Below, piece by piece: positions 1 to 64,000 of a DNA stretch of 64,000 bases (within the stretch, counting starts at the first letter, position 1; every line of letters starts with the position of its first letter). The notes beneath the pieces are model-generated. The model was not told the DNA's origin and did not search any database. It worked only from the letters and a program-made list of their open reading frames with translations. The translations under genes and the position numbers were made by a program. The DNA is from Dietzia sp. B32 (lineage in GTDB: Bacteria > Actinomycetota > Actinomycetes > Mycobacteriales > Mycobacteriaceae), in assembly GCF_024732245.1 (NCBI RefSeq), contig NZ_CP093845.1, positions 496,001-560,000 of the forward strand, given 5' to 3'.

Positions 1-114
1 GACCAACTCGACGCCGAACGCGATTCGATCGCCCGCCTGGCCGTCTCCCGGGACGGCGTGGAGGGGGTGGACGCCTTCGTCGCCAAGCGCTCCCCCGAGT
101 TCGGACGGGGCTGA
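1..114 (+). CDS. Enoyl-CoA hydratase/isomerase family protein, C-terminal end (partial)
   Basis: The window opens inside this reading frame, so only the last 37 residues and the TGA stop are visible. The tail contains SRDGVEGVDAFVAKRSPEF, which matches the end of crotonase-fold enoyl-CoA hydratases, where an EG..AF..KR.P.F segment closes the protein. Such enzymes hydrate trans-2-enoyl-CoA in fatty-acid beta-oxidation. The gene converges on ung with a 23-nt gap. The active-site residues lie outside the window, so the substrate cannot be inferred. Confidence 0.75.
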   Translation, partial: DQLDAERDSIARLAVSRDGVEGVDAFVAKRSPEFGRG

Positions 115-137
115 CCTCCCGGCACTGCTCGCTACAT

Positions 138-842
138 CTATAGAGGGCTGGAGGGGAGACGCCAGTCCACCGGTTCGGCGCCGAGCCGTCGCAACTCCTC
201 GTTCGCACGGCTGAACGGTCGCGACCCGAAGAACCCCCGCGACGCGGACAGTGGCGACGGATGCGCTGACGCGATCACGGGGGTGTCCCCCAGCATGGGC
301 GTCAAGGACTGGGCGTCGCGGCCCCACAGGATCGCCACCATCGGTCGGTCCCGCCCGACCAGTGCCTCGATCGCCGTGGCGGTCACCGCCTCCCACCCCT
401 TCCGACGGTGGGAGGCGGGCTCCCCGGGGGCGACGGTGAGCACCCTGTTGAGCAGCAGGACCCCGTCGCGGGCCCAGGCCCCCAGGTCACCGTGTCCGGG
501 GGCCTCCAGGCCCAGGTCGTCGGTGTACTCGCGGTAGATGTTGACCAGGCTGCGTGGGAGCGGACGCACGTCGCCGTCGACGGCGAAGCTCAGTCCGACC
601 GCATGGCCCGGCGTCGGGTACGGGTCCTGCCCCACGAGGAGCACGCGCACGTCGTCGAACGGCTGGGTGAACGCCCGCAGGACCCGCTCCGCCGCGGGCA
701 GGTATCCCCGCCCGGCGGCCTTCTCGGCGCGGAGGAAATCGCCCATCCGGTGGATCCGGTCCTCGACGGGGGCGAGCGCGCGGGCCCAGCCGGGGTCGAG
801 GAGATCGGCCAACGGGGTGGGCGCGATGTCTCGGTCGTTCAT
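138..842 (-). CDS. ung: Uracil-DNA glycosylase (family 1)
   Basis: Removes uracil from DNA as the first step of base-excision repair. The 234-residue product has the usual family length. The water-activating loop GQDPYP is at residues 71-76 (catalytic Asp73), and the DNA-intercalation motif HPSPLSA is at 194-200. The ATG start lies 3 nt after the stop of the carbonic anhydrase-like gene upstream, so the two are probably co-transcribed. Position upstream of thiL matches the mycobacterial ung locus. Confidence 0.97.
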
Positions 843-845
843 TGC

Positions 846-1367
846 TCAGTCGAGCCGGCGTAGTTCGGCGCGGTAGCGCATGGCGTTCTCGTGGTACATC
901 TGCGTGTTGCCCTCGAGCATCGCGGGGTCCACCTCGTGGCCCTCGCGGATCCTCGCCGGCATCCCCATGGCCATCCGGCGGGCGGGGAGCTCGAACCGCG
1001 GCGGCACCAGGCATCCGGCGGCCACGACCGCCCCGGCCCCGATCACCGATCCGTTGAGCACGATCGAGCCCGACGAGATGAGGGCCCCGTCGCCGATGGT
1101 CGCCCCCTCGATGTGCGTGTTGTGCCCCACCACGCAGTGCTCGCCGATGATCGTCGGCTCGGTGGCCGTGCAGTGGACGATCGTGCCGTCCTGGATATTG
1201 GTCATGGCGCCGATCTCGATGCGCCCGTAGTCACCGCGCAGGACCGCGGTGGGCCACACCGAGACGCCGGCGGCGAGCGTCACCCGGCCGATGACCACCG
1301 CATCGGGGTGCACCCACGCATCGGGGGCGATGTCTGGTTCGAGGTCTCCGAGCGCATAGACGGCCAT
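846..1367 (-). CDS. Gamma-carbonic anhydrase family protein (left-handed beta-helix)
   Basis: A 173-residue hexapeptide-repeat protein. The repeating turns and the three histidines H65, H82 and H87 (in IVHCT and VGHNTHIEG) match the metal ligands of gamma-class carbonic anhydrases and their YrdA/PaaY relatives. It may hydrate CO2 or only bind metal; sequence alone does not separate these. The ATG lies 9 nt after the thiL stop codon. A TAGGCT hexamer that includes that stop ends 6 nt before the ATG, and no Shine-Dalgarno sequence is seen, so a leaderless transcript is likely. Confidence 0.9.
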   Translation of the reverse strand: MAVYALGDLEPDIAPDAWVHPDAVVIGRVTLAAGVSVWPTAVLRGDYGRIEIGAMTNIQDGTIVHCTATEPTIIGEHCVVGHNTHIEGATIGDGALISSGSIVLNGSVIGAGAVVAAGCLVPPRFELPARRMAMGMPARIREGHEVDPAMLEGNTQMYHENAMRYRAELRRLD

Positions 1368-1373
1368 GCCGCC

Positions 1374-1379
1374 AGCCTA
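1374..1379 (-). promoter_or_regulatory. Candidate -10 element of the gamma-carbonic anhydrase gene, overlapping the thiL stop
   Basis: On the minus strand TAGGCT fits TANNNT and is followed by 6 nt and then the ATG. Its first three bases are the TAG stop codon of thiL. Transcription would begin at or next to the ATG. Confidence 0.5.
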
Positions 1380-2408
1380 GTTCGCGCCCCTTGCGGAGTC
1401 CCAGCCTCCCGGGGTGCGGGGCTCGCCGTCGAGGGTGACCCGGCCGGGATCACCGTGACGGATGGTCCCGATCACCGTGAACTCGGGGGGGACCGTCGCC
1501 CCGGGCGGGAAGGTGGCCAGCAGCCCGTGGTCCTCCCCGCCGTCGAGGATCCAGTCCAGGACCTGCCCCCGGGGGTCCGCTGCACCGAGCATGACGGCCG
1601 CCTCGACGAGGATCGGGTCGACGGGCAGATCGTCGGTGACGAGCTCGGCCTCGACCCCCGAGGCCCGGGCGAGCCCCGACAGGTCGCGGAGCAGGCCGTC
1701 ACTGACATCGGTGAGGGACCGCGCGCCGGCCAGCCGGGCGGCGGTGCCGGAGCCGATCGGCGTGACGGGCACCCGGTGAGACTGTTGGAGCGGGCCGTCG
1801 GGCTGGCCGGCGAGGAGGAGCGCGAGTCCGGCGGCGGAGCGCCCGGGCGCGCCGGTGAGGGCGACCGTGTCACCCGGCTGCGCGCCGTCGATCCGTAGGG
1901 GGCGGGCGCCGTCCGGCAGGGTGCCGATCGCCGTGACTCCGACGACGACGAGGTCCGCCCTGGTGAGATCCCCGCCCACCACGACGGCACCGGACCGCGC
2001 GGCTTCTCCGTGGACGCCGGCGGCGAGGTCCTCGATCTGCCCCATGGTCGTCCCGGCCGGCACGGCGAGGGCCACCAGGACACGTGAGCACTCGGCGCCC
2101 ATCGCCAGGACGTCGGAGACGTTCTGGGCCACCGCTCTCCTGCCCAGGTCGCCCCAGCCGGTGAGGTCGAGGCGGAAGTGGGTGCCCTCGACGAGCATGT
2201 CGGTGGTGACCACGGTGGCGGCGGCGGGCCCCAGGACCGCGGCGTCGTCGCCGTTGCCGACCGGGTCCTCCACCCCCGGCCGGTCCACCCCCGGCCGGTC
2301 CGTGCCCCGGTGGCTCACCGCGACCCCGCCCGCGTCGCTCAGGACGGCGAGGACCGCGGCCTCGCCCGCCTCGGCGACGGTCAGCGCACGGTCGATCACG
2401 GCGGCCAC
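1377..2408 (-). CDS. thiL: Thiamine-monophosphate kinase
   Basis: Phosphorylates thiamine monophosphate to thiamine diphosphate, the cofactor of acetolactate synthase (IlvB) encoded later in the window. The product has 343 residues. The substrate-binding signature GDDAAVL is at 53-59, and the ThiL/PurM-like motifs VGGDLTRADLVVVGVTAIG, SLTDVSDGLL and DGGEDHGLL follow. The GTG start at 2408 was chosen because GGGAGGA lies 4 nt upstream (2413-2419); a longer frame upstream is antisense to the DUF3515 gene. A 15-bp in-frame duplication gives RPGVD-RPGVE near residue 40. Confidence 0.95.
   Translation of the reverse strand: MAAVIDRALTVAEAGEAAVLAVLSDAGGVAVSHRGTDRPGVDRPGVEDPVGNGDDAAVLGPAAATVVTTDMLVEGTHFRLDLTGWGDLGRRAVAQNVSDVLAMGAECSRVLVALAVPAGTTMGQIEDLAAGVHGEAARSGAVVVGGDLTRADLVVVGVTAIGTLPDGARPLRIDGAQPGDTVALTGAPGRSAAGLALLLAGQPDGPLQQSHRVPVTPIGSGTAARLAGARSLTDVSDGLLRDLSGLARASGVEAELVTDDLPVDPILVEAAVMLGAADPRGQVLDWILDGGEDHGLLATFPPGATVPPEFTVIGTIRHGDPGRVTLDGEPRTPGGWDSARGAN
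2269..2298. repeat. 15-bp tandem duplication inside thiL
   Basis: Two perfect 15-bp copies (2269-2283 and 2284-2298) lie in frame in thiL and add one DRPGV unit. The unit sits in a variable loop before GDDAAVL, so it is probably neutral. Confidence 0.85.
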
Positions 2409-2523
2409 CTCGTCCTCCCGTGCTGTCTCGTCACCGGGGGTACCGGTGTGGGTCTGTAGCGTTGCCGTCAGGCTAGCGGCCGCCTCCGACGACGGCCGCC
2501 TGTGGGAGGAAGGACGACGCGAC

Positions 2524-3144
2524 GTGGCTTCGACGGATGCGGATCCCGGGAACCGGTACGACGCGGGCCCGCGGGAGACCGGGGATCCTGCTGCGCGGAC
2601 GGTTCCGGTCTCGAGGATCGTGGTGGTCCTGGCGGTCGTCATCCCGTTGATCATGCTGGCGGTGGTGTTGGTCATGGTCCGCTCGGTGGGCGACGAGGCC
2701 TCGGAGGCGGCGGCGAGCGAGCCGGTGGCCGCGGTACCCATCCCCTCCCCCGGCGCCGGGTCCGAGGAGTGCGCCGCCCTGGTCGAGGCACTCCCGGAGG
2801 CCCTCGGTGACGCCGGCCGGGTCGCACTCGTCGAACCCGCGCCGGAGGGCACCGCCGCGTACCGGATGCCCGACGCCGAACCGGTGATCGTCCGCTGCGG
2901 GTTGCCGGCTCCACCGACGTTCACGGTGGGCGTGGGTCTCCAGGAGGTCAACGGCGTCCAGTGGTTCAACGAGCCGGATCCGGACCCCGCGGTCACCGCG
3001 TCGACCTGGGTGGCCGTCGACCGCCCGCAGTTCGTCGCCGTCACGCTGCCGGAAGGCAGTGGCACCGGCCCGATCCAGGACCTGTCGGCCGCGTTGGTCG
3101 AGACGTTCGAGGCCGTGGAGCCGGACCCGGCACCGGTCGGCTGA
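2524..3144 (+). CDS. DUF3515 domain membrane-anchored protein
   Basis: A 206-residue protein with a short cytoplasmic N-terminus, one hydrophobic segment at about residues 31-52 and an extracytoplasmic domain with two cysteines (SEECAAL and VIVRCGLP) that could form a disulfide. This matches DUF3515, an actinobacterial family normally encoded between thiL and ddl (Rv2980 in M. tuberculosis). Its function is unknown; location suggests the cell envelope. The GTG start is preceded by AGGAAGGA at 10 nt. It is divergent from thiL and convergent with ddl. Confidence 0.85.
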   Translation: MASTDADPGNRYDAGPRETGDPAARTVPVSRIVVVLAVVIPLIMLAVVLVMVRSVGDEASEAAASEPVAAVPIPSPGAGSEECAALVEALPEALGDAGRVALVEPAPEGTAAYRMPDAEPVIVRCGLPAPPTFTVGVGLQEVNGVQWFNEPDPDPAVTASTWVAVDRPQFVAVTLPEGSGTGPIQDLSAALVETFEAVEPDPAPVG

Positions 3145-3190
3145 CCCGGTCGACGGGGGCCGACACCCGGCCGCATCGATCCCGGCCCGG

Positions 3191-4297
3191 TCAGCCCCGG
3201 CCGAGCGCGGTCCGCAGCAGGGTGTCGAGCAGACCCGGGTAGTCCACCCCCGTCGCCGCCCACATCTGGGGGTACATGGAGATCTGGGTGAACCCGGGCA
3301 TGGTGTTCACCTCGTTGATCACCGGCCCGTCGGCGGTGACGAAGAAGTCGACCCGGCTCAGCCCCCGGGCGTCCAGGGCGTGGAACGCCTCCACCGCCAT
3401 CGCGCGCAGTCGTCCGGTCTCCTCGTCCGACAGGTCGGCGGGCAGGTCGAAGGTGGTGACGTCGTCGAGGTACTTGGTGTCGAAGTCGTAGAAGGCGTCG
3501 CCGTCCGACTCCCCGGCGGCACCGGTCGGTTCGCCGGGGATGTGCAGTTCGGCGGGCAGACTCGCCTCGACCCGGCCGTCGGGGTACTCGAGGACCCCGC
3601 ACTCGACCTCACGGCCGACGATGGCGGCCTCGACGATCACCTTCGGGTCGAAGCGTCGCGCGGCCGCGATGGCCGCGTCGAGTTCCTCCGCACGGGAGAC
3701 CTTGGTGATGCCGATGGACGAGCCACCGCGGGCCGGCTTGACGAACAGCGGGAGACCGAGGTGGTCGCGGTCCGCGGCCGAGAGCGTCTCCGTGCCCGGC
3801 CGCAGGACGACCTGCCGGCCGATCGGCAGGCCCGCCGCGCCGAGTACGACCTTGGTGAACTCCTTGTCCATCCCGGCCGCGCTGGCGAACACGCCGGGAC
3901 CGACGTACGGGATCCCCGAGAGCTCGAGCAACCCCTGGATGGTCCCGTCCTCGGCGTGGGTGCCGTGCATGACGGGGAACACGACGTCCACCCGGGCGAT
4001 CTCCTCGCCGGCGCGGTCACCATCCACGAAGCGCAGTACGCCGCGGTCGTCGACCGACACCCCGAGGGCGACCTGCGGGCGGTGCGGGTCGACCTGCGGC
4101 ATTCTCCGGTCGACGATGCGCAGGTCGGACACGTCTTCCGGGCCGAGCGTCCACGCCCCGGTCTCGGTGATCCCGACGGGAATCACCTCGTAGGCGGAGC
4201 GGTCGAGGTGACTCATGACGGCGCCGGCGGAGACGCAGCTCACGGAGTGCTCGGAGCTACGACCGCCGTAGAGGACGGCAACGGTGATGCGGTTCAC
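3191..4297 (-). CDS. ddl: D-alanine--D-alanine ligase
   Basis: ATP-dependent ligase that makes the D-Ala-D-Ala dipeptide for peptidoglycan. The 368-residue product has the N-terminal GGRSSEHSVSC loop (11-21), the HGTHAEDGTIQGLLE segment, the ATP-grasp motif FVKPARGGSSIGI, and the metal-binding end INEVNTMPGFT. The GTG start lies 10 nt after the gpsA stop. A TAGCCT hexamer that begins with that stop codon ends 7 nt before the GTG, suggesting its own leaderless promoter. Confidence 0.97.
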   Translation of the reverse strand: MNRITVAVLYGGRSSEHSVSCVSAGAVMSHLDRSAYEVIPVGITETGAWTLGPEDVSDLRIVDRRMPQVDPHRPQVALGVSVDDRGVLRFVDGDRAGEEIARVDVVFPVMHGTHAEDGTIQGLLELSGIPYVGPGVFASAAGMDKEFTKVVLGAAGLPIGRQVVLRPGTETLSAADRDHLGLPLFVKPARGGSSIGITKVSRAEELDAAIAAARRFDPKVIVEAAIVGREVECGVLEYPDGRVEASLPAELHIPGEPTGAAGESDGDAFYDFDTKYLDDVTTFDLPADLSDEETGRLRAMAVEAFHALDARGLSRVDFFVTADGPVINEVNTMPGFTQISMYPQMWAATGVDYPGLLDTLLRTALGRG

Positions 4298-4304
4298 CGG
4301 GCCG

Positions 4305-4310
4305 AGGCTA
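4305..4310 (-). promoter_or_regulatory. Candidate -10 element of ddl, overlapping the gpsA stop
   Basis: TAGCCT on the minus strand fits TANNNT, ends 7 nt before the ddl GTG, and shares its TAG with the gpsA stop codon. Confidence 0.5.
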
Positions 4311-5306
4311 CTCGGGCTTCGTGCTCCGCCTCATGAGGCGCACCGCCACCTCGACGGCGTCGCCCCCTTCGTGACAGATCTCGTGGATCGCCTCGGTCAG
4401 CGGCATCTCCACCCCGACCCGCCGGGAGAGTTCGCGGATCGACGTGCAGGATTTGACCCCCTCCGCCACCTGGCCGTTGGTGGCCTCCTGGGCCTGCTCG
4501 AGGGTCTCTCCCCTCCCCAGACGCTCGCCGAAGGTCCGGTTACGCGACAGGGGGGAGGTGCAGGTGGCCACGAGGTCACCCAGTCCCGCGAGGCCGGCGA
4601 ACGTCATCTGGTTGGCGCCCAGGGCCACACCGAGCCGGGTGGTCTCGGCCAGTCCCCGGGTGACGAGGGTGGCCATGGTGTTGTCGCCCAGCCCCATCCC
4701 GGTGGCGATGCCGCAGACGAGGGCGATGACGTTCTTCGTGGCGCCGCCGATCTCGCAGCCCACGACGTCGGTGTTGGTGTACGGACGGAAGTAGGGGGTG
4801 GAGAAGGCGTCCTGGAGTCGGGCCGCGCGCTCGTCATCCGTGCAGGCGATCACGGTGGCCGCCGGCTGCCCCTCGGCGATCTCCCTCGCGAGGTTGGGAC
4901 CGGACAGGGCGGCGATCCTGCTCTCATCGATACCAGTGACCTCGGCGACGACCTCGCTGATACGCAGTAGCGTCCCGGTCTCGATCCCCTTGGCCAGCGA
5001 GATGACCCCGGCATCGGGCTCGAGCAGGTCGACCCAGTTCTCGAGGTTGCCACGCAGACTCTGTGACGGGACCGCCAGCACGACCTCCTCCGCACCCCTC
5101 AGGACGCGGGCCGGGTCGGTCGACGCGGTGACAGTCGCCGGGAGGACGATGTCGGGGAGGTACTTGGAGTTGCAGTGCTCCTCGTTGATCCCGGCCGCCA
5201 CCTCGTCGCGTCGGGCCCACATCACGACCTCGGATCCGGCGTCGGCGAGCACCTTGCCGACCGCGGTCCCCCAGGATCCCGCACCCATCACCGCGATCCG
5301 CGCCAT
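4308..5306 (-). CDS. gpsA: Glycerol-3-phosphate dehydrogenase [NAD(P)+]
   Basis: Reduces dihydroxyacetone phosphate to sn-glycerol-3-phosphate for phospholipid synthesis. The 332-residue product begins with the Rossmann motif GAGSWGTA (8-15), carries SLAKGIE and [10 protein letters not shown], and has the catalytic lysine K191 in GGATKNVIA. Two adjacent ATGs exist at 5309 and 5306; the second has GGGAGG at a better distance. The mirrored position beside fbiD is the same as in mycobacteria. Confidence 0.97.
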
Positions 5307-5415
5307 CATCGCCTCCCGACCGTCGTCATCCACCCGACCGCCCCAGAGGCGGATCGTGGTCAAACGCTACCCGGCGTCGGACGCGCGCGAGGCGCGGCTG
5401 GCAGGATGGCGGTCG

Positions 5416-6135
5416 ATGAGCACAGCACGGCGCGGCCCGATGACGGTTGACGGGTGGACGATCGTCGTCCCCGTCAAGTCGCTCGACCGCGCCAAGAGCC
5501 GACTGGTCCCCGCCCTGAGCGCCGACGGCAGGCGGTCACTCGTCGTGGCGATGGCCGACGACGTGCTGAGGGCGTGTCGGGACACCCCCGGTGTCGCACG
5601 GGTCCGGGTCGTCTCGGCCGACCCCCGCGTGGAGGATCTCGCCGTGCGGTCGGGGGCGGAGTTCGTCCGGGAGCCCGCCGACACGCGCCGCCCGCACGTC
5701 GACCCCCTCAACCTCGCCCTGGACCTCGCACTCGCCGACGTCCCCGGTCCGGTCGGGGTGGTCGCCGCGGATCTCCCGGAACTGCGCCCGGACCACCTCG
5801 CGCGGATCCTGGACGTGGCCGGCAGACACCCGCACTCGACGGTGGCGGACCACCGCGGGGCCGGGACCACGATGGCCTTCTGGACCACCGCCCCCGGCAC
5901 GCGCGTGTGCCGGTTCGGCATCGACTCCGCGGCTCGGTTCCGCGTCGGGGGCGGGGCGGTTCCGATCCCGGTGGAGGGTGATCTCGGCGCCGCCGCGCGG
6001 GATGTCGACCTCCCCGGCGACCTCGCGGCGTTGCCGGGGAGAACGGTCGGGACCGCCACCGCCGGGATGCTACGGGACCCCGCCGTCCGTCTCCTCGCCC
6101 ACGCGACCGGGGTATCGGACACAATGGTCCCGTGA
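5416..6135 (+). CDS. fbiD: Phosphoenolpyruvate/2-phospho-L-lactate guanylyltransferase (F420 synthesis)
   Basis: CofC/FbiD family nucleotidyltransferase that activates phosphoenolpyruvate or 2-phospholactate with GTP at the start of coenzyme F420 side-chain assembly. The 239-residue product has the nucleotide-binding [13 protein letters not shown] segment and [11 protein letters not shown], typical of the fold. ATG 5416 was chosen because AGGA precedes it by 9 nt; a later ATG at 5440 lacks a ribosome-binding site. The stop overlaps the ppk start by 4 nt (GTGA), as expected for translational coupling. The fbiD-ppk-mutT1 order matches Rv2983-Rv2985. Confidence 0.93.
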
Positions 6136-8228
6136 CCGCCGAACCCAGCGCCCTCCAGGGATTGCCCCGACCCCGCGACCGTTACCTGAACCGTGAACTG
6201 AGCTGGCTCGACTTCAACGCCCGGGTCCTCGCACTCGCCGGGGAGAAGGACCTCCCACTGCTGGAGAGGGCGAAGTTCCTGGCGATCTTCGCGTCGAACC
6301 TCGACGAGTTCTACATGGTCCGCGTGGCCGGCCTCCAGCGCCGCGACAAGACGGGATTGTCGGTACGGTCCGCGGACGGCCAGACCCCCGCCGAGCAACT
6401 CGGCCGTATCAGCCGACGGACCCGGGAACTGTGCGACGAACAGACCCGGTTGTTCGAGGACGAGATCCGGCCGGCGTTGGAGGAGCGCGGGATCCGGATC
6501 CTGCCGTGGAGCGAGCTCACCGCGGACGAACGCTTCTCATTGGCGGAATTGTTCCGCAACTCGATCTTCCCCGTCCTCACCCCGCTGGCGGTCGACCCGG
6601 CGCACCCGTTCCCGTACATCTCCGGCCTGAGCCTGAACCTCGCGGTCATCATTCGCGATCTCGACTCGGGTCAGGAACACTTCGCCCGGGTGAAGATCCC
6701 CCACAACGTCCCGCGGTTCGTCCGGGTCGACCGGGGCGGACAGGACGACTACGTGTTCGTCGCGGCCGAGGACATCATCGCCGCGCACCTGCAGGATCTG
6801 TTCCAGGGCATGGAGGTCGTCGAGCACCACGTCTTCCGGGTGACCCGCAACGCGGACATGGAGGTCGAGGAGGACCGCGACGAGGACCTGCTGCAGGCTC
6901 TCGAGCGTGAACTCGCCCGCCGCCGCTTCGGATCGGCGGTGCGTCTGGAGATCGCGGAGGACACCACCCCGCGGATGCTCCGAATCCTGCAGCGTGAGCT
7001 CGACGTCGATTCGGCCGATGTCATCCGGTTCTCGGGCCTGCTGGACCTCACCGGGTTGTGGCAGATCCACGGTCTCGACCTGCCCGACCTCAAGGACACG
7101 CCGATGGTGCCGGCCACTCCCCCGGCGTTCGGTGAGCGGGAGACGGCCCGCAACATCTTCGCCTCCCTCCAGGAGGCCGACGTGCTCGTCGAGCACCCCT
7201 ACGAGTCGTTCGCCACCACCGTCCAGCGGTTCATCGAGCAGGCCGCCGCCGACGACGACGTCCTGGCGATCAAGCAGACGCTCTACCGCACCTCCGGTGA
7301 CTCCCCCATCGTCAACGCGCTCGTGGACGCAGCCGCGGCCGGCAAGCAGGTCGTCGCGTTGGTGGAGATCAAGGCCCGGTTCGACGAACAGAACAACATC
7401 CGGTGGGCCCGCGAGCTCGAGCAGGCCGGAGTCCATGTCGTGTACGGCCTGCTGGGTCTGAAGACGCACTGCAAGACCTGCCTCGTGGTGCGCAAGGAAG
7501 GCGACCGACTCCAGCGCTACGCCCACATCGGCACCGGCAACTACAACCCCAAGACGGCCCGGTTGTACGAGGACGTGGGTCTGTTCACCGCCGACGAGGA
7601 CGTCGTGTCCGACCTGACGGACCTGTTCAACCACCTCACCGGGTTCTCCAACGTGAGCAAGTACCGGCGGCTGCTCGTGGCGCCGGAGGGCATCCGCTCG
7701 GGGATCATCGAGCGGATCGACCGCGAGATCGAGTTGGCCGCCGAGGGCCGACAGGCCGGTATCCGGCTCAAGGCGAACGCATTGGTCGACGAGCAGGTCA
7801 TCGACGCCCTGTACCGCGCCTCCCAGGCCGGGGTGCCGGTCGACATCGTGGTCCGGGGTATCTGTTCCCTGCGGGCGGGTGTTCCCGGACTGAGCGAGAA
7901 CATCCACGTGCGCTCCATCCTCGGTCGGTTCCTCGAGCACTCCCGGATCCTCCACTTCCGGGGCGCGGACGAGGCCCTGATCGGCAGCGCGGACATGATG
8001 CACCGCAACCTGGACCGCCGCGTCGAGGTGATGGTCACGGTCACCGATCCCCGGCTCAAGGCGCAGATCCACCGCATCTTCGACTCGGCCCTCGATCCGA
8101 CGACCCGAAGCTTCCACCTCCGACCCGACGCGACGTGGACCCGCATGCCCGCGACGGAGGACTGGGCGGAGTCGGTGGACCACCAGGAACGGACGGCGGC
8201 CTTGCACGCGGGGTTCCGGGACCGATGA
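6132..8228 (+). CDS. ppk: Polyphosphate kinase 1
   Basis: Makes inorganic polyphosphate reversibly from ATP. The 698-residue product covers the full family: N-terminal helical domain ([17 protein letters not shown]), head domain, and two phospholipase D-like C-terminal domains. The autophosphorylated histidine corresponds to H465 in [10 protein letters not shown], and the second conserved histidine to H603 in LEHSRILHF. It overlaps fbiD by 4 nt (GTGA) and mutT1 by 4 nt (ATGA), so the three genes form one operon. Confidence 0.98.
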
Positions 8229-9130
8229 GCAGGAAGACCAAGGTCCGGGTGGTCCCCGCGGCGGGGGCGGTCCTGTACCGCACGGTCGACGACGCCCCCC
8301 TGTGTGCGGTGGTCCACCGGCCGCGTTACGACGACTGGTCCCTGCCCAAGGGCAAGGTCGACGCCGGGGAGTCGTTGCCGGTCACCGCGGTCCGGGAGAT
8401 CGCCGAGGAGACGGGATTCACCGCGGTCCTACAGTCCCGGATCGGCACCACCGGCTACCCCCTCAAGGAGAACACCCGCAAGGAGGTCACGTACTGGTCG
8501 GCGAGGGCCTGCGAGGGGACCTTCGTACCGAACTCGGAGGTCGACGAGATCCGGTGGCTCCCGGTGGAGGAGGCCAAGGATCTGGTCTCCTACCCGTTGG
8601 ACCGCAAGATCCTCACGCGCTTCTGCGCGGCCCGCCCCGCCGCGAAGACCCTGCTCGTCGTCCGGCACGCCAAGGCCGGCAGCAGGAGTCAGTGGAGCGG
8701 GAACGACGACCTCCGTCCGCTCGACAAGACCGGACGCGCGCAGGCCGAGATGCTCGCGCCGATGCTCCGGGCGTTCGGCGTGACCCGGTTGTACAGCGCG
8801 CCCAGGGTCCGGTGCGAACAGACACTCGCGCCGCTGGCGGACGAGCTCGGGGTGGGGATCGCCGTCGAGTCGTCGCTGAGCGACGAGGCCTACCTCGACG
8901 ACCCGACCGCCGCCGTGGCGCGCCTGGCCGCGATCGCCAGCGGCGACGGCGTCGCCGTGGTGTCCTCGCAGGGCACCGCCATCCCGGGGATGATCCGGGA
9001 CCTCGCGGGCCCTGCCGGCCTCGACGTCGGGGAGGCTTCGACCAAAAAGGCCGGGGCGTGGGCACTGGGGTTCGACGACGCGCGGCTGGTCCACGCCGAC
9101 TACTACCCCAGCCCGCTACCGCTGTTCTGA
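8225..9130 (+). CDS. mutT1: MutT1-type NUDIX hydrolase fused to a histidine-phosphatase domain
   Basis: The 301-residue protein has an N-terminal NUDIX domain with its box at residues 43-65 (GKVDAGES...REIAEETGF) and a C-terminal phosphoglycerate-mutase-like domain with VVRHAKAG (R147, H148). Mycobacterial MutT1 hydrolyses 8-oxo-dGTP and diadenosine polyphosphates. The later position that carries a second histidine in most histidine phosphatases reads VVSSQG here, with Ser in place of His. It is the last gene of fbiD-ppk-mutT1 and converges on hupB. Confidence 0.95.
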
Positions 9131-9152
9131 TCAGAGGTAGCGGGCCGGGCGG

Positions 9153-9533
9153 TCAGCTGACCTTCTCGCGGTGGGTCACGCCGTTCTTGCGCAGCCCCCC
9201 GAAGGACTGATGGGAGCTGGAGCGCTTCGCGGCGAGCCTGTCCTCGGGCAACGACTCCGTGCCCTGGATGACGGACTTGAAGTACTGCCCCGGTCGGAAC
9301 ACCGGGGAGTAGGTGGGCGGGACCGGGATGGACTCGCCCGTGTGGGGGTTACGGGCGACCCGGGCCGCACGCGACTTCTTCTCGAAGATCCCGAAACCCA
9401 TGATGGTGATGGACTCCCCGGACGCGACCGTCCGGACGATGATGTCGAGAGTGTTCTCCAGCGCCTCGGTGGCGAGCTGGTGATCTCCGCCCATCCGGTC
9501 CGCCAGTTCGGCGATCAGGTCGGCTTTGTTCAC
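9153..9533 (-). CDS. hupB: HU-family nucleoid protein, without a long basic tail
   Basis: Histone-like DNA-bending protein. Residues 1-90 form a complete HU fold starting MNKADLIAELADRMGG, with the beta-arm segment ARNPHTGESIPVP and the end FRPGQYFKSVI. Mycobacterial HupB then adds a long lysine/alanine-rich tail of about 100 residues. Here only about 36 residues follow, with scattered basic residues and no PAKK-type repeat. The GTG start has AAGGGGGAT upstream. The leuD-side location matches Rv2986c. Confidence 0.95.
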   Translation of the reverse strand: MNKADLIAELADRMGGDHQLATEALENTLDIIVRTVASGESITIMGFGIFEKKSRAARVARNPHTGESIPVPPTYSPVFRPGQYFKSVIQGTESLPEDRLAAKRSSSHQSFGGLRKNGVTHREKVS

Positions 9534-9629
9534 GTGGGGATCCCCCTTCGGGTGAGTGATGCAGGCGCGGTACCGGTCCGCGCCGGACTAAACATAAGCA
9601 TACTCACACGCTACTGCCAGCCGGGGGTA

Positions 9630-9649
9630 TTTCGGACGTTAGTCCGAAA
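9630..9649. terminator. Perfect 8-bp hairpin between leuD and hupB
   Basis: TTTCGGAC and GTCCGAAA flank a 4-nt GTTA loop. It sits 18 nt beyond the leuD stop, where a leuCD terminator would be expected, but no T-run follows. It could instead be an operator upstream of the hupB promoter; likely minus-strand -10 sequences (TATGCT, TATGTT) lie near 9588-9603. Confidence 0.4.
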
Positions 9650-9667
9650 CGACTTCTTACTTGCCGA

Positions 9668-10264
9668 TCAGCGGGGGATCGTGACCGGCTTGAACGCCGG
9701 TCGTCCGCTCTCGAACTCCTCGATCCGGTCGGCTTCCCGCAGCGTGAGGCCGATGTCGTCGAGCCCCTCCATGAGTCGCCACCGGGTGTTGTCGTCGATG
9801 TGGAACGGCACGGTGACGTCGCCGGCGGTCACCGTGCGTGACACCAGATCCACGGTGAGTTCGATTCCCGGTCGCTCGTCCATGACCTTCCACAGGAGCT
9901 CGACGTTCTCCTGCTCCACCTGGGCGGCCACGAGGCCGGATTTGCCGGAGTTACCGCGGAAGATATCGGCGAAACGGGAGGAGATGACCACGCGGAACCC
10001 GAAGTCCATCAGTGCCCATACGGCGTGCTCGCGCGAGGAGCCGGTGCCGAAATCGGGACCGGCGACCAGGACGGAGGCGCGGTCGTACGGCGCCCGGTTG
10101 AGGACGAAGTCCGGTTCGCCCGCCCGCCAGGAGGAGAAGAGGCCGTCCTCGAAGCCGGTACGCGTGACCCGCTTGAGGTACTCGGCCGGGATGATCTGGT
10201 CGGTGTCCACGTTGGAACGACGCAGCGGGGCGCCGATGCCGGTGTGGGTGGTGATGGGCTCCAT
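9668..10264 (-). CDS. leuD: 3-isopropylmalate dehydratase small subunit
   Basis: Swivelling-domain subunit of isopropylmalate isomerase in leucine synthesis. The 198-residue product shows [15 protein letters not shown] near the N-terminus and [17 protein letters not shown], both diagnostic of LeuD. It starts 6 nt after leuC and is surely co-transcribed with it. Confidence 0.98.
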
Positions 10265-10270
10265 GAGATG

Positions 10271-11737
10271 TCAGGCCCCCTTCGCGGGCTCGAGGTCGAC
10301 GGGCGAGGCGAAATGCCCCAGTACCGCGGTGGCCGCGGCGACCGACGGGCTGACCAGGTGCGTACGGGCACCCTTGCCCTGACGGCCCTCGAAATTGCGG
10401 TTGGAGGTGGACGCACACCGCTGCCCGGGCAGCAACGAGTCCGGGTTCATGCCCAGGCACATCGAGCAACCCGGCTGCCGCCACTCGGCACCGAACGCGG
10501 TGAAGATCTTGTCCAGGCCCTCCGCCTCGGCCTGCTCGCGCACACGCATGGACCCCGGCACGATCAGCATCCGCACCCCGTCGGCCACCGTGTGACCGTC
10601 GACGACCTCGGCGACCGCGCGCAGGTCCTCGATGCGACCGTTGGTGCACGAGCCGACGAAGACCACGTCCACGGGCACTTCCCGCATCGGGGTGCCGGCC
10701 TCCAGGTCCATGTACTCCAGGGCGCTCTCGGCGGCGATCCGTGCGCTCTCGTCGGTGAACGACTCGGGGTGCGGGACGGCGGCACCCAGCGGCACGCCCT
10801 GGCCGGGGTTGGTGCCCCAGGTGACGAACGGGGTGAGGGCGTCGCCGTCGATCATGACCTCTGTGTCGAACACCGCATCGTCGTCGGTCCGGAGGCCGTT
10901 CCAGTACCGCACGGCCTCGTCCCACTCGTCGCCCGTGGGGGCGTGCGGCCGCCCGTGGAGGTAGTCGTAGGTGGTCTGGTCCGGGGCGATCATGCCGGCC
11001 CGGGCGCCGGCCTCGATGCTCATGTTGCAGATGGTCATCCGCGCCTCCATCGAGAGCTTCTCGATGGCCTCGCCGCGGTACTCGATGATGTAGCCCTGCC
11101 CGCCGCCGGTGCCGATCTGGGCGATGACGGCCAGGATGAGGTCCTTGGCGGTGACACCGGGCTGCAGCTCGCCGGTGACGGTGACGGCCATGGTCTTGAA
11201 CGGACGCAACGCCAGCGTCTGGGTGGCCATGACGTGCTCGACCTCGGAGGTGCCGATGCCCATCGCGATGGAACCGAACGCCCCGTGGGTCGAGGTGTGC
11301 GAGTCGCCGCACACCACGGTCATACCCGGTTGGGTCAGTCCGAGCTGGGGGCCCACCACGTGGACGATCCCCTGCTCGAGGTCACCCATCGGATACAGCC
11401 GGACACCGAACTCCTCACAGTTGCGACGTAGTGTCTCGATCTGGATGCGTGAGGTCTGGTCGGCGATGAGGTTGACCGCGCCGCCGACGATGTCGGTCGG
11501 GACGTTGTGGTCCTCGGTCGCCAGGGTCAGGTCAGGGCGGCGGAGCCGACGACCGGCCAGTCGGAGACCGTCGAAGGCCTGCGGGCTGGTGACCTCGTGC
11601 ACGAGGTGGAGGTCGATGAACAGGAGGTCGGGTCCCCGGGACTCGCCCTCGCCCTCCCCCTTGACCACAACGTGGTCGTCCCAGACCTTCTCGGCCAGGG
11701 TCCGCGGTCGCGCGCCTGCGGGCACGGTCTCACTCAT
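10271..11737 (-). CDS. leuC: 3-isopropylmalate dehydratase large subunit
   Basis: Aconitase-family [4Fe-4S] subunit that isomerises 2- to 3-isopropylmalate. The 488-residue product carries the cluster cysteines in VGSCTNGR and [10 protein letters not shown] plus the [11 protein letters not shown] motif. ATG 11737 was chosen because GGAGG lies 4-5 nt upstream; longer frames run into the divergent ndgR promoter. Transcription is divergent from ndgR, with 68 nt between the starts. Confidence 0.98.
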
Positions 11738-11793
11738 CACGCCTCCACTCCACGTCCTGATCAGATCCGATGGATTCTCACCATGTAGGACGA

Positions 11794-11815
11794 TATAGTC
11801 GAACTGTGAGACAGT
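11794..11815 (+). promoter_or_regulatory. Leaderless ndgR promoter with an overlapping palindrome
   Basis: TATAGT at 11794-11799 ends 6 nt before the ndgR GTG. ACTGT-GAG-ACAGT (11803-11815) is a perfect inverted repeat over the start codon and could be the NdgR operator. It also lies at the upstream edge of the leuCD promoter region. Confidence 0.55.
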
Positions 11816-12507
11816 ATAGCGGGATCGGAGTCCTCGACAAAGCGATGACGGTGCTCCACGCCGTGGCCGAACAACCATGCGTCCTGTCCGATCTGTGTGA
11901 GCGGACGGGCCTGCCACGGGCGACCGCCCACCGACTGGCCGTGGGGCTGGAGATCCACCAGCTCCTCTCCCGGGACGACGCCGGTGTGTGGAGCCTGGGG
12001 CCCGGTCTGGCCAAGCTCGCAGCGCACGTGTCCGACTCGCTGGCCGAGGCCGCCTCGACCGTCCTGCCCCGACTGCGGGAGGTCACGGAGGAGAGCGTGC
12101 AGGTGTACCGCCGGGACGGCGACCACCGGATCTGTGTGGCCTCCGCGGAACCACCGACCGGCCTGCGCGACACGGTCCCCGTCGGCGCGATCCTGCCGAT
12201 GACGCGGGGCTCGGGCGCCAAGGTACTGGCCGCGTGGGCCGACCCCGCCACCCAGCGCACGCTGCTCGCGGACGCCACCTATACGGAGCGCCAACTCGCG
12301 GAGGTCAGGCGGCGTGGCTGGGCACAGTCCGTGGCCGAGCGCGAGGCGGGCGTGGCATCGATCTCCGCCCCCATCCGGGATTCCTCCGGGTCCGTGATCG
12401 CCGCGATCTCCGTATCCGGCCCCATCGACCGTATCGGTCGGCGCCCCGGCGTGAAGTGGGCCACCGACCTGCTCGCCGCCGCCGACGCGATACACAAACG
12501 GCTCTGA
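11806..12507 (+). CDS. ndgR: IclR-family regulator of leucine genes (NdgR type)
   Basis: The 233-residue protein has an N-terminal winged helix ([17 protein letters not shown], with [15 protein letters not shown] as recognition region) and a C-terminal IclR effector domain. Length, the [12 protein letters not shown] start and divergence from leuCD match NdgR/Rv2989, known in actinobacteria to control leucine and other amino-acid genes. The GTG at 11806 was preferred over the ATG at 11770: a TATAGT box ends 6 nt before it, so the mRNA is probably leaderless. Confidence 0.93.
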
Positions 12508-12555
12508 CCGGTACGAAACGTCGGCGCGCGAACCCGGCGCGTCAGGCGACGGCGA

Positions 12556-13410
12556 CTAGGCGGATCGCCGCCCGCGGGTGAGTCGCTCGAGCGCCCACGG
12601 CAGGCTGGTCACGCTGGGTTGGCGCACGGCCGCCACCAGGTCGCCGTCGCGCGGATCCACCCGCACCACCTGCACGCCCGTCCGCCGGAGGTCACGGTAG
12701 GGAACGGGCTCGGGGCGGGAGTCCACGTCGAAGCCCAGCGCGCGGATCTCGGTGCCGAGTGGGGACTCCGCCGCGAGGGTGGCGACGGGGGTGTCGGGCC
12801 GGGCGCCTGTCCCGATGACGACGACGAGGGTGTCCACCCCGATACGACGCTGACCCCCGGCCCACTCCTCGAGCGCCCGCCCGGTCGAGGCGGCAGCGGG
12901 CGCGGGATCGCGGTCCACGGCACCGGCCACCAGGTCGAGGTGATCCCGCCACCCGGGTCGCCCCTGCGGGTCGACGATCACCGTGGCCAGGCGCTCGTAC
13001 CCCCGGAGCTCGGACTCGGTGACGTCCGCCGTGGCCAGGACGAACGCGTCGACCCCGAACGGCAGCAGCGACCGCAGACTCGGCAGCCCGGGGCCGTCCC
13101 ACTCCGGAGACGGCGGCGCCGGCCGCATCCGCCACGGCCGCGGGCCCGTCCCGTCGACCGCCCACGCGGCCGTGGGCTCGCGGTCGAGAGCCTGCAGGAC
13201 GTCGAGGTCGGCCGAGGAGAGTGCGATGAGACGGCGCGGCGGGGCGTCCGGCGTGGGTGTACGGATCGGACTCGGAGGGGCCAGCGGGTCGCCCGACGTG
13301 GTGGCCGGGCTCGTCGTCGTCGACACCCCTCCGGCCCCGCACGCGGTGAGCCCGGCGAGCGACAACCCGCCACCGACGGCCAGGCGGAGGAGGTCGCGGC
13401 GAGAGGTCAC
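12556..13410 (-). CDS. Tat-type lipoprotein resembling iron-siderophore ABC receptors
   Basis: A 284-residue protein with the twin-arginine start TSRRDLLRLAVGG and a lipobox LTAC (Cys24), followed by a Thr/Pro/Ser-rich linker. The rest shows two alpha/beta halves (RRLIALSSADLDVLQALD; FGVDAFVLATADVTESEL; LATVIVDPQGRPGWRDHLDLVAGAV), as in type III periplasmic receptors for siderophores or vitamin B12. No permease or ATPase gene is adjacent, so it is an orphan receptor or has been recruited to another role. The GTG start is preceded by AGGA at 8 nt. Confidence 0.7.
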   Translation of the reverse strand: MTSRRDLLRLAVGGGLSLAGLTACGAGGVSTTTSPATTSGDPLAPPSPIRTPTPDAPPRRLIALSSADLDVLQALDREPTAAWAVDGTGPRPWRMRPAPPSPEWDGPGLPSLRSLLPFGVDAFVLATADVTESELRGYERLATVIVDPQGRPGWRDHLDLVAGAVDRDPAPAAASTGRALEEWAGGQRRIGVDTLVVVIGTGARPDTPVATLAAESPLGTEIRALGFDVDSRPEPVPYRDLRRTGVQVVRVDPRDGDLVAAVRQPSVTSLPWALERLTRGRRSA

Positions 13411-13440
13411 GACGGAGATCCTGCCACGGCGACAAATGCG

Positions 13441-13480
13441 AGATGTCCCGGCTCGTCGACGTTGACGAACCGGGACATCT
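13441..13480 (-). terminator. 11-bp inverted repeat downstream of tRNA-Glu (copy 1)
   Basis: A perfect 11-bp stem (13441-13451 with 13470-13480) encloses an 18-nt loop, starting 7 nt past the tRNA 3' end. No T-run follows; this is common for actinobacterial terminators. Confidence 0.55.
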
Positions 13481-13486
13481 CTCGTG

Positions 13487-13559
13487 TACCCCCGATGGGA
13501 TTCGAACCCACGCTACCGCCGTGAGAGGGCGGCGTCCTAGGCCGCTAGACGACGGGGGC
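13487..13559 (-). tRNA. tRNA-Glu (anticodon CTC), copy 1
   Basis: The 73-nt cloverleaf reads on the minus strand from GCCCCCGTCGTCTAGC to CGGGGGTA. The anticodon stem CCGCC/GGCGG encloses the loop CTCTCAC with anticodon CTC. The T-loop TTCGAAT is normal, and CCA is not encoded. It is identical to the copy at 17184-17256. Confidence 0.96.
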
Positions 13560-13637
13560 TTGGCGCTCGACCACTATATCCGGAACGTGGACGGCGAACC
13601 AAATCGCCCCACCACCCCCATTCACCGGGTGCAAACA

Positions 13638-13650
13638 TGCACTCGGTGCA
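13638..13650. promoter_or_regulatory. Candidate TetR operator
   Basis: TGCAC-TCG-GTGCA is a perfect inverted repeat located 22-34 nt before the TetR start codon, in the -35 region of its presumed leaderless promoter (TACGCT at 13660-13665). Binding here would give autorepression of the tetR-MFS pair. Confidence 0.5.
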
Positions 13651-13671
13651 CTTAGTCGCTACGCTCGTGCC

Positions 13672-14370
13672 ATGGATTCTCCCCCCGACCCCCACTCACT
13701 GCGCGACCGCAAGCGCAGAGCGACCATGGTCGCGATCGAGAACGCGGCCACCGCGCTGGTTCTGGAGAACGGGTACGACGCGGTGACGGTCGACCAGATC
13801 TGCGCGGCCGCCGAGGTCTCCAAGCGGACGTTCTTCAACTACGTCCCGTCCAAGGAGGCTGCCGTGATCGGCACGACCCCCGAGGACGTCCCGGAGTCCA
13901 GTCGGGCGGACTTCCTCGACCGGCCGGACCGGGACGTCCTCGACGCGTTGCTGCGCCTGTATCTCGCCGCCTTCGCGGCGACCCGCACCGCGGACAAGGA
14001 CCAGACCGCGACACTGGCACAGCGCAGGCGCGCCATCTTCCGCGCCGAGCCCGAACTGGCGGCCGCGCGGATGACCGCCTCGTCGCGCTTCCAGCTGCGG
14101 CTGGCCGACCTGGTCACCACCCATCTCGACCGGCACCCGTCGCTCCGTCGCCTGGTCGGTGCCACCGTCGAGGCCGAGGCCCGGGCGTGTGTCGCCCTGG
14201 TCGCGGCGACGGCGAACCTGGGCCTGTCCGCCTGGCTCACCCGCGACTCGGCCACCTTCGACGACCTCGACGACGACTGCGCGACCGCGCTGCGGCAGCT
14301 CGCGCTGCTCGTCAGTGCACCCCACACCCCCGCACCCACCACCCCACATCCCGCCGGGAGCCCCGCATGA
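13672..14370 (+). CDS. TetR/AcrR-family transcriptional regulator
   Basis: The 232-residue protein has an N-terminal TetR helix-turn-helix (about residues 20-70: AIENAATALVLENGYDAVTVDQI, then VSKRTFFNYVPSKEAAVIG) and a helical ligand-binding C-terminus. It overlaps the downstream MFS efflux gene by 4 nt (ATGA), so it most likely senses a substrate of that pump and represses the operon. TACGCT ends 6 nt before the ATG, which suggests a leaderless transcript. Confidence 0.92.
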   Translation: MDSPPDPHSLRDRKRRATMVAIENAATALVLENGYDAVTVDQICAAAEVSKRTFFNYVPSKEAAVIGTTPEDVPESSRADFLDRPDRDVLDALLRLYLAAFAATRTADKDQTATLAQRRRAIFRAEPELAAARMTASSRFQLRLADLVTTHLDRHPSLRRLVGATVEAEARACVALVAATANLGLSAWLTRDSATFDDLDDDCATALRQLALLVSAPHTPAPTTPHPAGSPA

Positions 14371-15977
14371 GCGAAATCGACGTCCGCACCACCTCCGCGG
14401 CGCGCGGGCCCGCGCCCGCGCCGGCACCGGGTCCGGCTCCGTCGTCGGCCCAGGTCACCCACAACGTGCCGCTGGTGTTCACCTCACTGTTGTTGGGGAT
14501 GCTCATCGTCTCCCTGGGGCAGATGATCTTCGCCACCGCCCTGCCGACGATCGTCGCCGATCTCGGCGGCGTGGACCGGATGAGCTGGGTCATCACCGTG
14601 TACCTGCTCACCATGACGATCGGCCTGCCGGTCTACGGCAAACTCGGCGACCAGATCGGGCGCAAACCGCTCTTCGTCACGGCGATCCTCCTGTTCTCCG
14701 CGGGCTCGCTGCTGGGCGCGATGGCCTGGAACATCGACCTGCTCATCGTGGCGCGCGCCGTCCAGGGACTCGGCGGCGGCGGTCTCATGGTGTTGTCCCA
14801 GGCGATCGTCGCCGACGTCGTCCCCGCCCGGCAACGCGGCCGGTACATGGGCATCATGGGCGCGGTCTTCGGACTGTCCTCCGTCCTCGGCCCGCTCCTC
14901 GGCGGGTTCTTCACCGAGGGCCCCGGCTGGCGCTGGGCACTGTGGTTCAACCTCCCGGTCTGCCTGGTCGCCCTCGTCGTGGCCGTGGTCTGGCTGCGCC
15001 TGCCCAACCGCGGGGCCGGACGCCGCACGGACTGGCCCGGCACCATCCTCATGGCGACCGGCACCACCGCCCTCATCCTCATCTCCTCCTGGGGAGGCAA
15101 CCGTTACGGCTGGACGGACCCGATGATCCTCGGCATGGGGGCGCTGTTCCTGGTGTGCGCGATCGCGTTCGTCGTGGTCGAACTGCGCTCCGCGCATCCG
15201 TTGATCCCCATGACGCTGTTCTCCGAGAGGAACTTCTCGCTGGCGACCTCCGCCGGGTTGCTGGTCGGCGTCGCGATGTTCGGCTGCATGGCGTACCTGC
15301 CCACCTACATCCAGATGGTCCACGGTCTCGGCCCCACCGCCGCCGGCCTCATGATGACCCCGATGATGGCCGGGATGATGGGCACCTCCATCATCGTGGG
15401 CAACATCGTCAGCCGTACCGGCCGCTACAAGTGGTACCCGGTGGCCGGCACCCTCATCATGGCGGTGGGCCTGTGGCTCATCGGCTCTCTGGAGGCCGGC
15501 GATTCGCTCGTCCACCTGGCCGTGGTGCAGTTCGTCTTCGGCTTCGGACTCGGACTGTGCATGCAGCTGCTGGTGCTGATCGTCCAGAACACCTTCCCGA
15601 TCTCCATGGTCGGCACCGCCACCGCCTCGAACAACTTCTTCCGCCAGATCGGCGGCACCATGGGTTCCGCGATCGTGGGGTCGCTGTTCGTCAGCCGGCT
15701 CGCCGATCTCATGAGTGAGCGGATCCCCGCGGCCGCGGCCGAGTTGGGCCCGGAGGGCGCGGCACTGGCCGAGAGCTTCTCGAACGGATCGGGTGCCTCG
15801 AACTCCATGACACCGGAGATCCTTGCCGGGTTGCCGGGCCCCCTGCACGACGCGATCGTGGGCTCCTACAACGACGCGCTGGTGCCCATCTACCACGTCG
15901 TCGTACCGCTCATCCTGCTCGCCACCCTCTTGTTGCTGTTCGTTCGGGAGGACACCCTGAAGGAGACCGTGGACTGA
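14367..15977 (+). CDS. MFS drug efflux transporter, DHA2 (EmrB/QacA) type
   Basis: The 536-residue membrane protein has about 14 hydrophobic segments. It carries the MFS loop motif GKLGDQIGRKPLF after helix 2 and the antiporter motif-C-like segment GAVFGLSSVLGPLLGGFF. A Pro/Ala-rich cytoplasmic N-terminus precedes helix 1. The start overlaps the tetR stop (ATGA), with GGGAG upstream. Proton-driven drug or lipid export is the usual family role; the substrate is unknown. An 18-bp hairpin follows directly. Confidence 0.92.
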   Translation: MSEIDVRTTSAARGPAPAPAPGPAPSSAQVTHNVPLVFTSLLLGMLIVSLGQMIFATALPTIVADLGGVDRMSWVITVYLLTMTIGLPVYGKLGDQIGRKPLFVTAILLFSAGSLLGAMAWNIDLLIVARAVQGLGGGGLMVLSQAIVADVVPARQRGRYMGIMGAVFGLSSVLGPLLGGFFTEGPGWRWALWFNLPVCLVALVVAVVWLRLPNRGAGRRTDWPGTILMATGTTALILISSWGGNRYGWTDPMILGMGALFLVCAIAFVVVELRSAHPLIPMTLFSERNFSLATSAGLLVGVAMFGCMAYLPTYIQMVHGLGPTAAGLMMTPMMAGMMGTSIIVGNIVSRTGRYKWYPVAGTLIMAVGLWLIGSLEAGDSLVHLAVVQFVFGFGLGLCMQLLVLIVQNTFPISMVGTATASNNFFRQIGGTMGSAIVGSLFVSRLADLMSERIPAAAAELGPEGAALAESFSNGSGASNSMTPEILAGLPGPLHDAIVGSYNDALVPIYHVVVPLILLATLLLLFVREDTLKETVD

Positions 15978-15984
15978 GCCCGCT

Positions 15985-16028
15985 CCCCTGCGCGGCACGG
16001 CGCGGCTCACCGCCGTGCCGCGCAGGGG
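15985..16028 (+). terminator. 18-bp perfect hairpin after the MFS gene
   Basis: Arms 15985-16002 and 16011-16028 are perfectly complementary around an 8-nt loop, beginning 8 nt after the MFS stop. There is no T-run, but the stem is very stable. Confidence 0.75.
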
Positions 16029-16085
16029 TGAGGAGTCCGACACCGAATCCGAACGCGCCGCAACCGCCCCGTCACGCGCCCTCAC

Positions 16086-16091
16086 TAGCGT
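16086..16091 (+). promoter_or_regulatory. Candidate leaderless -10 element of the thioesterase gene
   Basis: TAGCGT fits TANNNT and ends 7 nt before the GTG start. Confidence 0.45.
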
Positions 16092-16098
16092 GCGGGGC

Positions 16099-17049
16099 GT
16101 GACCACACCTCGTCAGACCGTCCTGCGGTTCCTCGCCGCGCCCACCGATGTCGGCACGGGCACGCAGGTGCACACCGGACGCATCCTCGAATGGATCGAC
16201 AAGGCCGCCTACGCCCTGGCGGCGGGATGGTCCGGCGGCTACTCCGTCACGGCCTACGTCGGGAACATCCGCTTCGCCCGGCCGGTCATCTCCGGCGAAC
16301 TCATCGAGGTCTCGGCCCGCCTCGTCCACACGGGTTCCACGTCGATGCACATCCAGTGCGACGTCCGCGCGTGCAACCCCACCACGCTCGACTACCGACA
16401 CTGCGCCGAGTGTCTGGTGGTCTTCATCGCCGTCCGCGACGGCGCGCCCACCCCTGTGCCCCCCTGGACGCCCGCGTCCCGACTGGAGATCCACGAGTCC
16501 GACGAAGCGGTCATGCGCATCGGACTGCGCAAGGACATCGAACTGGCGATGGCGGAGCAGACGTATTCCACGCAGGGCACCGCGCCCCGCTCGATCCTCC
16601 GCTTCCTCGCGTCGCCAGGCGACGTCAACTGGGGCGGCAACGTACACGGCGGGCGCATCATGTCGTGGATCGACGACGCCGCGAACCTGTGCGCCGCCCA
16701 CTGGTCGGGTACCCGGTGCACCTCCGTGTACGCCGGGGGCGTGAGGTTCTATCACCCGGTACGGATCGGTGACGTGGTGGAGGTGGAGGCGCGACTGCTG
16801 CACACGGGCCACGAGACCATGCACGTCTCGGTACACGTCCGGTCCGGGGAGACCACCTCGCCGGAGCGGACGCTCACCACCCATTGCCTGACCGTGTGCG
16901 CCGCGCTGGGGTCGGACGGACGTCCCACCCCGGTCCCCCGGTGGTCCCCGGTCTCGGCCGAGGATCACGCGCTGGACGACCACGCCCGGCACCTCATCCG
17001 CCTGCGCGGGCGGGGTCGTGTCACCGGGCCGGTCCGGGCCCCGGTCTGA
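16099..17049 (+). CDS. Acyl-CoA thioesterase with tandem hotdog domains
   Basis: The 316-residue protein is an internal duplication of the ACOT-type hotdog fold. Each half shows the helix motif TGRILEWIDKAAYALAAGWS / GGRIMSWIDDAANLCAAHWS, then V.YVGNIRFARPV / VYAGGVRFYHPV. Such enzymes hydrolyse acyl-CoA to fatty acid and CoA. The GTG at 16099 was chosen because TAGCGT ends 7 nt before it (leaderless type); a longer frame would start inside the MFS terminator hairpin. Its link to the efflux genes is positional only. Confidence 0.88.
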   Translation: MTTPRQTVLRFLAAPTDVGTGTQVHTGRILEWIDKAAYALAAGWSGGYSVTAYVGNIRFARPVISGELIEVSARLVHTGSTSMHIQCDVRACNPTTLDYRHCAECLVVFIAVRDGAPTPVPPWTPASRLEIHESDEAVMRIGLRKDIELAMAEQTYSTQGTAPRSILRFLASPGDVNWGGNVHGGRIMSWIDDAANLCAAHWSGTRCTSVYAGGVRFYHPVRIGDVVEVEARLLHTGHETMHVSVHVRSGETTSPERTLTTHCLTVCAALGSDGRPTPVPRWSPVSAEDHALDDHARHLIRLRGRGRVTGPVRAPV

Positions 17050-17145
17050 GGAGCGACGAGCGACCACGACGAGCGACCACGGGGCGCGGGACGCCGCGCC
17101 CCCGCATCACCCCGAGCCGCGTCCCTGCATCACGCCGACGAGAAA

Positions 17146-17174
17146 GGCGCCCGGAGCGATGTGCTCCGGGCGCC
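17146..17174. terminator. 12-bp hairpin downstream of tRNA-Glu (copy 2)
   Basis: The perfect stem 17146-17157 / 17163-17174 has a 5-nt loop. On the minus strand it follows the tRNA and is trailed by TTTCTC. On the plus strand it follows the thioesterase gene and is trailed by TTCCTGTTGT. It may act in both directions. Confidence 0.75.
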
Positions 17175-17183
17175 TTCCTGTTG

Positions 17184-17256
17184 TACCCCCGATGGGATTC
17201 GAACCCACGCTACCGCCGTGAGAGGGCGGCGTCCTAGGCCGCTAGACGACGGGGGC
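17184..17256 (-). tRNA. tRNA-Glu (anticodon CTC), copy 2
   Basis: Identical over all 73 nt to the copy at 13487-13559. It lies 54 nt downstream of tRNA-Gln, the arrangement also found beside gltX in mycobacteria, so this is probably the ancestral copy. Confidence 0.96.
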
Positions 17257-17310
17257 TAGGACACGGATCCGCGAGGGGATCCGCTGTAGCGAGCGCTGTG
17301 ACGCGCTCAG

Positions 17311-17382
17311 CTGGCCTACCAGGACTCGAACCTAGAACGACGGTACCAGAAACCGCTGTGTTGCCAATTACACCATAGGCCA
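17311..17382 (-). tRNA. tRNA-Gln (anticodon CTG)
   Basis: The 72-nt cloverleaf has acceptor arms TGGCCTA/TAGGCCA with G as discriminator, anticodon loop TTCTGGT (CTG) and T-loop TTCGAGT. CCA is not encoded. It is co-oriented with tRNA-Glu. Gln-tRNA is presumably made by transamidation of Glu-tRNA(Gln) by GltX plus GatCAB, both encoded in this window. Confidence 0.95.
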
Positions 17383-17488
17383 CTGCATTCACTTCTCCGC
17401 CCCTCGCGGGGCGCCTCGAAGAGACTATCAAACTACCGAGGGTGAATAGCAAATCGCCTGGTCAATTCGGCTGTTTACCGGGTCGGGC

Positions 17489-18973
17489 CTAGTCCGCGAC
17501 CGGCGCGGACCGCAGGCGGGACAGCGTCACCTCGCGACCGAGCAGCTCCAGCGACTCGAACAACGGCGGCGAGATATGCGATCCCGTGACAGCCACCCGC
17601 ACGGGCCCGTAGGCCTTGCGCGGCTTGATGCCCAGGTTCTCCACCAGAGCGCCCGACAGTGCGGCCTCGATGGTCGGGGTCGTCCACTCCTCGACCGCCT
17701 CCAGCGCCGCGATCGCGGCGTCCACGACCTCACGGGCCTCCGCCTTGAGGTTCTTGGCAGCCGACTTCTCGTCGACCGTGAACGCGGACTCGTCCACGAT
17801 GAGGAACCGGATGAGGTCCCACGCGTCCGACAAAACCACGATGCGGGTCTGGAGCAGGTCCGCGACCATCGCCCACCGCGGGCCGTCGAGTTCCTCGGGC
17901 AGCGTCAGCCCGTCCTCGGCCGGATGTGCGACGAGGTACTCGCGCAGGCGGCGGGCGAACTCGTCCACCGGAAGCTGCCTGATGTGCTCGGCGTTGATCG
18001 CGTCGGCCTTCTTCTGGTCGAAGCGGGCCGGGTTGGCGTTGACCTGGCGAACGTCGAACGCGTCGACCATCTCCCGGAGGGAGAACACGTCGCGGTCATC
18101 CGAGAGCCCCCATCCGAGGAGCGCCAGGTAGTTGAGCAACCCCTCCGGCAGCATCCCGCGGTCGCGGTGGAGGAACAGGTCCGACTCGGGGTCGCGCTTG
18201 GACAGCTTCTTGTTGCCGTCCCCCATCACGAAGGGCAGGTGCCCGAACGAGGGGACCGCCTCGGCCACCCCGATCCGCATCAGGGCGCGATAGAGGGCGA
18301 TCTGCCTCGGGGTGGAACTGAGCAGGTCCTCGCCGCGGAGGACGTGGGTGATCTTCATCAGCGCGTCGTCGACCGGGTTCACCAACGTGTAAAGGGGGAT
18401 CCCGTTGGCGCGCGTGAGCACGAAGTCCGGCACTGTACCCGCCTTGAACACGGTCTCCCCGCGGACCAGGTCGTCCCAGGACAGGTCCTCGTCCGGCATC
18501 CGCAGCCGGATCACCGCGCCGCGTCCCTCGTCACGGAAGGCCTGCTTCTGCTCCTCGGTGAGGTCGCGGTCGAACCCGTCGTATCCGAGCTTGGGGTCGC
18601 GCCCGGCGGCCCTGTGCCGGGCCTCGACCTCCTCAGGGGTGGAGAACGACTCGTACGCCTCCCCCGCCTCGACGAGCCTGCGCACGACGTCGAGATGCAG
18701 ATCGCGACGCTCGGACTGGCGGTACGGCGCGTACGGGCCACCCACCTCGGGGCCCTCGTCCCAGTCCAGACCGAGCCACCGCAGCGCCTCGAGGATGGAC
18801 TGGTAGGACTCTTCCGAATCCCGGGCGGCGTCGGTGTCCTCGATGCGGAAGACGAACGTGCCGCCCGTGTGCCGGGCGTGGGCCCAGTTGAACAGTGCCG
18901 TGCGGACGAGACCCACGTGGGGTGTTCCGGTGGGAGACGGACAGAAGCGGACGCGGACGTTCGAGGCGGTCAT
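17489..18973 (-). CDS. gltX: Glutamyl-tRNA synthetase
   Basis: Class I aminoacyl-tRNA synthetase of 494 residues. The HIGH-type motif is in [20 protein letters not shown] and the KMSKS-type motif is KLSKR. It charges tRNA-Glu and, as no glutaminyl-tRNA synthetase is seen while gatCAB is present, probably also tRNA-Gln. ATG 18973 was chosen: TAGGAT ends 7 nt before it (its AGGA could also serve as a Shine-Dalgarno), while the ATG 9 nt further up has neither. Confidence 0.97.
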
Positions 18974-18980
18974 GGGGACC

Positions 18981-18986
18981 ATCCTA
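18981..18986 (-). promoter_or_regulatory. Candidate leaderless -10 element of gltX
   Basis: Minus-strand TAGGAT fits TANNNT and ends 7 nt before the ATG at 18973. Confidence 0.45.
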
Positions 18987-19100
18987 GTGTCGGTCCCGGG
19001 TCGCACCCCCGGCGAGGACCGGCCTAGGATCGGCGGGTACCCGTGGCCGCCACCGTGTAGGCGGGATCCACGCTGGAGTCCGAACCGAGGGAGGCGTGCC

Positions 19101-20231
19101 GTGGCGTCTGGGCACCATCCCGACGTCGCACGCCCGGTGACCGCCCCGGACTTCCTCCTGTCCCGTCCGACCGGTTCGCTGCGCACCCAGGGTGCCCTGA
19201 ACTCGTTCACGGATCCGGCGGACGCGGCCCTGGCCCTGCGCTCCGGGGCCAGCGGACTGGTGGTCGGCGCGATCGGGTTCGAGCCCGACGCGCCCGCGGC
19301 CCTGGTCGAACCCGACGTGGTGGTCCGCGTCGACGGGCCGCTGGAGCCCCCCGCCTACTTCCGCCGGATGCGCACCCGCGCCCACGTCGCCCGGGAGATC
19401 CCCACGGCGTCGGAGCACCGATCCCGGGTGTCCACCGCGATCGCCGGGGTGCGCTCCGGCGAGATCGACAAGGTGGTGCTGGCCAGGGCCGTCCGTCTCG
19501 CGTCCGATGAGCCCATCGACCCTCACGCCGTGTGTGCGGCTCTGATCGACTCCAGCCCCGCTGCGGACGGCTACCTGGTCGACCTCTCCCCCGCCGGTGG
19601 GGCCTACGCCGGCCGGGTCCTGGTGGGCTCGAGCCCGGAGTTGCTCGTCCGCCGTCGTGGCGACCTGGTGGAGTGTCACCCCCTGGCCGGCTCCGCACCA
19701 CGGTCCGCCGACCCCGCCACCGACCAGGCCGCCGGGCGTGCCCTGCGCGCCTCCGGGAAGGACGCCTCCGAGCACGCGTTCGTCGTGGACTCGCTCGCAC
19801 GGGCGCTCGGCCCGCTCTGCACTGATCTCGAGATCCCCGATCAGCCGACCCTGACCTCCACCCGCGAGATGTGGCACCTCGGCACCCGTATCCGGGGCCG
19901 TATCGCCGACCCCCGCACCACCTCGCTGGACCTCGCCCTCGCCGTTCACCCCACCCCCGCGGTGTGCGGGACCCCGACGGACGGGGCGCGCAGGGTGATC
20001 GCGGCAATCGAAGGGGATCGGGGGTTCTACGCCGGGGCCGTCGGCTGGTCCGACGCCGACGGCGACGGCGACTGGATGGTCACCATCCGGTGCGCCGAGA
20101 TCGACGCGGACCGCTCGGGGGCGATCGCCTGGGCGGGCGGCGGCCTGGTCGCGGACTCCCAGCCGGACGACGAGGTGGCGGAGACCGGCGCCAAACTCCG
20201 CACCATCCTGCGGGCGTTCGGAGCCGACTAG
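19101..20231 (+). CDS. Isochorismate synthase (EntC/MenF/DhbC family)
   Basis: Chorismate-binding enzyme of 376 residues that would convert chorismate to isochorismate for menaquinone or a catechol siderophore. Key segments are [11 protein letters not shown] (general-base Lys124), [30 protein letters not shown] and [19 protein letters not shown]. The GTG start has GGGAGG at 6 nt, and TAGGAT at 19024-19029 is a likely -10. No other siderophore or menaquinone gene is adjacent, so the pathway stays open. Confidence 0.92.
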
Positions 20232-20234
20232 CGA

Positions 20235-20268
20235 ACCGGGGACCCCGGTCCGTGGGCCGGAGCCGGCC
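20235..20268. terminator. Two adjacent GC-rich hairpins between convergent genes
   Basis: ACCGGGG-A-CCCCGGT (20235-20249) and GGCCGG-AG-CCGGCC (20255-20268) fill the 47-nt gap between the isochorismate synthase and FAH-family stops. Loops of 1-2 nt cannot form as written, so the stems would open by a pair or two. Confidence 0.35.
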
Positions 20269-20278
20269 GGGCCGGGAT

Positions 20279-21073
20279 CTACCTGTCGACGACGGGGTTC
20301 GTCAGGGAGCCGATGCCCTCGATCTCGACCTTCACGCGGTCTCCGGGCAGCATGGGGCCCACCCCGGCCGGGGTGCCCGTGAGGATCACGTCGCCGGGCA
20401 GGAGCGTCATGACCCGGCTCACGTACTCGACGATCTCGCCGACGGTGTGCATGAACTGGGACGTGTTGCCGTCCTGGCGCACCTCGGACGTGCCGTCGGA
20501 GTGGGTGAGAGTGACCCGGACGTCCAGTCCGTTGGGGTCCAGGTCGGTGACGATCCACGGCCCGAGTGGGCAGAACGTGTCGTAGCCCTTCCCACGCGTC
20601 CACTGTCCGTCCGATAGTTGCTGGTCCCTGGCGGTGACGTCGTTGGCGCAGGTGTATCCGAGGATGACCTCATGGGCGCGGGCGGCGGCGACATCCCGAC
20701 ACGGCTGCCCGATCACCACGGCCAGCTCGCCCTCGTGGTCGACACGCTCGGAGCTCGGCGGGTACGCGATGGCCGCCTCCGGGCCGATCACCGAGGTGTT
20801 GGGCTTGAGGAAGATCAGCGGCTCCGCCGGGGCCGCCGACCCCATCTCCTCGGCGTGGTCGGCATAGTTCTTGCCCACGCACACGACCTTCGACGCCAGG
20901 ATCGGGGCGAGCAGACGCACGTCGGCCAGCGGCCAGTCCCGTCCGGTGAACTCGGGGGTACCGAAGGGGTGCTCGGAGATCTCGGCGCAGATCAGTGAGG
21001 ACGGGTCGGAGATGTCTCCGCGGACCTCGACGAAGGCGAAACCCTGCGGGTGGGCGATACGGGCGAGACGCAT
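20279..21073 (-). CDS. Fumarylacetoacetate hydrolase (FAH) family protein
   Basis: The 264-residue protein carries the FAH metal-binding pattern: VDHEGELAVVIG (acidic ligands), GYTCANDVTARDQQ, and KGYDTFCPLGPWIV, ending in ILTGTPAGVGPMLPGD. Members hydrolyse or decarboxylate beta-diketo or 2-oxo acids. The substrate cannot be told from sequence. A homolog beside gltX is conserved (Rv2993c). ATG 21073 lies 10 nt after the exonuclease stop. TAGGAT, beginning with that stop codon, ends 7 nt before the ATG. Confidence 0.93.
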   Translation of the reverse strand: MRLARIAHPQGFAFVEVRGDISDPSSLICAEISEHPFGTPEFTGRDWPLADVRLLAPILASKVVCVGKNYADHAEEMGSAAPAEPLIFLKPNTSVIGPEAAIAYPPSSERVDHEGELAVVIGQPCRDVAAARAHEVILGYTCANDVTARDQQLSDGQWTRGKGYDTFCPLGPWIVTDLDPNGLDVRVTLTHSDGTSEVRQDGNTSQFMHTVGEIVEYVSRVMTLLPGDVILTGTPAGVGPMLPGDRVKVEIEGIGSLTNPVVDR

Positions 21074-21080
21074 ACCCGCG

Positions 21081-21086
21081 ATCCTA
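21081..21086 (-). promoter_or_regulatory. Candidate -10 element of the FAH-family gene, overlapping the exonuclease stop
   Basis: Minus-strand TAGGAT ends 7 nt before the ATG. Its TAG is the stop codon of the upstream exonuclease gene. Confidence 0.5.
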
Positions 21087-21806
21087 GGCGGTCCGTAGGT
21101 CGCGAAGCGTGCGCGCCCCGCGGTCCCGGAGTTCGGGGACCTGCGCGAGATACAGCTCCGCGCAGGCGAGGGCGTCCACCAACGGGTCGTGTGCCCGGTA
21201 ACGGGGTAGGCCGTACCGCTCGCGGGCACCCCAGAGCCGCAGTCGCTCGGGAGACGGGTCCGCGGTGAACCCCATGTCGACGCCTCCGCCCAGGACGCGG
21301 CGGTGCAGTTCGAGGGTGTCGACGGACTCGAGCGGCGGGCGCACTCCGCACGTGCGCCGACACACTGCGCCGAGGAAGTCGACTTCTATCGGACTGTAGT
21401 GCGCGACCAGGATCCTCCCGGTGAGCGCGGTGAAGACCAGGTCCAGCACGTCGACGACGTCGGCCCCCGCCGCCACCCTGTCATCCGTGAGCCCGTGCAC
21501 CGTGGCGCTCTGGCCCACCCCGTCGTCGTCGTCGCCCGGGCGGTGATCCGGGCGCACCACCATCGACCCCGCGCCGCCCAGGTCGATCCGGTCCCCGTCG
21601 ATCGGGACGAACCCCACGGCCAGCACCCGGTCGTGGCGCGAATCGAGTCCCGTGGTCTCCACGTCCACCGCGAGCAGCGACAACTCCTCGAGCGGCGTGT
21701 CCGGATCCGGCGTGGGTGTCTCCAGAAATCGTCGCAGCGGTCCGTCGGGGGCCCGCCGCGCGGCCCGGCGACGACGACCCGCCGAGGTCAGCCGTTGCAG
21801 CACCAT
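21084..21806 (-). CDS. DnaQ-like DEDDh 3'-5' exonuclease
   Basis: The 240-residue protein has the three exonuclease motifs: LLAVDVETTGLDS (D-x-E), ILVAHYSPIEVDFLG, and YRAHDPLVDALACAELYL (H-x4-D). An N-terminal Arg-rich stretch precedes the domain. The ATG overlaps the stop of the upstream cNMP/CBS gene by one base (TGATG), implying translational coupling. The same partner pairing is known in proteobacteria (for example PA3232/PA3233, from memory). The nucleic-acid substrate is unknown. Confidence 0.88.
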   Translation of the reverse strand: MVLQRLTSAGRRRRAARRAPDGPLRRFLETPTPDPDTPLEELSLLAVDVETTGLDSRHDRVLAVGFVPIDGDRIDLGGAGSMVVRPDHRPGDDDDGVGQSATVHGLTDDRVAAGADVVDVLDLVFTALTGRILVAHYSPIEVDFLGAVCRRTCGVRPPLESVDTLELHRRVLGGGVDMGFTADPSPERLRLWGARERYGLPRYRAHDPLVDALACAELYLAQVPELRDRGARTLRDLRTA

Positions 21807-23668
21807 CACATCTGCCCCACCCGGTATCTTATCGCCAACGCGCTCTGCGCCCCGGCGATGATGCGGAACGCCGCCCTGAGCCGGTGGCGGTCTTTGGTCC
21901 CGAAGGTCGAGGGGTCCACGTTGTTGTCGAGGGCCGACCCCTCGCTGATCTGCCGTCCGTGGTGCCGGGAGGCCAGTCCACGCAGGAACCGGAACGCCTC
22001 GATGAGGTTCTCCGCATCCGACCGGGCGATCACCCCGGCCGTCGCCGCAGCGTCGAGCCGGTCGATGGTCGACACCTCGTCGAGGCCCGCGGACAGGGCG
22101 TACAACCGGGCGATCTGGACGACGGGCGCCACTCCCCCGGCCTTGAGGTCCAGGGTGTTGCGGTACTCCCCACGACGCGCGACGACCAGACCGCGCAGGA
22201 ATCCGAGGGGAGGTTGCCAGTCGCACGCTATCCGGGCCAGGTGGGCCTGGAAACGGGGACTGCCCTGGGAACGCACCACCGTCTCCCTCCGGACCCGCTC
22301 CGCGAGCGCGGTCTCCCCGTGCACGGGGCGCAGGTCGAAGAAGACCTGGCTGTGCAGCACCGATTCGGCCTCCGGGGCTCCCACCCAGTCCCGAACCGTC
22401 TGCTCCCAGTCCGAACAGGTCCGCCGCCACCGGGGATTGGTCGCCATGACCTCACCCGGACACAGCGGGAAGCCGGCCCGGTCCAGCCCCGTGCAGACAC
22501 GCTCCGCGAGTGCAGCGAAGTACGCGTCCGCGCCAGCTCCCGCAGCGGCCCGGTCGTCGAGGATCAGCGCGTTGTCCTGGTCACTGGCCACCCCGAGCTC
22601 ACCGCGGGCCTGGGAGCCGAGTCCCACCCAGCAGTACGGCACCGGTGGCGGGCCGAGCTCGGACTCGGCGAGCGCGATCAACCGTCGGGTGGCCGCGTCG
22701 GCGGTGGCGGTGACGACACGGCCGATGTCCCGCGGCGTGGTCCCGCGGCGGACGAACTCGGCGACCAGCGGCAGCAACCGCGCGGACAACTCGGCCACCC
22801 CGTCGGCATCCTGGGCCCGGGAGATCCGCGCGGCCAGATACACGGGGTCCGCCTGGGCGAGGCGCAGCAGGTCCCCGCTCGTGACCATCCCCACCGGAAC
22901 ACCGTTCTCGCACACCGGCAGGTGGTGGACGCCCTTCTCGATCTGGAGCAGTGTCGCGTCGAACGCGCGGGTGCCCGCGTCCACCGAGACCGGGTCGGGG
23001 GTCATGATCGTCGACACGGGTTGCCCGGTGTCACCACCGACCGCGACCACCTTGGAACGCAGGTCACGGTCGGTGAAGATGCCCACCACGCGCCCGTCCC
23101 GCACCACGAGCAGCGCGGAGACGCGTTCCCGCGACATGATCTGCGCCGCTTCCAGGATCGTGGTCCCCGGGGCGGTGGTGACCGCGTCGCGGATCAGGAG
23201 ATCCCCCACCGGGGTGCTCAGGGGGTCCCCGCCGGCCGCGGCGACGCGCGCCGAGGCCAGATCCTGCCGGATCCGGTCACTGCGCTCGCCGAAGAAATCC
23301 CGGATGCTCGGATACTCGGCCGCGAGCTCGTCGAAGACCGCCCGCGGCATCTCCAGCAACAGGGTGTCCGCGACCGCCTCCATGCGGTACCGCGACGTGC
23401 TGGGGCGGGTCAGCGTCGAGTAACCGAAGCAGTCACCCTCGTCGCGGGCGTCGAGCAGGGCACCATCCGGATCGCACACCTCGACGGCACCCGTGCGGAT
23501 GATGTGCAGCGTGTCATTGGCGGCCCCCGCGTCGATGATGACCGTCCCCCGGCGGTGATAGCGCTGACCGAGCCTCGCCGGCAGGCGGTCGAGTACGTCC
23601 CCGGGCAGTTCGTCGAACGGGGCACAGCGCGCGAGGAAGTCCCTCACCTCGGCGAGTTCGACATCCAT
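21806..23668 (-). CDS. Cyclic-nucleotide-binding / CBS / DUF294 nucleotidyltransferase-like regulator
   Basis: A 620-residue multidomain cytoplasmic protein. It has a cNMP-binding-like domain (about 7-115), two CBS motifs (about 150-270), a DUF294 nucleotidyltransferase domain with GSQARGELGVASDQD at 351-365 (the GlnD-type G-S...D-x-D signature, D363 and D365), and a helical DUF294 C-terminal domain. The phosphate-binding cassette reads FGYSTLTRPS and lacks the usual Glu, so the cNMP site may be altered. It probably senses nucleotides and nucleotidylates an unknown target. ATG 23668 was chosen over the GTG at 23707; CACAGT lies 6 nt before it. Confidence 0.88.
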   Translation of the reverse strand: MDVELAEVRDFLARCAPFDELPGDVLDRLPARLGQRYHRRGTVIIDAGAANDTLHIIRTGAVEVCDPDGALLDARDEGDCFGYSTLTRPSTSRYRMEAVADTLLLEMPRAVFDELAAEYPSIRDFFGERSDRIRQDLASARVAAAGGDPLSTPVGDLLIRDAVTTAPGTTILEAAQIMSRERVSALLVVRDGRVVGIFTDRDLRSKVVAVGGDTGQPVSTIMTPDPVSVDAGTRAFDATLLQIEKGVHHLPVCENGVPVGMVTSGDLLRLAQADPVYLAARISRAQDADGVAELSARLLPLVAEFVRRGTTPRDIGRVVTATADAATRRLIALAESELGPPPVPYCWVGLGSQARGELGVASDQDNALILDDRAAAGAGADAYFAALAERVCTGLDRAGFPLCPGEVMATNPRWRRTCSDWEQTVRDWVGAPEAESVLHSQVFFDLRPVHGETALAERVRRETVVRSQGSPRFQAHLARIACDWQPPLGFLRGLVVARRGEYRNTLDLKAGGVAPVVQIARLYALSAGLDEVSTIDRLDAAATAGVIARSDAENLIEAFRFLRGLASRHHGRQISEGSALDNNVDPSTFGTKDRHRLRAAFRIIAGAQSALAIRYRVGQM

Positions 23669-23750
23669 GCCACCACTGTGGACGCCGACGGCCCGCGGCG
23701 TGATCACTTCAGGTGATTCACACCCGCGGGCCGCGGGGCCGGACGTGGGG

Positions 23751-24785
23751 TCAGCCGGGCGGGGTCTGACCGCTGACGGCCGCGACGATCCGGTCGCCCA
23801 CCTCGGAGGTGACGATCGGTGCGTCGCCGCGCGACCCGAGGTCGGCCTCGACGGCCGCCTCGACGCGGTCGGCCTCGCCCGTGTGCCCCAGGTGGCGCAA
23901 CAGCAGTGCCACCGACAGGATGGCGGCGGTCGGGTCCGCCTTGCCCTGGCCGGCGATGTCCGGGGCCGAACCGTGGACGGGTTCGAACATGGACGGGTTG
24001 GTCCCCGAGGCGTCGATGTTGCCCGACGCCGCGGTGCCGATGCCGCCGGTGACCGCGGCCGCCAGGTCCGTGATGATGTCGCCGAAGAGGTTGTCGGTGA
24101 CGATCACGTCGAACCGGGACGGGTCCGTGACCATGTAGATGGTGGCGGCGTCGATGTGGCAGTAGTCGACTTCGACACCGGGGAACTCCGGAGCCACCTC
24201 GTCGACGGTGCGCTGCCACAGCCCACCGGCGTTGACGAGGACGTTGGTCTTGTGGACCAGCGTGAGTTTGTTGCGCCGCGACTGCGCGCGGGCGAACGCG
24301 TCGCGGACCACCCGCTCGACGCCGTATCGGGTGTTGACCGAGGTCTCGGTACCGATCTCGTGCGGGGTGCCGACGCGGATCGCGCCACCGTTGCCGGTGT
24401 AGAGGCCCTCGGTGCCCTCGCGGACCACGACGAAGTCGATCTCGCCCGGGTTCTTCAGTGGCGTGGCCGACCCCGGGAAGAGCCGGGAGGGCCTCAGGTT
24501 GACGTGGTGGTCTAGTGCGAACCGGAGCGGCAGCAGCATGCCTCGCTCGAGCACACCGGCCGGCACCGACCGGGGGTCACCGATGGCACCCAGCAGGATC
24601 GCGTCGTGCGTCCTGAGGCTGTCGATGTCGGCATCGGTGAGGGTCTCACCGTTGCGCAGGTAGCGCCGCGCGCCGAGGTCGTACTCGGTCGTGGAGACGC
24701 CGGGCACCAGGGCGTCGAGCACCCGGAGCGCCTCGGCCGTGACCTCGACGCCGATGCCGTCGCCGGGGATGACTGCGAGCTTCAT
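23751..24785 (-). CDS. leuB: 3-isopropylmalate dehydrogenase
   Basis: Oxidative decarboxylation of 3-isopropylmalate, third step of leucine synthesis. The 344-residue product begins [15 protein letters not shown] and has the metal/substrate region [14 protein letters not shown] and [21 protein letters not shown] is upstream of the ATG. It follows serA by 21 nt and is probably co-transcribed. Confidence 0.98.
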
Positions 24786-24806
24786 TGCTGTGTGGGTTCC
24801 TTCTGC

Positions 24807-26399
24807 TCAGTCCAGGTTGATCTGGGTGGCGGTGGCCCCGAGCTCGGAGACGATCCGATCGACGGTCGGCTCGGCGACCGCGCGGTCGACCCGGAGGATC
24901 AGGGACGCTCCCTCGCCGGAGGCGTCCTGGCTCAGCGCGGCGGCCTGGATGTCGATGTTCTCGCCGCCGAGAATGGAACCCACCTTGCCGAGGACGCCCG
25001 GCCGGTCGGAGTAGTGGACGAACAGGTTCTGACCCTCGGCGCGCAGGTCGAAACCGCGCTCGTTGATCCGCACGATCTTCTGGACCTTCTCGAGGCCGGA
25101 GAGCGTTCCGGTCACCCTGCCGGTGGCGCCGTCGGCGGCCACGGCCGTGACGGTGACGGTGCTGCGGTAGGACTTGGACTCACTGCGGGTCTCGACCGAG
25201 TGGGTGACGCCCCGCTGCTCGGCCATCTGTCCGACGTTGACGAACGTGGCCGGCTCGTCGGTGATGGCGGAGAACAGGCCGCGCAGGGCGGCGAGGCCCA
25301 GGACGTCGACCTGCTCGGCGGCGAGCTCTCCCGCGACCTCGACGTTGACCGTCGTGGGCACGCCCGGGCAGAGGTGACCGGCGATGAGCCCGACCTTGCG
25401 GACCAGGTCGAGCCAGGGCGCGACCTCGTCTCCGACGGGGCCGCCGGAGACGTTGACCGCGTCCGGGACGAACTCGCCGCGCAGGGCCAGCAGGACGCTA
25501 CGGGCGACGTCGGTGCCGGCGCGGTCCTGGGCCTCGCTGGTGGAGGCGCCGAGGTGCGGCGTGACGACGGTGTTCTCGAGCTCGAACAGCGGCGAGTCGG
25601 TGCAGGGCTCGGTGTCGAACACGTCGAGCGCGGCGGAACGGACCTTGCCGGACTTCAGCGCGTCGACGAGGGCGTCCTCGACGATCAGGCCGCCACGGGC
25701 GGCGTTGACGATCACGACGCCGTCCTTGGCCCGGGCCAGCCGCTCGGCGTCGAACAGACCGGCGGTCTCCTTGGTCTTGGGCAGGTGCATCGTGATGATG
25801 TCGGCGCGGGAGACCAACTCGTCGATGTCGACGAGCTCGATGCCCAGCTGCGCCGCGCGAGCCGCGGGCAGGTAGGGGTCGTAGGCGATGAGGTTGGTCT
25901 CGAACGCGGCCAGTCGCTGCGCCACGAGCTGACCGATGCGGCCCAGCCCCACGACGCCGACGGTCTTGCCGAGCAGCTCGACGCCGTTGAAGGAGCTGCG
26001 CTTCCAGGTGTGCTCGCGCAGGGTCGCGTCCGCGGCCGGGATCTGGCGGCAGGCGGCCATGAGCAGTGCGACGGCGTGCTCGGCCGCCGAGTGGATGTTG
26101 GAGGTGGGCGCGTTGACCACCATGACGCCCCGCTCGGTGGCGGCGGGAATCTCGACGTTGTCAAGTCCGACGCCGGCGCGACCGATGATCTTGAGGTTCG
26201 GCGCGGCGGCGAGCACCTCGGCGTCGACGGTGGTGGCGGAGCGCACGAGGAGCGCGTCGGCGTCGGCGACCGCCTCGAGGAGCTTCGGACGATCCGGGCC
26301 GTCGACCCAGCGGACCTCCACGGCGTCGCCGAGCGCGTCGACGGTCGACTGGGCGAGCTTGTCGGCGATGAGGACGACGGGCCGTCCGGATGCTGTCAC
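24807..26399 (-). CDS. serA: D-3-phosphoglycerate dehydrogenase
   Basis: First enzyme of serine synthesis. The 530-residue product is the long actinobacterial form: catalytic and NAD domains (GRAGVGLDNVEIPA; GVVGLGRIGQLVAQRL), an intervening allosteric domain, and a C-terminal ACT domain for serine feedback. The GTG start has GGAG at about 10 nt. TAGACT near 26435-26440 on the minus strand is a plausible -10. Confidence 0.97.
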   Translation of the reverse strand: MTASGRPVVLIADKLAQSTVDALGDAVEVRWVDGPDRPKLLEAVADADALLVRSATTVDAEVLAAAPNLKIIGRAGVGLDNVEIPAATERGVMVVNAPTSNIHSAAEHAVALLMAACRQIPAADATLREHTWKRSSFNGVELLGKTVGVVGLGRIGQLVAQRLAAFETNLIAYDPYLPAARAAQLGIELVDIDELVSRADIITMHLPKTKETAGLFDAERLARAKDGVVIVNAARGGLIVEDALVDALKSGKVRSAALDVFDTEPCTDSPLFELENTVVTPHLGASTSEAQDRAGTDVARSVLLALRGEFVPDAVNVSGGPVGDEVAPWLDLVRKVGLIAGHLCPGVPTTVNVEVAGELAAEQVDVLGLAALRGLFSAITDEPATFVNVGQMAEQRGVTHSVETRSESKSYRSTVTVTAVAADGATGRVTGTLSGLEKVQKIVRINERGFDLRAEGQNLFVHYSDRPGVLGKVGSILGGENIDIQAAALSQDASGEGASLILRVDRAVAEPTVDRIVSELGATATQINLD

Positions 26400-26546
26400 A
26401 GTGGGATCTCCTCGGTGTCAATTCGGGCACGACCAGTCTAGGGCACCGGAAAGCGGCGGCGACCAGTGGCCGGTACGCCCCCGGACGCCTACCGTGGCGG
26501 GGGTCCGCCCGGACGTGACCACCGACACGCGATGAACGGAGCACCG

Positions 26547-27155
26547 ATGCCCCGCACCCCCCGGTCGGCCCCGCCGCCGGCACGTTTCCCCGACCCCTGG
26601 TTGCCCGTGCTCGCCCCGGCGCGCGGCCCGACGGCGGTGGCGACGTATCTGCGGGCCCACCTGTACGGCGCCGCGGTGGGACGCAGCGTCCTGGACCGCT
26701 GCATCAGTGCCGTCGACCCGGCGGACCGCGTGCGGTTGGTCCCGCTGCGTGAGGAGTTCGAGCAGGAGATCGCCAGTGCCTCCCGGCTCCTCAGGGTGCT
26801 CTCACCGGTCGGCACCCCGGGCCGTCGGCTGGTGCGTGTGTCGTCCGCGATCACCCTGTCCGCGCTCCCGGTGGGCCCGCTGCTGCGCGACCCACTCGCA
26901 CGACTCGCCGTCCTGGAGGCACTGCGCACGCTGGTGGTGGCCAAGCGCTCGATGTGGGAGCTGCTCGCCGCCTCCTGGGTCGCGGACGGGCCGGCCTCGG
27001 CAGGCGGGGGGCCTGTGGGAGAGCGCGACGACGACGACGAGCTCGGCGGTCCGGGCACCGGCCGGCTCCTGCTGGGCCTGGCGGAACAGGCGCGGGCGCA
27101 GGAGGAGTTGCTGGAGCAGCTGCGCCGTACCTACGGTCTGGCGGTGTTCGAGTGA
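26547..27155 (+). CDS. Conserved-looking protein of unknown function coupled to an FAD oxidoreductase
   Basis: I do not recognise this 202-residue protein. It looks mostly helical, with an N-terminal Pro-rich stretch, a Leu/Val-rich centre (AITLSALPVGPLLRDPLARL) and an acidic loop GERDDDDEL. No signal peptide is obvious. ATG 26547 was chosen for the GGAG 6 nt upstream. Its stop overlaps the start of the FAD oxidoreductase gene (GTGA), so it is likely a partner or assembly factor of that enzyme. Confidence 0.7.
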   Translation: MPRTPRSAPPPARFPDPWLPVLAPARGPTAVATYLRAHLYGAAVGRSVLDRCISAVDPADRVRLVPLREEFEQEIASASRLLRVLSPVGTPGRRLVRVSSAITLSALPVGPLLRDPLARLAVLEALRTLVVAKRSMWELLAASWVADGPASAGGGPVGERDDDDELGGPGTGRLLLGLAEQARAQEELLEQLRRTYGLAVFE

Positions 27156-28651
27156 GCGCTGTGGGACGCGTTCGTGCCGACGTCGTCGTGGTGGGCTCCG
27201 GCCCCAACGGGCTGGCCGCGGCGTTGCTGTGTGCGAGGGCCGGGCGCAGGGTGGTCGTCCTGGAGGCGCAGGACACGATCGGCGGTGGGTGCCGGACCCT
27301 GCCGATGGGCGATGTCGCGTCCGGGATCCCCGGCGACCTCGCGGACGGATTGATGGTCGACCCGTGTTCGGCCGTGCATCCCATGGCGGGGGCCTCGCCG
27401 TTCTTCCGAGAATTCGACCTGTCCGCCCACGGGGTCGAGATGGTCACGCCCCCGGTGCAGTTGGCCCACGCGTTGCCGGGCAGGGACGCGATCGTCGTGC
27501 CGGCGGCCCCCTCCCCCGACACCCTCTCCGAGGGGTTGGGGTCACGCGCCGAGGCCGACCGGTGGTTCAGCCTGATCGGCCCTCTGGGCCGTCGGGCGGA
27601 GGACGTGGTCGCCACGGCTCTGTCCGATCAGCGGTCGGTCCCGCCCGTGGCCGCGACCGCGGCGCTCGGCGCGGCGTTCCTGCGGGCCCATCCCCGTGGC
27701 GCACTCGGCGACGCCCTGGGACCGGATGGGCGGACACTGTTGTCCGGTATCTCGTCCCACGCGATCACGCCGCTGTCCTCCCCGGCCGCGACGGGCGTCG
27801 GCCTCGTCCTGGGCTCGTTGCTCCACTCCCCTCTCGGCTGGACCCTGCCGGTGGGTGGCAGCGGCGCGATCACCGCCGCGCTGGAGGAGGCGATCCGGGA
27901 CGCCGGCGGCGAGCTCCGGACCGGGGTCGGTGTGGACTCGTTGGCACGGATCGACGCCCGGGACGTCGTGTTCAACACCTCCTCGCGGATCCTCGGCGAG
28001 ATCCTCATGGCGTCCTCGCCCTCTCCGTCCGTGGCCCGCCGTGCGCGCCGGCTCCAGGAGGCCCCGGTCGGCGGTGCGGCGGCCAAGGTGGACCTCGTGC
28101 TGTCCGGCCCGGTGCCGTGGCGTGACGGCCGGCTCGCCGACGCCGGGACCGTCCACCTGGGAGGGGACTCCCACGCGATCGCGGCCGCCGAGCGCGAGGT
28201 CGCCGCCGGCAGGCACGCCGACCGGCCCATGATCCTCGTCTCCCAGCCGTGGGTGACCGACCCTGGACGTGTCGCCCCGGACGGTCGGCGCCCGCTGTGG
28301 ACCTACGCCCACGTGCCGGCGTTCTCCGACCGTGACCAGACCGAGCAGGTGCTCTCCGCGCTGGAGGAGGTCGCGCCGGGGGTGCGGGACGTGGTCGTCG
28401 CCGCCCACTGCACGCCCGCGGACCGGATGGCCGAACACAACGCCAACAACGCCGGTGGGGACATCGCGGCGGGGCGGGTGGACCTGCGGGGCCTCATCGC
28501 GCGCCCGGTTCCGCGGGCCGACCCGTTCGCGACCGGGGTGCCCGGGGTCTGGCACGCCTCCGGCTCGACCCCGCCCGGCCCGGGCGTGCACGGCACGGCC
28601 GGGCAGCACGTGGCCCGGAGGATCCTCGGCCGATTACCGGCTCACTGGTAG
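27152..28651 (+). CDS. NAD(P)/FAD-dependent oxidoreductase, phytoene-desaturase-like
   Basis: The 499-residue protein begins with the dinucleotide motif VVVVGSGPNGLAAALL (GxGxxG at 15-20) and LEAQDTIGGGCRTL, and ends with a second FAD segment PGVWHASGSTPPGPGVHG. This is the CrtI/amine-oxidase-like fold, and the gene corresponds in position to Rv2997. Substrate is unknown; it need not be a carotenoid enzyme, as no other crt gene is near. It overlaps the downstream convergent lipoprotein gene by 10 nt. Confidence 0.87.
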   Translation: MSAVGRVRADVVVVGSGPNGLAAALLCARAGRRVVVLEAQDTIGGGCRTLPMGDVASGIPGDLADGLMVDPCSAVHPMAGASPFFREFDLSAHGVEMVTPPVQLAHALPGRDAIVVPAAPSPDTLSEGLGSRAEADRWFSLIGPLGRRAEDVVATALSDQRSVPPVAATAALGAAFLRAHPRGALGDALGPDGRTLLSGISSHAITPLSSPAATGVGLVLGSLLHSPLGWTLPVGGSGAITAALEEAIRDAGGELRTGVGVDSLARIDARDVVFNTSSRILGEILMASSPSPSVARRARRLQEAPVGGAAAKVDLVLSGPVPWRDGRLADAGTVHLGGDSHAIAAAEREVAAGRHADRPMILVSQPWVTDPGRVAPDGRRPLWTYAHVPAFSDRDQTEQVLSALEEVAPGVRDVVVAAHCTPADRMAEHNANNAGGDIAAGRVDLRGLIARPVPRADPFATGVPGVWHASGSTPPGPGVHGTAGQHVARRILGRLPAHW

Positions 28652-30258
28652 GACACGAACCAGGGCCGGGGGCGCACCGCCATCGTCTGCTCGGGCGTGA
28701 ACGTCGGGGTGTCCTCGTCGTAGAAGTTCTTCCACGCCATCCAGATGTCGGGCGACAGGCCCTGACGCAGGACGTCCCACGTCTCCATCTTCAGGTCCGG
28801 CGTGCCGTGGCCGTCGGCGTGCAGGGCGATCGCCACCTCGGGCCGGGAGGTGTCGATCCGCTCCCGGTCGTCGATCATCGCCATGCTGAACTGGTGGAGG
28901 ATGAGCAGCTTCTGCGGTCCCCCGCTGTCGCGGGTGAGATCGGCCAGCCAGGTGGTGACCTGGTTGATCTCCTCGGCGTCAACCGACCCGATCTGCGCAC
29001 CCGGCTGTTGACCGGGGTCGAGTTTCCACTCTGGATCGAGCGCGAGGCCCACCCCGGGGCGCTTGAGCAACTCCTCGAAGATCTTGGCCTGGTCGAGCAT
29101 GTCGGCCATCCCCGGCTGCAGGTCGATCACGGCGTACCCGCCGGCGTCGGTGATGGCGTCGACAAGGGGGAGGAAGACCTCGGGGTCCCATTCGTTGGTG
29201 AAGTTGCCGTCCGCGCCCGGGCCCCCGGCCGCGACGGTGCCGATGATCTCGAACGCCGGGACCACCGGCTCCGGGGAGTACGGCTGGTACTCCTCGACCA
29301 GGCGCTGCACCCGCGCCACGCTCTCCTCCGGCCCCTGCTCGCCGAGGATGCCCAACACGGGGGTGATGGGTGAGCCGTACGCCGCCACGAACCGGCGGCC
29401 GGGGAACAGCAGTTGTCCCCCGCCCGGCAGTTCGGGAACCGTCCGAGCCTTCTCGACCCGGTCCTCGAGCTCGTCCTCGGTGCCCCATCCGGGCCCCAGT
29501 GCGTAGACCGCCTCGGCGTCCCGCACCGCCTCCACGGACCCGCCGTCCACCCGCGGGTCCGGGGCGCGCAGATGCGACACCGCCGCGCCCACGGCCACGG
29601 CGGTGGCGATCGCCGCGACCGGGGTCTCGTCGTGCACGAGCACGCTGGGCGCGCCGTCTCCGTCCCACGCGGGCTCGCCGCGCTCGAACGGCTCGGCCGC
29701 CTCACCCGCGCCGTCGGCCGGGGTGAACTCCCCCGCCGTCATCAGCGACGGCGTACCCGGCGACTGGTGGACGGTGACGTCGTCGATCCGGCCCTGCGGG
29801 ACCTCGACCTCGGAGTCGAAGGAGATCCCGGTCAGCTCCTCGAGCTCCGGCCGGCCTCCCGGGGTGTCGACGACCTCGCCGTCGTCGGGTGTGAAGGCCA
29901 CCTGCCCGACCCTCAGCACCCGCTCGGCGCCCAGCCGCTGCACCTCGTCGGCCAGCGCCTCGTCCCCACCCGGCACCGCCGTGAGCATCGGTGCGCGCAG
30001 GCCCACCGCGACGGAGGCGGCACGCGCCTGGGCGGCGTCGTCCGGCGCCGCCACCACGACCACCGGCGCCGATTCCACCAGCAACCGTGTGGTCTCCACG
30101 CCGGATCCGTCGGCGTCCGCGGCGACCCGTGTGCCCTCCACCGGGGTGACCTCGGCCCCCGAGCCGTCGCCACCCGAGTCCCCCGTACACGCCACCGTCG
30201 TTCCCACCAGGGAAATGGCGAGGACCGCCGCACCCACTCCTCGGTTGAAGTGGCGCAC
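28642..30258 (-). CDS. Large secreted lipoprotein of unknown function
   Basis: A 538-residue protein with a signal peptide and lipobox TVAC (Cys24). The first half (about 55-270) has alternating strand/helix segments resembling cell-wall-binding-type repeats (VVVVAAPDDAAQARAASVAVGL). The second half (about 290-530) reads like a (beta/alpha) barrel: FVAAYGSPITPVLGILGE, FEIIGTVAAGGPG, YAVIDLQPGM, VGLALDPEWKL, LLILHQFSMAMI. I do not recognise the family; an envelope-bound glycoside hydrolase-like fold is possible. A strong AGGAGG precedes the GTG, and TAGGGT upstream is a likely -10. Confidence 0.75.
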   Translation of the reverse strand: MRHFNRGVGAAVLAISLVGTTVACTGDSGGDGSGAEVTPVEGTRVAADADGSGVETTRLLVESAPVVVVAAPDDAAQARAASVAVGLRAPMLTAVPGGDEALADEVQRLGAERVLRVGQVAFTPDDGEVVDTPGGRPELEELTGISFDSEVEVPQGRIDDVTVHQSPGTPSLMTAGEFTPADGAGEAAEPFERGEPAWDGDGAPSVLVHDETPVAAIATAVAVGAAVSHLRAPDPRVDGGSVEAVRDAEAVYALGPGWGTEDELEDRVEKARTVPELPGGGQLLFPGRRFVAAYGSPITPVLGILGEQGPEESVARVQRLVEEYQPYSPEPVVPAFEIIGTVAAGGPGADGNFTNEWDPEVFLPLVDAITDAGGYAVIDLQPGMADMLDQAKIFEELLKRPGVGLALDPEWKLDPGQQPGAQIGSVDAEEINQVTTWLADLTRDSGGPQKLLILHQFSMAMIDDRERIDTSRPEVAIALHADGHGTPDLKMETWDVLRQGLSPDIWMAWKNFYDEDTPTFTPEQTMAVRPRPWFVSYQ

Positions 30259-30336
30259 GGCGGTCCTCCTGCTGGACGTGGGGAATCGATCCCGCAGGAC
30301 CCTACAGGGGTCTCACCGGGACCGGGCCCGCAACAC

Positions 30337-31404
<1,068 letters not shown>

Positions 31405-31407
<3 letters not shown>

Positions 31408-31911
31408 TCGAGTGGTGTTGATGGACTTGGGGCCGCGTCCGAGCGCGACCATGCCGGACTGCACGATCTCGCGGATGCCGTAGCCGTCGAGCATCCGCAG
31501 CAGCGCATCGAGCTTGTCGGGGGTACCCGTGGCCTCGAGCGTGAGCGACTCCGGCGAGACGTCCACGATGTGAGCGCGGAACAGACTCGCGATCTCCACG
31601 ATCTGACCGCGGTTGGTGGCATCGGCGCGGACCTTGACGAGAGTGAGCTCGCGGGCCACCGAGCCGGCCGGATCCTGCTCGACGATCTTGATGACGTTGA
31701 CGAGCTTGTTGAGCTGCTTGGTCACCTGCTCGAGCGGGAAGTCCTCGACGTTCACGACGATGGTCATGCGCGACAGACCCTCGGTCTCGGTCGGGCCCAC
31801 GGCCAGCGACTCGATGTTGAACCCGCGCCGGGAGAACAGCGACGAGACGCGCGCGAGCACGCCTGGCTTGTCCTCCACCAGCACGCTCAGGGTGTGGGAG
31901 CGAGCGCTCAC
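31405..31911 (-). CDS. ilvN: Acetolactate synthase small (regulatory) subunit
   Basis: Regulatory partner of IlvB that confers valine feedback. The 168-residue product has an N-terminal ACT domain ([19 protein letters not shown]) and a C-terminal ACT-like half. The GTG start overlaps the ilvB stop by 4 nt. Confidence 0.98.
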
Positions 31912-33803
31912 TGGTCCTCCTCCTCGGCGGCGATCACCGCGGCGTCGATCCGCTCGGTCGCCTCGTGGATGTCCGTGGCCTCATCCGCCACGGAATCGGT
32001 GTCGTCGAACAGCGGCCGGATGTCCCGGGCCGCCATGATCTCGTCATTGGACGTACCCGCCGCGACCATCGGCCACACCTGGGCGTCCTTGCCCACGATG
32101 AAGTCGATGAGGACCGGGCGGTCGTTGATCGCGCGGGCCTGCGCGATCACGTCGTCGACGTCCTCGGCGCGCTCACACCGCAGCGCTACGCAGCCTAGGG
32201 CCTCGCCGAGCTTGACGAAGTCGGGGATGTGCATGGAGTGCGTCGACAGGTCGGTCTGCGAGTACCGCTCCTCGTAGAACAGTGTCTGCCACTGACGGAC
32301 CATGCCGAGGTTGCCGTTGTTGATCAGCGCCACCTTGATGGGCGCGCCCTCGATGGCGCAGGTGGCCAGCTCCTGGTTGGTCATCTGGAAGCAGCCGTCA
32401 CCGTCGATGGCCCACACCTCGGCGTCCTGGCGGCCGAACTTGGCACCCATCGCGGCGGGCACTGCGTACCCCATGGTCCCCAGACCGCCCGAGTTCAACC
32501 ACGTGCGGGGCTTCTCGTACTTGACGAACTGGGCGGCCCACATCTGGTGCTGGCCGACGCCGGCGCAGTACACGGCGTCCGGGCCGGCGGCGGCGCTCAG
32601 CCGCTCGATGACGTACTCCGGAGAGAGGGAACCGTCCGACTGCGGGCCGTACCCCAGCGGGAACTCGCTGCGGATCTCGTCCAGCTCGCCGACCCACGCG
32701 GACGGCTCGGTCAGCGTGCCGGACTCGCTCTCGCCGCGCAGCGTCTGGACGAGCTCGACGAGGACCTCCCTGATGTCGCCCACGATCGGGACGTCGACGG
32801 CCCGGTTCTTGCCGATCTCGGCCGGGTCGATGTCGGCGTGGATGACCTTGGCGTCGGGGGCGAACGTGTCCAGGCGGCCGGTGACGCGGTCGTCGAACCG
32901 CGCACCGAGGGTCACCAACAGGTCGGACCGCTGCAACGCGGCGACGGCGGCGACCGTTCCGTGCATCCCCGGCATGCCGTAGTGCAGGCGGTGGGAGTCG
33001 GGGAACGCCCCCCGTGCCATCAGCGTAGTGACGACGGGGATGCCGGTGAGCTCGGCCAGTGCCATGAGCTCCTCGGAGGCGTCGGCCTTGATGACGCCGC
33101 CGCCGACGTAGAGCACCGGGCGGGTCGCCTTGGCCATCATCCGCGCGGCCTCACGGATCTGCTTGCCGTGTGGCTTGGTGACCGGACGGTAGCCGGGGAG
33201 CTTCATCTCCGGCGGCCACGAGAAGGTCATCTCGGCCTGCAGCACGTCCTTGGGGATGTCCACCAGCACGGCACCGGGGCGACCGGTCTGTGCGATGTGG
33301 AACGCCTCGGCGATCATCCGCGGGATGTCGTCGCCGTGCGCCACGAGGAAGTTGTGCTTGGTGATCGGCATGGTGATACCCGAGATGTCGGCTTCCTGGA
33401 AGCCGTCGGTGCCGATGAGTGCGGTCCCCACCTGCCCCGTGATCGCCACGATCGGGACCGAGTCCATCTGGGCGTCCGCGAGCGGGGTCACCAGGTTGGT
33501 GGCACCGGGCCCCGAGGTGGCCATGCAGACGCCCACCCTGCCGGTCGCCTGCGCGTACCCGGTCGCCGCGTGCCCCGCGCCCTGCTCGTGCCGGACGAGG
33601 ACGTGCCGGACCTTGGCCGAGTCGTAGAGCGGGTCGTAGACCGGCAGGATGGCCCCGCCGGGGATGCCGAAGACGACCTCGGTCCCGATCTCCTCGAGGG
33701 ACCGGACGACGGCCTGCGCCCCCGTCATCCGCTCTGGGGCCGCTGACCGGGCCTTCTGGTCTGCACCCGGACGAGGTCCGGGCTGTGCCGTTGGTGCGCT
33801 CAC
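31908..33803 (-). CDS. ilvB: Acetolactate synthase catalytic subunit
   Basis: Thiamine diphosphate- and FAD-dependent enzyme that makes 2-acetolactate or 2-aceto-2-hydroxybutyrate. The 631-residue product has the catalytic Glu region [17 protein letters not shown] and the ThDP motif from [17 protein letters not shown] to INN. The GTG start has AAGGA at 8 nt. A leader peptide gene and a terminator-like attenuator lie directly upstream (33892-34002). Confidence 0.98.
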
Positions 33804-33891
33804 TTCAACTGTCCTTCATGCTGGTCGTGGAGCCGTGGTTCGTGGTCGGCCGTGTTGTCTGGGATTTCTGACCGCGGTCTGACCCGGCAAC

Positions 33892-33926
33892 AAAAAACCC
33901 CCGTCGGCCACGGAGGCCGGCGAGGG
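33892..33926 (-). terminator. Attenuator terminator in the ilvB leader
   Basis: On the minus strand, a 12-nt arm (33915-33926) pairs with 33898-33909 (one mismatch, one G-U) around a 5-nt loop, followed by six T residues (33897-33892). It lies 28 nt after the leader-peptide stop and about 90 nt before ilvB. Segment 33934-33939 can pair instead with its 3' arm (33901-33906), acting as antiterminator. Segments 33928-33935 and 33963-33970 can pair as the competing 1:2 stem. Confidence 0.85.
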
Positions 33927-33954
33927 TGCGCGTCGACGGAAAGCCAGGTAGGGC

Positions 33955-34002
33955 TCAGGCGCCGACGCGCCGGCCGAGTACGAGACCGTTCCAGGTGTTC
34001 AC
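33955..34002 (-). CDS. ilvL: ilvBNC leader peptide
   Basis: A 15-codon reading frame, MNTWNGLVLGRRVGA, with four branched-chain codons (Leu-Val-Leu, then Val). It ends 28 nt before the attenuator stem. Starvation for leucine or valine would stall the ribosome over codons 7-9, masking the segment at 33963-33970 and allowing the antiterminator to form. The GTG has no Shine-Dalgarno; TAGTCT ends exactly 7 nt before it, so the leader is probably a leaderless mRNA. The C. glutamicum ilvB leader is a known parallel. Confidence 0.8.
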   Translation of the reverse strand: MNTWNGLVLGRRVGA

Positions 34003-34009
34003 GGGCCCC

Positions 34010-34015
34010 AGACTA
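34010..34015 (-). promoter_or_regulatory. -10 element of the ilvBNC operon
   Basis: Minus-strand TAGTCT fits TANNNT and ends 7 nt before the leader-peptide GTG at 34002, placing the transcription start at that GTG. Confidence 0.6.
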
Positions 34016-34089
34016 GGCCGCGGCCGAGCGCGTCGTCAACTCGTGGAACATCGATCCCACGATGTGGACCGTGCCAGACTGGTGGCATC

Positions 34090-34524
34090 ATGAGTGCCCC
34101 TTTCAGATCCCCCGTCCCGGAGTCGAGCCCCCGCGATCACGCCCTCTTCCGGGTCAATCCGATGTCGTACGTCGTCGTCGTCATCTTCGTACTCGCGATC
34201 CTCTGGCCCGTCACGTCCTACCCCGTGGCCCTGGGCTGGCTGGTGCTGCTCCCGATGGCCTTCGCCTGGTGGGTGGCCCGGACCTGGACCCGCCTGGACG
34301 AGGGGGGCGTCCACCTGTCCTCCTGGCGCGCCCGTCAGTCCGTGCCGTGGGATGAGGTCAAGGGCGTGATGTTCCCGAAGCGTGGGTTCGCGCGGCTCGT
34401 GACCACCGCTGACGCGTCAATCCCGATGGGCGGGGTCTCGTTCCACGACCTCCCGCGGCTGTCCGGCGCCAGCCGCGGCCGTATCCGCGACCCGTACGCC
34501 ACGCCCGGGGCCGACGCCTCCTGA
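34090..34524 (+). CDS. PH-domain membrane protein (Cfp6/Rv3004-like)
   Basis: The 144-residue protein has two hydrophobic segments (about residues 25-43 and 46-63) followed by a small bacterial PH-like domain (WTRLDEGGVHLSSWRARQSVPWDEVKGVMF). Gene position next to ilvB matches Rv3004, the low-molecular-weight antigen CFP-6. Function is unknown. Its last 108 nt overlap the convergent membrane-protein gene. The ATG has no clear Shine-Dalgarno; GGTGG is closest. Confidence 0.82.
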   Translation: MSAPFRSPVPESSPRDHALFRVNPMSYVVVVIFVLAILWPVTSYPVALGWLVLLPMAFAWWVARTWTRLDEGGVHLSSWRARQSVPWDEVKGVMFPKRGFARLVTTADASIPMGGVSFHDLPRLSGASRGRIRDPYATPGADAS

Positions 34525-35946
34525 TCCCGCCCGGTTGTCGGCCTCGCCGCGCGCGTCCGCCGCACCGCGACCCTCCGCCGCACCGCGACCGACCGCAGTT
34601 CCGCGCCCGACCGGAACCCCGCGCCCGGCGGGGACCCGGTCGGCCACGGCCTGGCGACGCATCCCCATCCGCTCGTAGACCAGGGTGACCACCACGCCCA
34701 CCGCGAGTCCGGCGACAGCCCAACCGCCGAGCACCCAGACCGCGTGCCCGAGACCCGCCTCCCAACCGGAGTCGAAGAACATGATCGACCGCAGCCCGAG
34801 GTAGGCCTGGTGCATCGGTTGCAGCGTGCCGATGGCCACGAACACCCGCGGCAGCATCTCCGTCGGGGTGGCACCACCGGAGGTGGGGATCCCCAGCACC
34901 ACGAACACCACGAGGTTCACCAGCAGCCCGGCGTTGCCGACGGCCGCGATGATCGTGTGCGCGCACAGCCCCACCGCGATGATGACCAGGTTCGAGAACC
35001 AGAACATGTGCCACGGGTCGTATCCGGTCACACCGATGATGTGCGCCACCCAGAGCACGAGCGCCGACACGAGTGGGGCGGTGATCAGGGTGACCACCCA
35101 CTTGCGGACCAGGGTCTGGAGCCGCCCGAACGGCGCGACGTGGACGTGGAGCGCCAACGGTCCGATCTCCAGCGGGATGAAGCCGAGTCGCGCGTCGAGG
35201 AGCGCGGAGATGATCATCGCCCCCGTGAAACCCGCCAGGATCACGATCAGCGCGTAGAACATCGGGAGCGATGCGTTCGACACCCCGTCGGGCAGCGGAT
35301 TCCACGCGGTCACGTCGATCATCACCGGGTCCGCGAGGGCGACCGCCGCCGCGGCTCCGACGGTCCTGCTCTCCGCCTCGGCCAGCAGACGGGACTGCGA
35401 CAGCAGTTCGGTTCCCATCCGGTCGTGGAATGACTCCTGCATCGCCTCGGCCATCGTGTTCATGACCTGGCCGGACACGATGGACACGCGTGGCGAGTAC
35501 TCGAGCGTGATGCGCGCCCGTTCGGGCGGCTCCGCCGCGGCACCCGCCTCCGTCGCCGCGGCGTCGATGAGACCGACGACCTGCCGGCTCAGATCGGCGG
35601 GGATCCTGACCGCGCCGAAGAACGTCCCGTCGCGGAGTCCCTCCTCGGCGGCCTCCGGGTTCACCACGTGCAGGCGGACCCGCTTCCAGTCGTTGTTCTG
35701 GAGCAGTCCTGCGGTGATCTGCGACCCGATGTCGACCCCCCGCGGCCCGATCGGCGTCTCCAACGTCGCGGCGTCGTCCTCGTCCACCACCGCCACGGGG
35801 ATGTATCTGGCGTGGGCCTGCGGATCCGCCGTGCCTCCCAGGTACATGAACGACAGGAGGAAGAACAGGCCGCAGACCAGCACCACCGCCCCCGCGGAAT
35901 GCGACAGGAACTCACGTAGTCCGCCCGTGTGACCAGAGTCGGTCAT
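34417..35946 (-). CDS. YhgE/Pip-like ABC-2-type membrane protein
   Basis: A 509-residue protein: one N-terminal transmembrane helix (about 15-35), an extracytoplasmic domain of about 190 residues containing ITLEYSPRVSIVSGQVMNTMA, then five or six helices to about residue 430. This is the YhgE/Pip or DUF3533 layout seen in phage-infection, ESX-associated and export proteins. The last 75 residues are a Gly/Arg/Ala-rich tail with repeated GRG units and overlap the PH-domain gene on the other strand. ATG 35946 was chosen for GGGG at 5-6 nt; 35952 is an alternative. It is absent from the corresponding M. tuberculosis locus as I recall it. Confidence 0.75.
   Translation of the reverse strand: MTDSGHTGGLREFLSHSAGAVVLVCGLFFLLSFMYLGGTADPQAHARYIPVAVVDEDDAATLETPIGPRGVDIGSQITAGLLQNNDWKRVRLHVVNPEAAEEGLRDGTFFGAVRIPADLSRQVVGLIDAAATEAGAAAEPPERARITLEYSPRVSIVSGQVMNTMAEAMQESFHDRMGTELLSQSRLLAEAESRTVGAAAAVALADPVMIDVTAWNPLPDGVSNASLPMFYALIVILAGFTGAMIISALLDARLGFIPLEIGPLALHVHVAPFGRLQTLVRKWVVTLITAPLVSALVLWVAHIIGVTGYDPWHMFWFSNLVIIAVGLCAHTIIAAVGNAGLLVNLVVFVVLGIPTSGGATPTEMLPRVFVAIGTLQPMHQAYLGLRSIMFFDSGWEAGLGHAVWVLGGWAVAGLAVGVVVTLVYERMGMRRQAVADRVPAGRGVPVGRGTAVGRGAAEGRGAADARGEADNRAGSGGVGPGRGVRVADTAAAGAGQPREVVERDPAHRD
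34556..34590. repeat. 18-bp tandem repeat in the tail of the YhgE/Pip-like gene
   Basis: Two copies with 17 identical bases each (34556-34572, 34574-34590) encode part of the GRG-rich tail. Similar shorter copies follow to about 34640. Confidence 0.7.
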
Positions 35947-36135
35947 GTCCATCCCCGTTCGTGCCGCGTTCACGGTCGGCCGGGTGGCCGACCGTGAAAA
36001 GGGTAGACCCACGCCGGGGCGTATTGTGTGGTGGTCACGGCGCGTTCGGGTGCCGCCTCGGACGCGCGCACAGCGCGGCACCGTGCGGCACGGCCTCCGG
36101 AATGCGCCCTCCCCTTCGAATCGGAGCGAGGTCCC

Positions 36136-37974
36136 ATGCCGCCCCTGAGGTCACGAACCAGTACCGCCGGACGTAACGCCGCGGGGGCCAGGGCCCTCTG
36201 GCGGGCGACCGGTATGACGGACTCGGACTTCGGCAAGCCGATCATCGCCATCGCCAACTCGTACACCCAGTTCGTCCCGGGCCACGTGCACCTGAAGAAC
36301 GTCGGCGAGATCGTCGCCGAGCAGATCGCGGCAGCGGGTGGAGTGGCGCGCGAGTTCCACACCATCGCGGTGGACGACGGTATCGCGATGGGCCACGCGG
36401 GGATGCTGTACTCGCTTCCCAGCCGGGAGATCATCGCCGACTCGGTCGAGTACATGGTCAACGCGCACACCGCGGACGCCCTGGTGTGCATCTCGAACTG
36501 CGACAAGATCACCCCTGGCATGCTCAACGCCGCGATGCGGTTGAACATCCCCACCGTGTTCGTCTCCGGCGGCCCCATGGAGTCGGGGTTCTCGGTCGTC
36601 GTGGACGGTGTGGTCAAGGCCGGTTCGGACCTCATCACCGCGATCTCCGCCTCGGCCAACGCCGCCGTTGACGACGAGGGACTGGACGCCATCGAGCGGT
36701 CAGCCTGTCCCACCTGCGGATCCTGTTCGGGCATGTTCACGGCCAACTCGATGAACTGCCTCACGGAGGCCCTGGGGCTGTCGCTGCCCGGGAACGGCTC
36801 GACTCTGGCCACGCACAGTGCCCGGCGGGCGCTGTTCGAAGAGGCCGGCCGTGTCATCGTCGATCTGTGCACCCGGTACTACCGGGACGAGGACTCCTCG
36901 GTGCTGCCCCGTTCGGTCGCCACCAAGTCGGCGTTCACCAACGCGATGGCGCTGGACGTCGCGATGGGCGGTTCCACCAACACCGTCCTCCACATCCTCG
37001 CCGCCGCACAGGAGGGCGAGGTCGACTTCGACCTGGGCGACATCGAGCAGATCTCCCGCCGTATCCCCTGTCTGGCGAAGGTCGCACCGAACTCGGACTA
37101 CTACATGGAGCACGTCCACCGGGCCGGGGGCATCCCCGCGATCCTCGGCGAGCTCTACCGGGGTGGCCTGCTGGAGACGGATGTCCACTCGGTCCACTCC
37201 CCGTCGCTCGAGCAGTACGTCGCGGACTGGGACATCCGCAGCGGCACCGCGACCGAGAAGGCGATCGAGCTGTTCCACGCGGCCCCGGGCGGCGTGCGGA
37301 CGATCGAGCCGTTCTCGACGGACAACCGCTGGGAGTCGCTGGACACCGACGCGGTCAACGGCTGCATCCACTCGGTGGAGCACCCGGCCACCGCCGAGGG
37401 CGGGCTCGCGGTCCTCCGCGGCAACATCGCACCGGATGGGTCGGTGTTCAAGACGGCGGGCGTGTCGGAGGAGAACTTCCACTTCTCGGGCCCGGCTCGC
37501 GTCGTCGAGTCGCAGGAGGAGGCCGTCTCGGTGATCCTGGGCAAGACCCTGAAGGCCGGTGAGGTCCTGGTCGTGCTCTACGAGGGGCCGGCCGGCGGTC
37601 CCGGGATGCAGGAGATGTTGCACCCGACGGCGTTCATCAAGGGCGCCGGCCTGGGCACGAAGTGTGCGCTCATCACCGACGGCCGCTTCTCGGGCGGCTC
37701 GTCCGGACTGTCCATCGGCCACATCGCCCCGGAGGCCGCCGCGGGCGGCCCGATCGGCCTGGTCCGTGACGGGGACATCGTGACCATCGACGTCGCCACG
37801 CGGTCCATCTCGGTGGATGTCGACGACGACGAGTTGGCCCGCCGCCGGGCCGAGAAGGGCCCCCTCCCGTGGCGCCCGGAGAACCGGGACCGGAAGGTCT
37901 CCACCGCGCTGCGGGCCTACGCCTCGATGGCGTCCTCGGCCGACAAGGGCGCGGTCCGCATCCTGCCCGACTGA
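36136..37974 (+). CDS. ilvD: Dihydroxy-acid dehydratase
   Basis: Iron-sulfur dehydratase, third step of valine and isoleucine synthesis. The 612-residue product has cluster cysteines in [13 protein letters not shown] and [18 protein letters not shown], and the C-terminal [20 protein letters not shown] 36136 was chosen for GGAGCGAGG upstream; a longer frame to 36028 lacks conserved sequence. TATTGT at 36022-36027 is a probable -10, leaving a leader of about 100 nt. Confidence 0.97.
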
Positions 37975-38038
37975 GTCTCCCCGCAGGGATCAACGGTCTC
38001 CCCGTAGGGATCCACACCCTCCCCGTCAGGGGTCCACG
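37975..38038. repeat. Three imperfect 21-22 bp tandem repeats after ilvD
   Basis: Units 37975-37995, 37996-38016 and 38017-38038 share CTCCCCG..AGGGATC.AC. Each can fold into a small TCCC/GGGA stem. They fill the gap between the convergent ilvD and doxX stops and may contribute to termination. Confidence 0.8.
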
Positions 38039-38055
38039 CCCCGGCGCCCGGGCTC

Positions 38056-38910
38056 TCAGCCCGCGGTGACCGGGGCGCTGTCGGCCGTGGAGGTCAGCGG
38101 GTTGGTGCCGTTGAGGAAGTACCAGACAAGCCCGGCGACGACGGCGACGACCACCAGCCACACGATCCCGGAGAAGCGGGGACGGTGGGACCACGCCCAC
38201 TTGCGGTCGGCGGACCAGCGTCCCGGGCCGGCGAAGAGCAGCGCCACGAGGGCGGCGGCGTAGAGGATCGAGACCTCGAGCCCGCGAGTGGTATCGCTCA
38301 GCACGGGGATGGGATCGGCCCCGGTCAGTCGGATCGCGATGCCCAGTCCCACCAGACCCAGCAGGCCGGCGGCGGCCACCGGGGTGGCCAGACCCACCAC
38401 GAGCATGACCCCGGCGACCAGCTCGACGGCCCCACCGGCGATCGCGATGATGCGGGCCTGGTCGAACCCGGAGTCGGTGAGGGTCTGGGTGAACCCGTCG
38501 ATGCCGGGGCCGCCGAACATCCCGAACAGTTTCTGCAGCCCCCGCATCGCGAGGAGTACGCCCACCGCCAGGCGCAGGACGAACAGTCCGAAGTCCGTCG
38601 TCCCCCGTCGTGCTATCTCATCGCGGGACGCGGGGGCGATGGTGGCCGGCTGGTCGCCGAACGGCAGCGGGGAGGACATGTCGTAGCCACCGGACTCGGC
38701 GAACTGGGAGTAGTCCGTGCGCCCGGCCGCGGGGAAGGCGGTGGTCGCGGTATCCGTGGATCCACCGGCCGAACCGGATGCACCGGCCACGCCGGCCGTG
38801 CCGGCGGTGCCGCCACTTCTCCCCGGGGCGTTGGGTACGTCCAGCGGGTAGTCCACGTCGTGGATGATCTCGGTACGGGCGTCGTCGTCACCGCGTTTTG
38901 AGGAAGTCAC
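38056..38910 (-). CDS. DoxX-family membrane protein (Rv3005c-like)
   Basis: The 284-residue protein has a low-complexity Gly/Thr/Ala N-terminus (about 1-100), then the DoxX core of four helices starting LFVLRLAVGVLLAMRGLQKLFG, and a final extra helix (FSGIVWLVVVAVVAGLVWYF). The M. tuberculosis homolog at the same locus works with SodA and SseA in a membrane oxidative-stress complex; whether that holds here is unknown. TACAGT ends 6 nt before the GTG, a leaderless pattern. It is divergent from lppZ. Confidence 0.88.
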   Translation of the reverse strand: MTSSKRGDDDARTEIIHDVDYPLDVPNAPGRSGGTAGTAGVAGASGSAGGSTDTATTAFPAAGRTDYSQFAESGGYDMSSPLPFGDQPATIAPASRDEIARRGTTDFGLFVLRLAVGVLLAMRGLQKLFGMFGGPGIDGFTQTLTDSGFDQARIIAIAGGAVELVAGVMLVVGLATPVAAAGLLGLVGLGIAIRLTGADPIPVLSDTTRGLEVSILYAAALVALLFAGPGRWSADRKWAWSHRPRFSGIVWLVVVAVVAGLVWYFLNGTNPLTSTADSAPVTAG

Positions 38911-38916
38911 GTACCG

Positions 38917-38922
38917 ACTGTA
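38917..38922 (-). promoter_or_regulatory. Candidate leaderless -10 element of doxX
   Basis: Minus-strand TACAGT fits TANNNT and ends 6 nt before the GTG. It shares a 66-nt intergenic region with the leaderless lppZ promoter. Confidence 0.5.
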
Positions 38923-38963
38923 TGCCGATGCCGGTGCCCCGGCATCGAGGACACGGCGCGCCG

Positions 38964-38969
38964 TAGTCT
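38964..38969 (+). promoter_or_regulatory. Candidate leaderless -10 element of lppZ
   Basis: TAGTCT fits TANNNT and ends 7 nt before the ATG at 38977. Confidence 0.5.
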
Positions 38970-38976
38970 TGTCGGC

Positions 38977-40002
38977 ATGAGATCGCTCCCGCTGCTGCTG
39001 GCACTGGCCGTCGCCGTGTCCGGTTGCGCGAGGTTCGACGACCGTCTCGAGGACCCGTTCACCCCCGCCCCCGGGCCCGGGATGGCGGCCGGACCGCCCC
39101 CCGCCAGCCCCGGCTCGCCGTCCCCACCGCCGTCGTCGCGATCGGGGGAACCGGAACCCCCGCCCGAGACAGGGCCGTGCGTCGACCCGGATCCCGCCGT
39201 CATCGCGACCTGCCTCGACCCCGCCGTCGCCGTGGCAGGGCTGGGTGAGCGAGCCGTGGTCGCGGAGTCGACGGGAGCGGTGAAGATCGTCTCGCCCGAT
39301 GCGCCGCCCGAGCGGTTCGGCCGGGTCGACCCCCGGGGCGGCCGGGTAACCGCCGTCGCACCCTCCCCGGACTTCGCCCAGGACCGCTTGGTGTATCTCC
39401 TCGTCGTCGGCGACGGACCCACCCGGGTGGAGCGCCTGGCGCGCGGTGACGCCCCCCGGACGGTCGCCGAGCTGCCCCCCGCGGACAGTGGGGGGCTCGC
39501 GTTCGTCAATGACGTCCTCACCGTGGGCGTCGGCTCCGATATCGTCCGGTTCCCGTCGTTCACCGGTATCGGCCGAGCCGAGAATCCCCAGACCGTCGGC
39601 CGGGAGTTGGGCCGCATCCAGGCGCTGTGCCCTCTCGGAGACGAGGTGTTCCTCTCCACCGTCACCGACCGGGGCGCCGCGATCCGGACGCCTGAGCGCA
39701 CGGTGTGGACGTGGCCGGACCAGCGCTCGGCAGGGGGGTGCGCGGCGTCCGAGGGCACACTCGCCATCGCGCTACCGGACGCCGAGCGGGTCGACACCCT
39801 CGAGACCGCCGGGGGCGCGGCAGGAGGTCAACCAGAGGCGCTGGCCGAGGGTCGGTACGGGCGCCTGACCGGGCTCACCGTTGCCGGGCAGGGCCTCCTC
39901 CTCGCCGGTACCGCGAACAAGTCGGGCGGATCCGCCGTGCCCACGGACGACCGCGTGGTGATCCTCCCCCAATCCGGCGGCGGCGCGGACGCCCGGACCT
40001 AG
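38977..40002 (+). CDS. lppZ: Beta-propeller lipoprotein (LppZ-like)
   Basis: The 341-residue protein has a signal peptide and lipobox VSGC (Cys17), a Pro/Ser-rich linker, then a domain of repeated strands (AVVAESTGAVKIVSP, GRVTAVAPSPDFAQDRLVYLLV, RLTGLTVAGQGLLLAGTANKSG) typical of soluble glucose/sorbosone dehydrogenase-like propellers. The order doxX-lppZ matches Rv3005c-Rv3006. Role unknown; outer face of the cell membrane. Confidence 0.85.
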   Translation: MRSLPLLLALAVAVSGCARFDDRLEDPFTPAPGPGMAAGPPPASPGSPSPPPSSRSGEPEPPPETGPCVDPDPAVIATCLDPAVAVAGLGERAVVAESTGAVKIVSPDAPPERFGRVDPRGGRVTAVAPSPDFAQDRLVYLLVVGDGPTRVERLARGDAPRTVAELPPADSGGLAFVNDVLTVGVGSDIVRFPSFTGIGRAENPQTVGRELGRIQALCPLGDEVFLSTVTDRGAAIRTPERTVWTWPDQRSAGGCAASEGTLAIALPDAERVDTLETAGGAAGGQPEALAEGRYGRLTGLTVAGQGLLLAGTANKSGGSAVPTDDRVVILPQSGGGADART

Positions 40003-40043
40003 TCGATTCGAACGCTTGTGCCATTTCCCGCCCGCGGATAGAG

Positions 40044-40059
40044 TAGTACACACATTCGA
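40044..40059 (+). promoter_or_regulatory. Degenerate SOS (LexA)-box-like sequence
   Basis: TAGTACACACATTCGA matches 12 of 16 positions of an actinobacterial-type box TCGAACACATGTTCGA, 30 nt before the HNH endonuclease start. Some family members in mycobacteria are DNA-damage induced. This is weak evidence alone. Confidence 0.3.
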
Positions 40060-40089
40060 TCAACGGTGGCGTGCGGGGTGAGGGCCTTG

Positions 40090-41811
40090 GTGACGACGAC
40101 GACGAGCTCGTCCGGATTCACGGCGCTGCGCGCGGTGGATGAGCCGTTGGAGTCGTTGGACGCGGCAGCGCTCAGCGAGGCGGCCCGGTCAGCGACGCTG
40201 GCGCAGAACCTCGCCGCGGCGACCCGGCTGCACGCCGCGTACCTGCTCGTGGAGAGCTTCCGGCGCCTGGACGAGGCCACCCACGGCGACCCCGCCGGCG
40301 ACACCCGCCCCGCCCACGCCCGCCTGGACCCGGCCGGCCGGGCCCGCGATCACCTGGCCGCGGCCATGTCACTGACCTGCTGGCACGCCGGACACCTGGT
40401 CACCGCCGCCATCCAGGCCCACACCCGGCTACCGCGACTGCGGGGCGCCGTCGAACGCGGCCTGCTGCCCGAACAGTTGGCCATCGACGCCGCCTGCCGC
40501 CTGGCCGACGTCCCGGACGAGGCGATCGGCCCCGTCGAGTCCGAGGTCATCGGCCACCTCACCCGGGCCCTTGCCGGTGGCCATCGGCCCAGCCGCTCCG
40601 CACTGGACACCTCCGTCGACAACGCGGTCGCACGCCACGCCCCACAAGCCGCCCAGGACGCCGTCGACGCCGCCGCCGACCAGCGCACCGTGCGATTCCG
40701 TCCCGGCCGCAACGGCATGACCTCCATGTGGGCCCACCTGCCCTCCGGCGACGCCGAGAAACTGCGCCGCCGCATCGACGCCGCCGCCCGCGCCGCCACG
40801 GACCTGTGCCACCCCCGCAGCCGCAACCAACTGCGCGCCGACGCCCTCATCGCCCTGGGCGACCCCAACACCACCGACATCGCCGACCCCGCACACCACC
40901 CCGCACACCACCCCGAGCACACCCCGACCAGCAGCCCCGCCGGCACCGGTACCGACGACCGCGGACACCGGCCCCCGCTCGGCGCCTCGTGGGGCACCGA
41001 CAAGCCCATCCGCATCTCGGTCATCAACACCCTCGCCGACGGACTGCCCAACCAGGTCCAGTTCGTCAACGGCGCCTACGCCAGCTTCGACTGGCTCTGC
41101 GAAGAACTACTCTCCGGCGGCGACGCCACCGTCCGGTTCGAACTCATCGACCCCGCCCCCGGCAACCTCGACGTCCCCGACGCGATCCTCAAATACTTCA
41201 TCACCCCCGCGCTGGCAGAACGCATCCGACTGCGCGACGGGACCTGCCGCCACCCCGGATGCACCGTCGACGCCCACGACTGCGAGATCGACCACGCCAT
41301 CGTCTTCGACCACAGGCGGCCCGAACTCGGCGGCCCCACCGCCGAGTGGAACCTGATGTGCCTCTGCCGCAAACACCACCGGGAAAAAACCTTCGGCCAC
41401 TGCGCCTATCGCCCCGGCCCCCTGGGCGAGCTGACGATCATCACCGAAACCGGCCACGAACACCACACCAGCCCCACCGGCCCCCTGGCCCAGGCGCGCA
41501 ACCACATCCTCGAACGCCAATGGCGAGCACACCTCGACCACCTCACCGCCGACGACGGCCACCTCACCAACCCACCAGGCACCACCCGACACCGGCGGGC
41601 CGCCACCGGCAGCACCCGGCCACCTGTCGGGACCGAGCCGCCTGACGGGGCCGAGCCTCCAGTCGGGACCGAGCCGTCGGTCGGAGTCGAGCCGTCGGTC
41701 GGAGTCGAGCCGTCGGTCGGTGCCGGGCAGTCCGACGACTCGGTGTGGCGCCGCACGCGGGGCCGAGACTGCCCACCGCGCGACGCTACCGAGGGCGATC
41801 AGTCCGCCTAG
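40090..41811 (+). CDS. DUF222/HNH endonuclease (13E12 repeat family)
   Basis: The 573-residue protein has an N-terminal DUF222 helical domain (about 20-330) and a C-terminal HNH nuclease motif: CRHPGCTVDAHDCEIDHA, then WNLMCLCRKHHREKT with zinc-binding cysteines. Such genes occur in many copies in actinobacteria and behave as selfish elements. The CAC/CCC-rich codon use differs from its neighbours. The C-terminus carries six hexapeptide repeats. GTG 40090 was chosen for GAGG at 6 nt; GTG 40066 is possible. It lies between lppZ and gatB. Confidence 0.9.
   Translation: MTTTTSSSGFTALRAVDEPLESLDAAALSEAARSATLAQNLAAATRLHAAYLLVESFRRLDEATHGDPAGDTRPAHARLDPAGRARDHLAAAMSLTCWHAGHLVTAAIQAHTRLPRLRGAVERGLLPEQLAIDAACRLADVPDEAIGPVESEVIGHLTRALAGGHRPSRSALDTSVDNAVARHAPQAAQDAVDAAADQRTVRFRPGRNGMTSMWAHLPSGDAEKLRRRIDAAARAATDLCHPRSRNQLRADALIALGDPNTTDIADPAHHPAHHPEHTPTSSPAGTGTDDRGHRPPLGASWGTDKPIRISVINTLADGLPNQVQFVNGAYASFDWLCEELLSGGDATVRFELIDPAPGNLDVPDAILKYFITPALAERIRLRDGTCRHPGCTVDAHDCEIDHAIVFDHRRPELGGPTAEWNLMCLCRKHHREKTFGHCAYRPGPLGELTIITETGHEHHTSPTGPLAQARNHILERQWRAHLDHLTADDGHLTNPPGTTRHRRAATGSTRPPVGTEPPDGAEPPVGTEPSVGVEPSVGVEPSVGAGQSDDSVWRRTRGRDCPPRDATEGDQSA
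41623..41730. repeat. Six 18-bp tandem repeats at the 3' end of the HNH gene
   Basis: Six in-frame units from 41623 to 41730 encode a (P/S)-(V/D)-G-x-(E/G)-P-type repeat. Units four and five are identical, suggesting recent slippage expansion. Confidence 0.9.
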
Positions 41812-41892
41812 CCATCGCCGATCGGTATGGATGTCCGTGCCGCTCAGCTACCGTGCTGCTCGGCTACTGATGATTCGGCTACCGTGCGAACC

Positions 41893-43374
41893 TCAGTTGC
41901 ACGCCGCGATGACCAGCTCTTTCACGCGCGCCGGGTCTGCCTGACCGCGGGTCGCCTTCATGACGGCACCGACGATCGCGCCGGCAGCCTGCACCTTGCC
42001 GGAGCGGATCTTGTCGGCGATGTCGGGCTGGGCTGCCAGGGCGTCGTCGACGGCCTTCTGCAGGGCCGAGTCGTCCCGCACCACCTCGAGGCCCTTGTCC
42101 GCGACGATCTGGTCGGGCTCGCCCTCGCCGTCGAGGATCGCGTCGACTACCTGGCGGCCGAGCTTGTTCGTGAGCTTGCCCTCGGCGACCAGTTCGATGA
42201 CCCGCGCCAGCTGTGCTGGGTCGATGGCGAGTTCGGTGAGGGCGACACCGCGCTTGTTGGACTGCTGGGTCATGTACGACACCCACCACGACCGGGCCTC
42301 GGCGGCCGGGGCGCCCGCGTCGACCGTGGCGAGGATGAGATCGAGGGCTCCGGCGTTGACGAGGTCCCGCATCTCCTCGTCCGAGACGCCCCAGTCCGCC
42401 TGGACTCGTGCGCGGCGGACCCACGGCAGCTCCGGTAGCGTCGCGCGGATCTCCTCGATGAGTTCTTCGGTGGGCTCCACGGGCGCGAGATCCGGCTCGG
42501 GGAAGTAGCGGTAGTCCTCCGCAGACTCCTTTGGCCGCCCGGACGTCGTGGTGCCGTCCGACTCGTGGAAGTGGCGGGTCTCGAGCACGACCTCGTCGCC
42601 TGCGGTGAGGACGTCGGCCTGGCGGCACATCTCGTGCCGAACCGCGATCTCGACGCTGCGCAGGGAGTTGACGTTCTTGGTCTCCGTGCGGGTGCCGAAC
42701 TCGGTGGCGCCCTTCGGCATCAGCGACACGTTCGCGTCACACCGCATCGAACCCTGGTCCATCCGGACGTCCGACACGTCGAGACTGGAGAGCAGATCTC
42801 GCAGCGTGGTGACGTAGGCGCGGGCGATCTCCGGCGCCCTCTCCCCCGCCCCGACGATCGGCTTGGAGACGATCTCGATGAGAGGGACGCCGGCGCGGTT
42901 GAAGTCGAGCAGCGAGTGGGTCGCACCGTGGATGCGGCCGCTGGCGGAGCCGACGTGGGTGGACTTGCCGGTGTCCTCCTCCATGTGCGCGCGCTCGATC
43001 TCGACCCGCCACGTCTCGCCGTCCTCGAGCTGTACGTCGAGGTAGCCGTCGTGGGCGATCGGCTCGTCGTACTGCGAGATCTGATAGTTCTTCGGCTGGT
43101 CCGGGTAGAAGTAGTTCTTGCGCGCGAAACGGCTGTGCGGCGCGATCGAGCAGTTGAGCGCCAGACCGATCTTGATGGCCCACTCCACGGCCTGACGGTT
43201 GGCCACGGGCAACGCGCCCGGCAGACCGATACACACCGGACACACCTGGGTGTTGGGATCCGCCCCGAACGCGGTGGGACATCCGCAAAACATCTTGGTG
43301 GCGGTGTGCAGCTCTACGTGCACCTCCATGCCCATGACGGGATCGAAACGTGACACGACCTCGGTGAACTCCAT
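41893..43374 (-). CDS. gatB: Asp-tRNA(Asn)/Glu-tRNA(Gln) amidotransferase subunit B
   Basis: tRNA-binding and glutamyl-phosphate-forming subunit of the GatCAB amidotransferase. The 493-residue product starts [23 protein letters not shown] with the zinc-binding [12 protein letters not shown], and ends with the GatB/YqeY helical domain. ATG 43374 lies 10 nt after the pfkA stop. TAGATT, beginning with that stop, ends 7 nt before the ATG. Confidence 0.98.
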
Positions 43375-43381
43375 GCGGAAC

Positions 43382-43387
43382 AATCTA
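43382..43387 (-). promoter_or_regulatory. Candidate -10 element of gatB, overlapping the pfkA stop
   Basis: Minus-strand TAGATT ends 7 nt before the gatB ATG and shares its TAG with the pfkA stop codon. Confidence 0.5.
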
Positions 43388-44419
43388 GCCGAAGAGGCAG
43401 GCGGCCTCGCGGTAGCGGTCCTCCGGAACGGTCTTGAGCACCGCGACGGCGTCCTCGACCGGCACCATCTCGATCGACTCCCCGCGTAGCGCGACGATCT
43501 GGCCGAAGTCACCGCGGTGCACGGCGTGAGCCGCGTGCACCCCGAAACGGGTCGCCAGGACGCGGTCGTACGCGGTCGGGGTCCCGCCTCGCTGGATGTG
43601 ACCCAGCACGGTGGTCCGGACGTCGCGGTTCATGCGCTCGGCGATCGCGGCGGCCATCTGGTCGGCCACCCCGGTGAACACCTCGTGGCCGAACTGGTCG
43701 TTGCCGCCCGCGCGGAGCGTCATCCCGGATCCCTCGACGGGCGTCGCCCCTTCGGCCACCACGCAGATCCCGTAGGCCTCCCCCATCTGGAACCGGCGCT
43801 TCATCACCTTGCACACGTAATCGATGTCGAACGGCACCTCGGGGATGACGATCATGTGCGCGCCGGACGCCAACCCCGCGTGGAGCGCGATCCAGCCGGC
43901 GTGCCGGCCCATCACCTCGACGAGCATGACCCGCTCGTGGGACTCCGCCGTCGTGTGCAGCCGATCGATCGCATCGGAGGCGATCGAGACGGCGGTGTCG
44001 AAGCCGAAGGTGTAGTCGGTGCCGCCGACGTCGTTGTCGATGGTCTTGGGCACCCCCACCACGGGGATGCCGTTCTCGGTCAACCAGCGGGCCGCCTTGA
44101 GCGTTCCGTCGCCACCGATGGCCACCAGGGCATCGATCGCATGCCGCTCGAGGGTCTCGCGGATCTCCGGCAGGCTCGCCGTGAGGATGTCGGGGTTCAG
44201 TCGACCGGTTCCGAGAATCGTGCCACCGCGCAGCAGGATGCGATCGATGCCCTCGTCGTCGAACAGCGGTACCGCACGGTCGTTCACCAACCCGGACCAC
44301 CCGTCCTGGAACCCCAGGACCGGGGAGTCGTACTCCGAGTTGGCGGTGCGGACCAGCGCGCGGATGACCGCGTTGAGTCCGGGACAGTCGCCGCCGGCGG
44401 TCAGGACACCTATACGCAC
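43385..44419 (-). CDS. pfkA: 6-phosphofructokinase (ATP-dependent, group III type)
   Basis: Phosphorylates fructose-6-phosphate in glycolysis. The 344-residue product has the substrate motifs [12 protein letters not shown] and [17 protein letters not shown]. At the phosphoryl-donor positions it has Gly105 (GGDGT) with Lys125 (PKTIDND), a combination known from actinobacterial ATP-PFKs and close to the PPi-dependent enzymes. The GTG start has GAGAGGAG at 6 nt. Confidence 0.97.
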
Positions 44420-44476
44420 GTCGAGCTCCTCTCGGTTCCCCCGCAGTCTAGGTCCGCATGCGGCCCACCACGGTGG

Positions 44477-45862
44477 TCACCGCGCCGGGCTCACCGACTG
44501 TTCACCGGTTCGGAACGCCATGGTGGCCAGACCGCCCAACAGGACGACCGCGGCGGGCAGGTACATCGCGTCCGCCACGGCCTGACCGATGTCACCGTGC
44601 GCGACGAACCGGGCCTGCACCAGGGCGCCGATCGCGGCGGACCCGAGGACCGCACCGACCTGGCGGGTGGTGTTGTAGACACCGGACCCCGCGCCAGCCG
44701 ACGCCATCTCCAGGCGCCGCATCGCCGTCGACGACGTCGGGGCCCACACACACCCGTTGGCCACACCCATCAGTGCGATCGGACCGAGCAGGACGGGAAT
44801 CGAGGTCTGGGCGTCCATCACCAGGGCGAGCCAGAACAGGGACACCGCGTACGAGAAGTAGCCGATGCCCGTGAAGATCCTCGGGTCGATACTGTCCGCC
44901 CACCGGCCGACCACCGGTGCGAGGACGCCCGCGATCAACGCCATCGGCAGCAGCATCATGCCCGCGCGGGTCGGACTGAGCTCCTTGACCCCCTGGAGAT
45001 AGAACATGATCGGGACCATGGTGCCGGCGGTGACGAAGCCGATCGTGGAGACCCCGAACGTCCCGATCGAGAAGTTGCGATCGCGGAACAGGCGTAGAGG
45101 AACGAGCGGCTCGGTCCGGACCCGGGACTGCCACCACACGAACACCACGAGTCCCACCACGCCGGCGACGATGAGCCCCGTGGTGGTGCCGCCCCACCCG
45201 TGCTCCTCCCCCTGCTGGATCCCGAACACCAGGAAGAACATGCCGACGGCGGACAGGACGATCCCCGGCACGTCGTACGAACGCGACCGGGTCTCCAGAA
45301 CCGGTACCCACAGCCACACCAGCACCACGGCGAGGACGCCGAACGGGATGTTGACGAAGAAGACCCACCGCCAGTCGAACGCGTCGATCAATACCCCGCC
45401 GAACACCGGGCCCACGACGGAGGCGATCCCCGCGACGGCGCCCCATGCGCCCATGGCCGCGCCGCGCCGGGCCGGCGCGAACACACGGGTGATGACACTG
45501 AGCGACTGCGGGGTCAGCAGTGCCGCGCCGAAACCCTGGAACACCCGCGCCACGATGAGCGTCTCGATGTCGGGTGCCAATCCGCACCACAGGGAGGCGC
45601 CGGTGAACACCACCAATCCCGCGATCGCCACGGTGCGGGGCCCGACCTGGTCACCGAGACGGCCGGTGAACAGCAACGGCACCACGTACGCCAGCAGATA
45701 CGCGCTGGTCACCCAGATGACCTGGTTGGTGGTGGCACCGAGCTGGGTGACGAACGCGTCGGTGGCCACCGCGACGATCGTCTGATCCACCAGGATCATG
45801 AAGAACCCGATGACCAGTGCCGCGAGCGCCTTCCATGCGTCCCTCTCGGGGACGGTCGTCAC
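44477..45862 (-). CDS. MFS efflux transporter, DHA2 (EmrB/QacA) type
   Basis: The 461-residue membrane protein has about 12-14 hydrophobic segments, starting [22 protein letters not shown], with [18 protein letters not shown] and the motif C-like [19 protein letters not shown]. Its GTG overlaps the gatA stop by 4 nt (GTGA), so it is transcribed from the gatCA unit. It is unrelated in function to tRNA amidation and appears inserted between gatA and pfkA relative to M. tuberculosis. Confidence 0.92.
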
Positions 45863-47313
45863 GCTATCGCGCCTCTCGCGGCCTCGTAGGCGGCCCCGAC
45901 CCGGTACAGGCGGTCGTCGGCGAGCGCCGGCGCCATGATCTGCAGACCGGCGGGCAGGCCCTCGACCAGGCCGGACGGAACAGACATGCCGCAGTGCCCG
46001 GCCAGGTTGAGCGGCAGGGTGCACAGGTCGAACTGGTACATGGCGACCGGGTCCTCCACCTTGTCCCCGAGCGGGAACGCGGTGGTCGGCGTGGTCGGCG
46101 AGATCAGGACGTCGACCTTCTCGTAGGCGGCGTCGAAGTCGCGTGCGATGAGCGTGCGTACCTTCTGGGCCTGGCCGTAGAACGCGTCGTAGTACCCGGC
46201 CGACAGGGCGTAGGTGCCGAGCATGATGCGGCGCTTGACCTCGGGGCCGAAGCCGGCCTCGCGGCTGGCGGCCATGACCTGGTCCGCCGAACCGTCACCG
46301 GTCCGCAGGCCATAGCGCATGGCGTCGAAGCGTGCCAGGTTGCTGGAGACCTCGGACGGCAGGATGAGGTAGTAGGCGGGCAGTGCGTACCGGAAATTGG
46401 GGCACGAGACCTCCACGATCTCCGCGCCCAGCTCGCGCAGCGTGTCCACCGCCGCACGGAAGGACGCCTCGACACCGGGCTGGTAGCCCTCACCGGAGAA
46501 CTCCGTGACCACGCCGACCCGCAGGCCGGTCAGATCGCCCCTGGCGCCCTCCCGGGCGGCGGCGACGACGTCTGGGATCGCGACGTCGAGACTGGTGGAG
46601 TCGCGCGGGTCGTGCCCGGCGATCACCTGGTGCAGCAGCGCGGTGTCCTCGACCGTGCGGCCGCACGGGCCGCCCTGGTCGAGAGACGACGCGCAGGCCA
46701 CGAGGCCGTAACGCGAGACCGTGCCGTAGGTGGGCTTGACGCCGACCGTCGCGGTGAGCGCGGCGGGCTGGCGGATCGACCCGCCCGTGTCGGTGCCGAT
46801 GGCGATCGGCGCCTGGTGGGAGGCCAGCGCGGCGGCCGAACCGCCGCCGGACCCGCCGGGGGTCCGGCTCGGATCCCACGGGTTTCGGGTGGGCCCGTAG
46901 GCGGAGTTCTCGGTCGAGGACCCCATCGCGAACTCGTCCATGTTGGTCTTGCCGAGGATCGGGATGCCCGCCTCGCGGAGCCTGGCGGTGACCGTCGCGT
47001 CGTACGGCGAGCGGTAGCCCTCGAGCATCCGAGAGCCGCACGTGGTGGGCGCGTCCGTGGTGGTGAACACGTCCTTCAGGGCGATGGGCACGCCGGCCAG
47101 CGGGCCGAGCTCCTCGCCGGCCGCCAGTCGGGTGTCGACGTCCCGGGCCGCCCGGAGGGCCTCGTCCGCGCCCACGTGGAGGAACGCGTTGATCTGGCCG
47201 TCGACCTCGTCGATCCGGTCCAGGTGCGCACGGGTGACCTCCTCCGAGGACACCTCCCGCGCGGCGATCCGGCCCGCCAGCTCGGCGGCGGTGGCGGTGG
47301 TGAGCTCGGTCAT
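45859..47313 (-). CDS. gatA: Asp-tRNA(Asn)/Glu-tRNA(Gln) amidotransferase subunit A
   Basis: Amidase subunit that releases ammonia from glutamine. The 484-residue product has the Ser-Ser-Lys triad: Lys80 (PIALKD), Ser155 in [12 protein letters not shown] and Ser179 in GTDTGGSI. The ATG overlaps the gatC stop (ATGA). Confidence 0.98.
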
Positions 47314-47609
47314 GCGTCCTCCCCCAGGATCTGCGGAACCTCGAAGCGCTGTTCGTCGGCGGCCGGGGCCTGGTCGAGGGCCTGCTCCGGGGTGAGGCCC
47401 GGGGTGACCACGTCGTCCCGGTACACGTTGGTGATAGCGGTGGGGTGGCTCATCGCGGGCACGTCCTCCGCGGCGACCTCGGACACCGCCTGCACGTGGT
47501 CGAGGATGTCGGTGAGCTGCTGTGCGAACGAGTCCAGCTCGGAGTCGCTCAGTTCCAGGCGGGAGAGCCTGGCCAGATGCGCGACGTCCCCGCGTGAGAT
47601 CGAGGTCAC
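47310..47609 (-). CDS. gatC: Asp-tRNA(Asn)/Glu-tRNA(Gln) amidotransferase subunit C
   Basis: Small 99-residue clamp subunit of GatCAB, with the typical start [21 protein letters not shown]. The GTG start has AAGGGG upstream. It is first in gatC-gatA-MFS. Confidence 0.96.
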
Positions 47610-47686
47610 GTGCCTGCCCCTTTCCGTGACGTGGTCGGTACCGGCCCAGCCTAGTCAGCCCATATGCGTGCGGCACAATGGGCGTC

Positions 47687-48343
47687 ATGTCTTATCTTCT
47701 CCGTGTCATGCTGCCCGACCGACCGGGCAGTCTCGGTTCCCTCGCGGTGGCGCTGGGGACCGTGGACGCGGACATCATCAGCCTCGACGTGGTCGACCGT
47801 TTCGACGGGGTCGCCGTGGACGACATCGTCGTGGAGGTCCCCCACGGCACCTTCCCCGACGCCCTCATCACCGCGGCGGAGCGACTGGACGGCGTGCACG
47901 TCGACTCCCTTCGCCCGTTCGGCGGGATCCTCGACGCCCACCGCGAACTCGAACTCATCGACGCCGTCGCCGGGGCGGGTGCAGGGGCCGCGCAAATGCT
48001 CGCGGACGAACTCCCCGCCGCGCTGCGCGTCGGCTGGGCCCTGGTGGTGGAGGTGACCGGGGACGCGGTGTGCCGGCTGGCCGCGCGGGGCGAATCCGCG
48101 CCGATGTGGGACGGTGGCGAGGTGTCCGTGTTGTGCGGCCTGGACCGGGTCACCGCACTGGATGACGACGACGACGGCGTGCCGGCGGAGTGGAGGGCCA
48201 TGGACACCTCGCTCGCCGCGGCGCCGTTGAACTCGGGGCACGTCCTCGTGGTGGGCCGACCGGGCGGTCCCTCGTTCCGGCCGTCCGAGATCGCCCGCCT
48301 GGGATATCTCACGGGGATCCTCCGGACCCTCGACGCGGGCTGA
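47687..48343 (+). CDS. ACT-domain amino-acid-binding protein (Rv3013-like)
   Basis: The 218-residue protein has an N-terminal ACT domain ([29 protein letters not shown]) and a C-terminal region with no domain I recognise. It probably senses an amino acid; target unknown. Divergent from gatC, as Rv3013 is from Rv3012c. ATG 47687 was chosen: CACAAT ends 7 nt before it, a near match to the leaderless pattern; ATG 47678 is an alternative. The last 35 nt overlap a convergent gene. Confidence 0.82.
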
Positions 48344-48716
48344 GGCGCAGCCCCGCCGCGACCAGGGCCGAGACGATCGCGACCGCGGGGAGGATCCACG
48401 CGAGCCGCCAGAGGGTCGCGAACATCGAGAACTGCTCGTTGCTGAGGAACTGGGTCGCCGGCGACCAGATGCCGACGAGATGCTCGAGCACCCCGACGCC
48501 ATCCGTCGCCCGGTAGGTTTCCCGCAGCCACAGCAGTCCGAGGAACGCTGAGGCCGCGGACGCGGCGATCGCCGTCGCCGTCCAGAACGCCGGACGGGCG
48601 GCCCACCGGCGACCGCCCGCCACGGCGGTCACGATCACGCCCGCCAGCGCCCCGCAGTAGACCGGCCACCCCGAGCGCCAGGGCAGATACATCGGCATCT
48701 CGAGGATCGGCTCCAC
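48309..48716 (-). CDS. Small membrane protein of unknown function
   Basis: I do not recognise this 135-residue protein. It has three or four hydrophobic segments (WPVYCGALAGVIVTAVAG; FWTATAIAASAASAFLGLLWL; RLAWILPAVAIVSALVAAGL) and a basic C-terminus. The GTG follows the ligA stop by 7 nt with AGG upstream, so it is probably translated from the ligA transcript. The 3' end overlaps the ACT gene by 35 nt. Confidence 0.65.
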   Translation of the reverse strand: MEPILEMPMYLPWRSGWPVYCGALAGVIVTAVAGGRRWAARPAFWTATAIAASAASAFLGLLWLRETYRATDGVGVLEHLVGIWSPATQFLSNEQFSMFATLWRLAWILPAVAIVSALVAAGLRLSPRRGSGGSP

Positions 48717-48723
48717 GGGCTGC

Positions 48724-50925
<2,202 letters not shown>

Positions 50926-50926
50926 C

Positions 50927-50932
50927 TACGGT
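50927..50932 (+). promoter_or_regulatory. Candidate leaderless -10 element of the divergent exonuclease gene
   Basis: TACGGT fits TANNNT and ends 6 nt before the ATG at 50939. Confidence 0.5.
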
Positions 50933-50938
50933 GAGCCC

Positions 50939-51634
50939 ATGACAACCGACATCCAGCACCCCACCGCCATCGACCGGAACCGACTTCTCGCCTTCGATCT
51001 GGAGACCACCGGTCCCGATCCACGAACCGCGCACATCGTGTCCTCGGCGCTCATCGCGATAGACGGGGCAGACAAGAAGGAACGGAACTGGCTCGCCGAC
51101 CCGGGGATAGAGATACCCGAGGGGGCGACGGCGGTCCACGGCATCACCACGGCGCACGCACGGGAGAACGGTCGCCCCCACGCCGAGGTGGTGACCGAGA
51201 CCGTGGCGGCCATCCGGCGCGGTTGGCGCGAGGGCCGCACCCTCGTCGTGTTCAACGCGTGCTACGACCTGACGATCCTGCGCCGGTGGGACCCGTCATT
51301 CGAGATCCTCGGGCCCGTGGTCGATCCGTATGTCGTGGACCGGGCTGTCGACCCCTACCGGAAGGGCAAGAGGACTCTCGCGGCCGTGTGTGGGGTCCAC
51401 GGTATCGCGTTGGACTCCGCTCACGAGGCCGCGGCGGACGCGCTCGCGGCCGCACGGCTGGCATGGAAGATGTTGGGCGTCCAACAGGAACTGTCCGGGT
51501 CCGACTGGCGGGAGGTCAACGCGCAGCAGTCGCGCTGGCACCAGACGCGGCAGCGTGACTTCGTCGACTATCTGGAGCGCTCGGGCAAGGATTCCTCCGA
51601 CGTCAACCTGCTGTGGCCTCTGGCTGCGGTGTAG
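50939..51634 (+). CDS. DnaQ-like DEDDh 3'-5' exonuclease
   Basis: The 231-residue protein shows LLAFDLETTGPDPRTAHIV (D-x-E), VVFNACYDLTILRR and HEAAADALAAARLAW (H-x4-D), a full DEDDh set. Related domains are DNA polymerase III epsilon proofreaders, and smaller stand-alone nucleases act in repair. It is divergent from ligA across 58 nt, with both starts carrying leaderless -10 elements, so they may be co-regulated. Confidence 0.9.
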   Translation: MTTDIQHPTAIDRNRLLAFDLETTGPDPRTAHIVSSALIAIDGADKKERNWLADPGIEIPEGATAVHGITTAHARENGRPHAEVVTETVAAIRRGWREGRTLVVFNACYDLTILRRWDPSFEILGPVVDPYVVDRAVDPYRKGKRTLAAVCGVHGIALDSAHEAAADALAAARLAWKMLGVQQELSGSDWREVNAQQSRWHQTRQRDFVDYLERSGKDSSDVNLLWPLAAV

Positions 51635-51662
51635 ACGCGTCGCGCGGCGCCGTCACCGTCGG

Positions 51663-52745
51663 TCACTCCGCCACCCGCGGGGCCGTCTCGGCCACCAGCC
51701 GGGCTCCACGGAGAGCGGCCGTGGCCTGTGCGGCACCGGAGGTGGTCTCTTCGGGGGTCAGCGAGAGCACCACCCGACCCAGGCTCGAATACCTGGGTGC
51801 GCTCAGGCGGTCGAGCAGTGCGAGCAGACTCACCGCCGTCTGCTCCGCCTCGGCCGTGGTGCGCGGTGGACGGGCAGCACCGGGAAGCCCCTCCAGATGG
51901 AGGATCCCACCGTTGCCGAGCACCGTACCGGCGGCGTCGAGTGCGTCGTGCGACTGTGCGGAGTAGAGCGGGGCCGCGGTCAGGCACACCCCGTCGAGTG
52001 GCGTCTCGTCACGTGGTGTCTCGGTGACGACCGACCAGGCCGGGGGTGCCCCGGGATCGGAGATGACCGGGACGCGAATCAGGACCTCGGCTGCCCCCGC
52101 GCGACGCAGTGCGTCGCCGAACCGGCACAGCGACACGGCGAGTCGATCCGGCGGCACGGCCGCGATGGGATCGAATCGGCTGGGCGAGTGGACGGTGCCG
52201 GCCGCGACGTGCCAGAGAAGCGGCTCGTCCAGCACGATGCGGGCGCCCGCTCCGATGCGGCGTGCCAGTTGCGCGGCTCGCGCGCTCGCCCCCTCCGCGA
52301 GGGAGGCGGCGAGGTCTCGTCGGGCCCCGCGGTCGCTGAGGACGGGCATCCCACCGGGAAGCTCGATCCCGGCGGCCAGGGACCACGGGCCCACCACACG
52401 GACCTGCAGGCGGCGGCTCCCCGGTGACGGGTCCGCCTCGGGATCCCTGGCCTGCTCGTCGGCCTCCTCGAGCGCGTCCGCGTCCCGGTCGAGGAAGTCG
52501 GTGGCCCGACGGGCGAGGCGGCCCGGGGCATCGGCGAGTCTCCACCCGCGCGGCGAGACGTCGACCGGAAGGTCCGCGAGCAGAGCCAGCGTGCGTCCGA
52601 TCTGGTCCGCGCCCGGGCCGCGTTCCGGCAGCTCCGGCAGGAAGGGCAGCGCGTGGCATTCCCCCATCACGACCCGGGCCGACTCCCGAGGGTCGGTCCC
52701 GGGCATGGGTCCGGGCCCGGTACCGGCCGGTGCCACCGGGGTCAC
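51663..52745 (-). CDS. MetE C-terminal-domain-like protein (Rv3015c-like)
   Basis: A 360-residue protein of the cobalamin-independent methionine synthase/UROD barrel superfamily. Recognisable parts are [19 protein letters not shown] (matching the IDEP motif) and HLEGL near the end. The zinc-ligand motif (H-x-C in catalytic enzymes) reads SLC at Ser205-Cys207, so one ligand is missing and methyltransferase activity is doubtful. It overlaps mnmA by 4 nt and follows a cysteine desulfurase gene, suggesting a link to sulfur metabolism. Confidence 0.75.
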
Positions 52746-53872
52746 GCGGTCTCCGTCACCGGTCGTGATGCGGAGATGGTCCCGCTGCCGAGCACGCGGT
52801 CGCCGTCCGGTTCGGGCCGGTACAGCACGGCCGCCTGCCCCGGGGCCACACCACGGATCGGCTCGTCGAGGGTGATCTCGAGGAGGGCCTGCGCGCCGTC
52901 GCCTACCCGCCGGACGTAGCCCGGTGTCGCTTCACCATGGGCCCGGATCTGCACGAGGCAATCGGTCTCGCGGATGTCGTCGTCGACCAGCCAGTAGGGC
53001 GAGGTCGCGGTCATCGCGACGGAGAGCAGATGATCCGCGCCGCCGACGGTCACCGTACCGGTGTCGGCGTCGATCGCGGTCACGTAGCGGGGACGGCCGT
53101 CCGCGGCGGGGCCCCGGACCCCGAGGCCCTTTCGCTGGCCGATGGTGAACCCGTGCACGCCCTCGTGGCGCCCGAGCTCGTCGCCTGTGTCGGCGTCGAC
53201 GAGCGCTCCGGGACGCAGTCCGATGCGCGCCCCGAGGAACGCGCGTGTGTCCCCGGAGGGGATGAAGCAGATGTCGTGACTGTCGGGCTTGGAGGCCACG
53301 GGCAGCCCGGCGGTCCCGGCCTCCGCTCGGACCTGGGACTTGAGCGAGTCCCCCAGCGGGAACATCGAGTGCGCGAGTTGTTGCGGGGTGAGCACGCCGA
53401 GGACGTACGACTGGTCCTTGGCGTCGTCCACGGCGCGACGGAGAACCGGCCGGTGGGAGCCGTCGGGCAGTTCCTCGGTCGACAGACGTGCGTAGTGGCC
53501 GGTGGCGACGGCGTCGAAGCCGAGCGCAACCCCCCGTTCGAGGAGTGCCTCGAACTTGATGCGCTCATTGCACCGCAGGCAGGGGTTGGGCGTCTCGCCC
53601 CGGGCGTAGGACTCGACGAAGTCGTCGATCACGTCCGCACGGAAGCGTTCGGCGAAGTCCCAGACGTAGAACGGGATGCCCAGCAGGTCGGCGACACGGC
53701 GGGCGTCACCGGCATCCTCCCGGGAGCAGCATCCGCGTGACCCGGTACGGAGGGTCGCCGGATCGGCGCTGAGCGCGAGGTGGACACCGACGACATCGTG
53801 TCCGGCGGCGACGGCCCTGGCGGCGGCGACGGCGGAGTCCACTCCCCCGCTCATGGCGGCGAGAACCCTCAT
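52742..53872 (-). CDS. mnmA: tRNA-specific 2-thiouridylase
   Basis: Thiolates U34 of Glu, Gln and Lys tRNAs. The 376-residue product has the PP-loop [11 protein letters not shown], the catalytic Cys101 in [12 protein letters not shown] and the partner Cys202 in [10 protein letters not shown]. Start and stop both overlap neighbours by 4 nt, so cysteine desulfurase, mnmA and the MetE-like gene form one operon. Confidence 0.97.
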
Positions 53873-55065
53873 GACGCGGCCACTCCGGCGCGGGCGAGCC
53901 CGAGGCCGGCGACGCGGGCTCGTTCGGCTGCGGGTCCGAGAGCGGCGATCGCGGCGTCGACGTCGGCCTCGGTGGTGGTGTGCCCCAGACTCAGACGCAG
54001 ACTGCTGCGGGCCGCGGCGTCGTCGGCCCCGAGGGCCAGGAGAACGTGGCTCGGCTCGGCCACGCCGGCGGTGCAGGCCGACCCGGTGGAGCATTCGATC
54101 CCGGCGGCGTCGAGCAGCAGGATGAGCGACTCGCCGGAGCAACCCGGGAACGTGAGGTTGGCGATCCCGGGCAGGCGCTGGCCTCCGCCGTTGGCGATCG
54201 CGCCGGGAACCTCGGCGAGCACACCGGCGACCAGTCGATCGCGGAGCCGGCTGAGGCGCAGGGCCTCGGAATCCATCTCCCTTACCGCCTCCTCGAGCGC
54301 GGCGGCCATCGCGACGGCCCCGGGGACGTCCACGGACCCGGACCGCAGGTCCCGCTCCTGGCCGCCCCCGTACCCGATCGGCAGGCAGTCGGCACTTCGG
54401 TCGAGGAGCAGTGCGCCGACACCGAGCGGGCCACCGAACTTGTGCGCGGAGAGGCTGAGGGAGGTCACGCCGAGGGCGGAGAAGTCGACCGGGACGTGCC
54501 CGACGGCCTGGACCGCGTCGGTGTGGACGGCCGCACCCACCGCGCGGGCCGGGCCGGCCGTCGCCGCGACGTCGGTGAGGGTGCCTATCTCGTTGTTGCC
54601 GAGCATCGTCGCGACGAGGGCGAGCCGGGACCCGACCTCGTCGGCGAGGTCGCGGACCGTGCCCGGGGTGACGGCACCTCGGGAATCCACGGGCAGCACG
54701 CGGACGTCTTTCCGCCCGCCGCGGTCGGTGGCCAGGTGCGCGGCGGCGTCGAGGACGGAGTGGTGTTCCGTCGCCCCGACGGCCACCACGTCGCCGGCCG
54801 CGGCGCCGGCCTGACCCAGGACGGCGAGATTGTCGGACTCGGTCCCCCCGGAGGTGAACACGACCTCGGACGGTCGGCAGCCGAGATGGTGCGCGAGCGA
54901 CTCGCGGGCTTCCTCGACACGGCGGCGGGCACGGCGTCCGGAGCCGTGGAGCGAGGACGCGTTACCGACCGCGGAGGCCGCCTCGGCGTAGGCGGCGACG
55001 GCGGCCTCACGCATCGGGGTGGTCGCGGCGTGGTCCAGATAGTGCACGGAGCGGGTGGTGGGCAT
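53869..55065 (-). CDS. Cysteine desulfurase (IscS/NifS family)
   Basis: PLP enzyme that takes sulfur from cysteine and passes persulfide to MnmA. The 398-residue product has the PLP-lysine K209 in [12 protein letters not shown] and the sulfur-accepting Cys331 in [12 protein letters not shown] 55065 was chosen ([17 protein letters not shown], the family start); TATCCT ends 10 nt upstream, so the 5' leader would be only a few nt. It corresponds to the gene next to mnmA in mycobacteria (Rv3025c). Confidence 0.95.
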
Positions 55066-55093
55066 ATCGCTGGCAAGGATACGCCCGAACGCG

Positions 55094-55128
55094 CCGGACC
55101 CCGGCACCGCAGGGGTGCCGGGGTCCGG
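55094..55128 (-). terminator. 15-bp perfect hairpin after etfA
   Basis: Arms 55094-55108 and 55114-55128 pair perfectly around a 5-nt loop, 31 nt beyond the etfA stop and before the cysteine desulfurase promoter. No T-run follows. Confidence 0.75.
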
Positions 55129-55159
55129 GGACGCTGGTGGACGCGGTGTGCGTCCCGAC

Positions 55160-56110
55160 TCACTTACGGGCGTTGATGGCCTCGGTGAGCTGCGGTGCGA
55201 CGTTGAACAGGTCGCCGACGATGCCGTAGTCCGCGATCTCGAAGATCGGGGCCTCCTCGTCCTTGTTCACGGCGACGATGGTCTTCGACGTCTGCATACC
55301 GGCGCGGTGCTGGATCGCGCCCGAGATACCCAGGGCGATGTACAGCTGCGGCGAGACGGTCTTGCCGGTCTGGCCGACCTGGAACTGGCCCGGGTAGTAA
55401 CCCGAGTCGACGGCCGCACGCGACGCGCCGACCGCACCCTTGAGGGAGTCGGCGAGGGGCTCGACGACCTTCTCGAAGTTCTCCGCGGAGCCGACGCCAC
55501 GACCACCCGAGACGACGACGGTCGCCTCGGTGAGCTCGGGACGGTCGCCACCGACGATCGGGTTGCGCGAGATGACCTTGGCGGCGTTCTCGGGCTCGGG
55601 AACCTGCACCTCTACGACCTCTCCGGCGCCGGCGGCCGGGGCCGCCTCGACGGAGCCCGGACGCAGCGTGTAGATCGGGGTCTCGCCGGAGACGGTCGCC
55701 TCGACGGTGAATGCGCCACCGAAGATCGAGTGGACGGCCGAGCCGTCGGACTTGATCTCGACGACGTCGCAGAGGGTGCCGGACCCGGTGCGGGCCGCGA
55801 GACGACCCGCGACCTCCTTGCCCTCGAACGTGGCGGCCAGGACGATCGCGGCGGCGCCCTGCTCGGCGAGGCCAGCCAGGACGTCGACCTTGGGTGTGAC
55901 GAGGTAGTTCTGGACCGCGTCGCCCTCGGCGACGTAGATCTTCTCCGCGCCGGCCTCCTTGAGGGCCTCGGTGAGCGCGGCGGCGGTGCCGGTCTCACCG
56001 AAGACGACCGCGGAGGGCTCTCCGAGTGCACGAGCGGCGGTCAGCAGCTCGAGGGACACCTTCTTGAGTTCGCCGTCGACGTGCTCGACCGCGACGAGGA
56101 CTTCAGCCAT
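55160..56110 (-). CDS. etfA: Electron transfer flavoprotein alpha subunit
   Basis: FAD-binding subunit that takes electrons from acyl-CoA dehydrogenases. The 316-residue product carries the C-terminal FAD region [38 protein letters not shown] and [16 protein letters not shown]. The ATG has AAGGAG 9 nt upstream. It follows etfB by 52 nt. Confidence 0.97.
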
Positions 56111-56162
56111 GGTGGATTCTCCTTGAAAAAGACTGGGATGAGTCGGTCGGGGTGAGTTCGCG

Positions 56163-56948
56163 TCAGATGAGCTTCTGCGACACGAGGTACTTGGCGACGT
56201 CGTTGCCGCCCTCGCCCTCGTCCGTGACCTTCTCACCGGCGGCGCGCGGCGGCTTGGGGCTCGCGGAGGTCACACTCGACGCCGCGTTGTCCTTGCCCAC
56301 CTGTCCGGCCTCGACGTTCGCGTCGGCCAGGGTCAGGTTCTCGACCGGCTTCTTCTTGGCGGCCATGATGCCCTTGAAGGACGGGAACCGCGGCTCGTTG
56401 ATCTTCTCTCCGACGGAGACGACGCACGGCAGGGGCGCCTCGACCTCGAAGATGCCCTCGTCGGTCTCGCGCTCGCCCTTGGCGACGCCGTCGGCGATCT
56501 CCAGGGTGCGCATGTGCGTCAGCTGGGGAAGGCCGAGGTACTCGGCGAGGATGGCCGGGACGGCACCCATGCGCCCGTCGGTGGCCTCGTTACCGGCGAT
56601 GACCAGCTCGGTGCCCTCGATGGTGCCCAGGACGTTGGCCAGGGCCCACGAGGTCTGGACGACGTCGGAGCCGTGGAGCGCCTCGTCGTTGAGGTGCACG
56701 GCCTTGTCGGCGCCCATCGACAGGGCCTTCCGGATGGCCTCGGTGGCGCGGTCCGGGCCGGCGCACAGGACGGTGACCTCGCCGCCGTGGGCCTCCTTGA
56801 TCTGGAGAGCCTGCTCGACGGCCTTCTCGTTGATCTCGTCCAGGACCGCGTCCGCGGCCTCGCGGTCCAGGGTGTAGTCCCCGTCCGAGAGCTTGCGCTC
56901 CGAATAGGTGTCGGGAACCTGCTTGATCAGTACGACGATGTTCGTCAT
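56163..56948 (-). CDS. etfB: Electron transfer flavoprotein beta subunit
   Basis: The 261-residue partner of EtfA. Key segments are IVVLIKQVPDTYSERKL, CAGPDRATEAIRKALSMGAD and VIAGNEATDGRMGAVPAILAEYLGLP. An AGGAGG lies 14 nt before the ATG. It is first in etfBA; an inverted repeat overlaps the predicted promoter. Confidence 0.97.
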   Translation of the reverse strand: MTNIVVLIKQVPDTYSERKLSDGDYTLDREAADAVLDEINEKAVEQALQIKEAHGGEVTVLCAGPDRATEAIRKALSMGADKAVHLNDEALHGSDVVQTSWALANVLGTIEGTELVIAGNEATDGRMGAVPAILAEYLGLPQLTHMRTLEIADGVAKGERETDEGIFEVEAPLPCVVSVGEKINEPRFPSFKGIMAAKKKPVENLTLADANVEAGQVGKDNAASSVTSASPKPPRAAGEKVTDEGEGGNDVAKYLVSQKLI

Positions 56949-57012
56949 GGGCCTGCGTCGACCTCCTGCGAGTCGGGGCGGGGTGCGCCCCCGTCATGAC
57001 CGGGCGCACCGG

Positions 57013-57036
57013 ATTGTGGTCCTGCCACACACAATA
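57013..57036 (-). promoter_or_regulatory. etfBA promoter with overlapping inverted repeat
   Basis: Minus-strand TATTGT (57036-57031) is a plausible -10. ATTGTG and CACAAT (57013-57018, 57030-57035) form a 6-bp inverted repeat with an 11-nt centre overlapping it, a possible repressor site. Confidence 0.4.
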
Positions 57037-57070
57037 ACGCGGCCACGCCCGCGGTGACGGGGCCGGGGCC

Positions 57071-57100
57071 GGTCGGTGGCCGCCGGCGGTCGGTGGCCGC
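57071..57100. repeat. 13-bp direct repeat between etfB and the acyl-CoA synthetase gene
   Basis: GGTCGGTGGCCGC occurs at 57071-57083 and 57088-57100, just past the acyl-CoA synthetase stop. No function is evident. Confidence 0.7.
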
Positions 57101-57110
57101 GGTCGGCGGC

Positions 57111-58742
57111 TCAGTTGATGCGCTTCTCCCAGCCGGACCACGCGGCGTCGCGCAGTTCGTTCTTGCGCACCTTGCCCGTGGACGTCCGCGGCAGCGCCTC
57201 GGTCAGCTCCACGGCGCCCGGTACCTTGTAGCGCGCGATCCGGGTCCGGCAGTGTTCGACCACGCCGTCGGCGTCGAGGGCCGAGCCCGGCCTGACCACG
57301 ACGTAGGCCTTGGGGCGCTCGCCCCATTTCTCGTCGGGCATGGAGACCACGGCGCAGTCCACGACGTCGGGGTGCGAGACGATCGCCTGCTCGACCTCGA
57401 TCGTGGAGATGTTCTCGCCGCCCGACACCACCACGTCCTTGGCCCGGTCGAGGAGCTGCACGTAGCCGTCCGGATGCATGACGCCCAGGTCACCCGAGTG
57501 GAACCAGCCGCCCGCGAACGCGGTGGCCGTGGCCTCGGGGTCGCCGAAATACCCCTTCATGACCCCGTTGCCGGTCATGACGACCTCGCCCATGGTCACT
57601 CCGTCGGCGGGCACGTCGACCAGATGGCTCTCCCCCGGCGAGGTGCGTTCGACGACGCGCACGGTGTCGGCGTGGATCATCGCCACCCCCTGCCGCGACT
57701 TCAGCCCTGCGCGCTCGTCGGGATCCAACCCGGACCACCCCGGCTGCGGCGTGCAGACCGTGAACGGGCCGTAGGTCTCCGTCAACCCGTACACCTGGGT
57801 GACGTCGATTCCGAGGTCCTCGAAGCGCCGCAGGATGGTCGGCGAGGGCGGGGCCCCGGCGGTGACCATGCGGATCCCCTCGATCGGCCGGGCTGCCGGG
57901 TCGTCGGCGATGGTGGACAACACGGCTGGTGCACCGGCCAGGCGGTTGACCCCCTCGTCGTCGAACAGTCGCCAGATCTCGTCCCCGCGGACGGCGCGCA
58001 GACACACATGGGTCCCCCTCGCACCGGTCAGGGCCCAGGTGGTGCACCACCCGTTGCAGTGGAACATCGGCAGCGTCCACAGGTACTTCGAGTCGGCGTC
58101 GAGGCCCTGGGTGATGATCTCGCCGAGGGAGTTGAGGTAGGCGCCCCGATGCGTGTACATGACGCCCTTGGGTCGGCCGGTCGTACCGGAGGTGTAGTTG
58201 ACCGCGATGACGGAGTCCTCGTCGGCGACAGTCCACGACACGGGCTGCGGCGAGGCGGACGCGAGGGCGTCCTCCAGGGACTCGGCGCGCGGGCCGAACC
58301 GGGCCGGGTCGGGTTGCGAGCCGTCCGCGTCCGGGGCGACCAGGACGAGGCGCAGCGCATCCGGGACATCGTCGCCCAGCCCCGCGAGGAGGTCGGCGTC
58401 CGCGATGAGGACGGCGATCCCGGCGTGCTCGACGATGTAGGCGATCTCCGCAGGGGCGAGGCGGGTGTTGAGGGCGACCACGGCGCCGCCCGCGAGCGGA
58501 ACGCCGAACTGCGCGAGCAGTGCCTCGGCCGAGTTCGGCGCCAGGACGCCCACCCGGTCACCGCGCGCGACGCCACGCATCTTCAACACGGAGGCCAGCC
58601 GGGTGGCCCGGTCGGCGAACTCGGCGTAGGTCTGACGGCGCGGGCCGTCGACGACCGCGGTGGCGTCGGGTGAGACGCGCGCGGCCTTCTCGAGGAAGCT
58701 CAGCGGGGTGAGCGCGGTGTCGAGTCCGGAGTTCGCTGTCAT
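57111..58742 (-). CDS. Fatty-acyl-CoA synthetase (FadD-like, AMP-binding)
   Basis: Activates a carboxylic acid to its CoA thioester through an acyl-AMP. The 543-residue product has the P-loop-like YTSGTTGRPKG (183-193), YGLTETYGP and the catalytic Lys524 in STGKVRKNEL. Chain length is not predictable. It lies upstream of etfBA on the same strand, a sensible neighbour for beta-oxidation. ATG 58742 was preferred to the GTG at 58769; neither has a strong ribosome-binding site. Confidence 0.93.
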   Translation of the reverse strand: MTANSGLDTALTPLSFLEKAARVSPDATAVVDGPRRQTYAEFADRATRLASVLKMRGVARGDRVGVLAPNSAEALLAQFGVPLAGGAVVALNTRLAPAEIAYIVEHAGIAVLIADADLLAGLGDDVPDALRLVLVAPDADGSQPDPARFGPRAESLEDALASASPQPVSWTVADEDSVIAVNYTSGTTGRPKGVMYTHRGAYLNSLGEIITQGLDADSKYLWTLPMFHCNGWCTTWALTGARGTHVCLRAVRGDEIWRLFDDEGVNRLAGAPAVLSTIADDPAARPIEGIRMVTAGAPPSPTILRRFEDLGIDVTQVYGLTETYGPFTVCTPQPGWSGLDPDERAGLKSRQGVAMIHADTVRVVERTSPGESHLVDVPADGVTMGEVVMTGNGVMKGYFGDPEATATAFAGGWFHSGDLGVMHPDGYVQLLDRAKDVVVSGGENISTIEVEQAIVSHPDVVDCAVVSMPDEKWGERPKAYVVVRPGSALDADGVVEHCRTRIARYKVPGAVELTEALPRTSTGKVRKNELRDAAWSGWEKRIN

Positions 58743-58927
58743 CGGGGTGTAGCCGCCTCTCGTGGGCACGGGTGATGCCCGTCACGGTAGCGGCGGAGTG
58801 CACTCCGCGATCCGCGATTCCCCCTCCCGCACCCCTGCCCCGGGCGGCTTCGGGGAGCGCCGGTCAGGTGAGGGGCGGGCGGCGGACTACTCTCTCGTGT
58901 GACTGTCTCGACTCGACGGGGGGACCT

Positions 58928-60298
58928 GTGGCACCGGCATCGACACCGGCACTGACACCGCGCACCGCGCGGTCCCTGGTCGCCGTCGCGCTCGCGGCGG
59001 GAGTGCTCGCCGGGTGCGCCTCGGACACCGAGAGCGGCGGTGCCCGCCTGGGCCAGGCCGCGAGCTGGTCCTCGGTCGCCGGCGGGCCGCCCAACTCCGG
59101 TCGTGCCCACTCCGCGGTCACGGACGCCCCCGAACTGCTGTGGTCCCGTGCGTTGGGGGCGCCCGCGATCGGCGTGGCCTCCTCGGACGGCATCGGCACG
59201 TCATTCCAGGCCACGGTCTCCGAGCGCGGGTGCAACCTCTTCGCACTGACCGCCGAGGACGGCCGCAAGCGCTGGTGTCTACGACTGCCGACGGACGGCC
59301 CGCGCATCACCGCGACGGTCGACGCACGCGGGTCGTTGTTCGTCCCGATGTACGGCGGGGTGGGCGCGCTGGCGGCCGAAGGCGAGAACCGCTGGTTCGC
59401 CGCGACGAAGGGCGTGCCCACCACCGTGACGTTGCTGGACGGCCGTCACCTGCTGCTCGTGTCGCATCTCGGGGTGGCGCGGGTGGTCAACGCCCACACC
59501 GGTCTGGACGCCACTCCCGAACTGCGGCTCACCGGGAACATCGCGACCGACGACCGGGCCTACGGCCTCCCGTGGTGCGCCACCGGTGAGCGCGGCTGCC
59601 CGGCGCCCTCCCCCGCCGCCGTGGACACCGACACGGCGACGGCCTACCTCACCGCATGGACGCCGGGCGCCGACGACCCGGAACTGGTCGCGGTCCGGCT
59701 GGTCCCCGGCGAGTTCACGGCCCTCGAAGAAGTGTGGCGCGTGCCCCTGCCCGACGGTCGCCTGGGCACGCCGGTGGTGTTGTCGAACGACCGCGACGAG
59801 GTCTACGTCCACGCCGCCGACGGCACCCTGGGCGCGTACTCGACGTCGGACGGCGCGGTTCGGTGGTCCGCCCCGGTCGGCTACCGGCCGGACACGCCCC
59901 CCGCCCTGCTGCCCGACGGGACGCTGGTCAGCGGCGGTCGCACGACCACCGTGTGGAGGGGACCCGACGACGACCACGACGACGACGCGGGCCCGGCGCC
60001 CGTGGTGGCCGTCCGCGGGGAGGACGGAACCGGCCGGGAGGTCTGGCGCCGGGACGACCTGCGTCAGCTCACCAACCCCGCCGCGACGGCCGACGGGCGG
60101 GTGCTCGTGGCCGTGCGCTCGGGAGGTACCGACGACGAGCCCGGGATCGCGGTCCACCTGCTCGACGGCGACGACGGGGCCACCCTCCACCGGATCGAGG
60201 TACCCGCGGCGACGGGCCCGGTCTCGGGGCTCAGCGTGGACTCGGACGGCCGGATCGCGCTGACGACCGCGGTGGGCGCGGTGTACGTGTTCGAGTGA
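58928..60298 (+). CDS. PQQ-repeat beta-propeller lipoprotein (Rv3035-like)
   Basis: The 456-residue protein has a signal peptide and lipobox LAGC (Cys30), followed by repeated WD/PQQ-type blades (TAEDGRKRWCLRLPTDG, VVNAHTGLDATPELRL, YSTSDGAVRWSAPVGY, VHLLDGDDGATLHRIEV). It is envelope-bound; enzymatic activity is unlikely without further motifs. The GTG follows a run of G (GGGGGGA), and TACTCT about 37 nt upstream is a likely -10. Confidence 0.85.
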   Translation: MAPASTPALTPRTARSLVAVALAAGVLAGCASDTESGGARLGQAASWSSVAGGPPNSGRAHSAVTDAPELLWSRALGAPAIGVASSDGIGTSFQATVSERGCNLFALTAEDGRKRWCLRLPTDGPRITATVDARGSLFVPMYGGVGALAAEGENRWFAATKGVPTTVTLLDGRHLLLVSHLGVARVVNAHTGLDATPELRLTGNIATDDRAYGLPWCATGERGCPAPSPAAVDTDTATAYLTAWTPGADDPELVAVRLVPGEFTALEEVWRVPLPDGRLGTPVVLSNDRDEVYVHAADGTLGAYSTSDGAVRWSAPVGYRPDTPPALLPDGTLVSGGRTTTVWRGPDDDHDDDAGPAPVVAVRGEDGTGREVWRRDDLRQLTNPAATADGRVLVAVRSGGTDDEPGIAVHLLDGDDGATLHRIEVPAATGPVSGLSVDSDGRIALTTAVGAVYVFE

Positions 60299-60314
60299 CC
60301 GGGTGGTCGGGCGG

Positions 60315-61529
60315 TCAGTCCCGTCGGGCGGAGCGCGGCCCGCACACGAACACCACCGCGGAGCTGCCGATCCGGGTCACGACGAGGGCCAGCGGCCGTG
60401 ACCCGCTGAGGGCGAGCGATCGCCGCAGCACGTCGGGATCCGTGTCGACACCGCGCACGAGGATCTCCAACGACCCGCAGTCGCGCTGCCGCAGCACGCG
60501 GCGCAGCTGCTTGCGGTCCAGCCTGCACTTCTCGAGGACCTCGAACCCGGTGTAGCCGTCCGGGACCCGTGGGCCGGTCAGGTGGGCGATCCTCGGGTCG
60601 AGCTGACGGAGCCCGTGACGGCGGGCCCAGTGACGTACGAGACCAGCGCGGACGACCGCCCCGTCGGGATCCACGATGAACCGCTCGGCCTCCTCGTGGG
60701 CGTCGACCTCGTCGTCGTCGCGGTCGGTCACCTCCTCCACGTGGACCGCGACACCGTCCGCGACGAGGCGCGGTGGCCCCCACGGCCCCGGCGCGTGGGC
60801 GGCGGTCGTGCGGAGCACCGTGGCCCGACGGCGCACGCCGGCCGACAGGCCCGGCGACCACAGGCACGCCTCCCGCACCGAGCCGTCGAGGGACACCAGT
60901 TCGACCTCCCCGGAATGGTCGAGCTGCGAGGTGTCCAGGCCCGGGGCGCACTTGATGACGTGATCGCGGTCGGCGGCGACGGTGAGCAGGTCCGGCAGCG
61001 GCGGGCTGAGCCGGGCCGGGTCGTGGACGCGCCGGCCGGCGGAGCGGCGCGCGGGGTCCGCCACCAGGACGGCGTCGCGGCTGGGCGGGGCGAGCGCGTC
61101 GGCCACACACACGAGCGCGTCCGGGACGTTGTGGGCGGCCATCCGGGCGCGGACCGGGTCCAGGTCGGAGCCGATAACCCGGTCGGCGGTGCGCACCAGC
61201 TCGTTCAGTTCGGCGCCGACGGAGCAGGTGACGTCGTGGACGTCCCGGCCGGCCAGACGGCCCGCCCGCAGCGCCGCGACCGGCCACGCCGTGGCCTGCT
61301 GGACCGCCTCGTCGGTGAGGAGCATCGCCCCGGAGCCCCGGATCCGACCGTGAGCACGGGCCCGCGCGGTGACGACGTCGATAGCCGCCGCCGCATGCAC
61401 GGGATCGGCGCGGCGGACGGCCGCGGTCGAGGCCACGAGGCCGGCGCGGGACCACTCCAGGCCCGCCGCGAGGTCGAGCAGGTCGCGTCCGGCGGGAGTG
61501 CGCAGGAACTCCAGGTCCTCGGGGGTCAC
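60315..61529 (-). CDS. SAM-dependent methyltransferase with THUMP-like domain (Rv3037c-like)
   Basis: The 404-residue protein has a central Rossmann-like region (VHDVTCSVGAELNELVRTADRVIGSDLDPVRARMAAHNV) and NPPY-like VLVADPARRSAGRR, then a C-terminal THUMP-like domain (GFEVLEKCRLDRKQLRRVLRQRDCG). It probably methylates RNA. The GTG at 61529 was chosen: TAACGT, which begins with the NUDIX stop codon, ends 7 nt before it. Confidence 0.85.
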   Translation of the reverse strand: MTPEDLEFLRTPAGRDLLDLAAGLEWSRAGLVASTAAVRRADPVHAAAAIDVVTARARAHGRIRGSGAMLLTDEAVQQATAWPVAALRAGRLAGRDVHDVTCSVGAELNELVRTADRVIGSDLDPVRARMAAHNVPDALVCVADALAPPSRDAVLVADPARRSAGRRVHDPARLSPPLPDLLTVAADRDHVIKCAPGLDTSQLDHSGEVELVSLDGSVREACLWSPGLSAGVRRRATVLRTTAAHAPGPWGPPRLVADGVAVHVEEVTDRDDDEVDAHEEAERFIVDPDGAVVRAGLVRHWARRHGLRQLDPRIAHLTGPRVPDGYTGFEVLEKCRLDRKQLRRVLRQRDCGSLEILVRGVDTDPDVLRRSLALSGSRPLALVVTRIGSSAVVFVCGPRSARRD

Positions 61530-61536
61530 CGCCGCA

Positions 61537-61542
61537 ACGTTA
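61537..61542 (-). promoter_or_regulatory. Candidate -10 element of the methyltransferase gene, overlapping the NUDIX stop
   Basis: Minus-strand TAACGT fits TANNNT, ends 7 nt before the GTG and shares TAA with the NUDIX stop codon. Confidence 0.5.
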
Positions 61543-62322
61543 GTTCCCGCCCGGCGCGATGGCTCGCGGGGTGGCCAGGACCTCGGCGACGTCCGCGGCC
61601 CCCGCCAGGTCGGACAGCACGTCGAGGGTGGGACGGAGCATGCCGAGCCGACCCAGGATCCCCGCCTGGGCGGCGTCGTCGGCGCGGATCCACTCGGTCG
61701 CGCGCGCCTCGGTCGTGCCGCCGTCCGGGTCGACGCCCGCCGGCAGGGCAGCCACGAAGAACAGGGTGTCGTAGCGGCGTGGGGGCCCGACCGGGGTGGT
61801 CCAGCGATCCCACGGGCGCAGCAGGTGGGCGGCCAGCACCAGCCCGTGCGCGGCGAGCAGCGAGTCCAGGTCCCCCTCCCCCGCGTCGAGCGCGCGCCGC
61901 TCGTCGGGTCCCGGCGGTCCGGCCGGTGCCGTCGCGGCCAAGCCGCCGACACCCGCCCCGGACCCCGACGCGCCCTCCGGTTCGGCGAGCAGCACCCCGG
62001 TCTCCTCGAACAACTCCCGGGCGACCCCGCGCACGGCGGCGGCGGCGCGGTCGGTGTCGATCCCGAACCGCTCCGCCCACCACGCCGGTCCGGGCCCGCG
62101 CCACGGGCGGGTGCCGTGGTAGTCCCGCGGCTCGACGCCGCCGCCGGGGAACACCGACATCCCGGCGGCGAACTGCATGGTCGCGACCCTGTGCTGGAGG
62201 AAGACCTCGACACCCCCGCCGACCCGTGCGTCGCGGATGAGGGCGACCGTGGCGGCCTCGCGGATCGGCACGGATCCCGGCGCGACGATCGCGGGCGCCT
62301 CGCGCCCCGGTCCGCCGCTCAC
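61540..62322 (-). CDS. NUDIX hydrolase with a split NUDIX box
   Basis: The 260-residue protein has GMSVFPGGGVEP, then an insertion of about 35 residues, then RGVARELFEETGVLL, a layout seen in NUDT7/NUDT19-type and related CoA- or nucleotide-diphosphate hydrolases. It matches Rv3040c in position. The GTG overlaps the ABC ATPase stop by 4 nt. Confidence 0.88.
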   Translation of the reverse strand: MSGGPGREAPAIVAPGSVPIREAATVALIRDARVGGGVEVFLQHRVATMQFAAGMSVFPGGGVEPRDYHGTRPWRGPGPAWWAERFGIDTDRAAAAVRGVARELFEETGVLLAEPEGASGSGAGVGGLAATAPAGPPGPDERRALDAGEGDLDSLLAAHGLVLAAHLLRPWDRWTTPVGPPRRYDTLFFVAALPAGVDPDGGTTEARATEWIRADDAAQAGILGRLGMLRPTLDVLSDLAGAADVAEVLATPRAIAPGGN

Positions 62323-63170
62323 GCCCGCGGGGCCCGTCGGTGCCGACCTGAGCGCCGTGCACGACGCGCGAAGTAGCGGCCGTCGATCGAGTCGACCACG
62401 ATCGACTGGGCGAACGCGCGGCTGAGGTTGTCCGAGGTGATCACCTCGTCGATGAGTCCCATCGCGGTGACCTCTCCCTCCGCCAGGAGCATCGCGTGGG
62501 TGAAACCCGGGGGGATCTCCTCCACGTGGTGGGTGACCAGGACCGTGGCGGGGGCGTCCGGGTCCATGGCCATGTCCCCCAGACGGGCGACGAGATCCTC
62601 ACGGCCTCCCAGGTCCAGGCCGGCACCCGGCTCGTCCAGCAGGAGCAGCTCGGGGTCGGTCATCATGGCGCGGGCGATGAGGACGCGCTTGCGCTCCCCC
62701 TCGGAGAGGGTGCCCCAGGTGCGCTCGGCCAGGTGCTCGGCCCCGATCGATTCGAGGGTGTCCGCGGCGCGGGCGAAGTCCTCGGGGTCGTACCGCTCCC
62801 GCCATCGGCCGAGCACGGCGTACCCGGCGGAGACGACCAGGTCCTGCACCACCTCGTCACCCGGGATGCGGCCCGCCACCGCCACCGAGGACAGACCCAC
62901 CCGGCTCCGCAGCTCGGTCACCTCCGTCCGCCCCAGCTGCTCGCCGAGGATCACGGCCGTCCCGGTACTCGGGTACTCGAGCGCCGATGCGATCCGCAAC
63001 AGCGAGGTCTTCCCCGCGCCGTTCGGTCCGAGCACCACCCACCGCTCATCCAGTTCCACCTGCCAGGACAGGGGCCCCACAAGGGTCTTGCCGTCCCGCC
63101 GGAGCGAGACGTCACGGAGGTCGAGGACGAGGTCGGGGTCGCTGTCGATCAGGGTGCTCACGTCGCCCAT
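62319..63170 (-). CDS. ABC transporter-like ATP-binding protein (Rv3041c-like)
   Basis: The 283-residue single ATPase domain has Walker A GPNGAGKTS (48-56), signature LSEGERKR, Walker B LLLLDEPGAGLD and the H-loop VTHHVEEI. No permease gene is adjacent, as at the mycobacterial locus, so it may serve a distant permease or act without transport. The start is near the perfect palindrome TAACCGGTTA (63172-63181). ATG 63170 is used; GTG 63158 is possible. Confidence 0.88.
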   Translation of the reverse strand: MGDVSTLIDSDPDLVLDLRDVSLRRDGKTLVGPLSWQVELDERWVVLGPNGAGKTSLLRIASALEYPSTGTAVILGEQLGRTEVTELRSRVGLSSVAVAGRIPGDEVVQDLVVSAGYAVLGRWRERYDPEDFARAADTLESIGAEHLAERTWGTLSEGERKRVLIARAMMTDPELLLLDEPGAGLDLGGREDLVARLGDMAMDPDAPATVLVTHHVEEIPPGFTHAMLLAEGEVTAMGLIDEVITSDNLSRAFAQSIVVDSIDGRYFARRARRSGRHRRAPRA

Positions 63171-63262
63171 CTAACCGGTTATCGGGTCGCCGGGTGGCCA
63201 GGAACACGGCCCCGCAGGTGAACGCCGACTCGTGCGGCCCTGAAGGATCGTCCCGACTTCGA

Positions 63263-63268
63263 TAGCGT
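63263..63268 (+). promoter_or_regulatory. Candidate -10 element upstream of glgE
   Basis: TAGCGT fits TANNNT. It would place the transcription start at a GTG (63276) opening a short frame that overlaps the glgE start. Confidence 0.4.
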
Positions 63269-63275
63269 CGTGGGG

Positions 63276-63347
63276 GTGACGCCGTCCACCGCGGCGCCCG
63301 CCCGCCGAGAGGAGCACCGACGTGAACGACCGTCTGGCCATCGATGA
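63276..63347 (+). CDS. Possible leaderless short upstream ORF of glgE
   Basis: A 23-codon frame starting GTG 7 nt after the TAGCGT hexamer and ending at 63347, inside glgE in another frame. The peptide is Arg-rich (TAAPARREEHRRERPSGHR) and has no recognisable function. Translation through the glgE ribosome-binding site could couple or dampen glgE translation. This rests on spacing alone. Confidence 0.25.
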   Translation: MTPSTAAPARREEHRRERPSGHR

Positions 63348-64000
63348 GGTCCGTCCCCTCGTCTCCTGCGGGAGGTTCCCGTCCAAGTCCGTGGTCGAAG
63401 AGATCCTGCCCGTCTCGGCGATCGTGTGGCGCGAGGGCCACGACGCGCTGTCCGCCAGCCTGGTGGTCCGACGGCCCGGTGGCGCCTCGTCCCGGGCCAC
63501 GATGGTGCCCGGCACCGAGCCGGACACCTTCCACGCGCTGCTGCCCACCGACGTGCCGGGGATGTGGTCGTTCCGCGTGGAGGCGTGGTCCGACCCCTAC
63601 GCCACGTGGCGTAGCGGGATCGTCAAGAAGATGGCCGCCGGCCAGGACTCGGATGAGCTGGGCAACGAGTTCGAGGTGGGCGCCCGGGTGCTCGACACGG
63701 CGATCGCCCGGGCGACCGTCGCCGGCGTCGCCGACCGCGTCGACCTGCTGACCGCCGCCGCGGCAGCGCTGCGCGGCTCCGGTGACGCGGCCACCCGCAC
63801 CTCCCCGGCACTGTCGGACGAGGTCGCCGACGCGTTGGCGGACGACCCCGTGCGCGAGCTGGTCACCGTCGGCCAGACCCATCGCGTGTGGGTGGACCGC
63901 CGCGAGGCGCAGTTCAGTTCCTGGTACGAGTTCTTCCCCCGCTCCACCGGCGGCTGGGACGACGAGGGACGCCCCGTCCACGGCACGTTCGCCACCTCGC
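63322..64000 (+). CDS. glgE: Alpha-1,4-glucan:maltose-1-phosphate maltosyltransferase, N-terminal part
   Basis: Extends alpha-glucan with maltose-1-phosphate. The frame runs off the window; 226 codons are visible. It starts RLAIDEVRPLVSCGRFPSKSV with the DUF3416 N-terminal domain (VSAIVWREGHDALSASLVVRR; MVPGTEPDTFHALLP; WSFRVEAWSDPYATWR) and reaches WYEFFPRSTGGWDDEG, the conserved entry to the GH13 barrel. The GTG has GAGAGGAGC about 6 nt upstream. Confidence 0.92.
   Translation, partial: MNDRLAIDEVRPLVSCGRFPSKSVVEEILPVSAIVWREGHDALSASLVVRRPGGASSRATMVPGTEPDTFHALLPTDVPGMWSFRVEAWSDPYATWRSGIVKKMAAGQDSDELGNEFEVGARVLDTAIARATVAGVADRVDLLTAAAAALRGSGDAATRTSPALSDEVADALADDPVRELVTVGQTHRVWVDRREAQFSSWYEFFPRSTGGWDDEGRPVHGTFATS

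Follow-up and report, generated by a model that had tools for sequence, protein, structure and literature searches.

Stop codons at five tandem junctions

The window, the whole 64-kb stretch of Dietzia DNA analysed here, contains five tandem gene pairs on the minus strand in which the stop codon of the upstream gene is also the first half of a TANNNT hexamer that closely precedes the next start codon. The thiL stop (1377-1379) opens TAGGCT (1374..1379), 6 nt before the ATG at 1367 of a hexapeptide/gamma-carbonic-anhydrase-like gene (CA; 846-1367). The other four hexamers each lie 7 nt before the start: TAGCCT (4305..4310; gpsA stop, 4308-4310) before the GTG of ddl at 4297; TAGGAT (21081..21086; exonuclease stop, 21084-21086) before the ATG at 21073 of an FAA-hydrolase family gene (FAH); TAGATT (43382..43387; pfkA stop, 43385-43387) before the ATG of gatB at 43374; and TAACGT (61537..61542; stop of a gene called NUDIX, 61540-61542) before the GTG at 61529 of a THUMP-like-domain gene (MT). 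A first-pass annotation had proposed that these hexamers are -10 boxes, and its positions and spacers proved exact, with gaps between the genes of 9, 10, 10, 10, and 10 nt. The sixth case it had listed, with a longer leader, is also present: on the minus strand, the ilvN stop (31405-31407) opens TAGTCT (31402..31407), a possible -10 box of an ilvC transcript with a leader, with a gap of 54 nt to the ilvC ATG at 31350. This hexamer is kept in four of the five relatives compared (gap 54-55), and the fifth, G022, has TGATTC and a gap of 67.

Searches against Pfam and NCBIfam bore out the gene names thiL, ddl, gpsA, FAH, exonuclease, gatB, pfkA, ilvN, and ilvC. The remaining labels fared less well: "carbonic anhydrase" had behind it only a sub-threshold gamma-CA match and hexapeptide repeats, the sole match of the "methyltransferase" (MT) was the THUMP-like domain, and the gene called NUDIX had no match in Pfam (1e-5) or NCBIfam (1e-3).

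A leaderless signature at the start codons

Among 1065 starts outside the window, a TANNNT hexamer was most frequent at spacers of 6 and 7 nt (49 and 56 starts), falling to 11 at a spacer of 8 nt and to between 0 and 10 at each other spacing within 0-25 nt. The same hexamer also preceded divergent genes at a distance of 6-7 nt (55 of 360). Core 4-mers of the Shine-Dalgarno (SD) motif were found at 1 of 11 starts where the stop is the box and 3 of 104 other boxed starts, compared with 398 of 993 unboxed starts. TANNNT at 6-7 nt together with few SD motifs is, judged from sequence, the known -10 signature of leaderless genes, and its presence at both tandem and divergent starts supports the proposal that the five hexamers are such boxes. 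Boxes also occurred inside the upstream gene in 2 of 177 overlapping pairs (own genome, outside the window) and in 9 of 181 in loci of other genera; they are therefore not limited to non-coding sequence.

Enrichment at gaps of 9-10 nt

The first-pass annotation called for a comparison of gaps across the genome, which was made outside the window on 1.2 Mb of this Dietzia genome, taken as 60 stretches. Starts running off a stretch or lying <60 bases from its upstream end were left out, as were tandem neighbours without a closed stop. The gatB start had first been called at a TTG (43383), and a heavier TTG penalty was set after seeing that case; because the penalty was thus tuned on gatB, results from outside the window are quoted separately. 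In this outside sample, a TAG or TAA stop (TAR) with T at position 6 (T6), that is TARNNT, was commoner at gaps of 9-10 nt (6 of 14 tandem pairs) than at other gaps of at least 0 nt (12 of 502; p=1.9e-6). For the 6 cases observed at 9-10 nt, base rates predicted ~0.23. Among TAR stops alone, T6 was present in 6 of 7 at gaps of 9-10 nt and in 12 of 108 at other gaps (p=4.2e-5). The first-pass annotation had also suggested selection for TAG or TAA at these junctions; the sample shows an enrichment of TARNNT and, less strongly, of TAG and TAA as such, TAR ending 7 of 14 genes at gaps of 9-10 nt versus 108 of 502 (p=0.019).

In this genome the effect depends on 6 cases from outside the window, 8 with the addition of two probable start miscalls. 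These two (L303 and L011), in which the stop is probably the box, were called with a GTG at a gap of 4 nt and kept as controls, which makes the test conservative. A second test was made independent of start choice by asking for an in-frame ATG or GTG 9-10 nt past the stop, whatever start the caller chose. With the window included, such a codon followed 16 of 60 TAR stops, 13 of them with T6, and 10 of 367 TGA stops, 2 of them with T6; without the window there were 11 TAR cases, 8 with T6. The window is unusually rich, with 5 cases in 64 kb versus 6 in 1.2 Mb elsewhere, and so overstates the frequency of the arrangement.

The gap test gave the same result in a set of 77 loci from outside Dietzia (12 of 15 TAR stops with T6 versus 38 of 214; p=1e-6), all of which surround gatB and are therefore partly orthologous and not independent. 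Three further samples were too small to be informative: no enrichment of its own was seen in 400 kb of G022, where the one pair at a gap of 9-10 nt has its stop as the box; neither of two such pairs in 200 kb of Nocardia had TARNNT; and 200 kb of Haloechinothrix held no pair at these gaps.

Orthologous junctions within the genus

Across the genus, the stop is the box at 84 of 102 orthologues of the five junctions. In another 9 the stop lies 32-67 nt away, and all 9 keep the boxed start; the stop in these relatives is TGA in 8 and TAG in 1, which agrees with the expectation that TAG or TAA replaces TGA where the stop is the box. Six orthologues, all at the MT junction, have lost T6 and kept TAG, and 3 fall in none of these classes. 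Where stop and box are decoupled (nine loci), alignments of the upstream protein end no more than 6 residues from the last residue of the query (range, 0-6).

At the CA junction, TA....T is present in 19 of 19 orthologues, with the stop as the box in 15 and elsewhere in 4; T1, A2, and T6 are fixed in all 19, and positions 3, 4, and 5 vary. The box is likewise complete at ddl (22 of 22; stop as the box in 21, with L056 re-anchored by one codon), where G022 keeps it with a TGA 63 nt upstream, and at FAH (21 of 21; stop as the box in 18), where L094 and L095 have TGA 33 and 37 nt upstream and the upstream gene was not found in L096. At the MT junction, stop and box coincide in 10 of 18 loci, and 2 of 18 fall in neither class; the loss of T6 in 6 of 18, which keep TAG, suggests that the MT promoter is dispensable or replaced. 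In L165 the hexamer reads TATGCT, the stop being lost and the box kept. Conservation of the box where its stop function has gone again favours a -10 role, as far as alignments can tell. Among the orthologues compared, the ddl and gatB hexamers are invariant and that of FAH nearly so, which leaves all three uninformative about which bases matter; in close relatives, much of the sequence flanking the ddl and gatB hexamers is invariant as well. The FAH gene of G014, matched in two pieces (L097, L098), and two partial MT matches (L145, L148) were left out of the counts, and in the tree G014/G015 and G018/L199 are at zero distance.

The pfkA-gatB junction allows a comparison across genera. The pfkA stop and the box coincide in 20 of the 22 genomes of the genus, and in G018, G022, and 21 loci of other genera the gatB start is boxed with the pfkA stop elsewhere. 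All 28 loci in which pfkA lies upstream have a boxed gatB start, 56 of 84 loci having been excluded for want of a PfkA match whose stop lay no more than 400 nt upstream of the aligned gatB start, and the shared stop is confined to the Dietzia clade. On this distribution, the box at gatB is the older feature and became the pfkA stop only within Dietzia. The reverse change is suggested at CA: if the overlap is ancestral there, as G022 suggests, it would have been lost in G001, G007, and G014/G015 with the box retained.

Proposed mechanism and alternative explanations

It is highly probable that an internal, leaderless promoter lies at each of these junctions and that its -10 element has taken in the stop codon before it. 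The hexamer would be a SigA-type -10 element of the downstream gene, its first three bases ending the upstream frame; RNA polymerase would read TANNNT and start 6-7 nt on, with the first base of ATG/GTG (A or G) as the first base of an mRNA that lacks both a leader and an SD site. Such a junction would be the tightest packing that keeps the -10 box clear of upstream sense codons. The -10 element would fix T1, A2, and T6 and termination would limit base 3 to A or G, constraints that together exclude TGA. The arrangement may have arisen by loss, possibly deletion, of the spacer that separated an ordinary stop (mostly TGA) from a leaderless box already in place, so that the TAG or TAA of the box became the stop.

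The first-pass annotation had gone further and regarded the pairs as separate transcription units, which is not supported as stated. A gap of 9-10 nt is probably too short for an intrinsic terminator, so upstream transcripts should run on and would probably cover the downstream gene as well, which would make the promoters internal ones rather than clean borders of transcription units. Read-through combined with an internal leaderless promoter, as described for recA-recX of Mycobacterium tuberculosis (PMC3062782), appears likelier than separate units.

The strongest alternative, to which we give a little less than an even chance, is neutral capture: the box is kept for the promoter alone, an upstream frame in phase with it must stop there, and neither the overlap nor the choice of stop is selected. 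Half of the boxes that are not stops (52 of 104) begin with TAG or TAA, so an in-phase frame has a fair chance of stopping, and the overlap was apparently gained at gatB and, if ancestral, lost at CA without loss of the box. However, the closely matching ends of the upstream proteins in the nine decoupled loci indicate that the frame was not merely extended until caught, and loss or gain of a spacer with a changed stop fits better. Neutral capture and the promoter mechanism agree in all but selection.

An overlap of the stop with an SD sequence, or another translational re-initiation signal, is very unlikely. TAG can belong to an SD (TAGGAGG, with 10-bp spacers in Bacillus subtilis), and SDs were most often present at spacers of 9-15 bp in the sections available of that study (PMC2784483), but the near absence of SD cores (1 of 11 starts where the stop is the box versus 398 of 993 unboxed) led us to reject this reading, and a fixed T6 with variable inner bases at CA does not fit an SD. 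Still less probable is a stop-codon context in which T at +6 aids termination at TAG or TAA, unrelated to transcription; T6 does lie within the extended stop context at every one of the five junctions, but this reading was rejected because T6 depends on the gap (12 of 108 versus 6 of 7) and the same hexamer and spacing precede divergent genes, where no upstream stop is present. Chance, a pattern seeker reading a GC-rich genome in a favourable window, is negligible in view of the enrichment outside the window and in other genera and the genus-wide conservation, and was likewise rejected.

Returning to the promoter mechanism, we consider it somewhat better than an even proposition that these junctions form a recurrent, conserved actinobacterial class in which the -10 element is the previous gene's stop and the promoter sets stop identity (TAG or TAA, never TGA). 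Members would look like operons by spacing and yet have an independent promoter; a junction would join the class when loss of the spacer brings its stop onto an older leaderless box, and could leave it again with the promoter intact. This would be a concrete case of transcription initiation apparently constraining a stop codon, in which the neighbouring promoter appears to decide the stop used in Dietzia and relatives, and the overlap would account for a small share of the non-TGA stops of a TGA-rich genome. For prediction of operons and start sites in Actinobacteria, a rule suggests itself: a same-strand gap of 9-10 nt with TARNNT points to a second gene with a leaderless promoter.

Comparison with known systems

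Leaderless TANNNT promoters are known; in the parts of the literature covered by our search, no earlier description was found of a stop codon shared with the -10 box, nor, among titles and the openings of abstracts, a study of Dietzia transcripts. In Actinobacteria, many transcripts begin at the start codon, and TANNNT boxes lie ~12 bp before the start codon or 7-12 bp before the transcription start (PMC3160421, PMC3898074, PMC3890552, PMC6448022). The Dietzia junctions resemble these promoters in box position and in their probable leaderless starts; in contrast to our reading, neither an upstream stop that forms part of the box nor a choice of stop is described in the available sections of these accounts. 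In Deinococcus-Thermus, a -10 motif likewise adjoins the start of the open reading frame and drives leaderless mRNA, and RpoD binding was examined with changes at -10 positions 1, 2, and 6; the term "stop codon," central to the Dietzia reading, is absent from the main text as available (PMC12340547). At recA-recX of M. tuberculosis, a promoter in the 3' end of recA starts transcription at the A of the recX ATG, in addition to co-transcription, which resembles the arrangement proposed for Dietzia, an internal leaderless promoter at the end of the upstream gene; in contrast to Dietzia, the coding regions overlap and the stop is not described as a -10 element in the sections seen (PMC3062782).

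Two translational systems offer the closest parallels for the stop codon itself, as far as the available sections of PMC2784483 describe them. In stop/SD overlaps at short spacers, TGA and TAG fit the SD better than TAA, and, as in Dietzia, the upstream stop is taken into a signal that initiates the next gene, with effects on both stop usage and spacer length; that signal is ribosomal, whereas in Dietzia it is apparently the -10 element of a promoter, with which TGA is incompatible. Overlaps of 4 nt (ATGA/GTGA), of which 143 (gap -4) occur in the own-genome sample outside the window, are similar to the Dietzia junctions in that a stop and the next start signal share bases that dictate the stop, in this case TGA; these overlaps are translational, whereas the stop/-10 overlap of Dietzia would be transcriptional.

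Stop codons within candidate −10 boxes at five tandem junctions

At five minus-strand junctions, the sequence agreed exactly with the first-pass annotation: the stop codon of the upstream gene forms the first half of a TANNNT hexamer, a candidate −10 box, which ends 6 or 7 nt before the next start codon. These junctions join thiL to a hexapeptide/gamma-carbonic-anhydrase-like gene (CA junction; TAGGCT, 6 nt, and ATG, start 1367), gpsA to ddl (TAGCCT, 7 nt, and GTG, start 4297), an exonuclease gene to a FAH gene (TAGGAT, 7 nt, and ATG, start 21073), pfkA to gatB at 41893–43374 (TAGATT, 7 nt, and ATG, start 43374), and the gene at 61540–62322 to that at 60315–61529 (MT junction; TAACGT, 7 nt, and GTG, start 61529). 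At the MT junction, the upstream gene, called NUDIX, matched nothing in Pfam (threshold 1e-5) or NCBIfam (1e-3); the downstream gene, called a methyltransferase, has a THUMP-like domain. The thiL call (1377–2741, minus strand) is too long at its 5′ side, overrunning a probable plus-strand gene (2502–3144), and ThiL family matches do not begin until about residue 160 of that frame; the thiL stop is unaffected. The ilvN stop hexamer TAGTCT (31402–31407), with a gap of 54 nt to ilvC, is a candidate −10 box that would yield a leadered ilvC transcript, and it is kept in four of the five relatives compared (gap 54–55 nt).

Frequency in the Dietzia genome and proposed mechanism

Genes were called in the window and in 60 stretches of 20 kb spread over its chromosome, by a caller that learned from codon usage and took no account of motifs; the statistics cover 1.264 of 3.73 Mb and, outside the window, 1065 starts. 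TANNNT preceded these starts at a spacer (hexamer to start codon) of 6 nt in 49 cases, 7 nt in 56, and 8 nt in 11, and at every remaining spacer within 0–25 nt in only 0–10. The hexamer was also present at 6–7 nt in 55 of 360 divergent genes, an arrangement without an upstream stop at the box. The proposal that TAG or TAA stops with T at hexamer position 6 would be more frequent at gaps of 9–10 nt held outside the window (6/14 tandem pairs vs 12/502 at other gaps of at least 0 nt; p=1.9e-6), where base rates predict ~0.23 cases at 9–10 nt. Position 6 was T in 6/7 TAG/TAA stops at these gaps vs 12/108 at others (p=4.2e-5), and the suggested preference for TAG/TAA over TGA was borne out less strongly (7/14 vs 108/502; p=0.019, both outside the window). 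Under a scoring independent of the caller, window included, an in-frame ATG or GTG lay 9–10 nt after 16/60 TAG/TAA stops vs 10/367 TGA stops, with T at position 6 in 13/16 and 2/10 of these, respectively. Among 55 boxed tandem starts (window included), the upstream stop coincided with the start of the box in 11, preceded it by 1–30 nt in 12 and by over 30 nt in 30, and in 2 lay beyond the box, which is therefore inside the upstream gene. The density of coinciding cases was ~16 times higher in the window (5 in 64 kb) than elsewhere (6 in 1.2 Mb), a post hoc excess.

A ribosome-binding site is a poor account of the stop-containing hexamer: Shine-Dalgarno core 4-mers, searched in the −18 to −4 region, preceded just 1/11 of these starts vs 398/993 unboxed starts (3/104 for other boxed starts). 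The identification of the hexamers as promoter −10 boxes is strongly supported by sequence evidence. The hexamer would act as a SigA-type −10 box of a leaderless downstream gene, itself supplying the upstream stop codon, and transcription would begin at the downstream start codon. Because 9–10 nt is too short for a terminator, upstream transcripts should run on; the separate transcription units envisaged in the first-pass annotation are unproven, and internal leaderless promoters are the best reading of these junctions. The data do not separate selection for the overlap itself from its neutral capture.

Conservation and decoupling within the genus

The window's gatB matches the available Dietzia records at 92%, which makes a Dietzia source very probable. 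For each of the five downstream genes, orthologues were collected from the genus, for which 22 relatives were available, and the position of the upstream stop was determined at every locus. The stop formed the box in 84 of the 102 loci counted, own genome included (CA, 15/19; ddl, 21/22 with L056 shifted by one codon at its anchor; FAH, 18/21; gatB, 20/22; MT, 10/18). Nine loci had the stop away from the box, 32–67 nt before the aligned start (CA: L153, L154, L160, and L165; ddl: L067; FAH: L094 and L095; gatB: L126 and L127), using TGA in eight and TAG in one, and all nine retained a boxed start. In L126 and L127, this is an in-frame ATG 21 or 36 nt further upstream than the aligned start, and in L165 the hexamer TATGCT has lost its stop function and is still a box. 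Upstream of the CA start in L160, GGCGCGAAC is present twice, one copy preceding the TGA stop and the other the TAG box, which suggests that the spacer was regained or enlarged via a short duplication. Six MT loci (L134–L138 and L142) kept the TAG stop and a gap of 9–11 nt and lost T at position 6, an argument against the MT promoter being needed everywhere; the methyltransferase-like gene there must therefore be expressed otherwise. The remaining three loci (L096, L144, and L146) were assigned to none of these groups.

Positions 1, 2, and 6 of the CA hexamer (T, A, and T) were invariant in 19/19 loci, with positions 3, 4, and 5 variable; the ddl and gatB hexamers are uninformative on which bases matter because they are invariant throughout. 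When the tandem junctions of the window were compared with five relatives (G009, G013, G016, G017, and G022), all five stop-box junctions had TAG or TAA in the first four (T at position 6 of MT being lost in G013 and G016), and ordinary tandem junctions mostly had TGA. In G022, both gpsA and pfkA stop at TGA, the gap being 63 nt for gpsA and 67 nt for pfkA.

Other genera

One GatB-alignment scan of the genome collection provided the best 80 of 593 loci, 77 of them not Dietzia-like (1.49 Mb and 761 tandem pairs, all surrounding one gene and hence partly orthologous). Across these 77, stops were TAG or TAA in 15/18 pairs at gaps of 9–10 nt, 12 of those 15 with T at position 6, vs 214/561 and 38/214 at other gaps of at least 0 nt. 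The overlap with the stop is not the sole arrangement, because 9 of 181 overlapping pairs in other genera have the box within the upstream gene. Smaller samples gave one pair at 9–10 nt and one stop-box overlap in G022 (400 kb), two pairs and no overlap in Nocardia flavorosea (200 kb), and neither in Haloechinothrix halophila (200 kb). A spacer of 8 nt was common in other genera (51 of 1297 starts vs 100 at 6 nt and 89 at 7 nt) and rarer in this genome outside the window (11 of 1065 vs 49 and 56); the spacing from box to start seems tighter in Dietzia.

Polarity of the change

The pfkA–gatB junction is the clearest case for polarity. PfkA lies next to gatB in 28 listed loci, the other 56 of 84 lacking such order or distance. 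Searching spacers of 6–8 nt, we found an in-frame gatB start with TANNNT at 6–7 nt in 28/28, covering Rhodococcus, Gordonia, Williamsia, mycobacteria, Corynebacterium, and Dietzia. At the 21 loci outside Dietzia, the stop of pfkA lies 37–392 nt before the aligned gatB start, and in 17 of them it is TGA. The overlap at gatB is limited to the main Dietzia clade, being absent in basal G018 and G022, and PfkA terminates at the same position (LFG or equivalent, then stop) in Dietzia genomes of both states. The boxed gatB start is therefore ancient, and the state in which it is fused with the stop of pfkA is derived. The fusion would have involved loss of ~50 nt, made up of spacer and gatB N-terminal codons, with TGA changing to TAG. 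Lineages differ in the position of the gatB start by as many as 12 codons (41893–43374 in the window, L126, L127, and L199–L272). The putative promoter-start unit moves while the protein body is conserved. The CA overlap is missing in G001, G007, and G014/G015, with the box kept; these absences look like losses because G022 has the overlap, on a quick tree with several open forks.

Comparison with known systems

Leaderless TANNNT promoters are well described (PMC3160421, PMC3898074, PMC3890552, PMC6448022), and Mycobacterium tuberculosis coding sequence is reported to be depleted of TANNNT in all frames (PMC10653884). No description of a stop/−10 overlap was found among the literature matches listed, in the parts available, from a collection with few subscription journals and no bioRxiv preprints. 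The closest known case is that of stop codons overlapping Shine-Dalgarno sequences, with an effect on stop usage (PMC2784483). For read-through combined with an internal leaderless promoter, the experimental precedent is recA–recX of M. tuberculosis, where co-transcription was reported together with an internal promoter whose transcripts begin at the A of the ATG (PMC3062782).
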